This document shows, one piece after another, positions 1-64,000 of a stretch of DNA of 64,000 nt. The translations under genes and the position numbers were made by a program. The notes under the pieces are model-generated. The model worked only from the letters and a program-made list of their open reading frames with translations, was not told the origin of the DNA and made no database searches. Origin of the DNA: Phaseolus vulgaris (taxonomy: Eukaryota > Streptophyta > Magnoliopsida > Fabales > Fabaceae); NCBI RefSeq assembly GCF_000499845.2, contig NC_023749.2, forward strand, positions 35,183,693 to 35,247,692, in the 5' to 3' direction. Positions within the stretch are counted from its first letter, which is position 1, and each line of letters opens with the position of its first letter.

Positions 1-1584
1 GCTAGACATAGTTTGCAGAGTTTTCAAGATGAAATTAGATCAAATGATGAATGACTTAAAAAGAGATGAATATTTTGGAAAATTCAATGCAGGTGATGAC
101 ATTAATTGATATTTAAAAATTTCGTTGATATTTTATGTATTATAATTCAAATAATTTTTATCTTATTATAGGTATGTACATTGTGGAATTTCAAAAAAGG
201 GGTTTGTCTCATGCCCACATATTACTATGGTTGGATGGAGAGAAAAAGTTAACAACTCCAACAGACATTGATGGAGTAATTTCGACAGAATTTCCACATG
301 CAGATTTATATCCTAAATTTTCAAAGGCAGTTGCAACATACATGATACATGGTCCATGCGGAGCCGCTCAGTTTACCTCATCTAGCATGAATAATGGTAG
401 ATGTTCATAATTGTACCCCAAGAAATTTAAATTGTTAAGGATCGATATCCATGTTATAAACGTCGAGATAAAGGAATATTCATTCCTAAAAATGGAATTA
501 AGTTTGACAATAGAAATGTTGTGCCATATAGCCCATTGCTACTACTGAGGTACCAGGCTCATGTTAACACGGAATATTGCAACAAATCCAATTCAATTAA
601 GTATTTGTTTAAATATGTCAACAAAGGTCCAGATAGAGCAAATTTGAAAATTACTAATACTCCAAAAGACTCTACTGAGACACCAGTTATAGATGAAATT
701 AAAAAATATTATGATTGTAGATATATATCTCCGTGTGAAATCGTGTGGAGAATATTTGCCTTTGATATTCATCATAGATGGCCTCTAGTTCAAAGGTTGA
801 TTTTTCATCTGTTTATGAACAACCAATTCTATTTAAATACAATGAAGAAATTGAAGAAATATTGCATACAAATGAACATAAAAGAACAATGTTTTTAGCC
901 TGGTTTAAGGGTAACAAAATTTATCCAAAGGGGAAAATTTTTACTTATTCTCAATATTTTAGCCATTTTGTATGGATGGAAGAAGAAAGAGAATGGAAAC
1001 AAAGGAAGACGGGTGTTAGTATTGGAAGGCTTACATATATTCCTTCTGGGTCAGGGGAATTATATTATCTTAGGTTATTGTTGAATTTTAAAAAGGGTTG
1101 TTGTGATTATGATAACATCAAGACTGTTAATGGTGTAATTTACAAAACATATAAGGAGGTTTGTTATGCAATGGGGCTATTGGCAGAGGATAAAGAATTT
1201 ACTGATGCGATTATTGAGGCCAACAACCTTGCTTCAGGAATTCAGTTGAGAAGATTGTTTGTTACATCGTTACTCATGAATACTATGTCTAGACCTGAGG
1301 AAGTTTGGAACAATACTTGGAAATTGTTATCGGATGACATTGTATACCAAAAAGAAAAGAGTTTGACCTACCAGGTATAAATTTATGTTTTCTCAAAGTT
1401 TATAACATATTGTTTTCCTCAACGAATGACATATTGTTTTTTGCTAGGTCTTAGAATTGAAGATGGTCAATTAGAAAACCTTTGTCTTGTACAAGTAGAA
1501 GACTTATTACTTTCTAATGGTAAATCTTTAAAAGACTTTAACAGTCTCTATTCATTCAGATTCTTTTATTTATGAGAATAAATT
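1..1584 (+). pseudogene. Helitron Rep/helicase pseudogene, 5' part
   Basis: Decayed start of the Rep-helicase (RepHel) gene of a Helitron rolling-circle transposon; its beginning lies left of the window. Recognisable pieces are the Helitron-like N-terminal block around 171-400 (the stretch EFQKRGLSHAHILLWLD, with the HAH histidines of the Rep motif), a block at 521-775 (YLFKYVNKGPDRA), and the long segment 778-1380, which continues the same protein after a frameshift near 780. Two introns still show splice sites: one ending TTATAG at 171 and one from about 1375 to 1447 (GTATAA...TTGCTAG). A TAA at 408-410 and frameshifts near 430-500 and 780 break the gene. The piece ends where a Ty3/gypsy element is inserted at 1585; the protein resumes in frame at 12907. 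Family assignment is secure; activity is excluded. Confidence 0.85.
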
Positions 1585-2436
1585 TGTACCGTCCTGGTAG
1601 TCGGAAGTGATGACGTGGCAGCAAGCTATTGCGTAGGTGTGTTGAGTAGGGCCCTATCTGAAGGGAAGGAAGTCGGGGGGCTCGAGTGGTCGCAGGTATT
1701 AAGTTGGCGTGCTCCGGGCTCGTTTTGAGATGAGGTCGCCGGATGCGAACCCAGACGACCTCATGGTTAGAGATCGTCGAAACAAGGACATCGCCGAAGA
1801 TGAAGTCAGATAGTCATTTCCTAGCTAGCCAGAGGATGAGGTCGGGAGGCAGCTTACTTGAACATACACGGTGAAGCAGGTAGAGTAGATCATGAAGGCG
1901 ACCGGCGAGACCACAGGGAAGGTGTATATGAAGGCACCCGAACTCGCCATGCAGAAGAGATCACGCTCCAAGGCAGCCTTGCGCTCCATGCGTAAGTAAC
2001 TTAGCCAAAAGCCTGAAGAGTAAGAAGTGGCGCCCAAGTCAAGGATGCTCCAAATGGTGACACGTGTACAGCTGGATGCGAGCCACGTGTCCAGATGTGT
2101 AACTGCCAGGAGAGAGAAAGTGCCCAGGTATATAAGAGTTTCCAACGAACTTTGAGGTACACACGCGTTTAGATTACTTCTTTACAACTGCGAGAACGAG
2201 AGTACGCTGAGAGAGAACTTTGCACGGTTCCTTAGAGTTCTTGAGTTTTTCTCTTAGTAATTGGTGATTCAGTCGCTGACTTGGGCGTCGGAGCGTGATC
2301 GGCCGCAGCGGCGCCGTTCTGTCTTTTGCAGGTTCTTGAGGTGGATCGCGGTGAAGGACGGAGGCTAACACGGCGCAGAAGTCGATCCAGGTTTGACGAG
2401 GCAAGGCTCCAGCGTTTTGGTCAACAGGCAGGATCA
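1585..2436 (+). repeat. 5' LTR of the Tat-like element
   Basis: Runs from TGTACCGTCC to GGCAGGATCA (852 bp). The same sequence recurs as the truncated 3' LTR at 12531-12901 and as a solo LTR at 34574-35529. It carries two CACGTG G-boxes (2061-2066, 2084-2089) and a TATA box (2129-2136), so U3 lies left of about 2160. Confidence 0.93.
2061..2136 (+). promoter_or_regulatory. LTR core promoter: two G-boxes and TATA box
   Basis: CACGTG occurs at 2061-2066 and 2084-2089 (23 bp apart), followed by TATATAAG at 2129-2136. The TATA box is kept in the 3' LTR (12594-12601) and the solo LTR (35210-35217). The 3' LTR starts just after the first G-box, so it has lost that box and all upstream U3. Light- or ABA-linked bZIP/bHLH control would be inference from the G-box only. 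Confidence 0.6.
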
Positions 2437-2462
2437 TCAGGCGCCCACCGTGGGGCCGTGTA
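2437..2462 (+). other. Putative primer-binding site of the Tat-like element
   Basis: The GC-rich stretch GGCGCCCACCGTGGGGCC follows the LTR end directly, where minus-strand priming by a tRNA is expected. Similar sequences follow the LTR in many plant gypsy elements; the tRNA was not identified. Confidence 0.5.
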
Positions 2463-2854
2463 AAACCTGTTCCCATCCACAGCGTGAATTCTTGGAGGTT
2501 TCTGCAGTTTCCGTGTGGTTGTGTACTGGTGCAACCATTTTTCGCCGTTCGTTCAAGCTTTGTTCGGTAGTTTCGTGTTTTCCACCGTTCCTTTGAGTTC
2601 TATTCTGTGAGGTGAAGTTTTTCGCTGCTTACGCAAGTTTTAATCGGTGAGATCTGAGTTTCGCCGTTCATTTGGATATTTGTGGAAGAAGTGGTGGTTT
2701 GTGGTGGAGTCGCGAGTGTATGTGAAGGTTTTGCTGTCGAAGTTGTGCTCCTGAAGTTCTTCAGAGTGTAGCGAAGTTCTGCCCGATTGTTTGCTGGATC
2801 GATCGTTGCTGAAGGTGGTGTTGTTCGTCGCTCATTGTGATCTGTTAAGTTTTC

Positions 2855-4195
2855 ATGAGAAAGATGAGAAGCAACCGTTCAAGTCCAGTTGTGCCAGTTG
2901 CTGCTGAAGGCGCCATGACTATGGCGCAGATGGTGGAAATCATGCGTTCGCTGCAGGCGAATGTGGAAGCCTCGCGCATAGAGCAGGCAAGAATGCACGA
3001 GGACCTGGTCGCCTCTCGAGCCAAGAATGAAGAGCTCAGCAGAGTGACCGAGGAATTGCGTCAAGCTCTTCAGGAGCAGCGAGGGCGTCCAGTCGCGCCG
3101 TCAACGCCGCCTCGCGTTTTCCCTATGCCTTTCGCTCAGGTGATTACGGACACGCCTATCCTTGCGAGTGTAGTACCCGTGAAAGCTGTTTTTACCGGCG
3201 TGGAGGATCCTGAGGCACATCTCACCACCTTTCATACGCAGATGATGCTGTCAGGAGGATCGGATGCGGTGTACTGCAAGATGTTTGTAAGCACACTCTA
3301 GGGAACAGCGCTGGAATGGTTTGTGAGCCTGCCTACAGGCCACATAACCAACTTCCAACAGTTTTCGAAGATCTTCGTCGAGCAGTACATAGTGAACAAG
3401 GCGCCGCCTAGGGTGTCTTATGATCTGTTCGACATAAGGCAGTACCAGGGAGAGTCCCTCAGGGACTACTTGAATCGTTTTGGGGCGCAGATGGTCCGCT
3501 CGCCGGCCAAGGATGAAGAGATGTTGGTTTACGCGTTCAAGAAGGGCGTGCTGCAGGGACCCTTCTGCGAGGCGTTGATTAGAGCCCACCCCGCCACGTT
3601 TGCTGAGCTTCGGCGACTTGCGGTGGCCCACATCGCCGATGAAAGTGAGGTCGCCGAGAAGAGGGGAAGCGTGGCCCCCGCTAGGCCACGTGCCCAGACC
3701 AGGATCCAGCCACAGAGGGTGCTGGAAACAGCGGCGGCCAAGAGGGATCAGAGGACTCGCCATCCTTATGACCCAAGGAAGAACAAGGGCAGGGGCCCAG
3801 GGCGCCCTCAACTAGCACGTCGGGAGTACAATCGCCCACCAAAACATAAGTTTGTGATGGGATTGGCGGATCTGATCGCCATCCCCAATATAGCAGCCAG
3901 GCTGAAGGCGCCGGAGAAGGTGGGCGACAAGGTGTTGGGACCAAAGCCAGACGCCTGGTGCGAATTCCACCAGGGCTTTGGTCACACCGTTGACTCATGT
4001 TTGGCTTTAGGATACCAGCTCGACGACCTGGTCAAGAGCGGGTTCCTAAACGATTACTTGCTGGATAGAAGGACTGGGGGCGCGTCGACCTCCCAGCCAG
4101 CAGGTGGTGAGAGCCAGCAGCACGAGATGCCTACCCACGGAGAGATCCACACCATTGCAGGAGGTTTCTCGGGTGGTGGATGCACCGCGTCGTAG
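2855..4195 (+). pseudogene. gag of the Tat-like element, one TAG interruption
   Basis: Capsid-nucleocapsid gene. The N-terminal ~110 residues are helical (a coiled-coil-like stretch rich in Glu, Arg and Gln), followed by a retrotransposon gag core around ALEWFVSLP...F..IFVEQY at 3310-3500. A basic linker precedes a Tat-type knuckle at 3957-4010 (CEFHQGFGHTVDSC, a C-x2-H-x4-H-x4-C variant). The frame is interrupted by TAG at 3299-3301 and closes with TAG at 4193-4195, after which the same frame runs on into protease. The start is the first ATG of this frame, about 400 nt after the LTR. Confidence 0.88.
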
Positions 4196-4216
4196 AGGAA
4201 GAGGTATGCGAGGTCT

Positions 4217-4702
4217 GTGATGACGGTGGACATGTTCGAGGAACACTCGCCGGATGTGAACATTACATTCACAAAGCAAGATCTTCGGGACGTTGTGCCT
4301 CACGACAACGACCCTATAGTCATCTCGCTGGTTACGGCGGGAAGGAAGGTCCACAGGGTCCTGGTGGACCAAGGAAGCTCGGCATACGTGATGTTCTGGC
4401 CGACTTTCACGAAGTTGGAGTTGCCCCTTGACCAGTTGAGGCCCTATGGAGGGTGCTTGTATGGTTTCGCTGGCGATCAGGTGGAGGTCAGGGGGTACGT
4501 TGAGTTGAGAACTACGTTCACGGATGAGGCGGGCTCAAGAACAGAGAAAATCAAGTACCTCGTCGTGAACGCCCCTTCAGCATACAACATTCTGTTGGGA
4601 AGACCCACGCTCAACAGAATAGGTGCTATACCCTCGACTAGGCACATGAAGGTGAAGTTGCCATCTAGGGAGGGGGTGGTGATCACCATCAAATCCGACT
4701 AG
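4217..4702 (+). pseudogene. Aspartic protease of the Tat-like element
   Basis: About 160 residues in the frame of gag and pol. The retropepsin motif appears as LVDQGSSA near 4365-4385, where Asp-Gln-Gly takes the place of the usual Asp-Thr/Ser-Gly, a form I recall from other Tat elements. The later ILLGRPTL motif (near 4590) is the usual hydrophobic-Gly end of the fold. The frame closes with TAG at 4700-4702 and continues in the same frame into RT, so this TAG is probably a mutation within a once continuous polyprotein. Confidence 0.85.
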
Positions 4703-4750
4703 AAAGAAGCAAAGAAGTGCTATGAGAATAGCCTGAAGAGCAAGAGGTCA

Positions 4751-7700
4751 GTGAGTTACGTGACAACCACCCCGCCTCCCGGTGTGAAGCCCAGGCCGAC
4801 GGTAATGGAGGAGACCGCCGGAAGCGACGTGGTGATGGTGGATGCTGAGTTAGGGGAGGAGAACGCCGGTCGAGAGGAAGAGGCGAGGAACCGCCTCGAG
4901 GAAGCGAGGGAGCTGGGAATCGCCAGGGCGGTGACCGCCAGGGAAACCAGACCAAAACTCGTCGAGCAGTGGCTCGAGAGGGAGATCGGGGGAAAGATCT
5001 TCAAGCTGGGAAGATCTCTGGAGGCTGAGCTCCAGGACCAGATCGCCAAGGTGATAGAGCGGCATCTGGATGCGTTTGCGTGGTCCGCTTCGGACATGCC
5101 CGGGATCGATCCCAACTTCTTGTGCCATCATTTGGCGATGGACAACCAGGTCAGACCGGTACGACAGAGGAGAAGGAAGTTCAACGAGGAGAGGAGGCAG
5201 GCGATTAGAGACGAAACCCAGAAGCTCCTCGCTGCAGGCCATATCAGGGAGGTGCAGTATCCTGAGTGGCTGGCCAACGTCGTGCTGGTGAAGAAGAGCA
5301 ATGGGAAGTGGCGCATGTGCGTCGACTTCACTGATCTGAACAAGGCCTGCCCAAAGGATTCATATCCTTTGCCAAGTATAGATGCCCTGGTCGACAATGT
5401 TGCAGGGTGTAAGTTGCTGAGCTTCCTGGATGCCTTCTCGGGGTACAACCAGATAAAGATGCATCCTAGGGATGAAGAGAAGACAGCCTTCATGACCGAG
5501 AGGTCGTGCTACTGCTATAAGGTGATGCCATTTGGGCTGAAAAACGCGGGGGCCACGTACCAGAGGTTGATGGATCGGGTACTTGCACCAATGCTGGGAA
5601 GAAATGTGCAAGCATACGTAGATGACATGGTCGTGACCTCGCCGGAGAAGAGCAAGCACGTGGCGGACCTGGAGGAATTGTTCACCACAATCGCCAAATT
5701 CAGGTTAAAGCTGAACCCCGAGAAATGCATCTTTGGTGTGGAGGCTGGGAAGTTCTTAGGGTTCCTCTTAACTGAGAGAGGAATAGAAGCCAACCCTGAT
5801 AAGTGTGCCGCCATCTTGGCGATGAGGAGCCCGACAACCGTGAAGGAGGTGCAGCAGCTCACGGGTCGGATGGCCACCCTGTCTCGTTTCGTGTCGGCTA
5901 GTGGAGAGAAGGGCCATCCGTACTTTCAGTGCTTAAGGCGGAACAACAAGTTTGCCTGGACGAAGGAGTGCGAAGAGGCTTTCATCAAGCTGAAAGAATA
6001 CCTGGTGAGCCCGCCGGTTCTGTGCAAACCGTTGGTGGGAACCCCTCTCAGGTTGTATTTTGCTGTGACTGAGAGGGCGGTAAGTGCGGTGCTCGCCCAA
6101 GACCAAGATCAGGCCCAAAGGCCTATTTATTTTGTCAGTAAGGTGCTGCAGGGCCCCGAAATGAGATATCAGGCCCTGGAGAAAGCTGCACTGGCAGTAG
6201 TTTTTTCGGCGAGAAGGTTACGCCACTATTTCCACAGCTTCACGATACTGGTGATGACCGACTTGCCCATCCAGAAGGTTCTGAAGAAGCCCGACGTAGA
6301 TGGGAGGATGGTGAAGTGGGCGGTGGAGCTGTCGGAGTTCGACATCAAGTATGAGCCTCGGGGTCCGATTAAGGGGCAGATTTTCGCAGATTTCGTGGTC
6401 GAGCTCTCGTCAGAAGCCACACGAGTTGAGGGGGACGACTTTCGTTGGGTGCTTTCGGTGGACGGATCGTCGAACCAGCAGGACAGCGGTGCTGGGGTCA
6501 TCCTGGAAGGGCCCAACGGTGTGCTCATTGAGCAATCCCTGAGGTTCGCCTTCAAAGCCAGCAACAACCAAGCAGAATATGAGGCGCTGATCGCCGGAAT
6601 CTTGCTGGCTAAGGAGATGGGAGCTAGGGTGCTGATGGCTAAGAGTGACTCACTGCTGGTTACAGGACAAGTAACAGGCGAGTTCCAGGCCAAAGATCCA
6701 CAAATGGCGGCTTACCTGGAGTATGTGCAGGAGTTGAAGAGTTCCTTTGCCTCCTTTGAAGTGGTGCATGTGCCCAGAGAGCAGAACGCCCGAGCTGACT
6801 TGCTAGCCAAGCTCGCCAGTTCGGGCAAGGGGGGTAGGCAGAGGACGGTGATCCAAGAAACTCTGAAGACACCCAGAGCATTTGTGGCAGATCACCTGGT
6901 TCTTAAGATAAGCAAATCGACGGAGAAAGCGGCGAGGAGTCACAGGTCTTTGACCCAGGAGACCTTGAGATCGCCAAGAATAAGGGCACGTCGGGGAGAG
7001 AAGGTGAACGTGGCACAGGTCTGCGCTACCCATGAGCCAGACACCTGGGTAGCACAGTACAAGCGATGCCTGGCGGATGGCCTTCTCCCGCTGGATCCGA
7101 CAGAGGCTAGGAAGATAAAGAAGAATTCTAGCAAGTTCACGATGATTGATGGCGAGTTGTATAGGTTTGGGTTCACACACCCACTCCTGGAATGTGTGCA
7201 CGGAGAGAAGTGTACAAGAATTATGGCAGAGCTCCATGAAGGGATATGCGGAAGTCACGTCGGGGGTCGAGCGTGGCCGCAAGAACCCTCCGTGCAGGTT
7301 ACTATTGGCCTACAATGAGAGAAGACTGCAAGAAGTATGCGCAGTGCTGCAAGCAATGTCAGCAGCACGCCGATTGGCACAAGGCGCCTCCCGAGGAGTT
7401 GAAGTCGATTTACAGCCCTTGGCCGTTTCATACATGGGGGATCGACATCCTGGGACCATTCCTGCTGGCGATCAGGCAGATGAAGTACTTGGTGGTGGCG
7501 ATTGAATATTTCACCAAGTGGATCGAAGCAGAACCAGTGGCTCAGATCACCGCACACAAGATCGAGAGTTTCGTATGGAAGAACATCGTATGCCGGTTTG
7601 GTGTGCCTAAGCGCCTGGTGTCGGACAACGGGACTCAGTTTGCAAGTCACCTGTTGAAAAAGCTGTGCGAAGGGGTGGGAATTCAACAAGTATTTGCATC

Positions 7701-8271
7701 CGTCGAGCATCCCCAAACAAATGGCCAAGTAGAGTCCGCCAATTGGGTGTTGCTAAGAGGCTTGAAGAGAAGGCTAGAGAAAGCCAAGGGATCGTGGGCT
7801 GAAGAGGTGCCCCGCATAGTTTGGGCATACCACACCACCGAGCAGTCAGGAACCCACGAGACCCCGTTCATCTTGGTCTATGGATGTGATGCAATGATTC
7901 CAGTGGAAATCCAGGAGAGCTCGCCGAGATTCCAGAACTTTGTAGCGGAAGACTCGAACGAGGAAAGAAGGTTGAATCTGGACTTACTGGATGAAGTCAG
8001 GGAGGAGGCGAGATTGAAAGCTGAGGCAGTGAAAAGAAGGATTGAATGAAGACATAACTCGAAGGTGATGCCAAGGCAGTTTAAAGAAGGCGACCTGGTG
8101 ATGAGGAAGGCCCACCAGTACGAGATGGAGAACAAGTTGTCGCCTAAGTGGACGGGACCGTTCAAGATAACCAAGGCGCTCGGGAACGGCGCCTACCGCT
8201 TAGAAACGTTGGAAGGAGGGGCGATTCCTCGCACTTGGAACGCCACGCACCTCAAGTTATATTACAGTTAA
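4751..8271 (+). pseudogene. pol (RT, double RNase H, integrase) of the Tat-like element
   Basis: Domains in order: RT with FLDAFSGYNQI and the catalytic YVDDMVV box (about 5615-5635); gypsy RNase H (about 6000-6350); a second archaeal-type RNase H starting at VLSVDGSSN (6450) with NNQAEYEAL and NARADLLAKLAS; integrase HHCC zinc finger (7230-7370); DDE core with WGIDILGPF (7437), VSDNGTQFAS (7620) and PQTNGQVE (7712); and a C-terminal region ending WNATHLKLYYS. A 1-base loss near 7270 puts the integrase in another frame. A TGA at 8047-8049 breaks its C terminus before the final stop at 8269-8271. Catalytic residues survive, but the polyprotein could not be made whole. Confidence 0.9.
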
Positions 8272-8519
8272 GAATTTTGTAAGTAAAAACAAACACGAAG
8301 AGCTTTGCAATGTTTCTGTTGAAACAGTTTGAAGGGGGCACTCTTTTTTCCCTAAGGAGGGTTTTTAATGAGGCCGCCCAATAAAGAAGAGTTTTCAAAT
8401 TTTAAAGTGTTTTAGATTGCATGCTTGTTGTTTTCCGAAAGTTTTAAAGAAAGACCTTGTCACTTATATGTGATTTAAGGCGAGTTGAAGTTATGTTGCA
8501 TGCTTTCTAAAATTTTTTT

Positions 8520-8930
8520 AAGTCCCTATCGCTTTTCGGCGATTAGCGGCATCAGTTAAAGTTTTAAAAGTCATCATCATCTTTCGGCGATCGGAGGCAC
8601 CAGTTTAAAAGACCTCAACGCCCTTGCGCGTTTCGAGGCAAGGAAGAGTGAAAGTCCTCAGTGCCTCCAGGGGAGAGAAGATGTAGCCTCTGGGGCAATG
8701 TAGAGGCACGAGCTAAAGACCTCCTCGCCGTCGAGCGAGTGCAGGCGAGAAAGAGAACAAGTCCTCAGTGCCTCTAGAGGAGAGAAGATGTAGCCCCTGG
8801 GGCAATGTAGAGGCACGAGTTAAAGACCTTCTCGCCGACGAGCGAGTTCAGGCGAGTTAAAGACCTTCTCGCCGTCGAGCGAGTTCAGGCAAGATAAAAT
8901 CCTTCTCGTCTTGAACGAGTTCAGGTATGG
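8520..8930 (+). repeat. Minisatellite in the 3' non-coding part of the Tat-like element
   Basis: Two diverged copies of a ~120-bp unit (containing GTCCTCAGTGCCTC, GAGAAGATGTAGCC and GGGGCAATGTAGAGGCACG) lie at about 8652-8755 and 8760-8830. They are followed by three or four copies of a ~40-bp unit (TTAAAGACCTTCTCGCCG plus CGAGCGAGTTCAGGC). Tandem repeats between pol and the 3' LTR are typical of Tat elements and can seed satellite DNA. Confidence 0.8.
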
Positions 8931-9507
8931 TGTAAAGGGTGGAAGAAGTTCAGAGGGTGGCTAAGGTAGGTTCGAAGAGAACGCCCAGCCACCCGGTTCC
9001 TTGCTCTGAAGCTCAGGGAGGTAGAGAAGGATCCGAAAGGCGCCTCTACCCCCAGATGAGGGAACAATGGCCAAGTTGTGAGGGCAACAGGAAGCCTACA
9101 TCGCCAAGACCCTCTGGCGATCAGATTCGGGCGGTGGCATAAGCAAAGGCCCATTTGATGGAGCAGATCAGGTAAACTGTCAGTTGAAGTGAAACTTGCT
9201 GTTTAGTGAGTAGTTTTACGACGAAGTTCGCTGCTTTAAAGTTTACGAGTTATTAGAATGTTGTTATTCGAAAGTTGATAGTTTAAGCAGCAAGTAAACA
9301 AGTTGCGCCCGCAGAATTGCTAAGTCAATTTCGTTTGAAGCAAATTGTACAAGGAGAGATAAGGCAAACAGGGAAGTTGTAAGAAGAAGCAGAAAAACTT
9401 TATAATACAGTGGCATCAGTTTAAATTACATGTACCAAAGGGGGAAAAATTATTACAAGTAAGTTGTGTAAGAGAAAGACAGATGAATAAGTGATGGAGG
9501 GAAGTAG

Positions 9508-12101
9508 CTAGTCTTCAGAGGGAACGATCTTCCCATCCACCACTTCATTGTTTAGCGACACCATGGAAAGGTCTAAATCAGGGTACTGGCATGCGAATTG
9601 CTCCAGGGCGGCGTCAAACCCAGCAGCGAGGATTTGGGCAGAGCTCAGCTCGAGTTCTTCAGTTTGCTTCTTGAGCCCCTCGGTCTGCTGTTTTAGTTCT
9701 TCAGCCCTCTCCCGAGCTTGAAGAAGGTCTTCAATAACCCTCTTGTTCTCCGCCTGCGCCTGGGCCAGCTCTGCGGCGATCCCTTCATTTTCCTTTTTGG
9801 CCTCAGCAAGCTTAGCCATGGTGTCATCTCTCTCTTTTTCAGTTTTCCCCAAGAGGACCTCCCGATCTACGGACCTCTTCTCAAGGCTTTCTACCTTGGC
9901 GGCATCTGCTTTAATCGACGCCTCCAAGTCAGCCACCTTGAGACGATAGGGGACCAGCTTGCTCTCCAGCTCAATTTTCTCTTGAGCTAAGAGGTGCACC
10001 CTATGGCGTAGATCGATGGCCTTCTTGCGCGCCACCCGCAGCTCGGTGCTCATAGCATCCTCCACTCGCGAATGGTCGATCTCCGCCAGCATAAGGTTGC
10101 AGGACAACTTCTCCGCCTCGATCCTTATCAGGCGATTCTCCTCTTGGAGAACGGAGATGTCGTCCTGGAGTCTCTTGCTGGAACTCTCCATAGCTTTTGA
10201 TATGATGGAGGGGAGATCCTCTGCCATCATCTTGAGTTTTACTGAGAAGGGTTCCCACATCCCTTTGACCACAAGGGAAAGGTTTGCTCGTGGAAGCGCT
10301 GGGGGAGCCTGGTGCTGGTTCTCGCCACCACCTTCTTGAATTGGTTGGGGAGTTGGAGCTTCTTGGCGTGGAGGTGACGAGGGGGACTCGGTGATGATGA
10401 TGGGAGAGTTGTGAGCACCTTCATCCCCACCTGCCGCAGCTTCGGCGATTGAGGTGGTTGAAGGAGGACCCCCTCCAGCAGATACAAATGGCATGGAGGC
10501 GCTTGGGGGGTTCTCCATGAAGTTAGGCTCAGTAGCCTCAACCACGGGAAGTGCAGCCGCCAAAGGAACTGCTTGAACCGGCGGTGTTGCAGCTGGGGGA
10601 GACGGCGGTGTTGGAATGGGAGCCGGTGGTGGGGACGGCGTTGATGTTGGAAGAGGAGGTGGAGCAGGTGGTGAAGAAGGCGCCACCCTTCTTCTTTTGG
10701 TGATGAGGTCATCCTCAGTTGCCTCATCGTCTTCTTCTTCATCCTCATGGACCACCTGAGGAGTTTTCCTCTTTGGCTTCCTGAGGATGAGCTTCTTGCG
10801 CTGTTGGGCGGGCAAGGCTTCTGAAGGAGCTGGGCCTTTGGGGGGCGATCTGCCCTGAGCAACGGCGATCTCCACCACTGAGTTGGGCACAGTTTGGGAG
10901 CCCGACGCCAACCCATGGGCTCGGGCGAGCGCCCTCAATTCGGCTAGTTTGCCTTTACCCAGCATGAGATCTGCATAATGAGAAGGTATACAGGTCAGCT
11001 CAAAGACAAAGATAAACACATGGGTAAGTATGCAAATTAGACAAACAAGTGGTGCAGAAAATAAAGACCAAGTCTAGTGCGCAACAGACAAGACGCCCAG
11101 GGATGGATAACAAAGTGCAACACGAGGCAAAGACTTAAGCGTTGAGATAAGCACTAACCTATGCGAGCCTCGAGTTGGTCTTCGAAGAACTCAAAGGAGA
11201 TGAGCGCAGTGGTAAGGAAGGTGATGTTAGCGTCTGCCACGCTTTTCCAGAAGAGGCACAAGTCCTTATCCAAATCACCCATGTTGTCGGGGCTTCTTGG
11301 CTTTCTAAAGCTTCCCTTGGAGTCTTTATTTCCCTTGTTTACCCAATACAAGGGAAAGCCGTCGAGCAGCGAAGTCTCCCGATCATTCTGGCGCACTTGG
11401 ACGAATTTACCTTTCCAATCCTTGTAAGATTGCTGGAAGATAGAGAGGATCGACCTCCCAGCAATTCCGTTCAGGCTCACCCAAAGGCGATCTCCGGGGT
11501 TCTTGGTCTTGAACAGGAAAAGGAACACGTCTACTGAGGCCGGTAGGCCCAGATGTGCGCACACAATTTGAAACGCCCGCACGAATGCCCAGTTGTTGGG
11601 ATGGAGCTGGGCGGCGGCGATGTCGAGCTCGGTTAGTAGTTCCCGCTCGAAACGAGTGAAGGGGAACCTGAGTTTCACCTTCTTGAATAGGGTGGTGTAC
11701 ACTAAGCAGAACAACTCGCCGTTGTTCCCTTTGTCATCTGCGCAGACCGGCACATCGGGGGGACAAGGCAGCACCGTCAGTTTGTCGTCGTGCTCCTTGT
11801 GGAACGAAAGGTTGGGCTCGTCCCCTTTCTTCTATCGAAGCACTGCCCCAGCAGAATTTACTGAGGAAGTTTCCCTCAGCAAAGTTGAGGTGGCCCAGGG
11901 GTATAGCTTCTTGTAGTCTGGAGAGGCGTTGGAGGCTCCTCCAGCGACTGGTGGAGCAGCCTGAGCGGGGTTGGGGCGAGAGGTTGCAGGCCTCTCAGCC
12001 TGGGAAGAGAGAGCACCAGGTGCTTGCGGTGGGTTATGAGTCTGAGATGGAGGGTTTTGCGACGAGGGAGGGGGATTCGCGGTTATCTTTGTACGAACCA
12101 T
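9508..12101 (-). pseudogene. Antisense two-exon gene of the Tat-like element (gypsy-type transposon / Transposase_28-like)
   Basis: An ORF running against gag-pol between pol and the 3' LTR. Exon 1 (12101-11159) has a Pro/Ser/Gln-rich start, then a folded domain (PFTRFERELLTELDIAAAQLHP..AF; FLFLFK; DWKGKFVQV) of the kind annotated as putative gypsy-type transposon. One in-frame TAG lies at 11832-11834. The intron 11158-10971 has GT-AG ends (GTTAGT...TTATGCAG) and joins the frames. Exon 2 (10970-9508) encodes a basic segment, an acidic-to-KRRR stretch, a Pro-rich linker and a ~200-residue coiled coil ending PSED. Tat elements are known to carry antisense extra ORFs; function unknown. Its start lies 430 bp from the 3' LTR. 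Confidence 0.8.
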
Positions 12102-12530
12102 CGCGGGAACTACAAAGGAAAAAGTAAAAGAGAGGTGAGCGAAGGTTGCAGAGGTTGATCTAATTGTGAATGAAGGACGAAAAGCGAACGAACGAAAGTT
12201 CGTTGTGATGGAAGAAGTGGAAGGTGAAGCCCTAAGTTATGCGAAAAAGGGGAAGAAGAAGGAACAACCCACAGCGTATGCACCAGACAGTTAATGGATG
12301 ATGCGAATCGGTTAAAATGCAGCAAACATCAACAGAAGAAGTAAAGGGGATACCTTTCAATGATCAGTCGAACGTTGAAAGGAGTTGGGGATTGAGAGGA
12401 GTTGAAGAGCGTCGAAGGTTGCAGAGGGAGTTCAGAACGTTTGAGAAGACAAAGAGGTGATGGAACAGTAGAAACGAAATGGGTTTAAGGGTTTTTCAAA
12501 TGATTTTTGAAAGCGTAAACGACAACTAAA

Positions 12531-12901
12531 GTACAGCTGGATGCGAGCCACGTGTCCAGATGTGTAACTGCCAGGAGAGAGAAAGTGCCCAGGTATATAA
12601 GAGTTTCCAACGAACTTTGAGGTACACACGCGTTTAGATTACTTCTTTACAACTGCGAGAACGAGAGTACGCTGAGAGAGAACTTTGCACAGTTCCTTAG
12701 AGTTCTTGAGTTTTTCTCTTAGTAATTGGTGATTCAGTCGCTGACTTGGGCATCGGAGCGTGATCGGCCGCAGCGGCGCCGTTCTGTCTTTTGCAGGTTC
12801 TTGAGGTGGATCACGGTGAAGGACGGAGGCTAACACGGCGCAGAAGTCGATCCAGGTTTGACGAGGCAAGGCTCCAGCGTTTTGGTCAACAGGCAGGATC
12901 A
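12531..12901 (+). repeat. 3' LTR of the Tat-like element, 5'-truncated
   Basis: Matches 2067-2436 of the 5' LTR, starting GTACAGCTGG and ending GGCAGGATCA. The first ~482 bp of the LTR and the polypurine tract are missing. By eye only three differences to the 5' LTR exist, all CG to CA. The perfect AAATT duplication follows at 12902-12906. Confidence 0.92.
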
Positions 12902-12906
12902 AAATT

Positions 12907-14312
12907 CATTATTGATGAATTAAATTATGACAAAATACAAATTATGACAAAATACAAATGATGACGAAATACAAATGTCTGAAATGCATGCTTCTCTTTT
13001 TCAATCTCTAACTGTGGAGCAACTGGATCTGTATGAGAATATAACGACAACAGTACTGTCACAAGTTGGTGGTTTTTTTTCTTATATGGTTAGAGTGGCC
13101 TGGGAAACACTTTTATGTGGAAAACTTTGTCTACTGCCATTAGATCAAAAGGGTTGATTGTGTTGAATGTAACTTCTAGCGGTATAGCTTCTTTGTTACT
13201 GCCTAGAGGAAAAACAACTCATTCTACCTTTTGCATTCCTTTGTTAATAAATGAACACTCAACCTGCAACATACCTCAAGGAAGTTTTCGTGCCAGATTT
13301 TTTATTGAAACTAAATTAATTATATGGGATGAAGCTCCAATGATTAATAGGTTCTAGTTTGAAGCTCTGGATAGAACTCTAAGAGATGTCATGAGGGCTA
13401 AGTGAAGAAAACGCTCTTAAACCTTTTGGTGGTAAAGTCATTGTATATGGAGGTGATTTTAGGTAGATATTGCCTGTTTTAAAAAGTGGATCAAGATATG
13501 ACATTGTGAAGGCAAGAGTAAACTACTCTGAATTATGGAAACACTGCAAAGTCTTCAAACTTACAGAAAATATGAGATTAAACAGTGAAAAATCAAAGCA
13601 AACTACAACAGAAATAAAAGAGTTTGCAGATTGAATACTTCATATTGGTGATGGAGATATGAAGTTAAATGAGTTGGGACAAGCAATTATTGAAATACCA
13701 CAAGACATTTTAATTCTAAATGTTGATCAACCTTTATTGCACTTGGTTGAATTTGTTTATCCAGGCTACATGCAAAATCTTAACTTTGATGGATTTTTTA
13801 ATGATGGTGCAATATTGTGTCCTACTGTAGAATGCGTGGACCAAGTGAATGAGTTCATTTTATCCTTAATCCCCGAAAAATAAGTTTGCTATTTAAGTTC
13901 AGACACCCCTTGCCAATCTGATGAACAAGAAAATGCTCAAGCTGGGTGGTTTACAACTGAATTTTTGAATGAATCAAATGCTCCGGAATTCCTAATCATT
14001 GTATTAAATTAAAAATTGGAGTTCAAATAATGCTTCTAAGGAATATTGATCTAGCCAATGGACTTTGCAATGGAACAAGATTACAAGTAATTCACTTGGG
14101 GATGAATGTTATTGGTGTCAAAGTTATTTACTGGAAAAAATATTGGTGATAACATATTTTACTTGAATCAGGGTTGCCTTTTAAGTTTCAGAGAAGACAA
14201 TTCCCAATATCTTTGTGCTTTGCTATGACAATAAATAAAAGTCAAGGTCAAACGCTTCCTAAAGTTGGTCTATATCTACCACGCCCAGTGTTTACACATG
14301 GACAGTTATATG
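12907..14312 (+). pseudogene. Helitron helicase pseudogene, middle part
   Basis: Continuation of the helicase interrupted at 1584. Blocks: an EQLDLYENI entry at 13010-13060, a degraded Walker A region near 13070-13120 (no GxxGxGKT left), the region 13140-13360 with LIIWDEAPM (Walker B, DEAP), 13659-13883 (PIF1-type helicase middle), and 14174-14312 with [13 protein letters not shown] and [16 protein letters not shown] (C-terminal helicase motifs). Several frameshifts and stops separate them. The 2-kb helicase is otherwise in the expected order, so the Helitron was intact here before the LTR insertions. Confidence 0.85.
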
Positions 14313-15459
14313 TGTTAGAATATATGGCCTTAAACGAGAGGGGGGGTGAATTGTTTAAGAAAGATTTTCCTAAACTTTTAAGCTTAGAATGAAAATACTT
14401 CAAGAAAACCTTGATTAAGAATTCAGTTTTTCAAAACATAAAGCAAAAGCACAATACTGGAAAAACAATCGGTTGTTTTACCGAAACAATCGGTTGTTTA
14501 TACCAGTTATTAATTAACAAAACTGAATTTAAAGAGATAGGGATAGAGAAATCGTACACAGTTGTTTATACTGGTTCACTCCAAACCTAGAGCCACATCC
14601 AGTCTTCTCAGAACCCTGAGGAAATCCACTAAGCAATCACACCTTGATCACTTACACAACAACCAATCAAGAAACACACTCTCCTTGGTCAACACACCAA
14701 CACTAAGATTGCTGATCTTGATCCCCTCAAGAACACACAGCCAATCTCAGCAAAACACAGAAATGAATACTTGTTCAACAGAGTACAAGGATTACACTTG
14801 TTACAGAAGATAATCTGAAATCAATACAAGCAGAATCCTATTCCATACACTTTGATCAATCACAAACTTTTAGCAATCTCAGTTCTTTGAAAAACTCAAA
14901 ACTCTTAAGAAAAACATGTCAAAGATTCTTAATTCTCAAATCTGTTTTTCTGAATATATTCAAAGATGTAGTTTGTTATCAAATCTTAACAAACTCTTAG
15001 ATTGCATTAAAAGATTGGTCAAAGCATTTAATGACTGGAAGCAGTTAAATCATTTAAAGCTCAGTCAAACAGAAAACAGTTTTTCTGTTATGGTCCCAAA
15101 ACAAACAATCGGTTGTTTCCTTGAATCAATCGGTTGTTTTGGTATTTAACAGTTCAACCATTTTAAAAACAGTTTTCAATATTTTTCTCAAAACCCCTAA
15201 GTACAAACAATCGGTTGTTTCAACAAAACAATCGGTTGTTTCAACAAAACAATCGGTTGTTTTAACTTAGTTTGAAAACATTTTACTTTCACAAAGATTG
15301 AGAATGCTAATGCTTTAGATTTAATCAAAGGGTGGATTACAACATATAAACTACCCAGAACTAAGCTAAACCAGCATAGCAACATCAAGCACAACCAAGG
15401 CTTCAACATCCTTCAAAGGGTTTGGATTCTTCAAAACTTGAACACCACTTGGTTCAACA
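14313..15459 (-). mobile_element. Solo LTR of the copia family with 21-bp dyads
   Basis: In minus orientation: its end (...TTCTAACA) is at 14313 and its start (TGTTGAACCAAGTGG) at 15459. Perfect target duplication ATATG at 14308-14312 and 15460-15464. It matches the LTRs of the elements at 17882-22372 and 43765-50131. No internal sequence, so this is a product of LTR-LTR recombination. It carries seven dyads (starts 14463, 14484; 15104, 15125; 15205, 15226, 15247). Small ORFs inside it are not genes. Confidence 0.92.
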
Positions 15460-15583
15460 ATATGTTGCTATTTCCAGAGTAAAATCCAAGAAAGGGTTGA
15501 AAATATTGATTTTGGATGACAATGGAAATACCGGTAATTCAACTACTAATGTGGTTTTCAGAGAAATATTTGAAAATGTTTGA
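15460..15583 (+). pseudogene. Helitron helicase, C-terminal end
   Basis: Directly after the ATATG duplication the helicase frame resumes (VAISRVKSKKGLKILI) and ends at a TGA at 15581-15583 after TTNVVFREIFENV, the standard C terminus of plant Helitron helicases. This fixes the 3' end of the RepHel gene. The transposon end (hairpin plus CTRR) was not found. Confidence 0.85.
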
Positions 15584-17035
15584 ACATATTGTTACAGCCA
15601 TATATATCAGGTATCAAAATTCTTTAATCCAAAACTATTTATATTTCTCATAACTTTGTTCTAATATATTAACTGGAAACCAAGAATTTTCATACGTCTT
15701 CTTTTTTGTAATAATATGTTTCTTCTTATTTTTCATAGTAAACCGATCAACATGACTATAATGGATTACCAAGAAAGGTATTCATCTATAACTTCTTAAT
15801 AAATTTCATAATTTAAATTGTCTATAATTTTAGTTTGAGAATCTTTTTGTTTTGGATGGTTTTAATACAGGTATTTCATTGTAGTTAGTAACAAAGAAGG
15901 GGATATTCAGTACAAAAAATAGGAAGCTATTATACTTTATACAGATTCTATATTATAATATTTGTCACATATGTTGTTACTTTATACATCTATGTTACTT
16001 TATACAGCTATTATAATGCTTCCTAAATAAATTGATCAGACTTCCAATATGTTTGTTTTTTGTTATGTCTATTTCATTGCATAGGAAGATTTTGTAAGTA
16101 TTAACTTCAACTATATATTTCTTTAAACTACTGAGACAAAAGCTATGACAGGTACTCAATCATTCCTCATAATTTTAAATAGTTTCATGATTTTATTAAT
16201 TATCCATGGTTATATTGAGATTTCTCTTTTATTTTTTACTTTTTGCAATAATGCACTTAACATGTTGTGCGAATTGAGATGTGTTGACATTAAATACAAT
16301 ATTGATCAACACCCACATTTTAGCACCTAAAGAAAAGTATCTATGTAGTCCATTTTGTATTTTCTTTAGTATGTTCTGTTCTTTTACTGGGTATTTCTTT
16401 TATTATCAAACTTTAAATTTAACAATACATCTGACTTCTTTTGTTTTGGAAATTATTTTACATTTTCCATGAAATTGATGATAAATTGTTGTATGGATTG
16501 AGCGTTAAATAGAGTTGGTCAAAAGTAGTAAAGTTGTTGCATTATTCTGTAAATAATTCAAGACATGTTGCATTATGTGACAATTACTATGTCAAAAGTA
16601 TTTATTTAATAATATGAAAACAGCATATAGAGTTTTCCAAAATTATGCATACATGTACGAGTTTATAATTTAAGTTTTGGCTTGCTGTTTTTGGAATAAT
16701 GTGTTTACCATTTTCTATGTAATTAACATGTATAAGGCAGCTACATGAATATATCATTTATAAAATTACTTTCTTCATTAGTTCGTCATGGACATTGTAT
16801 CTAAAAGATTCTCAATGCTTTATCTTTTGAGGATATCAAATGAATTAAACATACATATATGAAAATAACATATCGGAGCTCCTTTGGTTACCAAAAATGT
16901 CTAACAATAAGGTATATTTAGTTCATGTTTTTTATTATTTTTGTATTTTATAGATCTCATATAAGTATTTCATTATTTTGATAACATTGCATGTCTTTCA
17001 AAAAAATTGATATTGAGAGTTTTCAAAGTAAAACA
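15584..17035. other. AT-rich stretch without recognisable gene
   Basis: Between the Helitron gene end and the next LTR. It should contain the Helitron 3' terminus, but I saw no convincing GC-rich hairpin with CTRR. The last ~25 bases (TTTTCAAAGTAAAAC) resemble the start of the tandem monomer that continues at 22638, so the array edge may lie here. Confidence 0.4.
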
Positions 17036-17881
17036 TGTTGATCAAAAGTGATCAAGGGCTTTGAAGAATCCAAATCCAAGTGTTTGATGCAAGGCTGAAG
17101 TTGTTGCGGTGTTTAGGATAGGATTTGGGTAGTTTAAAAGTGTAATCCACTCTTTATTGAATCTAAAGCTAATGTGTTTTTTAAAAACCTTTATGAAATT
17201 AAGTTTTTTTCAAACTAAGTGAAAAACAACTTGTTATTTTGTCGAAACAACCGATTGTTTTACTCTTAGGTGTTTTTCAAAAGGTTGAAAACTGTTTTGG
17301 TTGGTTGACTTGCTGTCAAACAAAAACAATCGATTGTTCCATGGTTTCTTTGAAAATCCTAACAGAATTTTGTTTTGGTGGTTGAATGTGCTTTAAATGA
17401 TTTCAACTGAATACGCTCCTCTATTAAATGCTTTGACCAATCTTTCAAAAGTATACATGGTTTGTTTATGTTTTAAAACAAAAAAAGAGAAACGAATTTT
17501 TGTTTTTCAGTTGTGATAAACATAGCTTTCAAGTTTTGAACATTCACATCAAGCTTTGGGTTTTCTCAAGAAATAGTGGAATAGTATTGCATCTGTATTG
17601 ATTTCAGATTGTTCTGTAAATAAGTGTAATTCGTTCTGAATCTTCTGTATTTTCTGGTATTTTTGCCAAGGAGTGGTGTGTGCTCTTGAGGTGCTCAAGA
17701 TCAACATTCTTAGTGTGTGTTGTCCCAAAATGAGTGTGTTTCTTGAAGGGTTCAAGGTAACTACTTTGGTGGTTTGTGTGTAATCTGTTTTGATTGCTTA
17801 GTGGATTGCCTAGTGGCTTATGGGGACTGGATGTAGCTCTTGGTTTAAGAGTGAACCAGTATAAACTGTTTGTGTATCTCT

Positions 17882-18991
17882 TGTTGAACAAGATGCTTTG
17901 ATGTCTCTAAATCCAAGAGAAAAGCTAGAAGACCTTGTTGCTGGGTGTGTGTGTGTTGTTTGGTGTGTGTGTGTTGTTTAGTTGTTTGAAACTTGTTAAT
18001 TCACTTCTTAAGATGATCCAAGTTCATTTGAATCTTAAACCTTTTGAAAATATGTGTTTTCAAAAAAGCTGTCAAACTTTCAACAGGTTGTTTTTCGAAA
18101 TAAAAGGTTGTTTTACATTAGTAGTTTTTGAAAAAGGTTGAAAGTTGTTTGACTTGGTTGACTTGGTTGTCAAACCAAATCAATCGATTGTTTCGACAAA
18201 AAAATTGATTGTTTTCCTGAAAACCTTAACAAAATTCTGTTAAGCGGTTTTAATATTTTTAAATGATCCTAACTAACTTGGTTCCTTTATTAAATGTTTT
18301 TGACCACTTGGTGGGTCTATATAAAGGTGGTTTTACGCTCCTAATCTTGGAGTGAGAGAAAGAGTTTATCAAAACAGTTTTTCCAAGATTTGAAAGAGCT
18401 TTGGATCATTCTTAAGTGTGTGGAATAGGATTGGGTTGTAATTCTGATCTTTAAGTTTTGTAATACCCAGGTGTATTCTATTCCCTTCTTCCTTGATTAT
18501 TGTATTTCTATAGTTGTGTTGCCAAAGAGTGTTGTGTGTTCTTAAGGTGTTCAAGATCAACATTCTTGGTGTGGTTTGCGAAAGGTAGTGTGTTTCTTGA
18601 GGGGTTCAAGGTCACTACTTTGGTGTGTGATGTGTGTAATATGGTTTTGATTGCATAGTGGATTACCCAGTGGTTTCTGGGGACTGGATGTAGCTCTTAG
18701 TGTAAGAGTGAACCAGTATAAATCTGTTTGTATGATTCTCTCTTTCCTTGATCTCACATATATCTGTTTCAAGTTGTTTTTATTAACTGCTGATAAAAAA
18801 AAACCAATTGTTTCGACAAAACAACCGATTGTTTTTCTGATATCATCTTAAAATAGTTTTGGGTTTTTGTTTCCTTGATTATTTTCTCTGTAATTTAGCA
18901 TTGATTTTCATTATACCTTCAAAATTCGCTAAAATCCCTGTTAAACAATTCACCCCTTCCCCGCTCTCGTTTAAGGCCATATATTCTAACA
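17882..18991 (+). repeat. 5' LTR of the defective copia element
   Basis: Starts TGTTGAACAAGATGC and ends CTAACA (1110 bp). It has a TATATAAAG box at 18318-18326 and a C-rich tract followed by CTCGTTTAAGGCCATAT close to the 3' end, shared by all LTRs of this family. Dyads start at about 18178, 18198, 18797 and 18818. Confidence 0.88.
18318..18326 (+). promoter_or_regulatory. TATA box of the copia LTR
   Basis: TATATAAAG sits between the U3 dyads and the conserved LTR body, the expected place for the retroelement promoter. Confidence 0.5.
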
Positions 18992-19012
18992 ATTGGCATC
19001 AAGAGCTTGGTT
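18992..19012 (+). other. Primer-binding site of the copia element
   Basis: TTGGCATCAAGAGC directly after the LTR is a variant of TGGTATCAGAGC, complementary to initiator-Met tRNA, the usual primer of plant copia elements. Also present at 44845 and 55107. Confidence 0.7.
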
Positions 19013-19051
19013 CTTTAAAGATATTCAAGTTTTGATCCTAAATCTTTTTTA

Positions 19052-20464
19052 ATGGCTGAAAAGTTTTCTTTTGGGGAAGGTGCCTGTTTAAGCAAACCAC
19101 CTTTGTTCTGTGGTATGAAATATGAATTGTGGTGCATAAGAATGAAATTCTTTGTTGAATCTATAGATAGAAAAATCTGGAATGTTATTACAAATAACTA
19201 TCTCATGCCTATATTTGAAAATGTTTCTTCTGAAAAAGAACATCTTGATTGTGTAGTTATGAACATCATTGTATCTGCACTTGATTCTAATGAATTGCTC
19301 AAGGTTTCATAATGTAGTTCTGCCAAAGAAATGTGGAATACCCTTGAAGAGTATCACAAGAATCCAAGGAGTGCCTTGATGGACAAAGAAGAATCTTCTG
19401 CTGAATCTTTCTCTTCAAAATCCAAAAAGAAGGTTTGTCTTATGACAAAACAAGAATTTGGATCAAGTCAAGCTGCTGGGAACAAAAACTGTCAATACTC
19501 AAGTGATGAGAGTGAAGAGGAAACATTTAGGTTGTTGTTTAAGAAATTCAGCAAGTTCCTAAAGAAGAGAAATAGCATAAGTGACTCATTCAACAGGTAT
19601 GATAACAAGAAACCTACTCAGTTTAACACTAACAAATATACATGCTTTGGATGTGGTGAACAAGGTCATATTAAAACTGAATGTCCCAACAAAAAGAGGA
19701 AAAACTTCAAGACGCATGAGAAGAAAGGAAAATCAAGAAGAGCTTATAATGATGACTCATCAAGCTCCTCTTCAAGTGATGAAGAAGAAGCAAATTTATG
19801 TCTAATGACAAGACAAGAAAGTGACACAAGCAGTGTAAGTTCAAGCACTTCTATTAATTTTGAGAATTATAGTCAACTTCTTGAGGCCTTCAATGAGACT
19901 CATGAAGAAGCTAATAGGTTGTCCCTTTTGAACAAACGGTTGAAAGGTTTAAACAACTCGTTGGAAAATAGAGTCAAGATCTTGGAAGAAGAGTTGAACA
20001 ATTCAAAAACTGATTTTGAAAATTTGGAAATGATTTACCAAAACTCTTCTTGTAAGTGTGTTGATTCAAGTTCTTGTAAAAATTGTGAATCTCTTCAAAA
20101 GAAGGTTCACTATCTTTTAAAAACCATGGACAAGTTTTCCAAAGGCCAATCTAATCTTGAAACCGTTCTTGCTTCTCAAAAATGTGTTTTTGGCAAGGCT
20201 GGGTTGGGGTTTAATCCAAACAACAAGAACAAATCTATTTCAAAACCCTTTTCAAGTTTCTTTGAAAAACAACTTGTTGTTTTATCGAAACAACCGGTTG
20301 AAATTTGGCATTACTGCATGAAAATGGGCCACACTATTAGATTATGTAGAGTAAAAAGGTATTTTGTTCCTAAAGGTATTTTGAAATGGGTTCCTAAGGT
20401 TTCTAAGGTTCTTACTAACATCATTGGACCCAAATTCATAAGGGGACCAAATCTTGCTTCTTAA
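19052..20464 (+). pseudogene. copia gag with internal deletion
   Basis: Starts MAEKFSFGEGA and has the DUF4219/UBN2-type gag entry (KPPLFCGMKYELWCIRMKFF). A TAA lies at 19310-19312; the frame then continues to 20464. Compared with the copy at 44905 about 130 residues of the gag core after KEMWNTLE are missing. C-terminal part: Ser/Lys-rich linker, a CCHC knuckle (CFGCGEQGHIKTEC, 19652-19690), a coiled coil, and a second knuckle whose first Cys has become Trp (WHYCMKMGHTIRLC). A dyad pair (20267, 20288) lies inside the coding frame just before that knuckle, read as KQLVV and KQPVE. Confidence 0.85.
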
Positions 20465-21500
20465 TATTTTGTTGTAGGTATCCTTGGCAGCCAAGAATTA
20501 CTTTTGGACTTGAAGAGTGACTGCTAAAGGGAAAACCATCAAAACCAAAGTCTGTCTCTGTGCCTGTACTTTCAATTGTATATGTCTTTCAAGGTTCTTT
20601 GAATGTCAAGAGACATCCTTGGCACATGCATAGTGTTGATCAAAAGAGAAACTTCAAAGAGAGTATGTGTGTTTTCATTTCTCAATTTATGTAAATGTGC
20701 CTTGTGACCATATGAACATCTCAAAGTCTTCTTTTTTAGTGAATCTATTGGGGTTCTCTGTGCAAAGGTACGAACAAATTGCATACTGCATTTTCATCAA
20801 TTTAAAAGATAATTTTTGGTTATGAAAAATGTTCTTTTTGCTGTCACAATAAAACAACCGATTGTTTCTGCGAAACAACCGATTGTTTTTCCTCTGGCAC
20901 CTTTGTATAATGCTGTCAAGTTTGCTTATGCATGATTAAACCTATTTCTTTTTTTCAAATCTTGCTTTTGGATAAATATACATTGAGTGTGCCTCAGAGT
21001 ATAATAATAAAAGATTATATCCTCTTGTTTTCTTGAAAGCTCTATGACATGTTCTATAAATGTTAAAATTGTTTGTACTACTAAACTGCTGTGTTATCAT
21101 TCTGATTTCTGCTTTATACAACTTCTCATTTTCTATTTGTGAGAGCAAATAGGGGGAGTTGTTTGTGCTTGATTTGGTTGTATAAGATAGCTTTAAAATT
21201 GATGCATTATGTTGTTGCTTCTCTACACTTGAAAGCACTTGATTACTTCAATTTTTCTGGTTTTTCTGCTAATGTTGTATATGCAGAAAACTGGTTTGTG
21301 TGTGTCTTGTTATCTTGCTGCTATACTTGCTTTGTATATGCATCAAATCTGTGTTACAGGAACTTTCAAGTACAAGTGTTATGATGAAGAATGATTAAAG
21401 TAATGCTTATGGTTCAAGAGCATATACACCTTACTCATATTTTTGACAAGTCAAAATTCATGACCTATGTAAACAAACTTCAAGAATAAAGAGTCTGATC
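20465..21500 (+). other. Non-coding spacer of the copia element with PPT-like site
   Basis: No ORF of substance. A dyad pair starts at 20852 and 20873. GCAAATAGGGGGAGTTG at 21145-21161 matches the polypurine tract seen before the 3' LTR of the element at 43765 and a second such site there at about 48773. The order in this copy (gag, spacer, PPT-like site, then pol remnant) is odd and suggests rearrangement. Confidence 0.55.
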
Positions 21501-21516
21501 TGGTGTTGTTGATGGC

Positions 21517-21740
21517 TTATAACTGTGGAGGAGTCTGTCCATGTGGTGTTTGATGAAATCATTCATAGTGATCAAAGTTCTACAAAGGTTTATGTAAAAG
21601 AAGATGAGCATAACATCACCTTGGAGAAGCTGGAATCCTGTCCAGAAAAACAACCGATTGATTATGTGAAACAAGCTGGATGAATCTGGAGTAATTACAA
21701 GGAACAAGGCAAGGCTTGTGGCTAAAGGTTATAATCAAGA
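21517..21740 (+). pseudogene. copia pol remnant (linker and start of RT)
   Basis: One frame reads EESVHVVFDE, the integrase-RT linker of copia polyproteins, up to a TGA near 21681. A neighbouring frame then gives NKARLVAKGYNQEE, the start of the copia RT, cut at the junction with the LTR at 21738. A dyad pair (21648, 21669) lies inside the linker coding sequence, read as KQPID and KQAG. Confidence 0.75.
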
Positions 21741-22372
21741 AGAGTTTATCAAAATAGTTTTTCCAAGATTTGAAAGAGCTTTGGATCATTCTTAAGTGTG
21801 TGGAATAGGTTGGGTTGTAATTCTAATCTTTAAGCTTTGTAATACCCAGGTGTATTCTATTCTTTTCTTCCTTGATTACTGCATTTTTGTAGTTGTGTTG
21901 CCAAGGAGTGTTGTGTCTTCTTGAGGTGTTCAAGATCAACATTCTTGGTGTGGTTTGCCAAAGGTAGTGTGTTTCTTGAGGGGTTTAAGGTCACTACTTT
22001 GGTGTGTGATGTGTATAATCTGGTTTTGATTGCATAGTGGATTACCCAGTGGTTTCTGGGGACTGGATGTAGCTCTTGGTGTAAGAGTGAACTAGTATAA
22101 ATTTGTTTGTGTGATTCTCTATTTCCTTGATCTCACATATATCTGTTTTAAGTTGTTTTTATTAACTGCTGGTAAAAACAACCGATTGTTTCGACAAAAC
22201 AACCAATTGTTTTTCTGATATCATCTTAAAACAGTTTTGGGTTTTTGTTTCCTTAATTCTTTTATCTGTAATTCAGCATTGATTTTCATTATACCTTCAA
22301 AGTTTGCGACCCTCTTAAACAATTCACCCCCCCCCCCTCCCCCCCTCTCGTTTAAGGCCATATATTCTAACA
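21738..22372 (+). repeat. 3' LTR of the defective copia element, 5'-truncated
   Basis: Matches 18363-18991 of the 5' LTR, beginning GAGTTTATCAAAA and ending TTCTAACA. The C-rich tract near its end is long (about 22328-22346). Dyads at 22176 and 22197. Confidence 0.87.
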
Positions 22373-22637
22373 TCTCTCTCTTCCCTTAAACTACTTTAAA
22401 TTCAGTTGTTAGTGCTTTACTGGTATAAACAACCGATTTTTTTGCATAAACAACCGATTATTTTGCAGAAACAACCGATTGTTTTTCTGGTACTTTGTTG
22501 TTTTGTGTTTAATTTCTTGGCTAACTGAAATTCTGATCTGGATTCACTCAAAGGATTTTGTTCAAGCTGAAAAAGTTTTCAAAAATCCCTCTTAAACAAT
22601 TCAACCCCCCTCTCGTTTAAGGTCATATATTCTAACA

Positions 22638-25600
22638 AAACGTATACCTAACCCTAAAGACGTTTTCAAACTCTTGCATTTTAAACTCATTTATTACCCA
22701 ATACTCTTTTTTATAATGTTCTATACTTCTCATTCGTAATAAAAAATAACAATTTATCTAGTATAACTGTCATTTTCAAAATATTCCATTCATCATTTCA
22801 ATACCAAGAAATTAAAAAAAAAATCATTCTTTTATGGTCATTAAAACTATTAATTATTACTTATTTGTTATTATTTATAAATCATACACCTTTCCACAAT
22901 CAAACCATTAGTTTTTAATTTCTTCTATATTGTGTTTTTAATATAATAATAGTACATATTTTACATTTACATGATTCTTAATTCATTTAATTTTAACTTA
23001 TAAATTATTGTAAAACTAATATTTTAATTTAATATATTACATTTTAGAAAAATATATTTATTTTAATAAATATTATTTATTTATTATTTTAAATTATAAT
23101 TATATAATTTAAATATGAAATATTTAAAATATTCACAATATATTTTTTATGTAGACATTGTGCTCTGTTGCATTGGATTTATTGGATTTATGTGTTGCCT
23201 CATAAAAGTTTCATATTTCATAGTAAAATGCATACCTAACCCCTAAAACCTTTTCCAAACTACTGCATTCTAAACTAATTGTTTACCCAATGTTTTTTTC
23301 TATGGTTTAACGGTCATTTATTTAGGAACTTATTTAGTATAACGGTCATCTACAAAAAAAAAATCATTCATAATATAAATACAAAGAAAATATGATCATT
23401 ATTTCTATGGTGCATTTTTTAGACATACACGTTGTGCTCTGCTATATTGGATTTATGTGTTGCCTCATAAAACTTTATCATTTAATAGTAAAACGTATAC
23501 CGTACCACTAAAGACTTTTTCAAATTCTTGCATTTTAAACTCTTTGTACAATGTTCTTTTCTATGGTTGTCTATACTTCTCATTCATAATCGAAAATAAC
23601 AATTTATTTATTATAACTATAATTTCGAAAAATTTACATTTATCATTTCAATACAAATAAATTAAGCATTTTATCCTTCTTTTATAATTATAAAAACTAT
23701 TAATTATTACTTATTATATATACATCGTACACCTTTCCACAATCAAACCATTAGTCTTCAATTTATTCTATATTGTGTTTCTAATATAATAATTGTATGT
23801 ATTTTACATTTATATGATTATTAATTCATTTAATTTTAACTCATAAATTATTTTAAAACTAATATTATAATTTAATATATTACATTATAGAAAAATATAT
23901 TTATTTTAATAAATATTATTTATTTATTATTTTAAATTATAATTATATCATTTAAATATGAAATATTTAAAATATTCACAATGATGCCTTTTTTCGGCAG
24001 ACACTGTTGTTCTCTACTGGATGAGATTTATGTGTTGGCTCATAAAAGTTTCTCATTTCAAAGTAAAACGTATACCTAACCCCTAAAAAGTTTTCCAAAC
24101 TAGTGCATTGTTTAACCAATGTTATTTTCTATGGTTTAACTGTCATTTATTTAGCAATTTATTTAGTATAACTGTCATTTCCAAAAAAAATTCATTCATA
24201 ATTTCAATAAAAAGAAATTATGAACATCATTTCTATGGTGCATTTTTTAGATATACGTTGTGTTCTGCAGGATTAGATTTATGTGTTGCCTCATAAAAAG
24301 TTTATCATTTCCCAGTAAAACGTATACCGTACTCCTAAAGACTTTTTCAAATTCTTGCATTTTAAACTCTTTGCCCAAATTTCTTTTTTGTGGTTGTCTA
24401 TACTTTTCATTCATAATCAAAAATAACAATTTATTTAGAATAACTATCATTTCCAAAAATTTACATTTATCATTTCAATACAAAGAAATTAAGCATTTTT
24501 TCCTTCTTTTATAGTTATAAAAGCTATTACTTATTACTTATTACTAATTATTTATAAATCTTCCACCTTTCCACTATCAAACCATTAGTCTTTAATTTCT
24601 TCTATATTGTGTTTTTAATATAATAATTGTATATATTTTACATTTATATGATTCTTAATTCATTTAATTTTAACTTATAAATTATTGTAAAACTAATATT
24701 ATAATTTAATATATTATATTTTAGAAAAATATATTTATTTTAATAAATATTATTTATTTATTATTTTAAATTATTATTATATCATTTAAATATGAAATAT
24801 TTAAAATATTCATAATGGTGCATTTTTTAGGCAGACACTGTGCTCTGTTGGATTGGATTTATATGTTGCCTCCTAAAAGTTTCTCTTTTCATAGTAAAAC
24901 GTATACCTAACCCCTAAAAACTTTTTCAAACTACTGCATTTTAAACTAATTTTTTACCATATATTCTTTTGTATGGTTTAACTGTCATTTATTTAGAAAT
25001 TATGAACATCATTTCTATGGGTCATTTTCTATACATACGTTGTGCTCTGCTAGATTATATTTATGTGTTGTCTCATAAAAGTTTATCATTTCACAGTAAA
25101 ACGTATACAGTACCTCTAAAGAATTTTTCAAACTCTTGCATTTTAAACTCTATGCCCAATGTTCCTTTCTGTGATTGTCTATACTTCTCATTCATAATCG
25201 AAAATAACAATTTATTTAGTATAACTATCATTTCCAAAAATTTACATTTATCATTTCAAAACAAAGAAATTAAGCATTTTTTCCTTCTTTTATAATTATA
25301 AAAACTATTAATTATTACTTATTATTTATAAATAGTACACATTTCCACAATCAAACCATTAGTCTTCAATTTCTTCTATATTGTGGTTTTAATATGATAA
25401 TTGTATATATTTTACATTTATATGATTTTTAATTTATTTAATTTTAACTTATAAATTATTGTAAAACTAATATTATAATTTAATATATTACATTATAAAA
25501 AAATATATTTATTTTAATAAATATTATTTATTTATTATTTTCAATTATAATTATATCATTTAAATATGAAATATTTAAAATATTCACAATGGTGCCTTTT

Positions 25601-27290
25601 TTCGGCAGACACTGTTCTAAGCTGGATGGGATTTATGTTTTGATTCATAAAAGTTTCTCATTTCAAAGTAAAATGTATACCTAAACTCTAAAAACTTTTT
25701 CAAACTACTGCATTATTTACCCAATGTTCTTTTCTATGGTTTAACTGTCATCTATTTAGCAATTTATTTAGTATAACTGTCTTTTCCAAATAAAATTCAT
25801 TCATAATTTCAATACAAAGAAATTATGAACATCATTTCAATGGTTCATTTCTTAGACATACGTTGTGCTCTGCTACATTGGATTTATGTGTTGCCTCATA
25901 AAAGTTTATCATTTCCCAGTAAAACGTATATCATACCTCTAAAGACTTTTTCAAACTCTTGCATTTTAAACTAATTGTTTAGCCAATGTTCTTTTTTATG
26001 GTTTAACTATCATTTATTTAGCAATTTATTTAGTATAACTGTCATTTTAAAAAAAAAATCATTCATAATTTCAATAAAAAGAAATTATGAACATCATTTC
26101 TACGATACATTTTCAAGACAGATGTTGTGCTTTGCTGCATTAGATTTATGTGTTGCCTCATAAAAGTTTATCATTTCACATTAAAACGTATACCATACCT
26201 CTAAAGACTTTTTCAAACTCTTGCAATTTATACTCTTTACCCAATGTTCTTTTATGTGGTTGTCTATACTTCTCTTTCATAATCAAAAATAACAATTTAT
26301 TTTGGATAACTATCATTTCCAAAAATTTACATTTATCATTTCAATACAAAGAACATAAGCATTTTATTCCTTCTTTTATAATTATAAAAACTATTAATTA
26401 TTACTTATTAGTTATTATTTATAAATCTTCCACCTTTCCACTATCAAACCATTAGTCTTTAATTTCTTCTATATTGTGTTTTTAATATAATAATTGTATA
26501 TATTTTACATTTATATAATTCTTAATTCATTTAATTTTAACTTATAAATTATTGTAAAACTAATATTATAATTTAATATATTACATTATAGAAAAATATA
26601 TTTATTTTAATAAATATTATTTATTTATTATTTTAAATTATAATTATATCATTTAAATATGAAATATTTAAAATATTCACAATGATGCCTTTTTTCGGCA
26701 AACACTGTTGTTCTCTACTAGATGAGATTTATGTGTTGGCTCATAAAAGTTTCTCATTTCAAAGTAAAACGTATACCTAACCCCTAACAACTTTTCCAAA
26801 CTAGTGTTTTGTTTACCCAATGTTCTTTTCTATGGTTTAACTGTCATTTATTTAGCAATTTATTTAGTATAATTGTCATTTCCAAAAAAAATTCATTCAT
26901 AATTTCAATAGAAAGAAATTATTAACATCATTTCTATGGTGCACTTTTTAGATATACGTTGTGTTTTGCTGCATTGATTGATGTGTTGTCTCATAAAAGT
27001 TTATTATTTTACAGTAAAACGTATACCGTACCTCAAAAGACTTTTTCAAACTCTTGATTTTTAAACTCTTTGCCCAATGTTCTTTTCTGTGGTTGCCTAT
27101 AATTCTCCTTCATAATCGAAAATACCAATTTATTTAGTATAACTATCATTTCCAAAAATTTACATTTATCATTTCAATACAAAGAAATTAAGCATTTGTT
27201 CCTTCTTTTATAATTATAAAAAGTATTAATTATTACTTATTACTTATTATTTATAAATAGTAGACTTTTCCACAATTACACCATTAGGTT
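22638..27290 (+). repeat. AT-rich tandem array with ~830-bp higher-order unit
   Basis: About five to six copies of a two-part unit. Using the shared ATAAAAGTTT site as marker, it recurs near 23204, 23464, 24040, 24290, 24870, 25073, 25645, 25895, 26157, 26740 and 26990. Gaps alternate between ~200-260 and ~570-583. The short part (A) carries CATTTCAAAGTAAAACGTATACCTAACC; the long part (B) carries CATTTCACAGTAAAACGTATACCGTACC and a ~300-bp very AT-rich tail. The copy at 25895 is a B-start/A-end hybrid, a sign of unequal exchange. Small ORFs in B copies are discussed under findings. Confidence 0.88.
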
Positions 27291-27389
27291 GTATTTCTAA
27301 AAAGTTTTTGAACTAGAATACCCTCCATTGTCGGTATATTTTGCTCTCGTAAACCACTTGAGTGCTTCATTAATGTTTAAACAAAGAAA

Positions 27390-28073
27390 ATGAACAACAC
27401 AAACCTAGCAGAAATCATAAGCAAGAAAACACTAGATACATTCAAGACCATCATAGATCATTCGAAGGTATGTTTTCATTTTTATTTTCAACCAAATGGT
27501 TTCCAAAAGAATTTCTCCATATCTTTTTTTCTTTCTTTCTGTTTTAGGGTTAACTATTCTTTGACTCCATTCTCATATAATTCTTATATTATCATAGAAT
27601 GATTTTTTTGTGGACCGGGTCTTTGGAATAATATTTGGTACAAAATTGGATCCTATATTTTGTCGATCAAAGAGGAAATATATTTAAGGTACGTTATAAT
27701 ATAGACCTCCACAATCCCTTGATCGTTTACAGTTGTGATGAAGCGTAACCTGTACGTGTTAAAAGAAGGATCTCATCAAATTCTCTTCCGTTATGTGGGG
27801 GAGAACTGTTTTGAAATAACAATATCTAAGGATAAGTTGTTTGAAGATACTGTCGTATATTTCTTTCTAGAAATTGAAAATCGAAGCTCATTAACATATC
27901 ATGCACTTGTGCATTTTACACTAACTTTGACTTTTTCCTAAAGCATAGAAGTCATCTGGTATTTTTTATAACAGACTTTTAAATTGGGAAGTGGATGGAA
28001 GAAATTCTACAAGAAACACTTACTTCGGGAGAACGATAAAATTATTTTTGAGGCAGATGATGAGCATACATGA
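27390..28073 (+). pseudogene. Possible B3-domain transcription factor fragment
   Basis: Tentative. Three putative exons: MNNTNLAEIISKK...IDHSK up to a GT at about 27467; a middle part around 27690-27870 (NLYVLKEGSHQILFRYVGENCFEITI), broken by a TAA near 27745; and a last piece at about 27978-28073 (FKLGSGWKKFYKKHLLRENDKIIFEADDEHT). The last piece fits the conserved end of a plant B3 DNA-binding domain (GWKKF...L.E.D.I.FE). The piece sits inside a broken monomer of the tandem array (array stops at 27290, resumes at 28497), so it arrived as an insert or was trapped there. Not a working gene. Confidence 0.4.
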
Positions 28074-28496
28074 CAACACTTTCGGGTTATCATTATGAAA
28101 ATGATTTGATTGAAAGTTTATTGTAATATATTTGGAATTCAAGATTGTTTTTAAACTCGACATAAATTACAATTATTTATTTTTTATTAATATCATAATA
28201 ATACTTCATAAATAATTATATAATGTATTTCTATTCCATGTTGTATTGTATAGATGAGTTATAATACTTTTTTTTGGTACATTTTATCTATATTTAGATT
28301 ATGTAATTAATAATTGATATAATATTGATTTATAATTATGGTAGAACATATCTAGTACGATATTAAATGTAATATATTAACATTATTTTTTTCACTTCTT
28401 TAATATTATAATATTATAAATTAAGTTTATAATTTTAAAAATATGATAGTGTGGTTAACTATTATTCGTTTCATTTTATCGTGTCGTAAATATTTA

Positions 28497-28740
28497 AAAA
28501 TATTAATTAATCTTCAATTTTTTTTATATTGTGATTTTATTATAATAATAGTATGTATTTTACATTTATACGATTCTTAATTTATTTAACTTATAAATTA
28601 TTATATAATTAATATTATAATTTAATATATTACATTTTAGAAAAATTATATTTAAATATATGTAATTTATTAATTATTTTAAATTATAATATTATCATTT
28701 AAATAAATATAAAATATTATAAAATATTTAAAATATTCCC
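28497..28740 (+). repeat. Diverged stray copy of the tandem monomer tail
   Basis: TTAATCTTCAATTTTTTTTATATTGTG and the following ~220 bp match the tail of the B part of the array (for example 24590-24800). It continues where the array broke off at 27290. Confidence 0.7.
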
Positions 28741-29791
28741 ATGCGTTACACGGTCAAGATATTCCTGAAGGTTTCTATGTGTGCATCATGCCAATGTTTA
28801 CTTTCCATTTCAGGTCTCAATTTCAAATACCGAAAAGTCATAATGTTTACTGTTTTCTGACGTGGTAATGGTTTGCAGAATGAGGATAGAACCTCTGGAA
28901 GCTTCGAACCTTACCCCAAACCTTTTATAATCTAACCTATCTGTTAGATAGAGGTTGTCATGTTTTTGGGACTTAGCTATGACCCAACTCTCAACATAAG
29001 AGAGATAGAGAATGATGTTGATAATTGCTAATCAATATGATTTGAGAAAGTTGCAGTAATCAATTTAATTTCGAACATTACGAAATCAATCAACTTAGTC
29101 ATGAAATTCGATAGGTTAGTTTTAAGTAAGCATGATCCCTTCACTATGTTATTTAATATAATGATTAAAATTAAACTTTTTATGAGCAATATAAAATTAA
29201 AAGAATGAATTGTAGCTTTTGCCAACACTCTAAGCAACGTTTTAAAATTATGGTTGTTACCAAGGCTTTAAGCACCAATTTTATGGGCTTGCTAAAAACT
29301 ATGTTGAAAATGTCACGACCACCTAAATCACGACACGACTGAAAAATTATTATCTAAATATTAGGTTATAGTTTTTATGCTTTAAACAACAATATTGTCT
29401 GATTGTCTAAAGTGTTATTTGTTTCTTAATTATTCTAATATTATATTAAGTAGTAAAAATTAAGTTTAATTCATCTTTATAAAATGTATATATAATTTGT
29501 CTATACATGTTTATTATGGAAATCTTCATGATATAAGAACACATTAAGATTCTTTTACCCATCAATAAACAATTCAGAATTAAAATATTTCCTACGCTCG
29601 ACCTTGATAAAATTCTTAAATAGATGTAACATAAATAAAAATAATAATTATTGAGTACTTCAACATTAGTGATAGTTTACAAGTCTTTTTTTTATAATTG
29701 AGATATGCATTGAACAAGAATTAAAGATAAAGAGTAATCTCTCAAACATTATTTAAGCCTTCCACGTACTATGGAATAACTTATAAAACTT
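28741..29791. other. AT-rich spacer, no gene seen
   Basis: Downstream flank of the glycosyltransferase gene. No ORF, repeat or RNA gene could be supported. Short AATAAA-like and T-rich stretches could serve 3'-end formation of the minus-strand gene but cannot be assigned. Confidence 0.3.
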
Positions 29792-31138
29792 TTACTTGAG
29801 TAAATCTTGAAGCTTCTGACAAAAGTTATCAACACAAATGGACTCTAAATCAGGACTTACCAAGCAATTCCTCAATTTTGCATGATTTTCCCTGACTTCT
29901 CTGCCAACCTCATTCTCTTCATCCATCACAGTTTTCACTGCTTTGCTTACACTCTCCTTTGTGAACCAACCATCTTCTTCACCCTTCTGCACTTCAACCC
30001 CAACCTTCAAGTTGCTACCCATCATCCTTGCATTAATGATATGATCAGCATCTAGTTGTGGTAGTAACACCATTTGACACTTATTCACTAGTGCCTCAGT
30101 TAATGAACCAGCTCCACAGTGTGTTATGAAGCAACCCACTGATGAGTGCTCCAAAATCAACTGTTGTTGTATCCATCCACTGTGGACAATTCCTCTCCCT
30201 TCAACTCCTTCCTTAAACCCTTCTGGGAGTGCAGCTTCAATTGTCTCAAACCCAACAGGAACTTTCACAACTGCCAAGAATGGAAGTCCTGTAAGTTCAA
30301 GACCCAACAACAATTCTTGGAATTGACCATGTGGTAGTTTCCATTCACTCCCAAGTGCACAGAAAATCACAGAACCATCCTTGAAACCTCCAAGCCATGC
30401 ACTCCAGTTTTCCTCCAAAACAGTGTTAGGTGGCTCAGGTATGATGGGTCCTGAAAGGAGAACAGACTTCCCTAACTGCTCTGCAAGGTAGTCAACATAA
30501 GGCCCTTCAATTTCTCTACAACCTTTGAACCCAATTGCATCTGATAGCATTAAACCATATTCGAAGCGATCATAGAAGAGAACACCGCTACCAAACTCCC
30601 AATTCCTTTTAGAAGCAAGGAACTTGGCTTCATCCAGATGAAGCTTGATGGATGACACAGGATACCCAGGAGGGGGTTGCATAAGATCACTTTGTGGGGA
30701 CCTAATGTAAGATACTGTGGCAGGGCTAACAATGAAGTATTGAAAGGATTTGATCCCCAAACGAGAAGTGATGTTTGGTAGCCAATATGTGAAGTCAAAG
30801 AAAACAATTTGCGGCTTTAAATCTAGGAGGAGAAGCTCTATATCCTTCTCAGTGCGGTCCATAGCCGTCATAATGAGTGGACCTAAAGAAAAAGACACAT
30901 CGGAAGTGGTTTCTGCACCATGAGGAAGACCTTCAACATGAGGAACATTGATAGGGAAAAAGGTGATCAGATCTGGGAAGAGGTTGAATTGCTCTAACTT
31001 GGATTGTGTTCTTGTGGGGATGAAGAAGGAGATTTTGTGTCCCCTCTTTGCTAACTTGTTGGAGAGGTGGAGAAATGGAGTTAAATGTCCCATGGCAAAC
31101 CATGGAAACATTGCTATGTGCAAAGAAGAAGAATCCAT
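29792..31138 (-). CDS. UDP-glycosyltransferase, UGT79-like
   Basis: Intact single-exon gene of 448 residues; the only undamaged host-type gene here. Plant family 1 glycosyltransferase that would move a sugar from a UDP-sugar to a small molecule in the cytosol. N-terminal acceptor half starts [29 protein letters not shown], with the His of FAMGH in the region of the usual catalytic His. The PSPG box near the C terminus reads [22 protein letters not shown] and continues through [29 protein letters not shown]. The pattern resembles UGT79 enzymes that extend flavonoid 3-O-glycosides with a second sugar; sugar and acceptor cannot be read off. The start is the ATG at 31138, which gives the usual MxxxxLHI start; an upstream in-frame ATG at 31213 would add 25 atypical residues. 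Confidence 0.92.
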
Positions 31139-33110
31139 TTTTTTTTTTCTCTGTTGATCAATTTTCAGCTTTTCTGCTCTTTCAAACACATAAAGCCAAC
31201 TTCTGCACATCAATCAAGTTATTAGGAAAGAATGCAATAATTAGAAAATATGTGAACCCAATCAATCCACGTTGCTTAACAATAAAAATTCATTTACTTC
31301 ACAAATTAATAAAATAATATTTTAATCATATAATTTACTTTTTAATTTAAAATATTATTTTATTATTATAATGTGCTGTCTAGAATATGCTTTTACTGTT
31401 TAATATAAAATAATCTTTTCCTTTTTAAATCCCAAATTTTAGGATGATAATACATTAACATACTTTACACTAAAAATATAACCCTTACATTCTAATAAAT
31501 TAATATTTTAACAATTTTTATTTTATTTTTTAATTTAAAATATTATTATATGGAGTTGTATAACCCTTACATTCTAATAAATTAATATTTAACAATTTTT
31601 ATTTTTATTTTTTAATTTAAAATCTATAATATGGAGTTGTGAAGTGTGTGTATTTTACTGTTTACTCTTTTAAAGAAAAGTTTTTCTATTTTTTTATTAT
31701 TTGATTTGATTTTAAATATTTGTGGTTTGATTGTGACTTGCACCTGGTATACCAAACCATTATATTTAATCAACAATTATACTATAGAATAATATATAGT
31801 GAAATTTATTTTAATTTAGTTTTAATTTATAAAAATACATGAGTATTGTTGATAAAACACGATGACAAGTAAAGAAAAACAAAAATATTTAATAAAACCT
31901 GATGAGAAGTAAAGAAAAACAAAAATAGACGGGACACAAATTAAAAAAAAATCTTACGTTGTAATGTAAGAACCGTAAAAAAAATGACAATCCGAAACCT
32001 CCTCCCCACCACCTTTTTTTTCTCTCTCTTTTTCTCCTTTTTTTTCTTTTCATTTTCTCTCACATACCTCATCTATTTTCAAAATCTCATCCATGTGAAA
32101 ATCTCATCAGGTGGAGTCAAGCTACATTTTCATCCTATCATATTTTCAAACAGAATAAGTTCATTTTTACTCTAAAGATCAATTATTCTATGTTTTTCTC
32201 TATGATTTAGTCATCAATCTTAGTGGGTCCAGTTGTGAAAAGTGTTTCTCTCAACTTGATTAAGCTCATACTAAAATTTAATAATTTTTGGATAACTTGC
32301 TCTAGGCCTGTTTGAGGTAGAATTTCCATCAGAATAAGGAATTACAGGTAAGGGAAGCTAACTTTAATTTTTAATAGCACCCTAGGCTAGAAGATCTAGA
32401 TGTGGTCCCAATATTCAATTTCTCTTGCAGAGATGTGTGTTTATATATTGTGTTGTTTGTTTATATATTATTTAAACTTGTAGAAATATTAGATTTTGAT
32501 GGTTTAGTATTTAAATGTTGTTTTTTAATGTTAAATAGACTTTTGAATGTTGTGGATCGCGTTTTAAATGATACTGTATGATGAAAATGGTATGGAATTG
32601 AATTCATACATTTGGGATAATGTATGGAGTGATGTTTGTTGTATATTAAGTATTGATGCCTATATGGTAATAGAGATCTTCGAGCTTCACTAATGATTTA
32701 AGTCACATAGACTAAGATATCCGGAGGTGGTGAGAAGCTGATGGAGGAGTTCATGCACACCATGACATATGAGATGCACGACTTGGGTTGTATTGAACTT
32801 ACCTTGATCCTTTCTCTTGGATACCCTGATAATCTTTGGATTAGGTGTTAGTCTCTAGTAGGACTTACTTAATACGGGTCTTTCGGAAGACGTTTGTTGT
32901 TATTATGTTTGTTGAATATCTTGGATGTGTGTAAATCCATGTGAGATCTATGTGATTATTTTATGTTGGGATTTGAAGAAGATTGAATAATTGAGAAATT
33001 GATTCATGTAATTTGGTTTTCTCTTTTGATTTAATTGTGTATATTATAAAATCTTATTTTCACTAGCTTACCCTTATTTTTCTTGTTGTGTTGTGAACTG
33101 CAATGACGGT
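31139..33110. other. Upstream flank of the UGT gene and AT-rich DNA
   Basis: Contains a direct duplication of ~85 bp at about 31480-31640 (CCCTTACATTCTAATAAATT twice, each followed by ATATGGAGTTGT) and a ~35-bp duplication at 31857-31925 (AAGTAAAGAAAAACAAAAAT twice). From about 32300 to 33110 the texture (GT-rich, CACTAGCTTACCCTT near the end) recalls a decayed LTR, but no ends could be defined. The UGT promoter must lie here; no TATA box was assigned. Confidence 0.35.
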
Positions 33111-33114
33111 ACTT

Positions 33115-33790
33115 ACTACAAAAAATATATTTATTAGGATGGGCCAAAAACGGACACTATATATAAGAAACAGAACAAAACTATAATTATCGTCAACTTA
33201 GCGTTTATTCAAATTTGGAAGCTAATATGCTCGACGTAAAAGTAGTGGGGGATGCATGAGACACTTTTTGCATAGGCCTAGCCTACATGGTTCCCACAAG
33301 AAATTATATTTTATATTTGTTTATTGAAAAAAAAACATGGGCTAAGCCAACGGTATAGCCACACAATTTTGAATATGCGTGAGCTTAGCCTTCACGTTGG
33401 CCACAAAAAAATATATTTTTATTGTCCACTCAAAGAAGCATGGGCTTAGCCTACACTTGCCACACAATTTTTAAAAAATCATGAGCTTAACCTATATGTT
33501 ACCCACATAAAATTATATTTTATATTGTTTTTTTTGAAGAAGCGTGGGCTTAATCTACCTAAGAGCCACACAATTTTTAAACATGCGTGGACTTAATCTA
33601 CATATTTTACACAATTTTTAAACAAACATGAATTAAGCCTTCACGTTATACACACAAAATTATATTTTATATTTTTTTTTGTGTAGTCAACGCTACACAT
33701 GCTACAGATTTGGTAGTTGTGACAGTATTTATCAGTTGTGACAGTATTGGGCTTTGATTTGCGTTTTAAATATTACAGTTAATGAAAAAA
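33115..33790. repeat. Degenerate repeats, possible second CACTA terminus
   Basis: Starts with ACTACAAAAAATATATTTATTAGG, similar to the CACTACAAAAA end at 33801. It holds at least five diverged copies of a unit with (C/G)ATG(G/A)GCTTAGCCTA and CCACACAATTTT at ~60-110 bp spacing. Subterminal repeats of this kind flank CACTA elements. Confidence 0.45.
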
Positions 33791-33819
33791 AGTTTTAAAT
33801 CACTACAAAAAAAATCACT

Positions 33820-34370
33820 TTTAGCGACCACCAAATTCGGTCGCTAAAATCACTATAATCGGTCGCTAATCATATCTGCGACCGAAACAGTCACCAAATA
33901 AAGATGGAAGCGAAAACCCTGGTCACAAAGCCGTTAGCGACCGAATTATAAAGTGGTCGCTACTTTGCAACCGAAATTTCGGTGGCTAAATCGGTCGCAG
34001 AGAATTTGGTCACCAAAATTTAGAAACTAAATTAGCAACCGAAAATTCGGTTGCTAAGTTTGTCGTAGATAAATTTAGTCACCAAAATTTGAAAACCAAA
34101 TTAGCAACCGAAATTTCGGTGACTAAATCGTTCGCAGAAAATTTGGTCACAGAAATTCAAAATCCAAATTAGCTACCCAAATTTCGGTGGCTAAATCGGT
34201 GGCTGAATTAGAAGGTGATAGCGACCACCATTTTCGGTCGCTAAAAAGAAATCTTTTGGTGACTATTTTGGTGGCTAAATGGAGACTTATACAGCGACGG
34301 ATTTGATTTCGGTGGCTAAATAGCCACCAAATCAATTTCGGTGGCTAAATAGCCACCAAATCAATTTCGG
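33820..34370. repeat. Left subterminal repeats of the CACTA element
   Basis: More than ten copies, in both orientations, of a 10-15 bp core GCGACCGAAATT or its complement TTCGGTCGCTAA, with GGTGGCTAAAT variants. In En/Spm these regions bind the element's TNPA/TNP1-type protein. Confidence 0.75.
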
Positions 34371-34573
34371 TGGCTATTTTTATTTGTATTATTAATACCA
34401 ATTTAAAATGGTATTTTGACCATTTTATAAAAAAATTCAGACCTGCTTATAAAGATACTCAAAATTCAATCAAGCTAAATTGTAATGAACTTCAAATACA
34501 TAGTTTAAGAAGAAGTTGTGCTCAAATTAAAGGTAAATCATACTACACAACTAAAACTGTTGAAAACTAGTTA

Positions 34574-35529
34574 TGTACCGCCCAGGTAGTCGGAAGTGAT
34601 GACGTGGCAGCAAGCGATAATATAGGCATGTTAAACGGAACACCTGGCTGACAGAAGGGAAGGAAGTCGGGGAGCTCGTGTAGTCGCCAATCGTTAAGTT
34701 GGCGTGCTCCGATCTCCAGCATATCTAAACCGGTGGTCACCAGGCTTGTGTCGTAGTCGCCGGATGCGAACCCAGGCGACCAAGTGATCAGAGATCGCCG
34801 AGAGGAGGACATCGCCGAAAGATCAGGAAAGCTTGTTCAAGGCTTTCAAAGGGCACGAGTGCGAAGGATGAAGTTATCAGATGATCATTCCCCAGCTAGC
34901 CAGAGGTTAAGGCCAGAGAACAGCTTACCAGAACATACCCAATGAAGCAAGTGAAGCAGATCATGATGGCGGCCGGCGAGACCACAGATAAGGTGTGCAT
35001 GATGACGCCCCGTACTCGCCACACAGAAGAGATCGCGCTCCAAGGCAGCTATACGCCGAGTTACTCCTTGCATGGGTAACTTAGTCGAACAGCCTGAAGA
35101 GTAAGAAGTGACGCTCAAGCAGAGGACGCTCCAGATGGTGACACGTGTACAGCTGGATGCGAGCCACGTGTTCAGATGTGTAACCGTCAGGAGAGAGAAA
35201 GTGCACAGGTATATAAGAGATTCTAACGAACTTCTGAGGTACGCGCGCGTTTAGAACACTTCTTTACGCTTGAGAATATTTGAGGACACTGAGAGAGTTT
35301 TTGCACGGTTCCTTTAGTTCTTAGTTTTCTCTCTTAGAGTTTTGGTGGTTCCGTCACTGACTTGAGTGTTGGAGCGCGATCGGCCGCAGCGGCGCCACTC
35401 TTTCTTTTGCAGGTTCTTGAGGTGAATCGAGGTGTGAAGGACGGAAGCTAGCGTGGTGCAAAGCCGATCCAGAGGAAGAATACCTTTGACGTGGCAAGGC
35501 TCTTGCGTTCTGGTCAACCGGCAGGATCA
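34574..35529 (+). mobile_element. Solo LTR of the Tat-like family inside the CACTA element
   Basis: 956 bp from TGTACCGCCC to GGCAGGATCA, with perfect target duplication AGTTA at 34569-34573 and 35530-35534. Same family as the LTRs at 1585 and 12531 but more diverged and about 100 bp longer. TATATAAG at 35210-35217 and a CACGTG upstream are conserved. Confidence 0.93.
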
Positions 35530-35569
35530 AGTTAAAAGAGTCAAATCTATGATATAATTCAACATATAA

Positions 35570-37277
35570 CTAATCTTCTTCTGAACTGTCATCTCTACTC
35601 TGGTCTCCTTTATGATGTCCACTGGTAGTAGGATCTGAAGATCCTGACGCGGGATTATTCATTTGAATGTGTTGTAGGATGAGTTGCATCTTCTCATCTT
35701 GTTTGCGCATGCGTTCACTTTGCTCTTCATGAGTTTTCATCAATAGCTCCATCTTTTCTTCAAGTGTCCGCTCCTTGACACGTTTTGTCATAAGTTCATC
35801 ATTTAGCTTTTGAATAATCTCACGCATTTCTTCTATTTGATGGACTACTGGAGCTTGACTTGCAGCAGAGTGAGCAGTTGTTGAACTATTAAACCTTTTG
35901 CTCAATACACCAAGACCATAGACATTCCCTTTTTTATTTCCACTTCCAACAACATCAATGTATATTTCATTGTCATCAATAGAGGCAACATGAGAGTTTT
36001 GCGAAGATGCGCTTTCAAGCATTTGCTGTTGTTGGGCTTCTTCTCGACGTTTCTTATATTTCTCCTGAAAATGAAGTCAAATTGATTATTGCGAAGAAAA
36101 CATATAGTAAAAATTAAACTATAACAAATTTTAAACATACCGCAAGGTCGCGAGTCTTGTCATTGACCCATTCTCCAGTCTTCAATTTCTTTGTTCTCTC
36201 TACAACCTCCCAAGCAGTTGGTTGTCGTTCAAGCTCTTTAGTCTACATAAATTCAATAAAAAGATATAATAGATTGTATTTAAATTAAATATAGAAAGAG
36301 AAGAAATATAATAATATTACCATTTTCTCAAAGTGAGCTGCGGTAGATATGGAACCACCACAGTAGGCTGAGGCTCCCTTCTCAACAGCCCGATTCGCCT
36401 TGGCAATAACACTCTTGTTCTGGAATTCTGTAGAACTCCAATGCTGGTCCAAGGTTGCTCGAACAAGTTGTGGAATCCAGGTCCCCTTATATTGACCATG
36501 CCGAACTTTACTCATAGCATTTTTAAAGATACGGGAGGCTTTTGTATCAAAAATGGATCTAATGAGTTGGTCTTGTTCCATATCCCACCTATACTCTTTC
36601 TGCATGTAAAATAAATTAGAAAAAAAACATTGTAGAAAAATAAAATATCATTTTAAATGTAATCATAACTCAAATTACCTTGAACTCTCCAAACCATCTA
36701 TCTCTAAGCTCAAGACGAACCTTCTTCCAAGTGGGACTGGGTTCATCATATTTTTGCTTGATGATTCGTGAGATTACATTGGAAGGTCCATTTGCAGGTG
36801 AAAAACTATGTTCAAAACATATTGTCAAAATGATATATGAAAATTAGATCATATTTACGAATTACAATTAGATTAAAATATACTTACTATGAAAATTAGA
36901 TCATATTTACGAATTACAATTAGATTAAAATATACTTACTCTCCTCTTTCTGCATGAAGCCAGAGTCTTTGATCAACTACATTGCCAGACTCATTGTCAG
37001 GTGTAAGAGAGTCTTGTATCGGTGAAGGTTGATTCATAGTTGGCTCTGTAGAAAAGGTAGTAGGATTTGATTCTCCTACATGATGTTCAATATCTTGTCC
37101 GTGAAGTGTAGGAAGTGGGGCGGCTCCTTCATAAATAGGATGTGTAGACTCCATAGTTGTTGGAAGAACAAACGAAGGGGGAATGTTGGTATTGGGTAAA
37201 GATATATCATCAACACGAACACCTCGACCACCACGATTAGGTGGTCTACGACCACCACCTCTACCCCTTGGTGTCAT
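35570..37277 (-). CDS. CACTA TNP1-like protein (plant transposase Ptta/En/Spm type), five exons
   Basis: Joining 37277-36940, 36805-36679, 36599-36321, 36242-36141 and 36064-35570 gives an open frame of 446 residues, and all four introns have GT-AG ends. Content in order: Arg/Gly-rich start (MTPRGRGGGRRPPNRGGRG), Pro/Ser/Thr linker, a WKKVRLELRDRWFGEFK...KEYRWD block, WIPQLVRATLDQHW..EFQNKS, then EWVNDKTRDLAEKYKKRREEA and a coiled coil ending DDSSEED. This is the accessory protein of En/Spm-like transposons, thought to bind the subterminal repeats. Unlike nearly all other transposon genes here it has no stop or frameshift, so it could still be expressed. Confidence 0.82.
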
Positions 37278-37450
37278 CTACAAGTAAAAAATATTACATA
37301 TATAAATTAATACAATAATCAAAGTGGATCAATCAATTTTGAATAAACAAATAAAGTAATCATGATCAAAAGACTCAAACCTGATTGTGTTTTCTACAAC
37401 CAAATATGTCAACCAAATATGTCAGTTATCTTCCCTGTTATTCACTACAA

Positions 37451-37717
37451 TTATGGGAAATCACAATTTGTCCACCAATAATAATTAGGCATGAATCCCT
37501 CTTGATAAAGATCCCACCCAACTTGATCCACATACTTGAAAACTTTACAACTACATTTAATACAAGGACATCTTAACATTTCACCTTGTTCTTGAAACTT
37601 TTCTTGACTAATAACATATTGTAGGAACTCATACACTCCTTCTCTAAATTCCTCTGTCAGATGTTTGTTTCTGTCCTATCTTTTATACATCCACTTCCTA
37701 CCTTCGGGGATTTCCAT
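37451..37717 (-). pseudogene. CACTA transposase TNP2, N-terminal stub
   Basis: MEIPEGRKWMYKR, a TAG stop at 37676-37678, then FREGVYEFLQYV and LRCPCIKC...GFMPNYYWW in the same frame: the transposase-associated domain that opens TNP2/TNPD proteins, with its Cys-x-Cys-x2-Cys. The catalytic transposase body that should follow is missing; TNP1 starts only 170 bp further on. The element therefore cannot move by itself. Confidence 0.78.
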
Positions 37718-38675
37718 TAATGCAATCTGACTACAACAAATTCTTAATGTATACACTTGTTTTAGGAGAGAGAAAACAGAACACTGAATGGAGAAAGTAA
37801 AAATTGGATGCAAATATGAAAGTATTGGGTTGACAGGAAGAGAAACATGCCTTTGTTGGTTCACTTTGTAACTGATCTTGGGAGGCGGTTCTATTATTTA
37901 TATAGAGCTGCGGCTATATATATTTTTCCTATAGACAAGAGAGATGAAGAATATCATATTGAATCAAAAGATCATTAAAATAAGTAAAACTAGCTTCAGC
38001 CTAATAATAAAGGTTTAGTCACCATCATCGAAAACTAATAAAAATTGAGATATAATCAACCATTGATTAGCCATATTGCCAACAGTTTCATCCTGGTATC
38101 ATACAAAAGAATAAGAAAGAAGAAACTACAAACTAAGGAAATGAATGCAAAGGCAAGTTTAGAACAGAGGGAAAAATCTTTCACCTTTTATTTTTTAAAG
38201 TTCAACCATTAATTTGGTCCCTATAGTTGAACAAACTTTACATTTTAGTCTCATGTAAAGATCATAATTTTAGTCTTATACATACTATTGTAATCTCTTT
38301 TAATTTCTATGAATTTAAACATTGAGACTAACAGATTAAAAATGGTATGAATAAAAACTAAAAGTAATCGAAATAATGAGTGAGATAATGGCCTTTTTTT
38401 TAATATTGATTGTGATTTTTCAGTAAAAAATAAATTTTATGCACTCTGTTCTAAAATGACATCAATTGGAATGGTATCCAAAATTAGTAAATAAGGAAGA
38501 ATTTTGGAGAGTTAATTGCATATGAAAGATAAAACACCACATTGCACAACATTAATGTAGTAGTATAAACAGACACATGTAACAATGATAAAACAAGATA
38601 ATTTTGTAACTCCAAAAGGTTCACTCTAAGAAAGGTGGAGTAAAACACAACAATACTTGAGAAAAAGAAAAATAC
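37718..38675. other. CACTA internal DNA without recognised gene
   Basis: Upstream flank of the TNP2 stub; includes the likely promoter region of the transposase transcription unit on the minus strand. Nothing further could be assigned. Confidence 0.35.
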
Positions 38676-38860
38676 CTGAGGAACAACAATTGCTAGATTT
38701 AGAACTCCTATGGCCAATCCTGCATAACCAACAGGCATCTTGAGATCAGAAACATTAAAAGACCAAATATTCAGGATATCAAAACTATCTACAACTAATA
38801 CCAACCTTGGCCACCTCCTGAATCAGCCGTCAACTCTGCTGTGACAGCAAATGGAACACT
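38676..38860 (-). pseudogene. Sucrose transporter (SUT/SUC) fragment, two exons
   Basis: On the minus strand, VPFAVTAELTADSGGGQG is encoded at about 38857-38806. It is followed by an intron 38805-38720 (GTTGGT...TTATGCAG) and a 44-bp exon 38719-38676 reading LAIGVLNLAIVVPQ, which is followed by a GTATTT donor. This is the conserved stretch of plant sucrose/H+ symporters of the major facilitator superfamily. Splice sites are preserved, so genomic DNA rather than a processed transcript was taken up. Only about 32 residues are present. It lies inside the CACTA element. Confidence 0.8.
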
Positions 38861-39004
38861 ATAGGATTGATTGCTTAGTGGAATTCCTCACTCCAACTTG
38901 CCAATTGTAATTGTAGAACTTGCTTTATGTATATAAACATTTTTATCATATACATGTATGATTAGTTTATGTAAACTACATTCCAAAATGACTATATTTT
39001 GCAG

Positions 39005-39170
39005 TTTCAACCCAAAGCTAGCCCTCAAAAAGCTTCAAGGGAAAAAACTGCTATTTGTTGGGGATTCACTGCAAAGAAACCAGTGGGAGTCTTTTGTCTG
39101 CTTGGTAGAATGGGTCATACCTCATAAGCATAAATCTATGAGACTAGCTCATTCGGTCTTCACTGCCAAG
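39005..39170 (+). pseudogene. TBL/PC-esterase (trichome birefringence-like) exon
   Basis: One exon between TTTTGCAG and GTATTG: FQPKLALKKLQGKKLLFVGDS followed by LQRNQWESFVCLVEWVIP and ending SVFTAK. It contains the GDS motif of the cell-wall polysaccharide O-acetyltransferases (TBL family). Neighbouring exons are absent. It is on the opposite strand to the adjacent sucrose transporter fragment, so the two came from separate genes. Confidence 0.82.
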
Positions 39171-39404
39171 GTATTGATATATTGATTGAAATGATGGTCA
39201 AATATGTTTACTCAACTCAAACAGCTATTAACTAGAACAAAACTTAGATGCAATTTTACATATGCTTTTGCTGTTGTTTTCCAATCAGAATTGGAGTTTC
39301 ACTTCAAAAGACAGAACTAAGATGAAGCTTTAAGAAAAGAAAAAAGCCAAAAGAATATGACTCTAGGGGTAGCTATTTTCAATCAATCATATAGCCAAAA
39401 GACA

Positions 39405-39640
39405 GGCATACCGTTCGCTCGCACCGTTCGCCTCCGCACGGCTCCGCTCACACCGTTCGTCTCTGCTCGGCTCCGCTCACACCTCCGTTCGCCTCTGTTC
39501 GTACCTCCGTTCGCACCACGACCATTACCTACAACTTCCTCCTCCTCCGACCACAGCTGCAACTTCCTCCTCCTCCGACCACCGCTGCAGCTTCCTCCTC
39601 CCCCGACCACCGCTGTAGCTTCCTTTGCACCTTTCTTCAC
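39405..39640. repeat. GC-rich low-complexity repeats inside the CACTA element
   Basis: Runs of (A/C)CCGTTCGC, GCTCCGCTCAC and a ~30-bp unit ACTTCCTCCTCCTCCGACCACNGCTG repeated three to four times. Much higher GC than the surroundings, possibly another captured fragment or an expanded repeat. It gives open frames on both strands, which I do not regard as genes. Confidence 0.55.
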
Positions 39641-40235
39641 TCCTATAAGCAATTTTGGGTATTTCGTGCCCTAACAACACCTGCACTTCCAAATAACTCC
39701 AAAGCTTAAAAAAAACAAATTTCAAATTAAAAAATATTAAAAAATATAGCATTTGTGTAAAATTAAAAGTAAATATTAAATAAATATTTAAATATCCATG
39801 ATAGTAAATTTGGATATTTTAATAATTAAAATTTAATAATTAAAAAACTATTTACAATTTAATTCTAAAAATTTATTTATTTTTATAAAATTAAAGTTAT
39901 TTTAAAGATATCATTTTATTTAAATTTAATTATATAGCATAATTTACTTTTTTTTAAAGGATTAATTTTATTAATAATAATATTTTGTTATGTAATTTTA
40001 TTTAGAATTTTTATTTGAGCTGATATTTTAAAAAGAATATTTAATAAATTTTATTTAAATTTAAAAAATTACAAATATATTTGACATATATTTTTTAATA
40101 GAAAAAGAAACCAGTAATACAACTAATTATTTTTTAAACGGATGAGTACTCATTAATATTCAAAAGTGTGTGTGATCCTTGTATAGTTTTTTAAAATAAA
40201 AATGAATTATTATTATTATTAATAGTAGTAAAATA

Positions 40236-40781
40236 AACAATTATATTTAGCGACCAAAAGAAATTCGGTGGCTAAAAAATAAACGTATTTGGTAACTGAT
40301 TCAGTGGTAAAAATAAACAATTATATCTAGCGATCGAAACAAAATCGGTGGCTAAAAACTAAATAAATTTGGTGGCTGATTCGGTGGCAAAAATAAACAT
40401 TTATATTTAGCGACCAAAAGAAAATCGGTGGCTAAGAAGTAAACATAATCGATGGCTAATTCGGTGGCAGAAATAAGCAATAAAGTTTAGCGACCGAAAT
40501 AAAATCGGTGGCTAAAAAATAAACATATTTGGTCGCTAATTCGGTTGCAGATATACTTTTCCCAATTTATTCGAAACAACCACCAAGCGACCAATGGTTT
40601 TGTCGCTCTCATATTCGGTCGCGGATTCGGTCGCAAAACTAACTAACATGATAAATAATTCAATCGGTCGCTATTTCGGTCGCAGATCTAACACTACGAG
40701 TATTTGGTGACTATTTCGGTTGCAAATTGTGACCACTAATTTTCGGTGACTAAATTGTGTTTTAAAAGTTTTATATTGGTG
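40236..40781. repeat. Right subterminal repeats of the CACTA element
   Basis: About five copies of a ~70-75 bp unit containing TTTAGCGACC(A/G)AAA and AAATCGGTGGCTAA(A/G)AA, plus shorter ATTCGGTCGC motifs. Matches the left-end repeats in inverted arrangement. Confidence 0.75.
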
Positions 40782-42053
40782 AGTAAAACTTGACTTACAT
40801 GTGTGAAAATGACTCAATGATTGAGATCATGCAAAAGGTGTAATATATATTAAAATTTAATTTGCATGTAAATTTAAAAGGTGTAACTGATTGAAAGGGG
40901 AAAAACAATAATGTTCTCAAATAAATAATATATAAAATACACTTTTAAAGATTTTATACATAATAATTTATAATTAAATAATGGTATAAACATTTCTGTA
41001 CATTCTAATTAAATTTTTAAACTAATAAACCCCTTCCTTCATGTATAAAATTGAAATTTGAAACATTGGAACACTTTATTTAAAAATTATGCTTGCTAAC
41101 CATGCTTATCCATCCATTAGATATACAATTGTTGCCCATAAATAGAAAAGTTATGCACTTTAATTATTGTTGACAAAAGACTATGTTGCATTTATGTTTC
41201 TTTTCAGAGGTTGATTGAAATCATAATTTCAAAACATGTCATATTCACTTCAAAAGTTCCTTATCCAATAATTATGTACAGTATATGCACACACCAACGC
41301 AAATGAACAAGCCAATATAAATACCCTAGTTGACTCCTGGATAGCCATTGGAAATGAATCCAGATCATCTTTAGCTGCAATTATCAGGCAGGGCACTTCA
41401 AAGCCAGTACTTTCTCCATGACTAGCAATTTCAACCAGGGGTTCAGATGATGTTCTCCATGAAGATTCATCAGACCTGAAATGAATATCTTGTCAGCTAT
41501 ATACACATTTTTTGCAAGCATTTAATGAGTTGTCCACACAACATGATCACGAAATGAAAGTTAATTTAAAATACAGTTGACGAGTTTCCATTTTAATCAG
41601 TGATTTTTTTAATGCATAACATGCAAACCTTGAGCATCTTACTTCTAAGCTGTTTTAAAACTTATGTTTGAAAGTCACAAATCTTAATGGCTAACCAGAA
41701 ATTATTTCCTTTTCAGCTTATAATCTCTTTTACGAACCTCATCCAAATGCACAGCAGATTATTCCAAGTGCTTACAAGTTACTATGCTAAAATATAGCAT
41801 ATACGCTAAAAATATCAGAAACATGTTGTTGTGCCTGGAAAACTTTATAAGACCTCTTCTAAATAAGTTATTTAACAGAGAAATTTATCCTCTACTGGTG
41901 CATATACTAACAAAGATAATCCATAACTTTAATCATATAATGATCTTTGATAGTGTCACCTGTCATGAAAAAAATCTGTAATGTCACATGAGGCCAAAGA
42001 CTCCTTATTGGACAGGAGCCTCCTAACTCCATCTACAGGAATCTCTCTTAGCA

Positions 42054-42332
42054 TGTTACGTTGAAAATAGAAGGAAGTAGAACAAAAGGAGAAAAACTAA
42101 GGAAAGAACTAACTAAGATAAAGATAAAACTATAATATTATTCTCTACCCTTTTTCCAACCATGAAGGCCATTATAAGAGATAGTTGTATCTCATGTAAC
42201 AGAAAACATAAAGCATAAAGCATAACAAAAATATATTTTTCCTACACCAAAATGACAACTCATTGCTTCTAGATGTAATCTCTAAATCTGATGGGTTTTA
42301 CTCTGCTTCTAATGGGTCTAGGCTGTCTATCA
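42054..42332 (-). repeat. 3' LTR of the Reina-like element
   Basis: 279 bp, matching 53675-53940 along its length (TGTTACGTTGAAAATAG at the left, CTGTCTATCA at the right). A purine-rich GGAAGAGGCA precedes it on the minus strand. Confidence 0.88.
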
Positions 42333-43302
42333 ATTGCCTCTTCCTTTGAGAAAACCTTGTCCTCAAGGTTGAGACTTGAAATTGCCGAAGTGGATGGGAT
42401 CTCTTGGACCGTGAGAGAGAATGGGGTTGTGTGGTATAATGAGTTGGATGGGTTACAATTTGCTGATTTGGGCTTGGGTCCGTGGTATTAGTTGAAATCA
42501 CTTTTTTGGGTTGGAATGAAGTGGAAACGTTGGGCTTTGGTGTAGTGGGCTTGGTACCATGCGAGTCTAGGACCGTTGGGTCAGCGGAAGAGTTATGTGT
42601 GTGGCTTACAATTGGCTGGGAATTTGAAAGAGCATGGTGCGGTGAGTGGTTTACAGCTGGAGTGGCATTGGAAATTGGAGTGTCACGTGATGCTGCTGGT
42701 TGATGGGACATTGAAAGGAGTGGTTTTGGTGCATGGGTTACAGTTGGTTGAGCTTTGGGAAGTGTAGGGTCGCGTGCAAAAGAGGGTGGTGACAGTTTAA
42801 GTGGGGCGTGGACCGTAGATGGTTGCCACGTGTTTGCAAGTGCGACTTTTATGGGTGATTTAGTTGGGTTTATCTTTAATGAGTTAAGAGGAATATTGGA
42901 AGTCTCAGAATGTGAAGTATAGTTTGGGAAGAGAGTTGGGAGGTCGTGGGTTGGTACTGGTGGGTTCTCTGGTTCGAGAGGGAATTTGAAATGCAACGGT
43001 GGAGTTGGGCCGTGATAAGGTTTTAGAAAGGAGATGTGGAAGACTGGATGGATACATGATGACGAGGGAAGGAAAAGTTCATATGCCACTTCATTGATGC
43101 GACATTTAATGGGATAGAGACCAAAGAATCTTTGTCCAAGCTTATTGTGAGTCTTGGACGAGAGTGATGTTTGGCAGTAAGCTTGCCGTCGGAGAAGTAC
43201 CCAGTCGTTTTCCCTGAAATTGTAATCAAGTCTTGATTTGTTTGTTGATTCTGCCATTCTTTGTTGTGTTGTTTTCAGCGTGGCTTTTAATTGCTGCAGC
43301 AT
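42298..43302 (-). pseudogene. Integrase C-terminus with long Pro/Thr/Ser/His-rich tail
   Basis: Open for 334 residues. The first ~110 are the integrase C-terminal part (NDWVLLRRQAY...; IHPVFHISFLKPYHG). Where a chromodomain would be expected there is instead a ~220-residue tail rich in Pro, Thr, Ser and His, ending with a basic stretch (RKRQLIDSLDPLEAE). The stop codon lies inside the LTR. The frame is intact although the rest of pol is broken. Confidence 0.7.
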
Positions 43303-43529
43303 TCGCGCACGCTCCTGTAATGTGGTATCCAGTGTTGGTTCTGCGGCAGTTCCTGGAACGTAATCTGGAATGGAAGGAGGCGATCGTCCATCCAGAGCCT
43401 AGAAGGGTGTAATTTTGATGGCCGAGTGGTGTGAGGAGTTGTACCAAAACTCCGCAAGGTACAAATAGCAATACCATGTTCGTGGATTTTCGCTGGTAAA
43501 GCACCTAAGGTAAGCTTCTAAACAGCGAT

Positions 43530-43764
43530 TTATAACTTCGGTTTGACCGTCAATTTGGGGGTGAACTTTAATTTTGTGCCTTGCAGATGAAACAACTCAT
43601 TCCAAACACGGCTCTGGAACACTGGATCACAGTCTGGAATGATGGATTTAGGGACTCCATGTAACCTGCAAATTTCAATAGAAAAACGGTTAGCTAAATG
43701 GGTGGCTGTGAAGGACGTGGGAAGGCCGATGAAGTGGGCTGATTTGGACAGCCTGTCACAGACA
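43530..43764 (-). pseudogene. Integrase core fragment of the Reina-like element
   Basis: CDRLSKSAHFIGLP followed by SIIPDCDPVF (the DCDxxF version of the second Asp motif) and [12 protein letters not shown]. It begins directly at the AGACA duplication of the copia element; the preceding integrase part is at 50137-50534. Confidence 0.85.
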
Positions 43765-44844
43765 TGTTGAACCAAGTGGTGTTCAAGCTTTGAAGAATCC
43801 AAACTCTTTGAAGAATGATGAAGGCTGGTTGTGCTTGTTGTTGCTGTGTTGTCTTTTAGATAGGATCTGGGGTAGATTTAATATGTAATCAACTCTTGAT
43901 TGAATCCAAAGCATAAACACTCTCAATCCTTTTAAAAGAAAAGTGTTTTTCAAACTAAGTGAAAAACAACCTGTTGTTTTGTCGAAACAACCGATTGTTT
44001 TATACTTAGGTGTTTTTAGAAAAGGTTGAAAACTGTTTTTCAAATGGTTGAGCTGTCAAAACCAAAACAACTGATTGATTCGTGGAAACAACCGATTGTT
44101 TGTTTTGGTACCATAACAGAAAAATGGTTTTAATGCTTTGACCAATCTTTAAATGTAATTAATAGTTTGTTAAGATTTGATAACAAACAAACAACTTTGT
44201 TTTACAAATAGAAAAATAGATTTGGGTTTTTCACAACTTACAGATTTTGAAAGAGTTGAGATTGCTTAGAGATTGAGTTTGATCAAAGAGTGTGAGATAG
44301 GATTTTCTGCTTGTATTGATTTCAAATTTGTTCTGTAACAAGGGTAATCCTTGTATCTTTTGAAAGAAACCTTGTGTGTTTGCTGAGAAATGTTGTGTGT
44401 TCTTGAGGGGATCAAGATCAACATTCTTAGTGTTGGTGTGTTGACCAAGAGAAGTGTGTGTCTTGAGGGGATCAAGGTCACTTCTTTGGTTGTGGTGTAA
44501 ATGATCTAGGATTGATTGCTTAGTGAATTCCTCAGTGGTTTCTGAGAAGACTGGATGTAGCTTTGGGTTTAGAGTGAACCAGTATAAACATCTGTGTGCA
44601 TTCTCTCTATCCTTAATCTCTTTAAATTCAGTTTTTTATATTTGCAAACTGGTATAAACAACCGATTGTTTCTGTGAAACAACCAATTGTTTTTCTGGTG
44701 CTGTTGTTTTTGCTTTGTGTTTTGGCAAACTGGATTCCTTATCATTTGTTTCTCGAAGTAATTTCATTCTTTGCTTAAAAGTTTGCGAAAAACCTCTTTA
44801 AACCAGTCACCCCCCCCTCTAGTTTAAAGCCATCCATTCTAACA
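43765..44844 (+). repeat. 5' LTR of the gag-only copia element
   Basis: 1080 bp from TGTTGAACCAAGTGG to ATTCTAACA. Dyad starts 43964/43985, 44065/44086 (left part) and 44656/44677 (near the 3' end), each pair 21 bp apart. Confidence 0.92.
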
Positions 44845-44904
44845 ATTGGCATCAAGAGCTTGGTTCTTGAAAGTTATTCAAGTTGATCCTAAAACTGTTT
44901 TTTA

Positions 44905-46586
44905 ATGGCTGATAGATTACCTTTTGGGGAAGGTGCTTCAATCAACAGACCACCTCTGTTTTGTGGTTTGAACTACCAATTTTGGAAAGTGAGAATGAAA
45001 ATCTTTGTGGAATCACTTGACAAAGGAATTTGGGATGCAATTGAAAATGGTCCTTTTGTCCCAATTTTGAAAAAGATGGATCTTCCATTGAAAAGCCTTG
45101 GTCTCAATGGACTGATTCTGAAAGCAAAAAGGCCAAGTTTGATTGCATTGCTAAAAACATAATAACCTCTGCTTTGAATTCAGATGAGTTTTTCAGGGTC
45201 TCTCAATGCAAATCAACAAAAGAAATGTGGGACACCTTGGAGGTAACTCATGAAGGTACAAAAAATGAGGTGAAGAGAGCTAGGAAGCATACTCTAATCC
45301 AAGAGTATGACATGTTCAGAATGTTCAAAGGTGAAACAATTGCTGAAGTGCAGAAAAGATTCACGCACATCATCAATCATCTCATGAGCCTTGACAAGAC
45401 CTTTGAAAAGGAAGAGCTAAACATCAAGATTTTGAAATGTCTTGATAGAGCATGGCAACCTAAGGTAACTGCTATATCCGAATCCAAAGATCTAACATCC
45501 TTGAGTATGGCTTCTTTGTTTGGCAAGCTTAGGGAACATGAGTTAGAGATGAATCGACTCAATGTTCAAGAAAGCGAAGACAAGCACGTAAGGAGTATAG
45601 CCTTAAAAGCTTCCAAGCACAAAGGCAAACAAGAATCCAGTGATGAGGAAAACCTTAGCTTGCTATCCAGAAAGTTTAGCAAATTCTTAAAGAGGAACCA
45701 CAACAAGGATAACAACAAAGATAGGTATGGAAACAAGAAATCTAATGATTTTAATTCCAATAACTATACCTGTTTTGGTTGTGGTGAGCAAAGTCACATA
45801 AAGGCAGATTGCCCAAACAAAAGCAAGGAGAAAAAGCCTAGCTACAAGGAAAAGAAGAGCAAGACAAAGAGAGCCTACATAGCTTGGGATGAGAATGAGG
45901 TATCATCATCAAGCTCTTCATCAAGTGAAGAAGAGAAAGCAAACATTTGTTTGATTGCTGAAGATGATGATGAATCTTGCAGCTCAAGTGAAGTAAGTTC
46001 TTGTGCTTCTTTAAATGAACAAAATTATAGTGAATTGCTTGAAACTTTTCAAGAAACTCACGATGAAGCTAATTGATTGGTGCTTAAAAACAACTGAATG
46101 AAAGAACTTAACAGCTGGCTAGAAAAGAGAGTGAAAGAACTTGAAGATGAGATTGAAAAATCTAAAAAGGATTTCAAAAATCTTGAAACACATTTCAAAA
46201 ATTCTTCTTGCAAGTGTGACACTCTCATTTGCGAAAATTGTGAAAACCTTGAGAAAAAAGTGCATTATCTTGTTAATACTGTGGACAAGCTTTCGAAAGG
46301 GAAATCTAACTTTGAGAATGTCTTGGCATCTCAAAGCTGTGTTTTTGGAAAGGCTGGTTTAGGTTTTAATCCACAAAACCAACAAGATAACTTTTCAATT
46401 TTTTTTTTAAGAAAGCCAGTAAAACAACTGATTGTTAAGTCGAAACAACCGGTTGTTACATGCTTTTATTGCATGAAAAAGGGCCATTCGGTTAGATTCT
46501 GCAAAATAAGAAAGTTTTCTGTTCACAGGGGCTTCATGAAATGGATTCCTAAAGGATGTGAGGTTCCAAGTGAGAAAAAGAAATGA
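44905..46586 (+). pseudogene. gag of the non-autonomous copia element
   Basis: MADRLPFGEGASINRPPLFCGLNYQFWKVRM start, UBN2-type core (EMWDTLEVTHEGT, FTHIINHLMSL, ELNIKILKCLDRAWQPKV), Lys/Ser-rich linker, CCHC knuckle CFGCGEQSHIKADC (45778), coiled coil, and a second knuckle CFYCMKKGHSVRFC (46460-46502). Breaks: a frameshift near 45075-45090 and TGA codons at 46074-46076 and 46095-46097. The dyad pair 46422/46443 lies in frame just before the second knuckle, as in the copy at 19052. Confidence 0.88.
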
Positions 46587-47420
46587 TTTGGACCCACATT
46601 TGTGAAGGGGCCAAATCTTGTTGCTTGAACTCATGCTTATGCAGGAATTCTAAAGAAGTGTGAAGGACTGAGTCATCTGATCAAGTTCTTGGAAGAAAAA
46701 GACCAACATTGAAGCTGAATCAATGTTTTGTATCTGTCCAAAGGCCCTCAACAGTTAAATGAGGCTTCTTGATCACAAAGCACATGGCTCATTGAAAGAA
46801 CAACATAAAGGATAAAACCTTCCTTATCACTGTTCTTAATTCCTATTTTTAAGTTCATTTTCATGATTATATATCCTCTTTAAAATACTCAATTTCATCT
46901 GCTTTGAATTCCTTCTACTCATGATTGAAAATTCAAAATCAGTTTTATTGTTGCAGAAAAACAACCGATTGTTTCCTCGAAACAACCGATTGTTTTGAGT
47001 CTGACAGCACTGTGAAGATTTCAATTTAATTCCTTTTTGAATTTCTATCTGTTGCAGATCAAATTAAAGAAAGAATCCTTGGTCAATGAACCTGTGTTGA
47101 AAGCTGATCACGCTCAGAAAGAAGTTACAACAGTCATAAAGGAATATATTCCACAATCTTGAAAATTTAAGAGCTTTTATGACTAGTTAAAGATCACATG
47201 TGAAGACCATGTGATTTTCTGCTTTTTCTGACGTTTTCTGTGCAGGGCATGGTCAAGTATTCTCTCTATGAAAATCTGGTACCCACTCATGTCATTGAAT
47301 GCTTTATGATTCTGTTTTTGCTATAAAATCTGTTGCAGCTGATCTCTTCCACAAGAACAACCAATTGCAACATCTCTTGCAATTCTTGTGTGAGCTTCTC
47401 TCTGTTTCTTCTCTGCCATC
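46587..47420 (+). other. Spacer between gag and extra ORF
   Basis: Non-coding; takes the place where pol should be. A dyad pair starts at 46959 and 46980. The first ~50 bp resemble the spacer after gag at 20465. Confidence 0.5.
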
Positions 47421-48623
47421 ATGGACTCAACTCCTCCCACCTCAAGAAGAGTCAAATCCAGAGCAGTAAGGTCTGGAGGAAGGCTAGAAGGATGGTTTTC
47501 TAGTGATAATGATCTAATTGAGAGGTATAGGTTTAAGACTAGCACCAAAGTGATAAACAACCCCAAGGTTGTTTGCTTTGATTGGCTGAAAAGCTAAAAG
47601 CTGAACAATGTCAGAAGGCTCCTCAAAGATCAATCCCTCAGAAAGTTCTTGGAGATGAAGGGGAATATCTACCCAGATTTGATAAAACTATTCTACACAA
47701 ATCTCAAGTTTGAGGGAAACAACCTTGTTTCTCATGTAAAAGGTGTAGATATGGAGATCACATATGATGTGTGGACTGCAGTAGCTGGTCTAAAGTACTC
47801 TGGCCTCAGAATCAACAAGGGGAACCTTGGAGTAGTGGAGGATTTCAGCAAAGTCCAATACTACAAGAGTTGCTTGAAGAACGAAAATATTCAAGTTAGG
47901 ACTTGTTCGGTTGGCGGCTTAAGGATTGATGAAAGGTTGTTGGCCCTAATTGTGACTTGGATTTTAACTCCAAGGGGGAGCAATCATTCTATTCTTATAG
48001 AGGAGGACCTGATGTACATCTTCTGCATTATGAAGAAGATCAGAATAAATTGGATCCACATCATCAAAGAGCACATGCAAAAGGCAATGAGGTTAAGTGA
48101 CTATCATTATCCATATGTTGTTTTGGTTTCTAAATTTCTACTCTATTTTGAAGTGAACCTAGAAGATGAAACATCTGAGTTGGTCAAGTCAACTCAAGAG
48201 TTGAACAATGGATCTCTTAGTAAAATGGGATTCACCAAAGTAGGTGGCAAATGGATTAGCAAAGATGGTGATCTTGGTGCCTCATCAAGTGCTGCTGCTG
48301 ATCATGAAGAAGTTGAACATGCTGATGATATGGATTTTCAACATGAAGATCAACCTGAAGCAAATCAAGATGCTGGACCAAGTGTTGGTGCTGGAAATCA
48401 AGAAGAAAGAATGCCAACCATGTCTTCTTTTGAGAGATATATGGTCAATAGGCTTGATGGCTTTGCGGAGAACCAAAGGAATCTCCATGATCTATGTGTC
48501 TGCAATTTCCAGAGCATTGATAACAGGTTTAATAGCATGGATGCACACTTCATGACCTTAGATGAACAGATTGAGGCAGTTCAGAACCAGATCTTTGATC
48601 TTCAATACGCTGATGATGAGTAA
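47421..48623 (+). pseudogene. Extra ORF of the copia element (putative plant transposon protein type)
   Basis: Begins MDSTPPTSRRVKSRAVRSGG, has one TAA near 47596, then runs open to 48623 (324 codons from 47649). The middle (KFLEMKGNIYPDLIKLFYTNL, VSHVKGVDMEITYDVWTAVAGL, WIHIIKEHMQKAM) resembles the domain annotated as putative plant transposon protein in many plant retroelement proteins. The C-terminal part is acidic and ends in a heptad-like coiled coil (NRFNSMDAHFMTLDEQIEAVQNQIF). Position before the PPT is where env-like or accessory ORFs sit. Function unknown. A dyad pair starts 8 bp after the stop (48631, 48652). Confidence 0.65.
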
Positions 48624-49025
48624 AAAGGAAAAACAACCGGTTGATGTATCGAAACAACCGATTGTTTTTGGTATTTGTATCAGTTTTTCTGTTTTTAGCT
48701 TCTATTGTTTAAATCTGATGTATTAAGAACAATTATCTTTTTCATCTCTTCTTTTTGTGTATTTGTGAAGACAAATAGGGGGAGATTTATGTTGTGTTTG
48801 GTTTTAATTATCTTTTTCAGCAAAACAGTCTGTATGGGTGAAACCTTATAGGTTTTTGCTCTTTTTTGTTTTGTTTTTTGCTCTGATATTATGCTCTGAA
48901 TTTCTATTTTTGTTTATGTGCTAACCAAATATCAGAAGTTCTATGCTTTGCTTAAAACTCTGTCTTGCAGGAACTGTTTCAGATTCAATCAGATATAACA
49001 CAAGCATAAGGGATTTGTCTTCATC

Positions 49026-49039
49026 AAATAGGGGGAGAT
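49026..49039 (+). other. Polypurine tract of the non-autonomous copia element
   Basis: AAATAGGGGGAGAT abuts the 3' LTR, as expected for plus-strand priming. An almost identical site stands 250 bp upstream (about 48773) and another at 21145 in the related element. Confidence 0.75.
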
Positions 49040-50131
49040 TGTTGAACCAAGTGGTGTTCAAGGCCTTTGAAGGATAATGAAAGCTGGTTGTGCTTGTTGT
49101 TGCTGTGTTGTCTTTTAGATAGGATCTGGGTAGATTTAATATGCAATCCACTCCTGATTGAATCCAAAGCATAAGCACTCTCAATCCTTTTAAAATAAAA
49201 GTGTTTTTCAAACTAAGTGAAAAACAACTTGTTGTTTTGTCGAAACAACCGATTGTTTTATACTTAGGTGTTTTTAGAAAAGGTTGAAAACTGTTTTTCA
49301 AATGGTTGAGCTATCAAAACAAAACAACCGATTGATTCGTGGAAACAACCAATTGTTTGTTTTGGTACCATAACAAAAAAATGGTTTGTGCTTTGACTGA
49401 GCATTAAATGTTTTTCCAACTGTTTACACTCCATTTTTTAATGCTTTGACCAATCTTTAAATGCAATTAATAGTTTGGTAAGATTTGATAACAATCAAAC
49501 AACTTTGTTTTACAAATAGAAAAACAGATTTGGGTTTTTCACAACTTACAGATTTTGAAAGAGTTGAGATTGCTTAGAAATTGAGTTTGATCAAAGAGTG
49601 TGAGATAAGATTTTCTGCTTGTATTGATTTCAGATTTGTTATGTAACAAGTGTAATCCTTGTATCTGTTGAAAGAAACCTTGTGTGCTTGCTGAGAAGTG
49701 TTGTGTGTTTTTGAGGGGATCAAGATCAACATTCTTAGTGTTGTTGTGTTGACCAAGAGAAGTGTGTGTCTTGAGGGGATCAAGGTCACTTCTTTGGTTG
49801 TGGTGTAAGTGATCTAGGTTTGATTGCTTAGTGGAATTCCTCAGTGGTTTCTGAGAAGACTGGATGTAGCTCTGGGTTTAGAGTGAACGAGTATAAACAT
49901 CTGTGTGCATTCTCTTTATCCTTAATCTCTTTAAATTTAGTTTTTTATATTTGCAAGCTGGTATAAACAACCGATTGTTTTTCTGGTGCTGTTGTTTTAG
50001 CTTTGTGTTTTGGAAAACTGGATTCCTTATCATTTGTTTTTCGAAGTAATTTCATTCTTGGCTTAAAAGTTTGCGAAAACCCTATTTAAACCATTCACCT
50101 CCCCTCTAGTTTAAAGTCATCCATTCTAACA
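49040..50131 (+). repeat. 3' LTR of the non-autonomous copia element
   Basis: 1092 bp, from TGTTGAACCAAGTGG to ATTCTAACA. Dyads at 49222/49243, 49322/49343 and 49968. One of the two dyads of the 3'-end pair is lost relative to the 5' LTR. Confidence 0.92.
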
Positions 50132-50136
50132 AGACA

Positions 50137-51790
50137 ACCCAGATGACTGTGTTCCCAAAAGATGAAGGTAGGTGCGTGATGAAATCTATAGTTAGTTCTT
50201 CCCACGGTTAGGTTGGTATGGGTATGGGTTGGAGTAGACCAAAAGGTTTCTGATGTAATGATTTGTTTTGTTGGCAGGGTAGGCATTCCTTGATATACCT
50301 TTTGGTGTCGCGGTACATACCAGGCCAGAAAAGGGTGGTCGCGAGCCTGGCCATGGTAAACTTGATGCCCGAGTGGCCGGCGGTGGGAGAGGCATGAAAC
50401 TCATGGAGTATGGCTGAACGAATTTGCTTGATGGAAGGAACGTACAATCGTTGAGCATGGTATAGAAGGTTGTGGTGAAAACTGTAATTGGTGTCAGGTA
50501 ATGAAATTAATCTGTGAACCTCTTTTTCTCCCATTTTCGTCTTGTAATAATCTTTTAATTATTTGAACATGTTCGGAATTGGCGAAGATATGGCAAAGAG
50601 GAGAGAATGGGTGGCCGGGACAAGAAATTTGCAGCTTGAATTTGGTAGTTTGGGCGGTATCGGATGTCAAAACTGTATCCAAGCAGCTTGGTAGCCCACT
50701 TTTGTTGTTCCGGTGTGTGGCATGCATTGGTGAGTAATTCCTTTAAACTTTGTTGGTCTGTTATTATTGTGTACCTATGAGATAATGACGTCACTTTTTG
50801 ACTGCTTCTGTTATAACTAGCATTTCCTTGACATATGCTGAGCTAGCTTGCATTTTTGGGTAAAGTTTCTTATTGAAGAAAGCAATGGGGTGACCTTCTT
50901 GGGAAAGCACAACTCCAATTGCTATGTTGGAATCGTCGGTCTCTACCACGAACGGTATGGAAAAATTTGGAAGACTCAACACCGGAGCTATAGTTAGGAT
51001 ATTTTTCGATTTTGTAAAGGCCTCCTCTGCATTTGTATTCCATGTAAATGTTGATGATTTGAGTAACTCTGTGAGTGGCGAGGCAAGAGTGGCATAACCG
51101 CGGATGAACTTCCGATAAAATCCCGTAATACCCAGAAACGCACGTAGGGTAGTAAGGGATGTAGGTTTAGGCCAAAGTATGATAACCTTGATTTTATCTG
51201 GATCTGGAGCCACTGTGCCATCTTCCAAAAGATGGCCTAGGTGTGAGACTCTGGTTGTGGCAAACACACATTTTGATTCCTTAACAAAAAATTTATGAGT
51301 GTCTAATAATTGAAGGATCAATGTGAGGTGGTGAATGTGTTCTTGCATGGAGTTGTTGTAAATGAGAATGTCATAAAAAAAAAACTAGGACAAAGTGTCG
51401 TAGATGGGGCCTGAGTAAATCATTCATGGCTGCCTAGAAGGTAGATGGTGCATTAGCAAGGCTGAAAAGCATCACTAAGAACTCGTAATGGCCATTAAAG
51501 GTTCTAAAAGCGGTCTTGTGGCAATCTGTAGAATTAACTCAAATCTGGTGGTAACCTGAACGTAGGTCAACTTTGGTGAAAACCTTGGCAATGGTCAATT
51601 CATCCAACAATTCATCAATAGTTGGGATAGGAAAACGGTCTTTAATAGTAATGGCGATTATACCTCTATAATCCACACAAAAACGCCAGGTGTCATCTTT
51701 CTTTTTTATGGGGACAACTGGGGATGAAAAAGGGCTTGTGCTGGGGCAGATAATGCCTTCGTTGAGCATTTCGTGAATGAGGGAGGTCAT
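50137..51790 (-). pseudogene. RT, RNase H and integrase zinc finger of the Reina-like element
   Basis: RT begins at 51790 (EGIICPSTSPFSSPVV, WRFCVDYR, KVFTKVDLRSGYHQI). The catalytic FDD box is damaged around 51370-51385, where a run of A/T gives FFYDILIY. Connection and RNase H follow at 51348-50791 (GFYRKFI, VVETDDSNIAIGVVLSQ). The tether continues at 50794-50494 and the HHCC finger at 50534-50208 (HEFHASPTAGHSG, CLPCQQNK). Several frameshifts. Confidence 0.85.
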
Positions 51791-51961
51791 GGTGTGCTTG
51801 TGAGCATGTGGGTAACGGTAGGGTTTAATGTTAACTGGGGCTGAGTGTGGAATAAGGGGAATGTGATGATTGTGGGGTATGTGTGGAGGTAGTCCATGGG
51901 GAGAAGAGAAAATTGAACTATATGTTTGTAAAAGATGGGATATAGTTGGGGGGTTGAATAA

Positions 51962-52848
51962 TCAGTGAGGGCTGGATGGTGATGGCAGTGGGTCAATAAT
52001 GAAGAGATGTAGAGAAATGACATTTATGTGTAACATGTGACAAAAATGAGTGAAGGAAGCTTGACTGCATAGCATATTTGTAGCGTCGTGTAGTGTAATG
52101 GGTAACCCATTCTGGGTAAAAAATAGTTGCGGCTTAGAAAAATCATCCATTAAGGGGCCCAAAGAACACAACCAGTCCATTCCCAAGACAACATCAGCCC
52201 CTTCGATAGGTAAGAGGTAAAAGGAAATGGGAAATGTGTAGGTATGTATAGAAACAGGGACATCTGGGCAAAAAGAGGAGCACTGAATTTTGTTGCCATT
52301 ACCAACCATAACTGAGAAAGGTGTGATAGAAACGGTGCAAAGTTGAAGGTGAAGGGTCAAATGGGGTTGAATAATGTTATGGGAACTTCCGGTATCTATG
52401 AGAATGGTAACATGAAGATGCCCAATGTAGCCATCAAAGGTAAAAGTATGGGTTGAGGGAGCTCCACATAAGGCTTGGAAGGAGAGGTGAATGTGTGTAG
52501 GTGTATTTGTGGGTTGGTCGTTGAAGGTGGTAGGATAATCTTCCATAGTGTTTTCTTCAGGAAAATTGTGACTTAGTAAAAGAAGAAAACGATGGGTGGT
52601 GCACTTATGCCCTGGAAATTTTTTTTCATCACAGTTATAACACAAACCAGCGGCTCTATGCTCTTGAAGTTGGGTTGATGTGAGTTTTTTATAGGTATGG
52701 AAGGGGTTACATGTGGTGTTGTAGTGGGAGACGGAGAGGAACGTGGTGAGGGTAATAAATGATTGGATGGTTGGGGTAAGGTATGGAATAAATGAAAAGA
52801 CCATTTAGAATCATGGATTTTAGATTCTAAAAGCTTGGCTAGGCCCAT
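51962..52848 (-). pseudogene. gag knuckle and protease of the Reina-like element
   Basis: CCHC knuckle AGLCYNCDEKKFPGHKC at about 52640, then the aspartic protease with LIDTGSSHNII (about 52400) and VVLGMDWLCSLGP (about 52190). Confidence 0.85.
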
Positions 52849-53647
52849 GGCCTAGGTGATGGAAGTGGGTTGCAAAACTGCTATTTCTCTTCGAATTTTC
52901 GGGAGTAGGCCAAATATAAAACAGTTAAGTATCATCTCTGGATGTAAGCCCATCACTTTGTTGCAAATTTTCTCAAACAGTTTTTGATATTCCGCAACTG
53001 TGGAGGTTTGGCGCAGCTTAAACAGCTTGCCCTGATGATTTTCATATGTTGAAGGCCCAAAGCGAAGTTCTAGGACACGGCTAAAAGAAATCCAGTCAGT
53101 AAGTTGATGATTTTGGTACATCCATTTAAACCAACTGAGTGCATCACCTCTCATGTAGAAGGTAGCCATATTCAAACGAGCATCCCAAGGAATATTATGA
53201 AATTGAAAAAATTGGTCAGCTTGGAATAACCAATCTAAAGGGTCAGTGCCATCAAAGAAAGATAGTTGTATTTTTGGTGGTCGTATAGGAGAAAAAGAAG
53301 GGGGCATAATGATTGTACTTGTCGTAGTAGCGTAGGTTGTGTGGTTGTTGGTCCCAATCGGTTGTGGAATAGAAGAAGTGGTATCCAGGGAAAATTGGTG
53401 GAAAGGAGAAGTAGGGTTTGTATGGGGTGGGAGTGTGGTGGTTTGTGAGGACAAAGGGGGAAAAACTAGGGAGGGTATTAGTGAGGATATCCTGTTTGGA
53501 TTCCCAGACAGATTGTCGGGACTCCTGATCTCTTTGGAGAGCCAATTGGTTTGCTTGTGTGGTGTGTAGTTCATCTTGAAGGTTGGCTAGTTTGTCAAGG
53601 ATGGCTTTAAGGGCTTCCTCCATATCCTTGGTTGATTTGGGAGGCAT
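52849..53647 (-). pseudogene. gag capsid of the Reina-like element
   Basis: Starts MPPKSTKDMEEALKAILDKL at 53647 with a helical N terminus. It shifts frame in a Pro-rich linker near 53300, then has the gag core (FDGTDPLDWLFQADQFF, GDALSWFKWM, LFKLRQTSTVAEYQ, FIFGLLPKIRREI). A TAG at 52852-52854 separates it from GLAKLLESKI. Confidence 0.85.
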
Positions 53648-53674
53648 GTAGGGAGTTCAATGAAAGCACCAAAA

Positions 53675-53940
53675 TGTTACGTTGAAAATAGAAGGAAGCA
53701 GAACACAAGGAGAAAAGCTAAGGAAAGAACTAACTAAGATAAGGATAAAACTATAATATTATTCCCTATCCTTTTTCCAACCATGAAGGCCATTATAAGA
53801 GGCAGTTGTACCTCAAGAAAGCATAAAGCATAATAGAAATATATTCTTCCTACACTAAAATGACAACTCATTGCTTCTAGATGTAATCTCTAAATCTGAT
53901 GGGTTTTACTTTGCTTCTAATGGGCCTGGGTTGTCTATCA
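53675..53940 (-). repeat. 5' LTR of the Reina-like element
   Basis: 266 bp copy of 42054-42332. On the minus strand it is followed by TTTTGGTGCTTTCATTGAAC, the putative primer-binding region. Confidence 0.88.
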
Positions 53941-54399
53941 CAGCACAACATATTTTTTGTTTTCCTGCGAAAGATAAGATTTACAAGAGACGAAACAAAA
54001 GTTCAAATATATAAAATGAATAAAATAGGAGCAGGTAGCAGGTACTGCAACAGGTGAGAAAGACAATTTTTTTTTCCCAATAAGTAGTACTAGTAGCTAA
54101 CGAAAGATGACAACCAAGTATCTTACCATTGAAATATCAACAACATTTACACCATAATGATCTTCATTGGTTGGATTGTAACTTTCAGAATATGGCCTGC
54201 ATTATTGATTCAACAATAGTAAGGTATAAGGTGTTGGAAACTATAACATCAAGGTAACACAAAAAAGGAAAAACCTTCCAATAAAAGAATTCAATAATGC
54301 AGATTTTCCGACCTTCCTTTTCCCAAAAACAAACCGCTGCAAAACATTTCTATCTGAATGTTGCTTCTTGCGATCTAAACGCCTCCTCCTAATTTAAAA

Positions 54400-55106
54400 C
54401 TATTTTGGCTCTTGCTTTAAATGTTTTTTAACAACTGATTGAAGTTTATATAATTTGTTTTACGCTCCTAGTTGTAAAGGACTTTTAAGATAACACTTTC
54501 AAATCAATTTTTCCAAGATTGCTTCAAGCTCTGGATCTTTTCTAAGAGAGGAGTAAGATTGTGTTGTATCAAGTTTGTTTTGATCTTTGATCATTTCCAT
54601 GTGTATTCCATTCTTTCATCTGATTACTGTATTTATGTAAAGACTGGTGTAGTGCAGATTTACAGGGTGTTTTGAGATTTGTGGTGTTGTTTGCCAAAGG
54701 TGGTGTGTATTCTTGAAGGGTTCAAGATCACAACTTTTGTGTGTTGTATGTAATCAAGGTTTTTGATTGCTTAGTGGAATCTCATAGGTTTCTGAGGACT
54801 GGATGTAGCTATTGGTAAAGAGTGAACCAGTATAAAATCTCTGTGTTGATCTTTCTATCCCTTCTCTCCTTTAAATCTGTTATTGCCTGTTATTGCCTTG
54901 TTTTTAACACTGTTGATAAAAACAATTGATTGTTTTGCAAAAACAACCGTTGATTTTCTGAAATCACAGTAAAAATAATTTTGATTTTGGCTAAACTGAT
55001 TCCTACTTCATTAATTCCTCATTGGCTTTCATCCTACCTTAAACATTTGCGAAAATCTTTCATAAGCAATGCACCTCCCTCTTGTTTAAAGCCTATAATT
55101 CTAACA
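54400..55106 (+). repeat. 5'-truncated LTR of the copia family
   Basis: Matches the second half of the LTRs above (GTTTTACGCTCCTAGTTGT ... GGATGTAGCTATTGGT ... ATTCTAACA), followed by the PBS-like TTGGCATTAAGAGC. The left boundary with the MIRO intron is unclear. Dyads at 54920 and 54941. Confidence 0.75.
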
Positions 55107-55169
55107 ATTGGCATTAAGAGCTAAGTTCTTGAAAGTCATTGAAGTTTTTGATTGTAAAATCTTTTTTCA

Positions 55170-56038
55170 TGGCTGAAAAACTATCCTCTAGGGGTGCTTC
55201 AATTAACAGGCCACCTCTGTTTTATGGTTTGAGTTATCAGTTTTGAAAGGTAAAAATGAATATCTTTGTGGAATCAATTGATAAAGGAATTTGTGATGCC
55301 ATTGAAAATAGACCTTTTATTCCAAAAGCTGAAAAATATTATATTTCTATTGAAAAACCTTGGTCCCAATGGACTGAGTCTGAAAACAAAAATGCTAAGT
55401 TTGATTGTATTGCTAAGAACATGATAACATTTTATCTAAATTCTGATGAGTTTTTCAGGGTATCACAATGTGTTTTAGCAAAAGAAATGTGGGATATTCT
55501 TGAAGTTACTCATGAAGGAACCAATAATGTAAAGAGATCAAGAAAGCATGCTATAATCCAGGAGTATGAGATGTTCAGAATGCAAAAAAGGGAGACCGTT
55601 ATTGATGTTCAAAAAAGATACACTCATACTGTCAACCATCTCATTAGCATAGGAAAGACCTTTGAAAGGGAGGAACTCAATATCAAGATCCTCAAGTGTT
55701 TAGACAGATCTTGGCAGCCCAAAGTCACAGTCATATCTGAATCCAAAGATTTAACAACCTTGACAACAACTTCCTTGTTTGGAAAGCTTAGAGAACATGA
55801 ATTGGAGATGAATAGGATGAATGATCAAGAGCATGAAAACAAGAATGTGAGAAGCATTACTTTGAAGACTGTTGGTCACAAAAACTATCAAAAATCAAGT
55901 GAGGATAGTGATGGATAAACACTTAGCTTGCTGACCAGGAAATTCAGTAAGTTCTTGAAGAAAAACAACAATAAGAACCAATCCTCCAACAGGTATAACA
56001 GTAAGAAACTCAATAATTTTAATACTAACAATTATACC
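55170..56038 (+). pseudogene. copia gag, truncated
   Basis: MAEKLSSRGASINRPPLFYGLSYQF, then a TGA where the other copies have Trp, and the gag core (EMWDILEVTHEGTNNVKRSRKHAIIQEYEMF, ELNIKILKCLDRSWQPKV). A TAA at 55916-55918 follows; the frame then runs to NTNNYTC, where the first zinc knuckle is cut by another LTR start at 56039. Confidence 0.82.
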
Positions 56039-56304
56039 TGTTGAACATTAGCTTTGATGTCTCCAAATCTATGTGGATTGCTTGAAGTCTTTGATGATAG
56101 GTTTCTGTGTGTGTTCTGGGTAGTTTGAATTTGTAATCCACTCAAAGAATTGATCCAAAGTTGTTTGATTTAAATCCAATTGAAAGAGTTGTTTTCAAAG
56201 AGAAGTGGAAAAACAACTAGTTGTTTTATCGTTTCAATTGGTTGTTTTACACTTAGTGTTTATGAAAGGATTTGAAACTAGTTTGACTTTGCTATCGAAC
56301 CAAT
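56039..56304 (+). repeat. 3'-truncated LTR start of the copia family
   Basis: TGTTGAACATTAGCTTTGATG opens an LTR like 17882. It includes a dyad pair at 56211/56232 and stops near CAATTCAATCG at about 56304. Confidence 0.7.
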
Positions 56305-57335
56305 TCAATCGTGATGATTTCCGTGACATGGTTGCAAAACAATGTGAAGGAGTTACAACAATTGATAAGTGGAAGGAAATTTTTTGTTCCACATGATATT
56401 CCTTCTCTAGTACTTGAATTGTTCTCAATGGATGATACACATCAACAAATGAACGACGTTAATGATATTGACGCAGGAGAAGATGAACAAGGTGGGGGAA
56501 TTGAAAAAAGTAACATGTTCTCCCGAATGAAACACGTACTCAAAATTCGTGTAAGACCTCTATTATGTAAACACCTTGGACAACATATTAAAGGAAAATA
56601 AGGAGAAATTCTTAGTCGTATTGTGAGTTGATGTGTTTATTGTATTTTTTTTTATTTTTTTGCCCTTGCATGAATGGAAAGTGGTTGTAAATGCCTAGTA
56701 CATTATTTATCAGTTTAACATTGTACACAATTTTTTGGGTCAGTACTATATATCCAATTCTACTGAATCTTATTAGCAAAACATGCATCTACTAATGTAT
56801 TTAATACTTCACTTGTATCCATGTGTGTACTCATAGGATCTTTTTGTCATCTCCCATGAATCATGCATCCAAGAAATTAACCATAACAATGCAAATTGAC
56901 TAAGAAACCAAATTTTAAGACAAGGAAGACTTTCAATCATGCATTCAAGTACAACCTCTCACAAAAACCAATTTTCCAGAAAATCAACAAATTAAAACAA
57001 CTGGTACAAAAAATTAAAAAAGAAAACTTTTATTGATTAGAACCTTAGAACTTAATGGGGAATTACAAAGGAATCAACCAAAATGAGTTTAGCCTTCTAT
57101 GTAGAGGAAAAACAAGAATAATACAAAAAAAGAAAATAATACTAGGTTTAGAGTGTGTTGTGTGGCTATGAGACATGATCCAATAGCTCCCCTCATTCTT
57201 CCTTTGAAGTCTATTGTATAATCTTCTTTTATTTGCAAAAATCGGATTTGAAATTTGCCTCATGATATTGTTTTGCAATTATCAAATGATTCCTTTCTCT
57301 ATTTTAAATTATGAAGTAGATATCTTTATTCCAAA
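56305..57335. other. Unassigned DNA
   Basis: A frame at 56311-56400 (DMVAKQCEGVTTIDKWKEIF) and another at 56440-56601 (rich in Asp, Glu and Gly, then MFSRMKHVLKIRVRPLL) look protein-like, but I recognise neither. The rest is AT-rich without features. Confidence 0.3.
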
Positions 57336-59064
57336 TATGTCCCAGATTTTATCATCAACATACACAATCAGAAATATAAACTTGCTCCCACTGACCTTCA
57401 GATATATGTACTAATCAACAATGTTTTCCTTTAAAACCAAATGACATAATAGTATCACTGAACTTAAGGTATCATTGCCCGTAAGCTTGTTTAAGTCCAT
57501 ATATTGATTTCTTAAGTTCACACACCATGTGTTCCTTTCCTTTCCTTCTTCAATGGACCTCATTGGTTGGTCCATATAAACATCCTCTTTTAAATTTACA
57601 TTAAAAAAGGTAGTTTTAACATTCATATATGCAACTCAAGATCATAATGAGCTATTAATGCCATGATAATTCTAAAGGAATCTTTCTTAGAAACAAGTGA
57701 AAATGTTTCCTTATAGTCAATGTCATCCTTTTAAGTAAAATATTTGGCAACAAGTTGAGCCTTGTAACGTTCGATATTGTCATGAAAGTCACATTTAGTC
57801 TTAAAGACCCATTTACACCCAACTATTTTGCATCCTTCTAGCAATTTCGTAAGGTCCCACACATCATTTTGTATCATTGATTGAAGCTCATCCTTCATTG
57901 CATTTAACCACTTAGAATTATCACAATTGATGACTTCTGAAAATGAAAATTGATCATTATCAAGGCTTATGTAATTTTCTGACACTTGTAGATAAATCAC
58001 AAAATCATTCGAAAGAGCGGATTTTCTTTCTCTTTGATATCTTAATATTATTTCTTGTTGTTGTTCTACTACAGGTTCATTGTTAATTTCGGGATCATTA
58101 ATTTGGTTTTCTTCTTAATCGTTGTGTGATTCAACAAGATCAACAAGATGAGGAACAAAAATTCCTAAAGTAAAGGTACTAGTTAAAGGAATTTGTACTT
58201 AACTTCCTTAATCTTCCTTAATCTTCACATTTTGTGAAGCTTCACTCTCACTAGTTTCACCATTCTCAATGAACCGAACATTTCTAGTTTAAAGAGTTCT
58301 TGTATTATGTATAGGATCGTAAAACGTATACCTTTTTTACTTTGTTGGATAACCAATGAAATATGCACTAATTGTTCTTGCATCCATATTTTTTTCTTGC
58401 GGATTGTATATTCTATTTTTTGTTTGACAGCCCTAAACATGCAGGTGTCTAAAACTAGGTTTCCTACATGTCCATAATTCAAAAGGTGTCTTTTGAATTG
58501 CGTTACTAGGAACCATATTTAACAAATACATTGAAATTTTTAAAGCATACATCCACAATGATATACGTAAATATGATTACTTAACATGTGCCTAACCACA
58601 TCCAATAAGGTTTGATTATGCCTTTCTAACACAACATTTTGTTGTGGTGTACCTGACATTGTGTATTGAGCACAAATACCACGTTTCTCAAGGAATGTAA
58701 CAAATGGACCAGGGTGTTTTTCACTTTCATCATATCTTCCATAATATTCACGACCTCTATCTGACCTAATAATTTTAATCTTTCTAACTAATTGTCTTTC
58801 CACTTCCTTTTTATAAATTTCTAAGGCATTTCACTACTTTAGATTTCTCATGTAGTAAATAGACAACCATAACGTGAAAAATCATCAATAAAGTTGATAA
58901 AGTACCTTTCTTTGTTCAAATAATTTACATCAAAAGGTCGACATATATCATTGTGTATAATTTCAAAAAGTTGAGTGTTTCTTGTGGCTCTTTTCTTTTT
59001 GTGTTTTGTTTGTTTGTCTCTAATACAATTCACACATACATTAAGATCAGTAAAATCTAAATTT

Positions 59065-60153
59065 CACTAGTGCAAAAAGAAGAAAAGGGTACTCTTTATT
59101 TAGTGCGGCTTTTGCGCTACCCGCTTTTGTAAAAAACGCGGTGGCATTTTTGAAATTATTTTGATTTACAAATGCGGCTATTTGTATAGCCACATTCGTA
59201 AATCAAGCGCTTTGATTTACGAATGCGGCTATTTGTATAACCGCACTTGTAAATCAAAGCGTTTGATTTACGAATGCGGCTATTTGTATAGCCGCACTTG
59301 TAAATCAAAGCGCTTGATTTACGAATGCGGCTATTTGTATAGCCACACTTGTAAATCAAAACGTTTTGATTTACGAATGCGGTTTTACCTTTAGCCGCAT
59401 TTGTAAATCCTTTTTTGCCCTAAATTTTGAAGTGCGCCACTCACAATTTCATACTTTCTTTCTCATCTTTGCTTTCGTTTCGTGTTTGCGCTCTAAGTTC
59501 ATCTCCTTCTACTGCATCTGCATTCCATTTATGCCAATGTAAGTTTCTTGAGCTCTTTTTCTTCCTCTTCATCTTCACAAATATATGCATAGATGTTTTC
59601 GTTTTTCCTATATATGTTTTTTTCCTTGCATTGGTGATCTCGAAGCACTATTTCATTGGCTGGTAGTCATTGCTCCGTGGTTGCTTCCCTATCCGTCGCC
59701 GCTGCTGGCGCTCCCGTGCCACTCTTCATGTATAAATATTTTTCATTTTTCTTACATTGTTTGGTTTCTTGCATTTCTCAGTACTCTTTCATTGCCTTTG
59801 TGGGTTCTTGTGGATTTTTTGGTTTGCTCCGTCGCTGCTTCCTAGTCCGCCACTGCTTCCGCTGTCGTCGTCGTTGCTGGCGCTCCCGTGCCACTCTTCA
59901 TCAACGTTGCCTTCACACAAGATTGACGATGTTTTAAATTTTTTGAATTTTTTTTTTAATGTTTTGGCATATACAAGTGCGGCTATATAGCAAATTTAGA
60001 AATAGCCACACTTATAAATGGTATTTACAAGTGCGGCTATATAGTCGCACTCTTATCTCTTCGATATACAAGTGCGTGCTGATCAAATGCGACTATACAA
60101 CCGTCCTTATAAATTTAAAATAGCCGCACTCGTTTTGTCTTTCTGCACCAGTG
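59065..60153. mobile_element. Non-autonomous CACTA-like element (1.09 kb) in the copia relic
   Basis: Inverted ends CACTAGTGCAAAAAGA and CACTGGTGCAGAAAGA (14 of 16 match), with a 3-bp target duplication TTT at 59062-59064 and 60154-60156. The copia integrase reading continues across the empty site. No transposase. The interior holds a palindromic array at the left, a subterminal repeat region at the right (about 59970-60140), and a central GC-richer part with a 29-bp direct repeat (GCTGGCGCTCCCGTGCCACT at 59703 and 59877). Confidence 0.85.
59161..59412. repeat. Array of ~52-bp interrupted palindromes
   Basis: Four to five copies of a unit made of GATTTACGAATGCGGCTAT, a short TTGT loop and ATAGCCGCACTTGTAAATC. 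Each unit is its own inverted repeat, so both strands show the same frames. It is part of the CACTA-like element's subterminal region. Confidence 0.85.
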
Positions 60154-60717
60154 TTTGGAAGTTTTTCATTCTTTACTAATAATTGCATCCTTTCTTTGTA
60201 AATGTGTCTCATACATTTATGCCACAAGTAAGCAAAATATCCATTCATTAAACTACATTTAGTGTCAACATTATGATGCAAGATCATAAGAGTTTCAACA
60301 TTTAAATTATCAAGATTCAATTTATATAAATCATCATAAAGTGTACCAAATTCAATCATACAAGTACGCTTATACAGACTAAAACAACATCAAGTTGAGA
60401 CAAGGAAACTAAATTCCTAGAAGTATTAGGTACATAAAAAGCATCAAACAAGTCTGAATAAAATCCAGTTTCTAGAATTAAACAATAAGTCCCGATAGCT
60501 TCCATTAGAACCTTCACTCTATTCCCCGTGCAGAAAAAACTTCTCATTTCAATTTATGATCCAAGTTGAAATGAATCTTTGCATCATATTAGAAACATGA
60601 GTTGTATATCCAGAATCAATCCACCAAGTATTATGTGGAACTTCAGATAAATTTGATTCAAAACATACATAAGCATTATGGTTACATTTCTTTTCAAATG
60701 AAACTTTAATAAAGGAC

Positions 60718-61004
60718 TGATAAGTGCCAAATTTCAGTAATATTTCATATTAAAATACAGGTACTTATGGATATTAATTGATAAATAAACATAAAATAAC
60801 CCCTAATTTATGAATTTATACCTTTTTACATATTTTGTGATTTTAATTTGAATAAGAACGATTTATTTCTAAATTTGTGTTAATTTCAGGATTTTAGGGA
60901 AGAATGGAGATGATTAGGCAAAAGGAGAATATACAAAGGTAAAAAGGGAAAGTTGGAATGCACCATTACTCACCAAAGCTCGCCCAAACTCGCCTAAGCA
61001 GGAT
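60718..61004 (+). repeat. Athila-like LTR start, plus orientation, truncated
   Basis: TGATAAGTGCCAAATTTCAG and the next ~185 bp match, in inverted orientation, the LTR start at 62099-61915. It interrupts the copia relic and is itself cut at 61004 by the minus-oriented LTR. Confidence 0.65.
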
Positions 61005-62099
61005 TGATGACTTTTTACGGCAAGTGCACCGCTTTGTCAAAAGTAATAATTGTCCCTAAGGACGGATATCGATCCCACAAGGAACAGTGAATTATCAAGT
61101 ACAATAATCGCTAAATATAAAACAAAACAATTAAAAGTGTACTGAAAGTGGTTGGGTTGGCGATGATCAATAAGAAAACAAACAAAGAATTAGTTGTTTC
61201 AATTGGAAAAATAGGGATTAGGTTTCATCTCTCTCACTCTCATGTATTTTGATTAGGATGTCAATATTAAGTTTTTAATTGAAATTGATGCTCGTATAAA
61301 AATCATTTATATCGATTCCTCGCATATAAAATCCTTAAGAATGTTCCCTAACTATCGATCCTTCACATTATTATAAGAACAACTTCGAACAAAGCTCATA
61401 CGTTAATAGCAATTAACATTTCAAGTTTATTCCTAGCACTCAAATATGCTAAGTATTGTTGTTTAGGTCCAAACCCTAAAAATACCTCCCGGTCAGATTT
61501 AAGATTCTCAATTTGTCACAGAAAAATAAAAGTAAAACAACAATACCAATAATCAATCAAGAACTGAATATTAATATATAAGATATCACCTCAATACATA
61601 AGAGTTTGAGCAGATTACTCCCAATCCCAAATGGTAGAATTAGCCACGCATACTTCTATCACCTTCCATTCTCCCAATTGGGTTACAATTCACTCTATGG
61701 TGTTTTCCTCTCAATCTGCTGGCCTATGGTTGAGCCTCTAGCCCTCTATTTATCCTAGTTTTCTAGGGTTAGGTTGTTTATTGTGTCGCGCTAATGGGCT
61801 AAATGATAAAACATAAAAAGGGCCCAATCTTTCTTTGCATCTTTTTCCATTCTGGGACCTTCTATCTCTATCTTTTTAGCTCCAATCATTCATCTTTAAT
61901 CCAAATCTCTAATCTTCCTTAGAAATCTGCAATTAACACCAAATTTGGGAATAAAATACTCTTATTCAAATAAAGATCATAAAAAATGTAAAAAGGTATA
62001 AATTCATAAATTAAGGATTATTTTATATGTAAATTAGCAATAAATCCTCATAAGTGCCTATATTTTAATATGAAATATTACTGAAATTAGACACTTATC
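61005..62099 (-). repeat. 3' LTR of an Athila-like Ty3/gypsy element
   Basis: Minus orientation: starts TGATAAGTGTCTAATTTCAG at 62099 and ends GTCATCA at 61005. It contains GATCGATATCCGTCCTTAGG and GGTGCACTTGCCGTAAAAAG near the end, which I associate with Athila-type LTR ends. Preceded on the minus strand by the purine-rich AAGTTGGGGAGAG (62112-62100). Confidence 0.75.
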
Positions 62100-63798
62100 A
62101 CTCTCCCCAACTTAGAATCTTGCTTGTCCTCAAGCAAAGTGAATGAATATATTTGAATTTAAAAATCAAACAGCTTAATTCACTAAACAACAAATCAAAT
62201 TAGAAACTTATTATGCTTCCAAATTCAAATATAGAAAATTATAGACACAATCAATTTTCCAGGATCAAATCAAAACAAATAAATGACAATTCATCAAGGA
62301 ATATCTTCTCATATGCTCACGGGTAAGTGTTTCTCTATATTTTCACTGAATCATAACAAATCACAGTTGCTTTTCATTTCATCTTCAAATCACAAACATA
62401 TTAGAAACATGAATCTTGAGGTCTTTTCCATGGTTGTAATGAGGCTGGGCTTCCAAAAAATATTGGTTTTTCTTAGATAACAAAATGCACATCTTAAAGA
62501 AGAAGAACATACCTACAATTCAATTATAGAGAACATATATGTTATCTAATTACCACTTTCTTTCGATGTCACCTTTTTCCTCATTTTCTTTCTTTTCATG
62601 ATTTTCATGAATTTTTTATCTTTTTTTTATTTCTTTTTCTTCTTCTGTTTCTCTTCTTTTTTTAGTTTTGTTTTCAATAATAGGAAAAGATTCTTCCTAT
62701 TTTCAACTTTTTGAACTTTCAAAATCAGAACCAACCATTTCCTTTTCTATATGTATTGCATCTATGTTCTCCTTCCTTAGACATGCTAAAGGGTAGAAAA
62801 TTATATCAATAAAGGTTAAGGTGCAATATTAACAAAAATTTTCCTAGCCCAAAGGGGATATAAAAAAAATGAAATTCTAATATAAAGGTTGGCTTTTTGG
62901 CCCTGGCTCCTAATTAACACAAACAAATGCCTCAATCATCTTCATGCTCTTTTATGATGCAACAAAAATAAAAATTAAGCAACCACAACTGTCAATTCAT
63001 CAGTAAAACTCTCAAAACTGTTTAAGGTTCACACACTCACTTGGTTTAAATGGTCTCATTCCTTTTTGTCTTGTCATTATCTGTCCTAATCAATCATCCT
63101 GTTAAATTTTCATGTATCATATTTGAACTACATTTGAATAGGGATTCAATCATATTTTCTTTTCTAACATGTGTCTAATTCATCTCACTATTTAATATTT
63201 AAACACAAATTCTTTTTTCCACAATTCAAAATTACTATTCTAGTTCTTTTTTATTTGAAAAAAAAATAAACTAGAAAACAAAAAAATTAAAAATGAAATT
63301 TAGTCAAGAAAGATAATTCAAGACTTAAAATTACCAAACTAATAAAACAGGAAATTTATTCAAAATAAGCAATAAAAACAAACCAAACAAATAAGCAAAT
63401 AAACAGAAAACAAAATAACCGAAAAATAAAATAAATAAAATAAGAAAAAATTCAAATAACTGAAAAGAAAAGAGAATTAGAGAGATAAAACCATATTTTT
63501 GTTCAATCCTCTCTTCTTAAGAAGTCATCCAGCATTTTGTTAAAAATTTTATCTACAGTCTTTCTTCATTTGCTGGATCTGCCCCCCTGAATAATAGAAC
63601 CTGTCCCCAGGTCAAAAATACATAACCTGCAAAATGATTAGGAGGCATATAGGATTTTTTTTTTTTATTATTATTATTATTTACTTTTTTTATATATAAA
63701 ATCAGCAAAGGTAATAAAACAATATAAAACTAAAATGTGGACTGGGTTGCCTCCCAATAAGCGCTCTTTTAACGTCATATAGTTTGACGCCTATGTCT
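62100..63798 (-). other. Non-coding 3' region of the Athila-like element
   Basis: 1.7 kb between the integrase end and the 3' LTR, AT-rich with long T and A runs and no credible ORF. In Athila elements an env-like ORF may stand here; none is visible. Confidence 0.6.
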
Positions 63799-64000
63799 TT
63801 ATGAGTCATCTAAAAGGATTAACATAGTGAGTGTTTCCTGTTCATTACCCAAGTAAGGCTTTACCCTCTGACCATTTACAACCCAACTTTTGTGTGATTT
63901 TGGTTCTTCTAACTCTATTGCTCCATAAGGCTTTACCTCTTTCACAACATAAGGACCTGACCATTTAGATTTTAACTTTCTAGGAAAAAGTTTCAATCTA
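63799..64000 (-). pseudogene. Athila-like integrase C-terminal end
   Basis: KLFPRKLKSKWSGPYVVKEV then HKSWVVNGQRVKPYLG, the end of the gypsy polyprotein after the integrase core (KLKSxWxGPF... and VNGQRxKxY are typical of Athila). It continues past the window edge, so intactness of the rest is unknown. Confidence 0.8.

Follow-up and report, generated by a model that had tools for sequence, protein, structure and literature searches.

Paired near-palindromes at an exact 21-bp step in Sirevirus elements of common bean

RESULTS

Sirevirus elements in the window

The stretch of DNA analysed here, which we term the window, comprises 64 000 nucleotides of the common bean genome and contains both an element with two LTRs and a number of related fragments. 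Element E1 (43765..50131, with all its features on the plus strand) has both LTRs, a gag region and an ORF in the ENV-like position. It is bordered by a 5-bp target duplication, AGACA on either side, and is flanked by parts of a minus-strand gypsy element. The 5′ LTR (43765..44844) is followed by ATTGG and a PBS-like sequence CATCAAGAGC, and it is 92.6–93.7% identical to the 3′ LTR (49040..50131) in two main blocks. The gag region (45045..46583) is made up of two open pieces (45045–46073 and 46098–46583) and matches PF14223; its CCHC knuckle-like stretches score under the Pfam cut-off. The ORF lists and Pfam place an ORF with PF20167 (Transposase_32) at 47649..48623, where Sireviruses have the ENV-like gene. 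No pol-sized ORF was seen in the ORF lists of these Sirevirus copies.

The related copies are more fragmentary. A solo LTR lies on the minus strand at 14313..15459; the others are on the plus strand. These are an LTR fragment, F17 (17112..17960, ends approximate), element E3 (17960..22373, start approximate) with LTR parts and a gag piece, an LTR tail fragment (22374..22637), and the degraded element E2 (54600..56600, ends approximate) with an LTR part and gag pieces.

Judged by their sequence, these elements are Sireviruses, because E1 combines a copia Gag with the AGGGGGAG/AT/TG junction, CA/ATTGG and a C-rich LTR end. The terminal polypurine tract (PPT) AGGGGGAG plus AT (49030..49039) abuts the 3′ LTR, so that nucleotides 49030–49041 read PPT, AT and then the TG of the LTR. 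PPTs are repeated near the 3′ LTR, at 48777 and 49030, with a further one at 47973 inside the PF20167 ORF; E3 has one PPT octamer, at 21151. The C-rich integrase signal CACCCCCCCCTCTAG is found at the end of the E1 5′ LTR, and CA/ATTGG is present in E1, E3 and E2. The copia-type Gag domain PF14223 is found in the gag pieces of E1 and E2, bearing out the copia assignment made in the sequence-only reading, and was not found in the E3 pieces scanned with Pfam. All of these are Sirevirus traits, as is a predicted inverted repeat at the PPT/3′ LTR junction, its left arm bordering the PPT and its right arm starting ~25 bp inside the LTR; support for this last is modest, 16 of 500 shuffles being equally good. 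The Sirevirus PBS is TATCAGAGC; the PBS-like sequence of E1 and E3 reads CATCAAGAGC.

A 16-bp near-palindrome at a 21-bp step

The elements carry a 16-bp near-palindrome that mostly occurs in groups of two or three at an exact 21-bp step. Allowing up to three mismatches to AAACAAYCGRTTGTTT there are 47 matches in the window, compared with a mean of 2.9 and a largest value of 10 in 100 shuffles. With up to three mismatches to AAACAAYYRRTTGTTT we find 63 sites, with 22 steps between neighbours measuring exactly 21 bp, whereas 60 Markov simulations gave a mean of 13 sites and not one exact 21-bp step. These shuffle and Markov counts rule out chance repeats in AT-rich DNA. The plus-strand sites were listed with up to four mismatches to AAACAAYYRRTTGTTT.

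E1 has 17 units in total, with pairs at six separate places; nine units lie between gag and the 3′-side LTR end, and two in gag. In the 5′ LTR there are pairs at site a (43964..44000), site b (44065..44101) and site c (44656..44692), the last being 74 bp past the start of a conserved GTATAAA. This heptamer has a single shared position in all seven aligned LTR copies; neither E1 LTR contains a strict TATA pattern. Further pairs lie in gag (46422..46458), in the linker between gag and the ORF in the ENV-like position (46959..46995), and directly 3′ of the PF20167 ORF (post-ORF pair, 48631..48667). The 3′ LTR repeats the pairs at site a (49222..49258) and site b (49322..49358), and has one unit left at site c (49965..49980), where the two LTRs differ in length by exactly 21 bp.

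The other copies have matching sites. The solo LTR has site c at 14463/14484, site b at 15103/15124 and a site a triplet at 15205/15226/15247, while F17 has site a at 17224/17245 and a decayed site b at 17324. In E3 there are pairs at 18178/18199, 18798/18819, 20267/20288 (gag), 20852/20873 (linker) and 22176/22197, and a single site at 21648. The LTR tail fragment has a site c triplet (22427/22448/22469), and E2 has pairs at 54920/54941 in its LTR part and 56211/56232 in gag.

Twenty of the 21 steps listed in the sequence-only reading stand. The exception is 21648/21669, since 21669 (AAACAAGCTGGATGAA) is not the dyad. One pair, given as 15104/15125, is genuine but displaced by a nucleotide, and the partners 20288, 54941 and 56232 are sites with three mismatches each. 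Absent from that list were the pairs 18178/18199 and 18798/18819 and the single sites 17324 and 49965; 18078/18098 is a decayed pair with a 20-bp step.

That variants often keep the dyad, as had been claimed, is true of the outer 6-bp arms, which are mostly intact, but not of the inner positions 7 and 10, which pair in just 12 of the 45 sites listed by hand. CCGA, the most frequent core (25 of the 45 sites), gives a C-A mismatch at 7/10. The asymmetry follows the orientation of the element, the opposite form TCGG occurring in none of the 45. The TCGA form is present at 17324 and 18178, and the degraded site 56232 has TTGG.

Conservation and CpG content

When copies at matching positions in different elements are compared, the cores are identical at 565 of 640 positions (88%), compared with 52 of 100 (52%) in the spacers and 199 of 400 (50%) in the adjacent flanks. 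These counts omit the E1 3′ LTR copies, one E3 LTR site c copy, the extra units of the triplets, the single site 49965, the decayed 17324 and 18078, 21648 and the single-copy post-ORF site. Had the spacers been as well conserved as the cores, the pairs could have been copies of one duplicated segment; within this window the cores are far more conserved. The spacers, proposed earlier to be free, do vary, yet they are not wholly free because CG is present in 15 of 22 (a count made by eye; this CG lies outside the search motif); all three gag copies have TCG.

CpG dinucleotides are concentrated in the sites; the LTRs have a CpG observed/expected ratio of 0.23–0.26. In E1, 18 of 39 CpGs fall within sites that make up 312 of 6367 bp, and the proportions are 8/10 in the solo LTR and 18/36 in the E3 block, although for the cores this enrichment follows in part from the search motif itself. 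In E2 it is not significant (2/13, p 0.08).

Pairs inside gag, and gain and loss of units

Three pairs, in E1, E3 and E2, are located in frame inside gag, that of E1 encoding KQLIVKS KQPVV. Here each 21-bp unit encodes a heptapeptide, of which homologues have up to four copies (three and four heptads in P0013 and P0032, respectively). Just two of 24 proline codons in four gag pieces are CCG, and both are within sites; TCG occurs four further times elsewhere in these pieces. The heptads might be linked to dynein light chain 8 binding.

Whole 21-bp units have been gained or lost between the E1 5′ and 3′ LTRs (site c), and between the solo LTR and E1 (site a). Neither this block-wise change nor the in-frame gag pairs nor the Sirevirus identity of the elements figured in the sequence-only reading. 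The triplets at 15205 and 22427 have equal or near-equal spacers. In general the second core is not followed by another copy of the spacer (26/80 matches, five of them from one triplet), and before the first core its sequence gives 19/80 matches.

DISCUSSION

From their sequence, the repeats appear to be the palindromic repeated motif (RM) that belongs to a group of common bean Sireviruses, an RM of the Tnd-1 type. The sequence-only reading knew of no description of such a motif, but the class is in print: the RM boxes of Sireviruses are repeated palindromes found in LTRs and upstream of the ENV-like gene (Bousios et al. 2010, PMC2829016). The kind of motif is thus already known, from these palindromes and from the nearly matching ACAATCGATTGT of tobacco Tnd-1, reported in Table 3 of that paper as eight copies, 100% identical, in the 3′ LTR only of an element with no ENV gene. 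Over the inner 12 bp, the Tnd-1 motif and the most frequent common bean form disagree only at position 7, where Tnd-1 has T and common bean has C; the TCGA core that results is also the one at 17324 and 18178. RM boxes number at least eight copies per element, and E1 has 17 units. Dyad symmetry, another RM trait, is kept here mostly in the outer arms. Published RM boxes have a CGG-CCG signature that the common bean motif lacks, its commonest core being CCGA; Tnd-1, in the founding RM set, lacks it too. The published motifs are mostly in the upper half of the LTR and upstream of ENV (PMC2829016). Sites a, b and the linker agree with this, while site c (low in the LTR), the gag pair and the post-ORF pair fall outside the pattern. 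RM boxes also go with a CpG island that is soon followed by a TATA box; the common bean sites concentrate CpGs, but in LTRs with a ratio of 0.23–0.26, and GTATAAA is the TATA-like sequence there.

The 21-bp pairing and the gag pair look like new details; we found no description of them in the literature as far as it could be searched. In the available part of PMC2829016 we found no statement on RM spacing, and no binder is named there. Among the matches listed, that paper, through ACAATCGATTGT, was the only Sirevirus paper containing the motif strings. The 37-bp pair pattern had no match among the viral contigs and genome contigs searched, the gag query revealed no related viral locus among viral contigs, and an Rfam search gave no match.

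What might the pairs do? We think it probable that each functional unit is a pair or triplet of 16-bp near-palindromes acting as putative CpG-bearing binding sites for a nuclear protein. The near-palindromes stand precisely two turns of the helix from one another, and most cores, as well as the majority of spacers, contain CpG; the candidate reader, a sequence-specific nuclear protein and most likely a host transcription factor, would bind a pair of adjacent sites on the same face of the DNA. A paired DNA site of this kind had been suggested before, and with an exact step and cores conserved far above spacers it seems a fair reading. The pairs at six places of E1, the core asymmetry that follows the element, the CpGs in the sites, the CCG proline codons confined to the gag sites, the gain and loss of whole units and the partial match to published RM places also speak for it. 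The conserved TATA-like box follows sites a and b at ~500–600 bp; site c is in the likely leader, and further sites flank the gene in the ENV-like position, before and after. From these positions they may therefore drive both LTR transcription and an internal promoter. The copy number at a site would shift by whole 21-bp units via slippage or recombination, which would help to keep the step exact, while selection on binding would preserve the cores. Some observations point the other way: CpG enrichment is not significant in E2, several sites lie outside the published RM pattern, a conserved heptapeptide partly accounts for the gag pairs, gain and loss of units could by themselves fix the step at 21 bp, and whole pairs fold well as RNA, which is superfluous for a pure DNA site.

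The last of these touches on an explanation that we regard as unlikely, though worth weighing, in which a whole pair forms one long hairpin, the near-palindromes pairing mutually around the 5-nt spacer as loop and the flanks extending the stem. In transcripts this could be a small-RNA template or an RNA signal, as has been proposed for maize. There, according to the available text of PMC5311732 and PMC10760457, the Sirevirus palindromes CACCGGAC...GTCCGGTG (Bousios 2016, as cited there) are small-RNA hotspots; like those of common bean they form clusters in the LTR cis-region, with another sequence. Six of ten folded stretches gave z ≤ –3.3 (lowest –4.64), but the other four lie between –0.9 and –2.2, and two near-palindromes fold together by construction. 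When left and right flanks were shuffled among the six site classes, with gapped pairing, 22-nt flanks paired better with their own partners, equalled by 2 of 720 permutations with 21 rows and 1 of 720 with 17 rows. Yet the effect depends on flank length, with values below 0.05 at four of nine lengths (14, 20, 22 and 26 nt) and 38–70 of 720 at the other five, and single loci rarely beat random positions (2/21 rows <0.05). The solo site a row uses an inner pair of the triplet, and its flank score is too low for that reason. Ungapped flank pairing is above chance (<0.05) in 4 of 22 rows, three site a copies and the post-ORF site. A stem that generally continues without gaps into the flanks is thus rejected, and the gapped test gives a modest, length-dependent effect. 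The mostly mismatched inner positions, and arms without compensatory changes, also argue against the long hairpin.

A history without selection, in which the 21-bp unit arose once and was spread by slippage so that the step is simply the unit length, we consider quite improbable. The triplets, the exact 21-bp difference at site c of E1 and the heptads of the gag homologues are what it would produce. It does not fit the far better preservation of cores than spacers, a spacer that goes unrepeated beyond the second core, or CpGs that are retained in the sites and rare around them.

It is very unlikely that the pairs are read by a protein that the element itself encodes, either Gag or the PF20167 product, for packaging or self-activation. 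The sites in gag and on either side of the PF20167 ORF, and the asymmetric core in sense orientation, would suit such a binder. However, the PF20167 product has no sequence relative in the PDB at E ≤ 1, Pfam gives no second domain in it at E ≤ 1, and the structural model of it, with a mean pLDDT of 41, is not of usable quality. A single hairpin per dyad with a 4-nt loop, the RNA structure originally proposed, is not supported and was rejected, because no compensatory arm change occurs among the 45 sites and the inner position is mostly mismatched.

Returning to the paired protein-binding site, the fixed 21-bp pair offers a precise, testable site that a single factor might read. A bolder version, decidedly improbable in our view, has one 21-bp unit serving as both a regulatory DNA site and a Gag heptapeptide that expand and shrink in step, a helically phased two-site module in promoter, leader, linker and gag that would be read throughout by one protein, perhaps encoded by the element. 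Such possible dual use, if true, would make gag an unusual example of coding sequence in which a cis-site is maintained.

Results

The dyad, a 16-bp near-palindrome, is real and well observed. A scan of the window finds 47 sites at ≤3 mismatches where about 3 are expected, and neighbouring sites are separated by a step of exactly 21 bp 22 times; when the window was simulated 60 times with a Markov model, no such step occurred. Of the 21-bp steps listed in the sequence-only reading 20 of 21 are borne out; the partner placed at 21669 is not a dyad, the pair put at 15104 exists and starts at 15103, and two pairs had been overlooked. The step is constant wherever both cores of a pair are kept; the spacing between LTR sites a and b is not, measuring 79, 80 or 81 bp from the second core of a to the first of b. 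The exception to 21 bp is a decayed pair at 18078/18098, with a 20-bp step.

The sites are carried by Sirevirus elements. Element E1 (43765–50131) has both LTRs and is bordered on each side by a copy of AGACA; around it lie pieces of a gypsy element on the minus strand. Two main blocks of its LTRs are 92.6 and 93.7% identical. The terminal junction, AGGGGGAG/AT/TG, is of the Sirevirus type, additional copies of the octamer AGGGGGAG are present, CA/ATTGG and the C-rich LTR end are both Sirevirus features, and an inverted repeat is predicted around the PPT. The PBS, CATCAAGAGC, differs from the published Sirevirus PBS, TATCAGAGC. The Gag is copia-type, in agreement with the original assignment of the family to copia. 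An ORF with PF20167 occupies the place of the Sirevirus ENV-like gene, and its place may be called ENV-like by position. No pol-sized ORF was seen in the ORF lists of E1, the stretch 45045–48623 comprising gag and the PF20167 ORF. In Phaseolus coccineus P0088 the Gag continues into sequence similar, on inspection by eye, to the end of the PF20167 product; taken with the coding content of E1, this suggests that copies without pol may form a lasting non-autonomous type. The same sites are found in a second Sirevirus element, E3 (about 17960 to 22373), a solo LTR (14313–15459, minus strand), two LTR fragments (one at about 17112–17960, the other at 22374–22637) and the degraded element E2 (about 54600–56600).

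Elsewhere the window contains AT-rich repeated units about 83–90% alike directly 3′ of an LTR fragment (22637–27300), a glycosyltransferase ORF (29792–31213), a ∼51 bp repeat, tandem and inverted, with internal dyads (59159–59409), and a gypsy-type element with Gag, RT, RNase H and integrase domains (3323–8049) that is GC-rich (54% over 4001–8000) in an otherwise AT-rich window.

Pairs stand at six kinds of place in E1. Three are in the LTR (sites a, b and c) and one is in gag; the PF20167 ORF has one on either side, in the linker that precedes it and immediately behind it. Site c lies downstream of a GTATAAA found at one shared place in 7/7 aligned LTR copies, and is thus probably within the transcript. 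Site c begins inside a second GTATAAA, present at 44652, 49961, 14497 (minus strand) and 22423; in both E1 LTRs this second copy is 70 bp downstream of the conserved one.

Comparing the same site between copies in different elements, ungapped, identity is 565/640 for cores, 52/100 for spacers and 199/400 for the ten bases on each side; the comparisons are not independent, as copies recur among them, and the flank value is a lower bound because some flanks are mis-registered. The spacer had been proposed to be free. It is less conserved than the cores, yet not wholly free, as CG occurs in 15/22 spacers. Kept pairs have no spacer indels, which is weak evidence since only one or so is expected, a rough estimate from the 0.024 to 0.049 gap openings per aligned base between LTRs of different elements.

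CpG is concentrated in the sites, which hold 18 of the 39 CpGs of E1 (312 of 6367 bp), 8/10 in the solo LTR and 18/36 in the E3 block; in E2, where enrichment is not significant, they hold 2/13. Enrichment in the cores is partly circular, because the commonest motif form itself contains CG; that in the spacers is free of this circularity.

Reverse transcription normally gives an element two identical LTRs when it inserts. At site c the 3′ LTR of E1 is shorter than the 5′ LTR by exactly one 21-bp unit, and site a has three units in the solo LTR against two in E1. Slippage or recombination thus also works in units of this step.

The three gag pairs share one frame, with translations KQLIVKSKQPVV, KQLVVLSKQPVE and KQLVVLSFQLVV. 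Gag homologues number 231, of which 120 are listed, including Phaseolus vulgaris P0034 and P0089. A second zinc knuckle is recognised by pattern in 64 of the 120, and 44 of these 64 have a KQ-like unit at a 7-residue step under a permissive pattern (three units in P0013, four in P0032). Four gag pieces together have 24 proline codons, of which 2 are CCG, both inside sites; TCG ends 3/3 gag spacers, with 4 further TCG among 133 serine codons. This codon placement suggests, without proving, that the gag sites are constrained at the DNA level as well as in the peptide.

Discussion

Could the pairs act as RNA? Folding of the whole pair as a long hairpin is a live rival to a paired site in DNA. Folding is strong in 6/10 stretches (z ≤ −3.3) and weaker in the other four (z between −0.9 and −2.2). 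At 22 nt, flanks that belong together pair better than permuted ones, with 2/720 and 1/720 permutations as good in two runs, but at eight other lengths 12 to 70 of 720 did as well. Site a (43952–44010) lies between inverted CTAAGT/ACTTAG and site b (44049–44117) between inverted CAAAAC/GTTTTG, which could lengthen a stem. The proposal of one hairpin per dyad is not supported, since none of 45 sites shows a compensatory change in its arms. The sequence-only reading suggested that the dyad may resemble MYB sites.

The dyad belongs to a known class. It had been thought to lack an earlier description, but the repeated palindromic motifs (RMs) of Sireviruses are in print (PMC2829016), where they are present in 13/21 elements, that of the tobacco element Tnd-1 being ACAATCGATTGT. 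The accessible text of that paper suggests roles in regulation and as an internal ENV promoter, gives no common binder and has no statement found on RM spacing. Our literature search found no description of RM spacing, although a 2016 maize paper may discuss it. Within this class the fixed two-turn pairing, the use inside gag and the block turnover look new.
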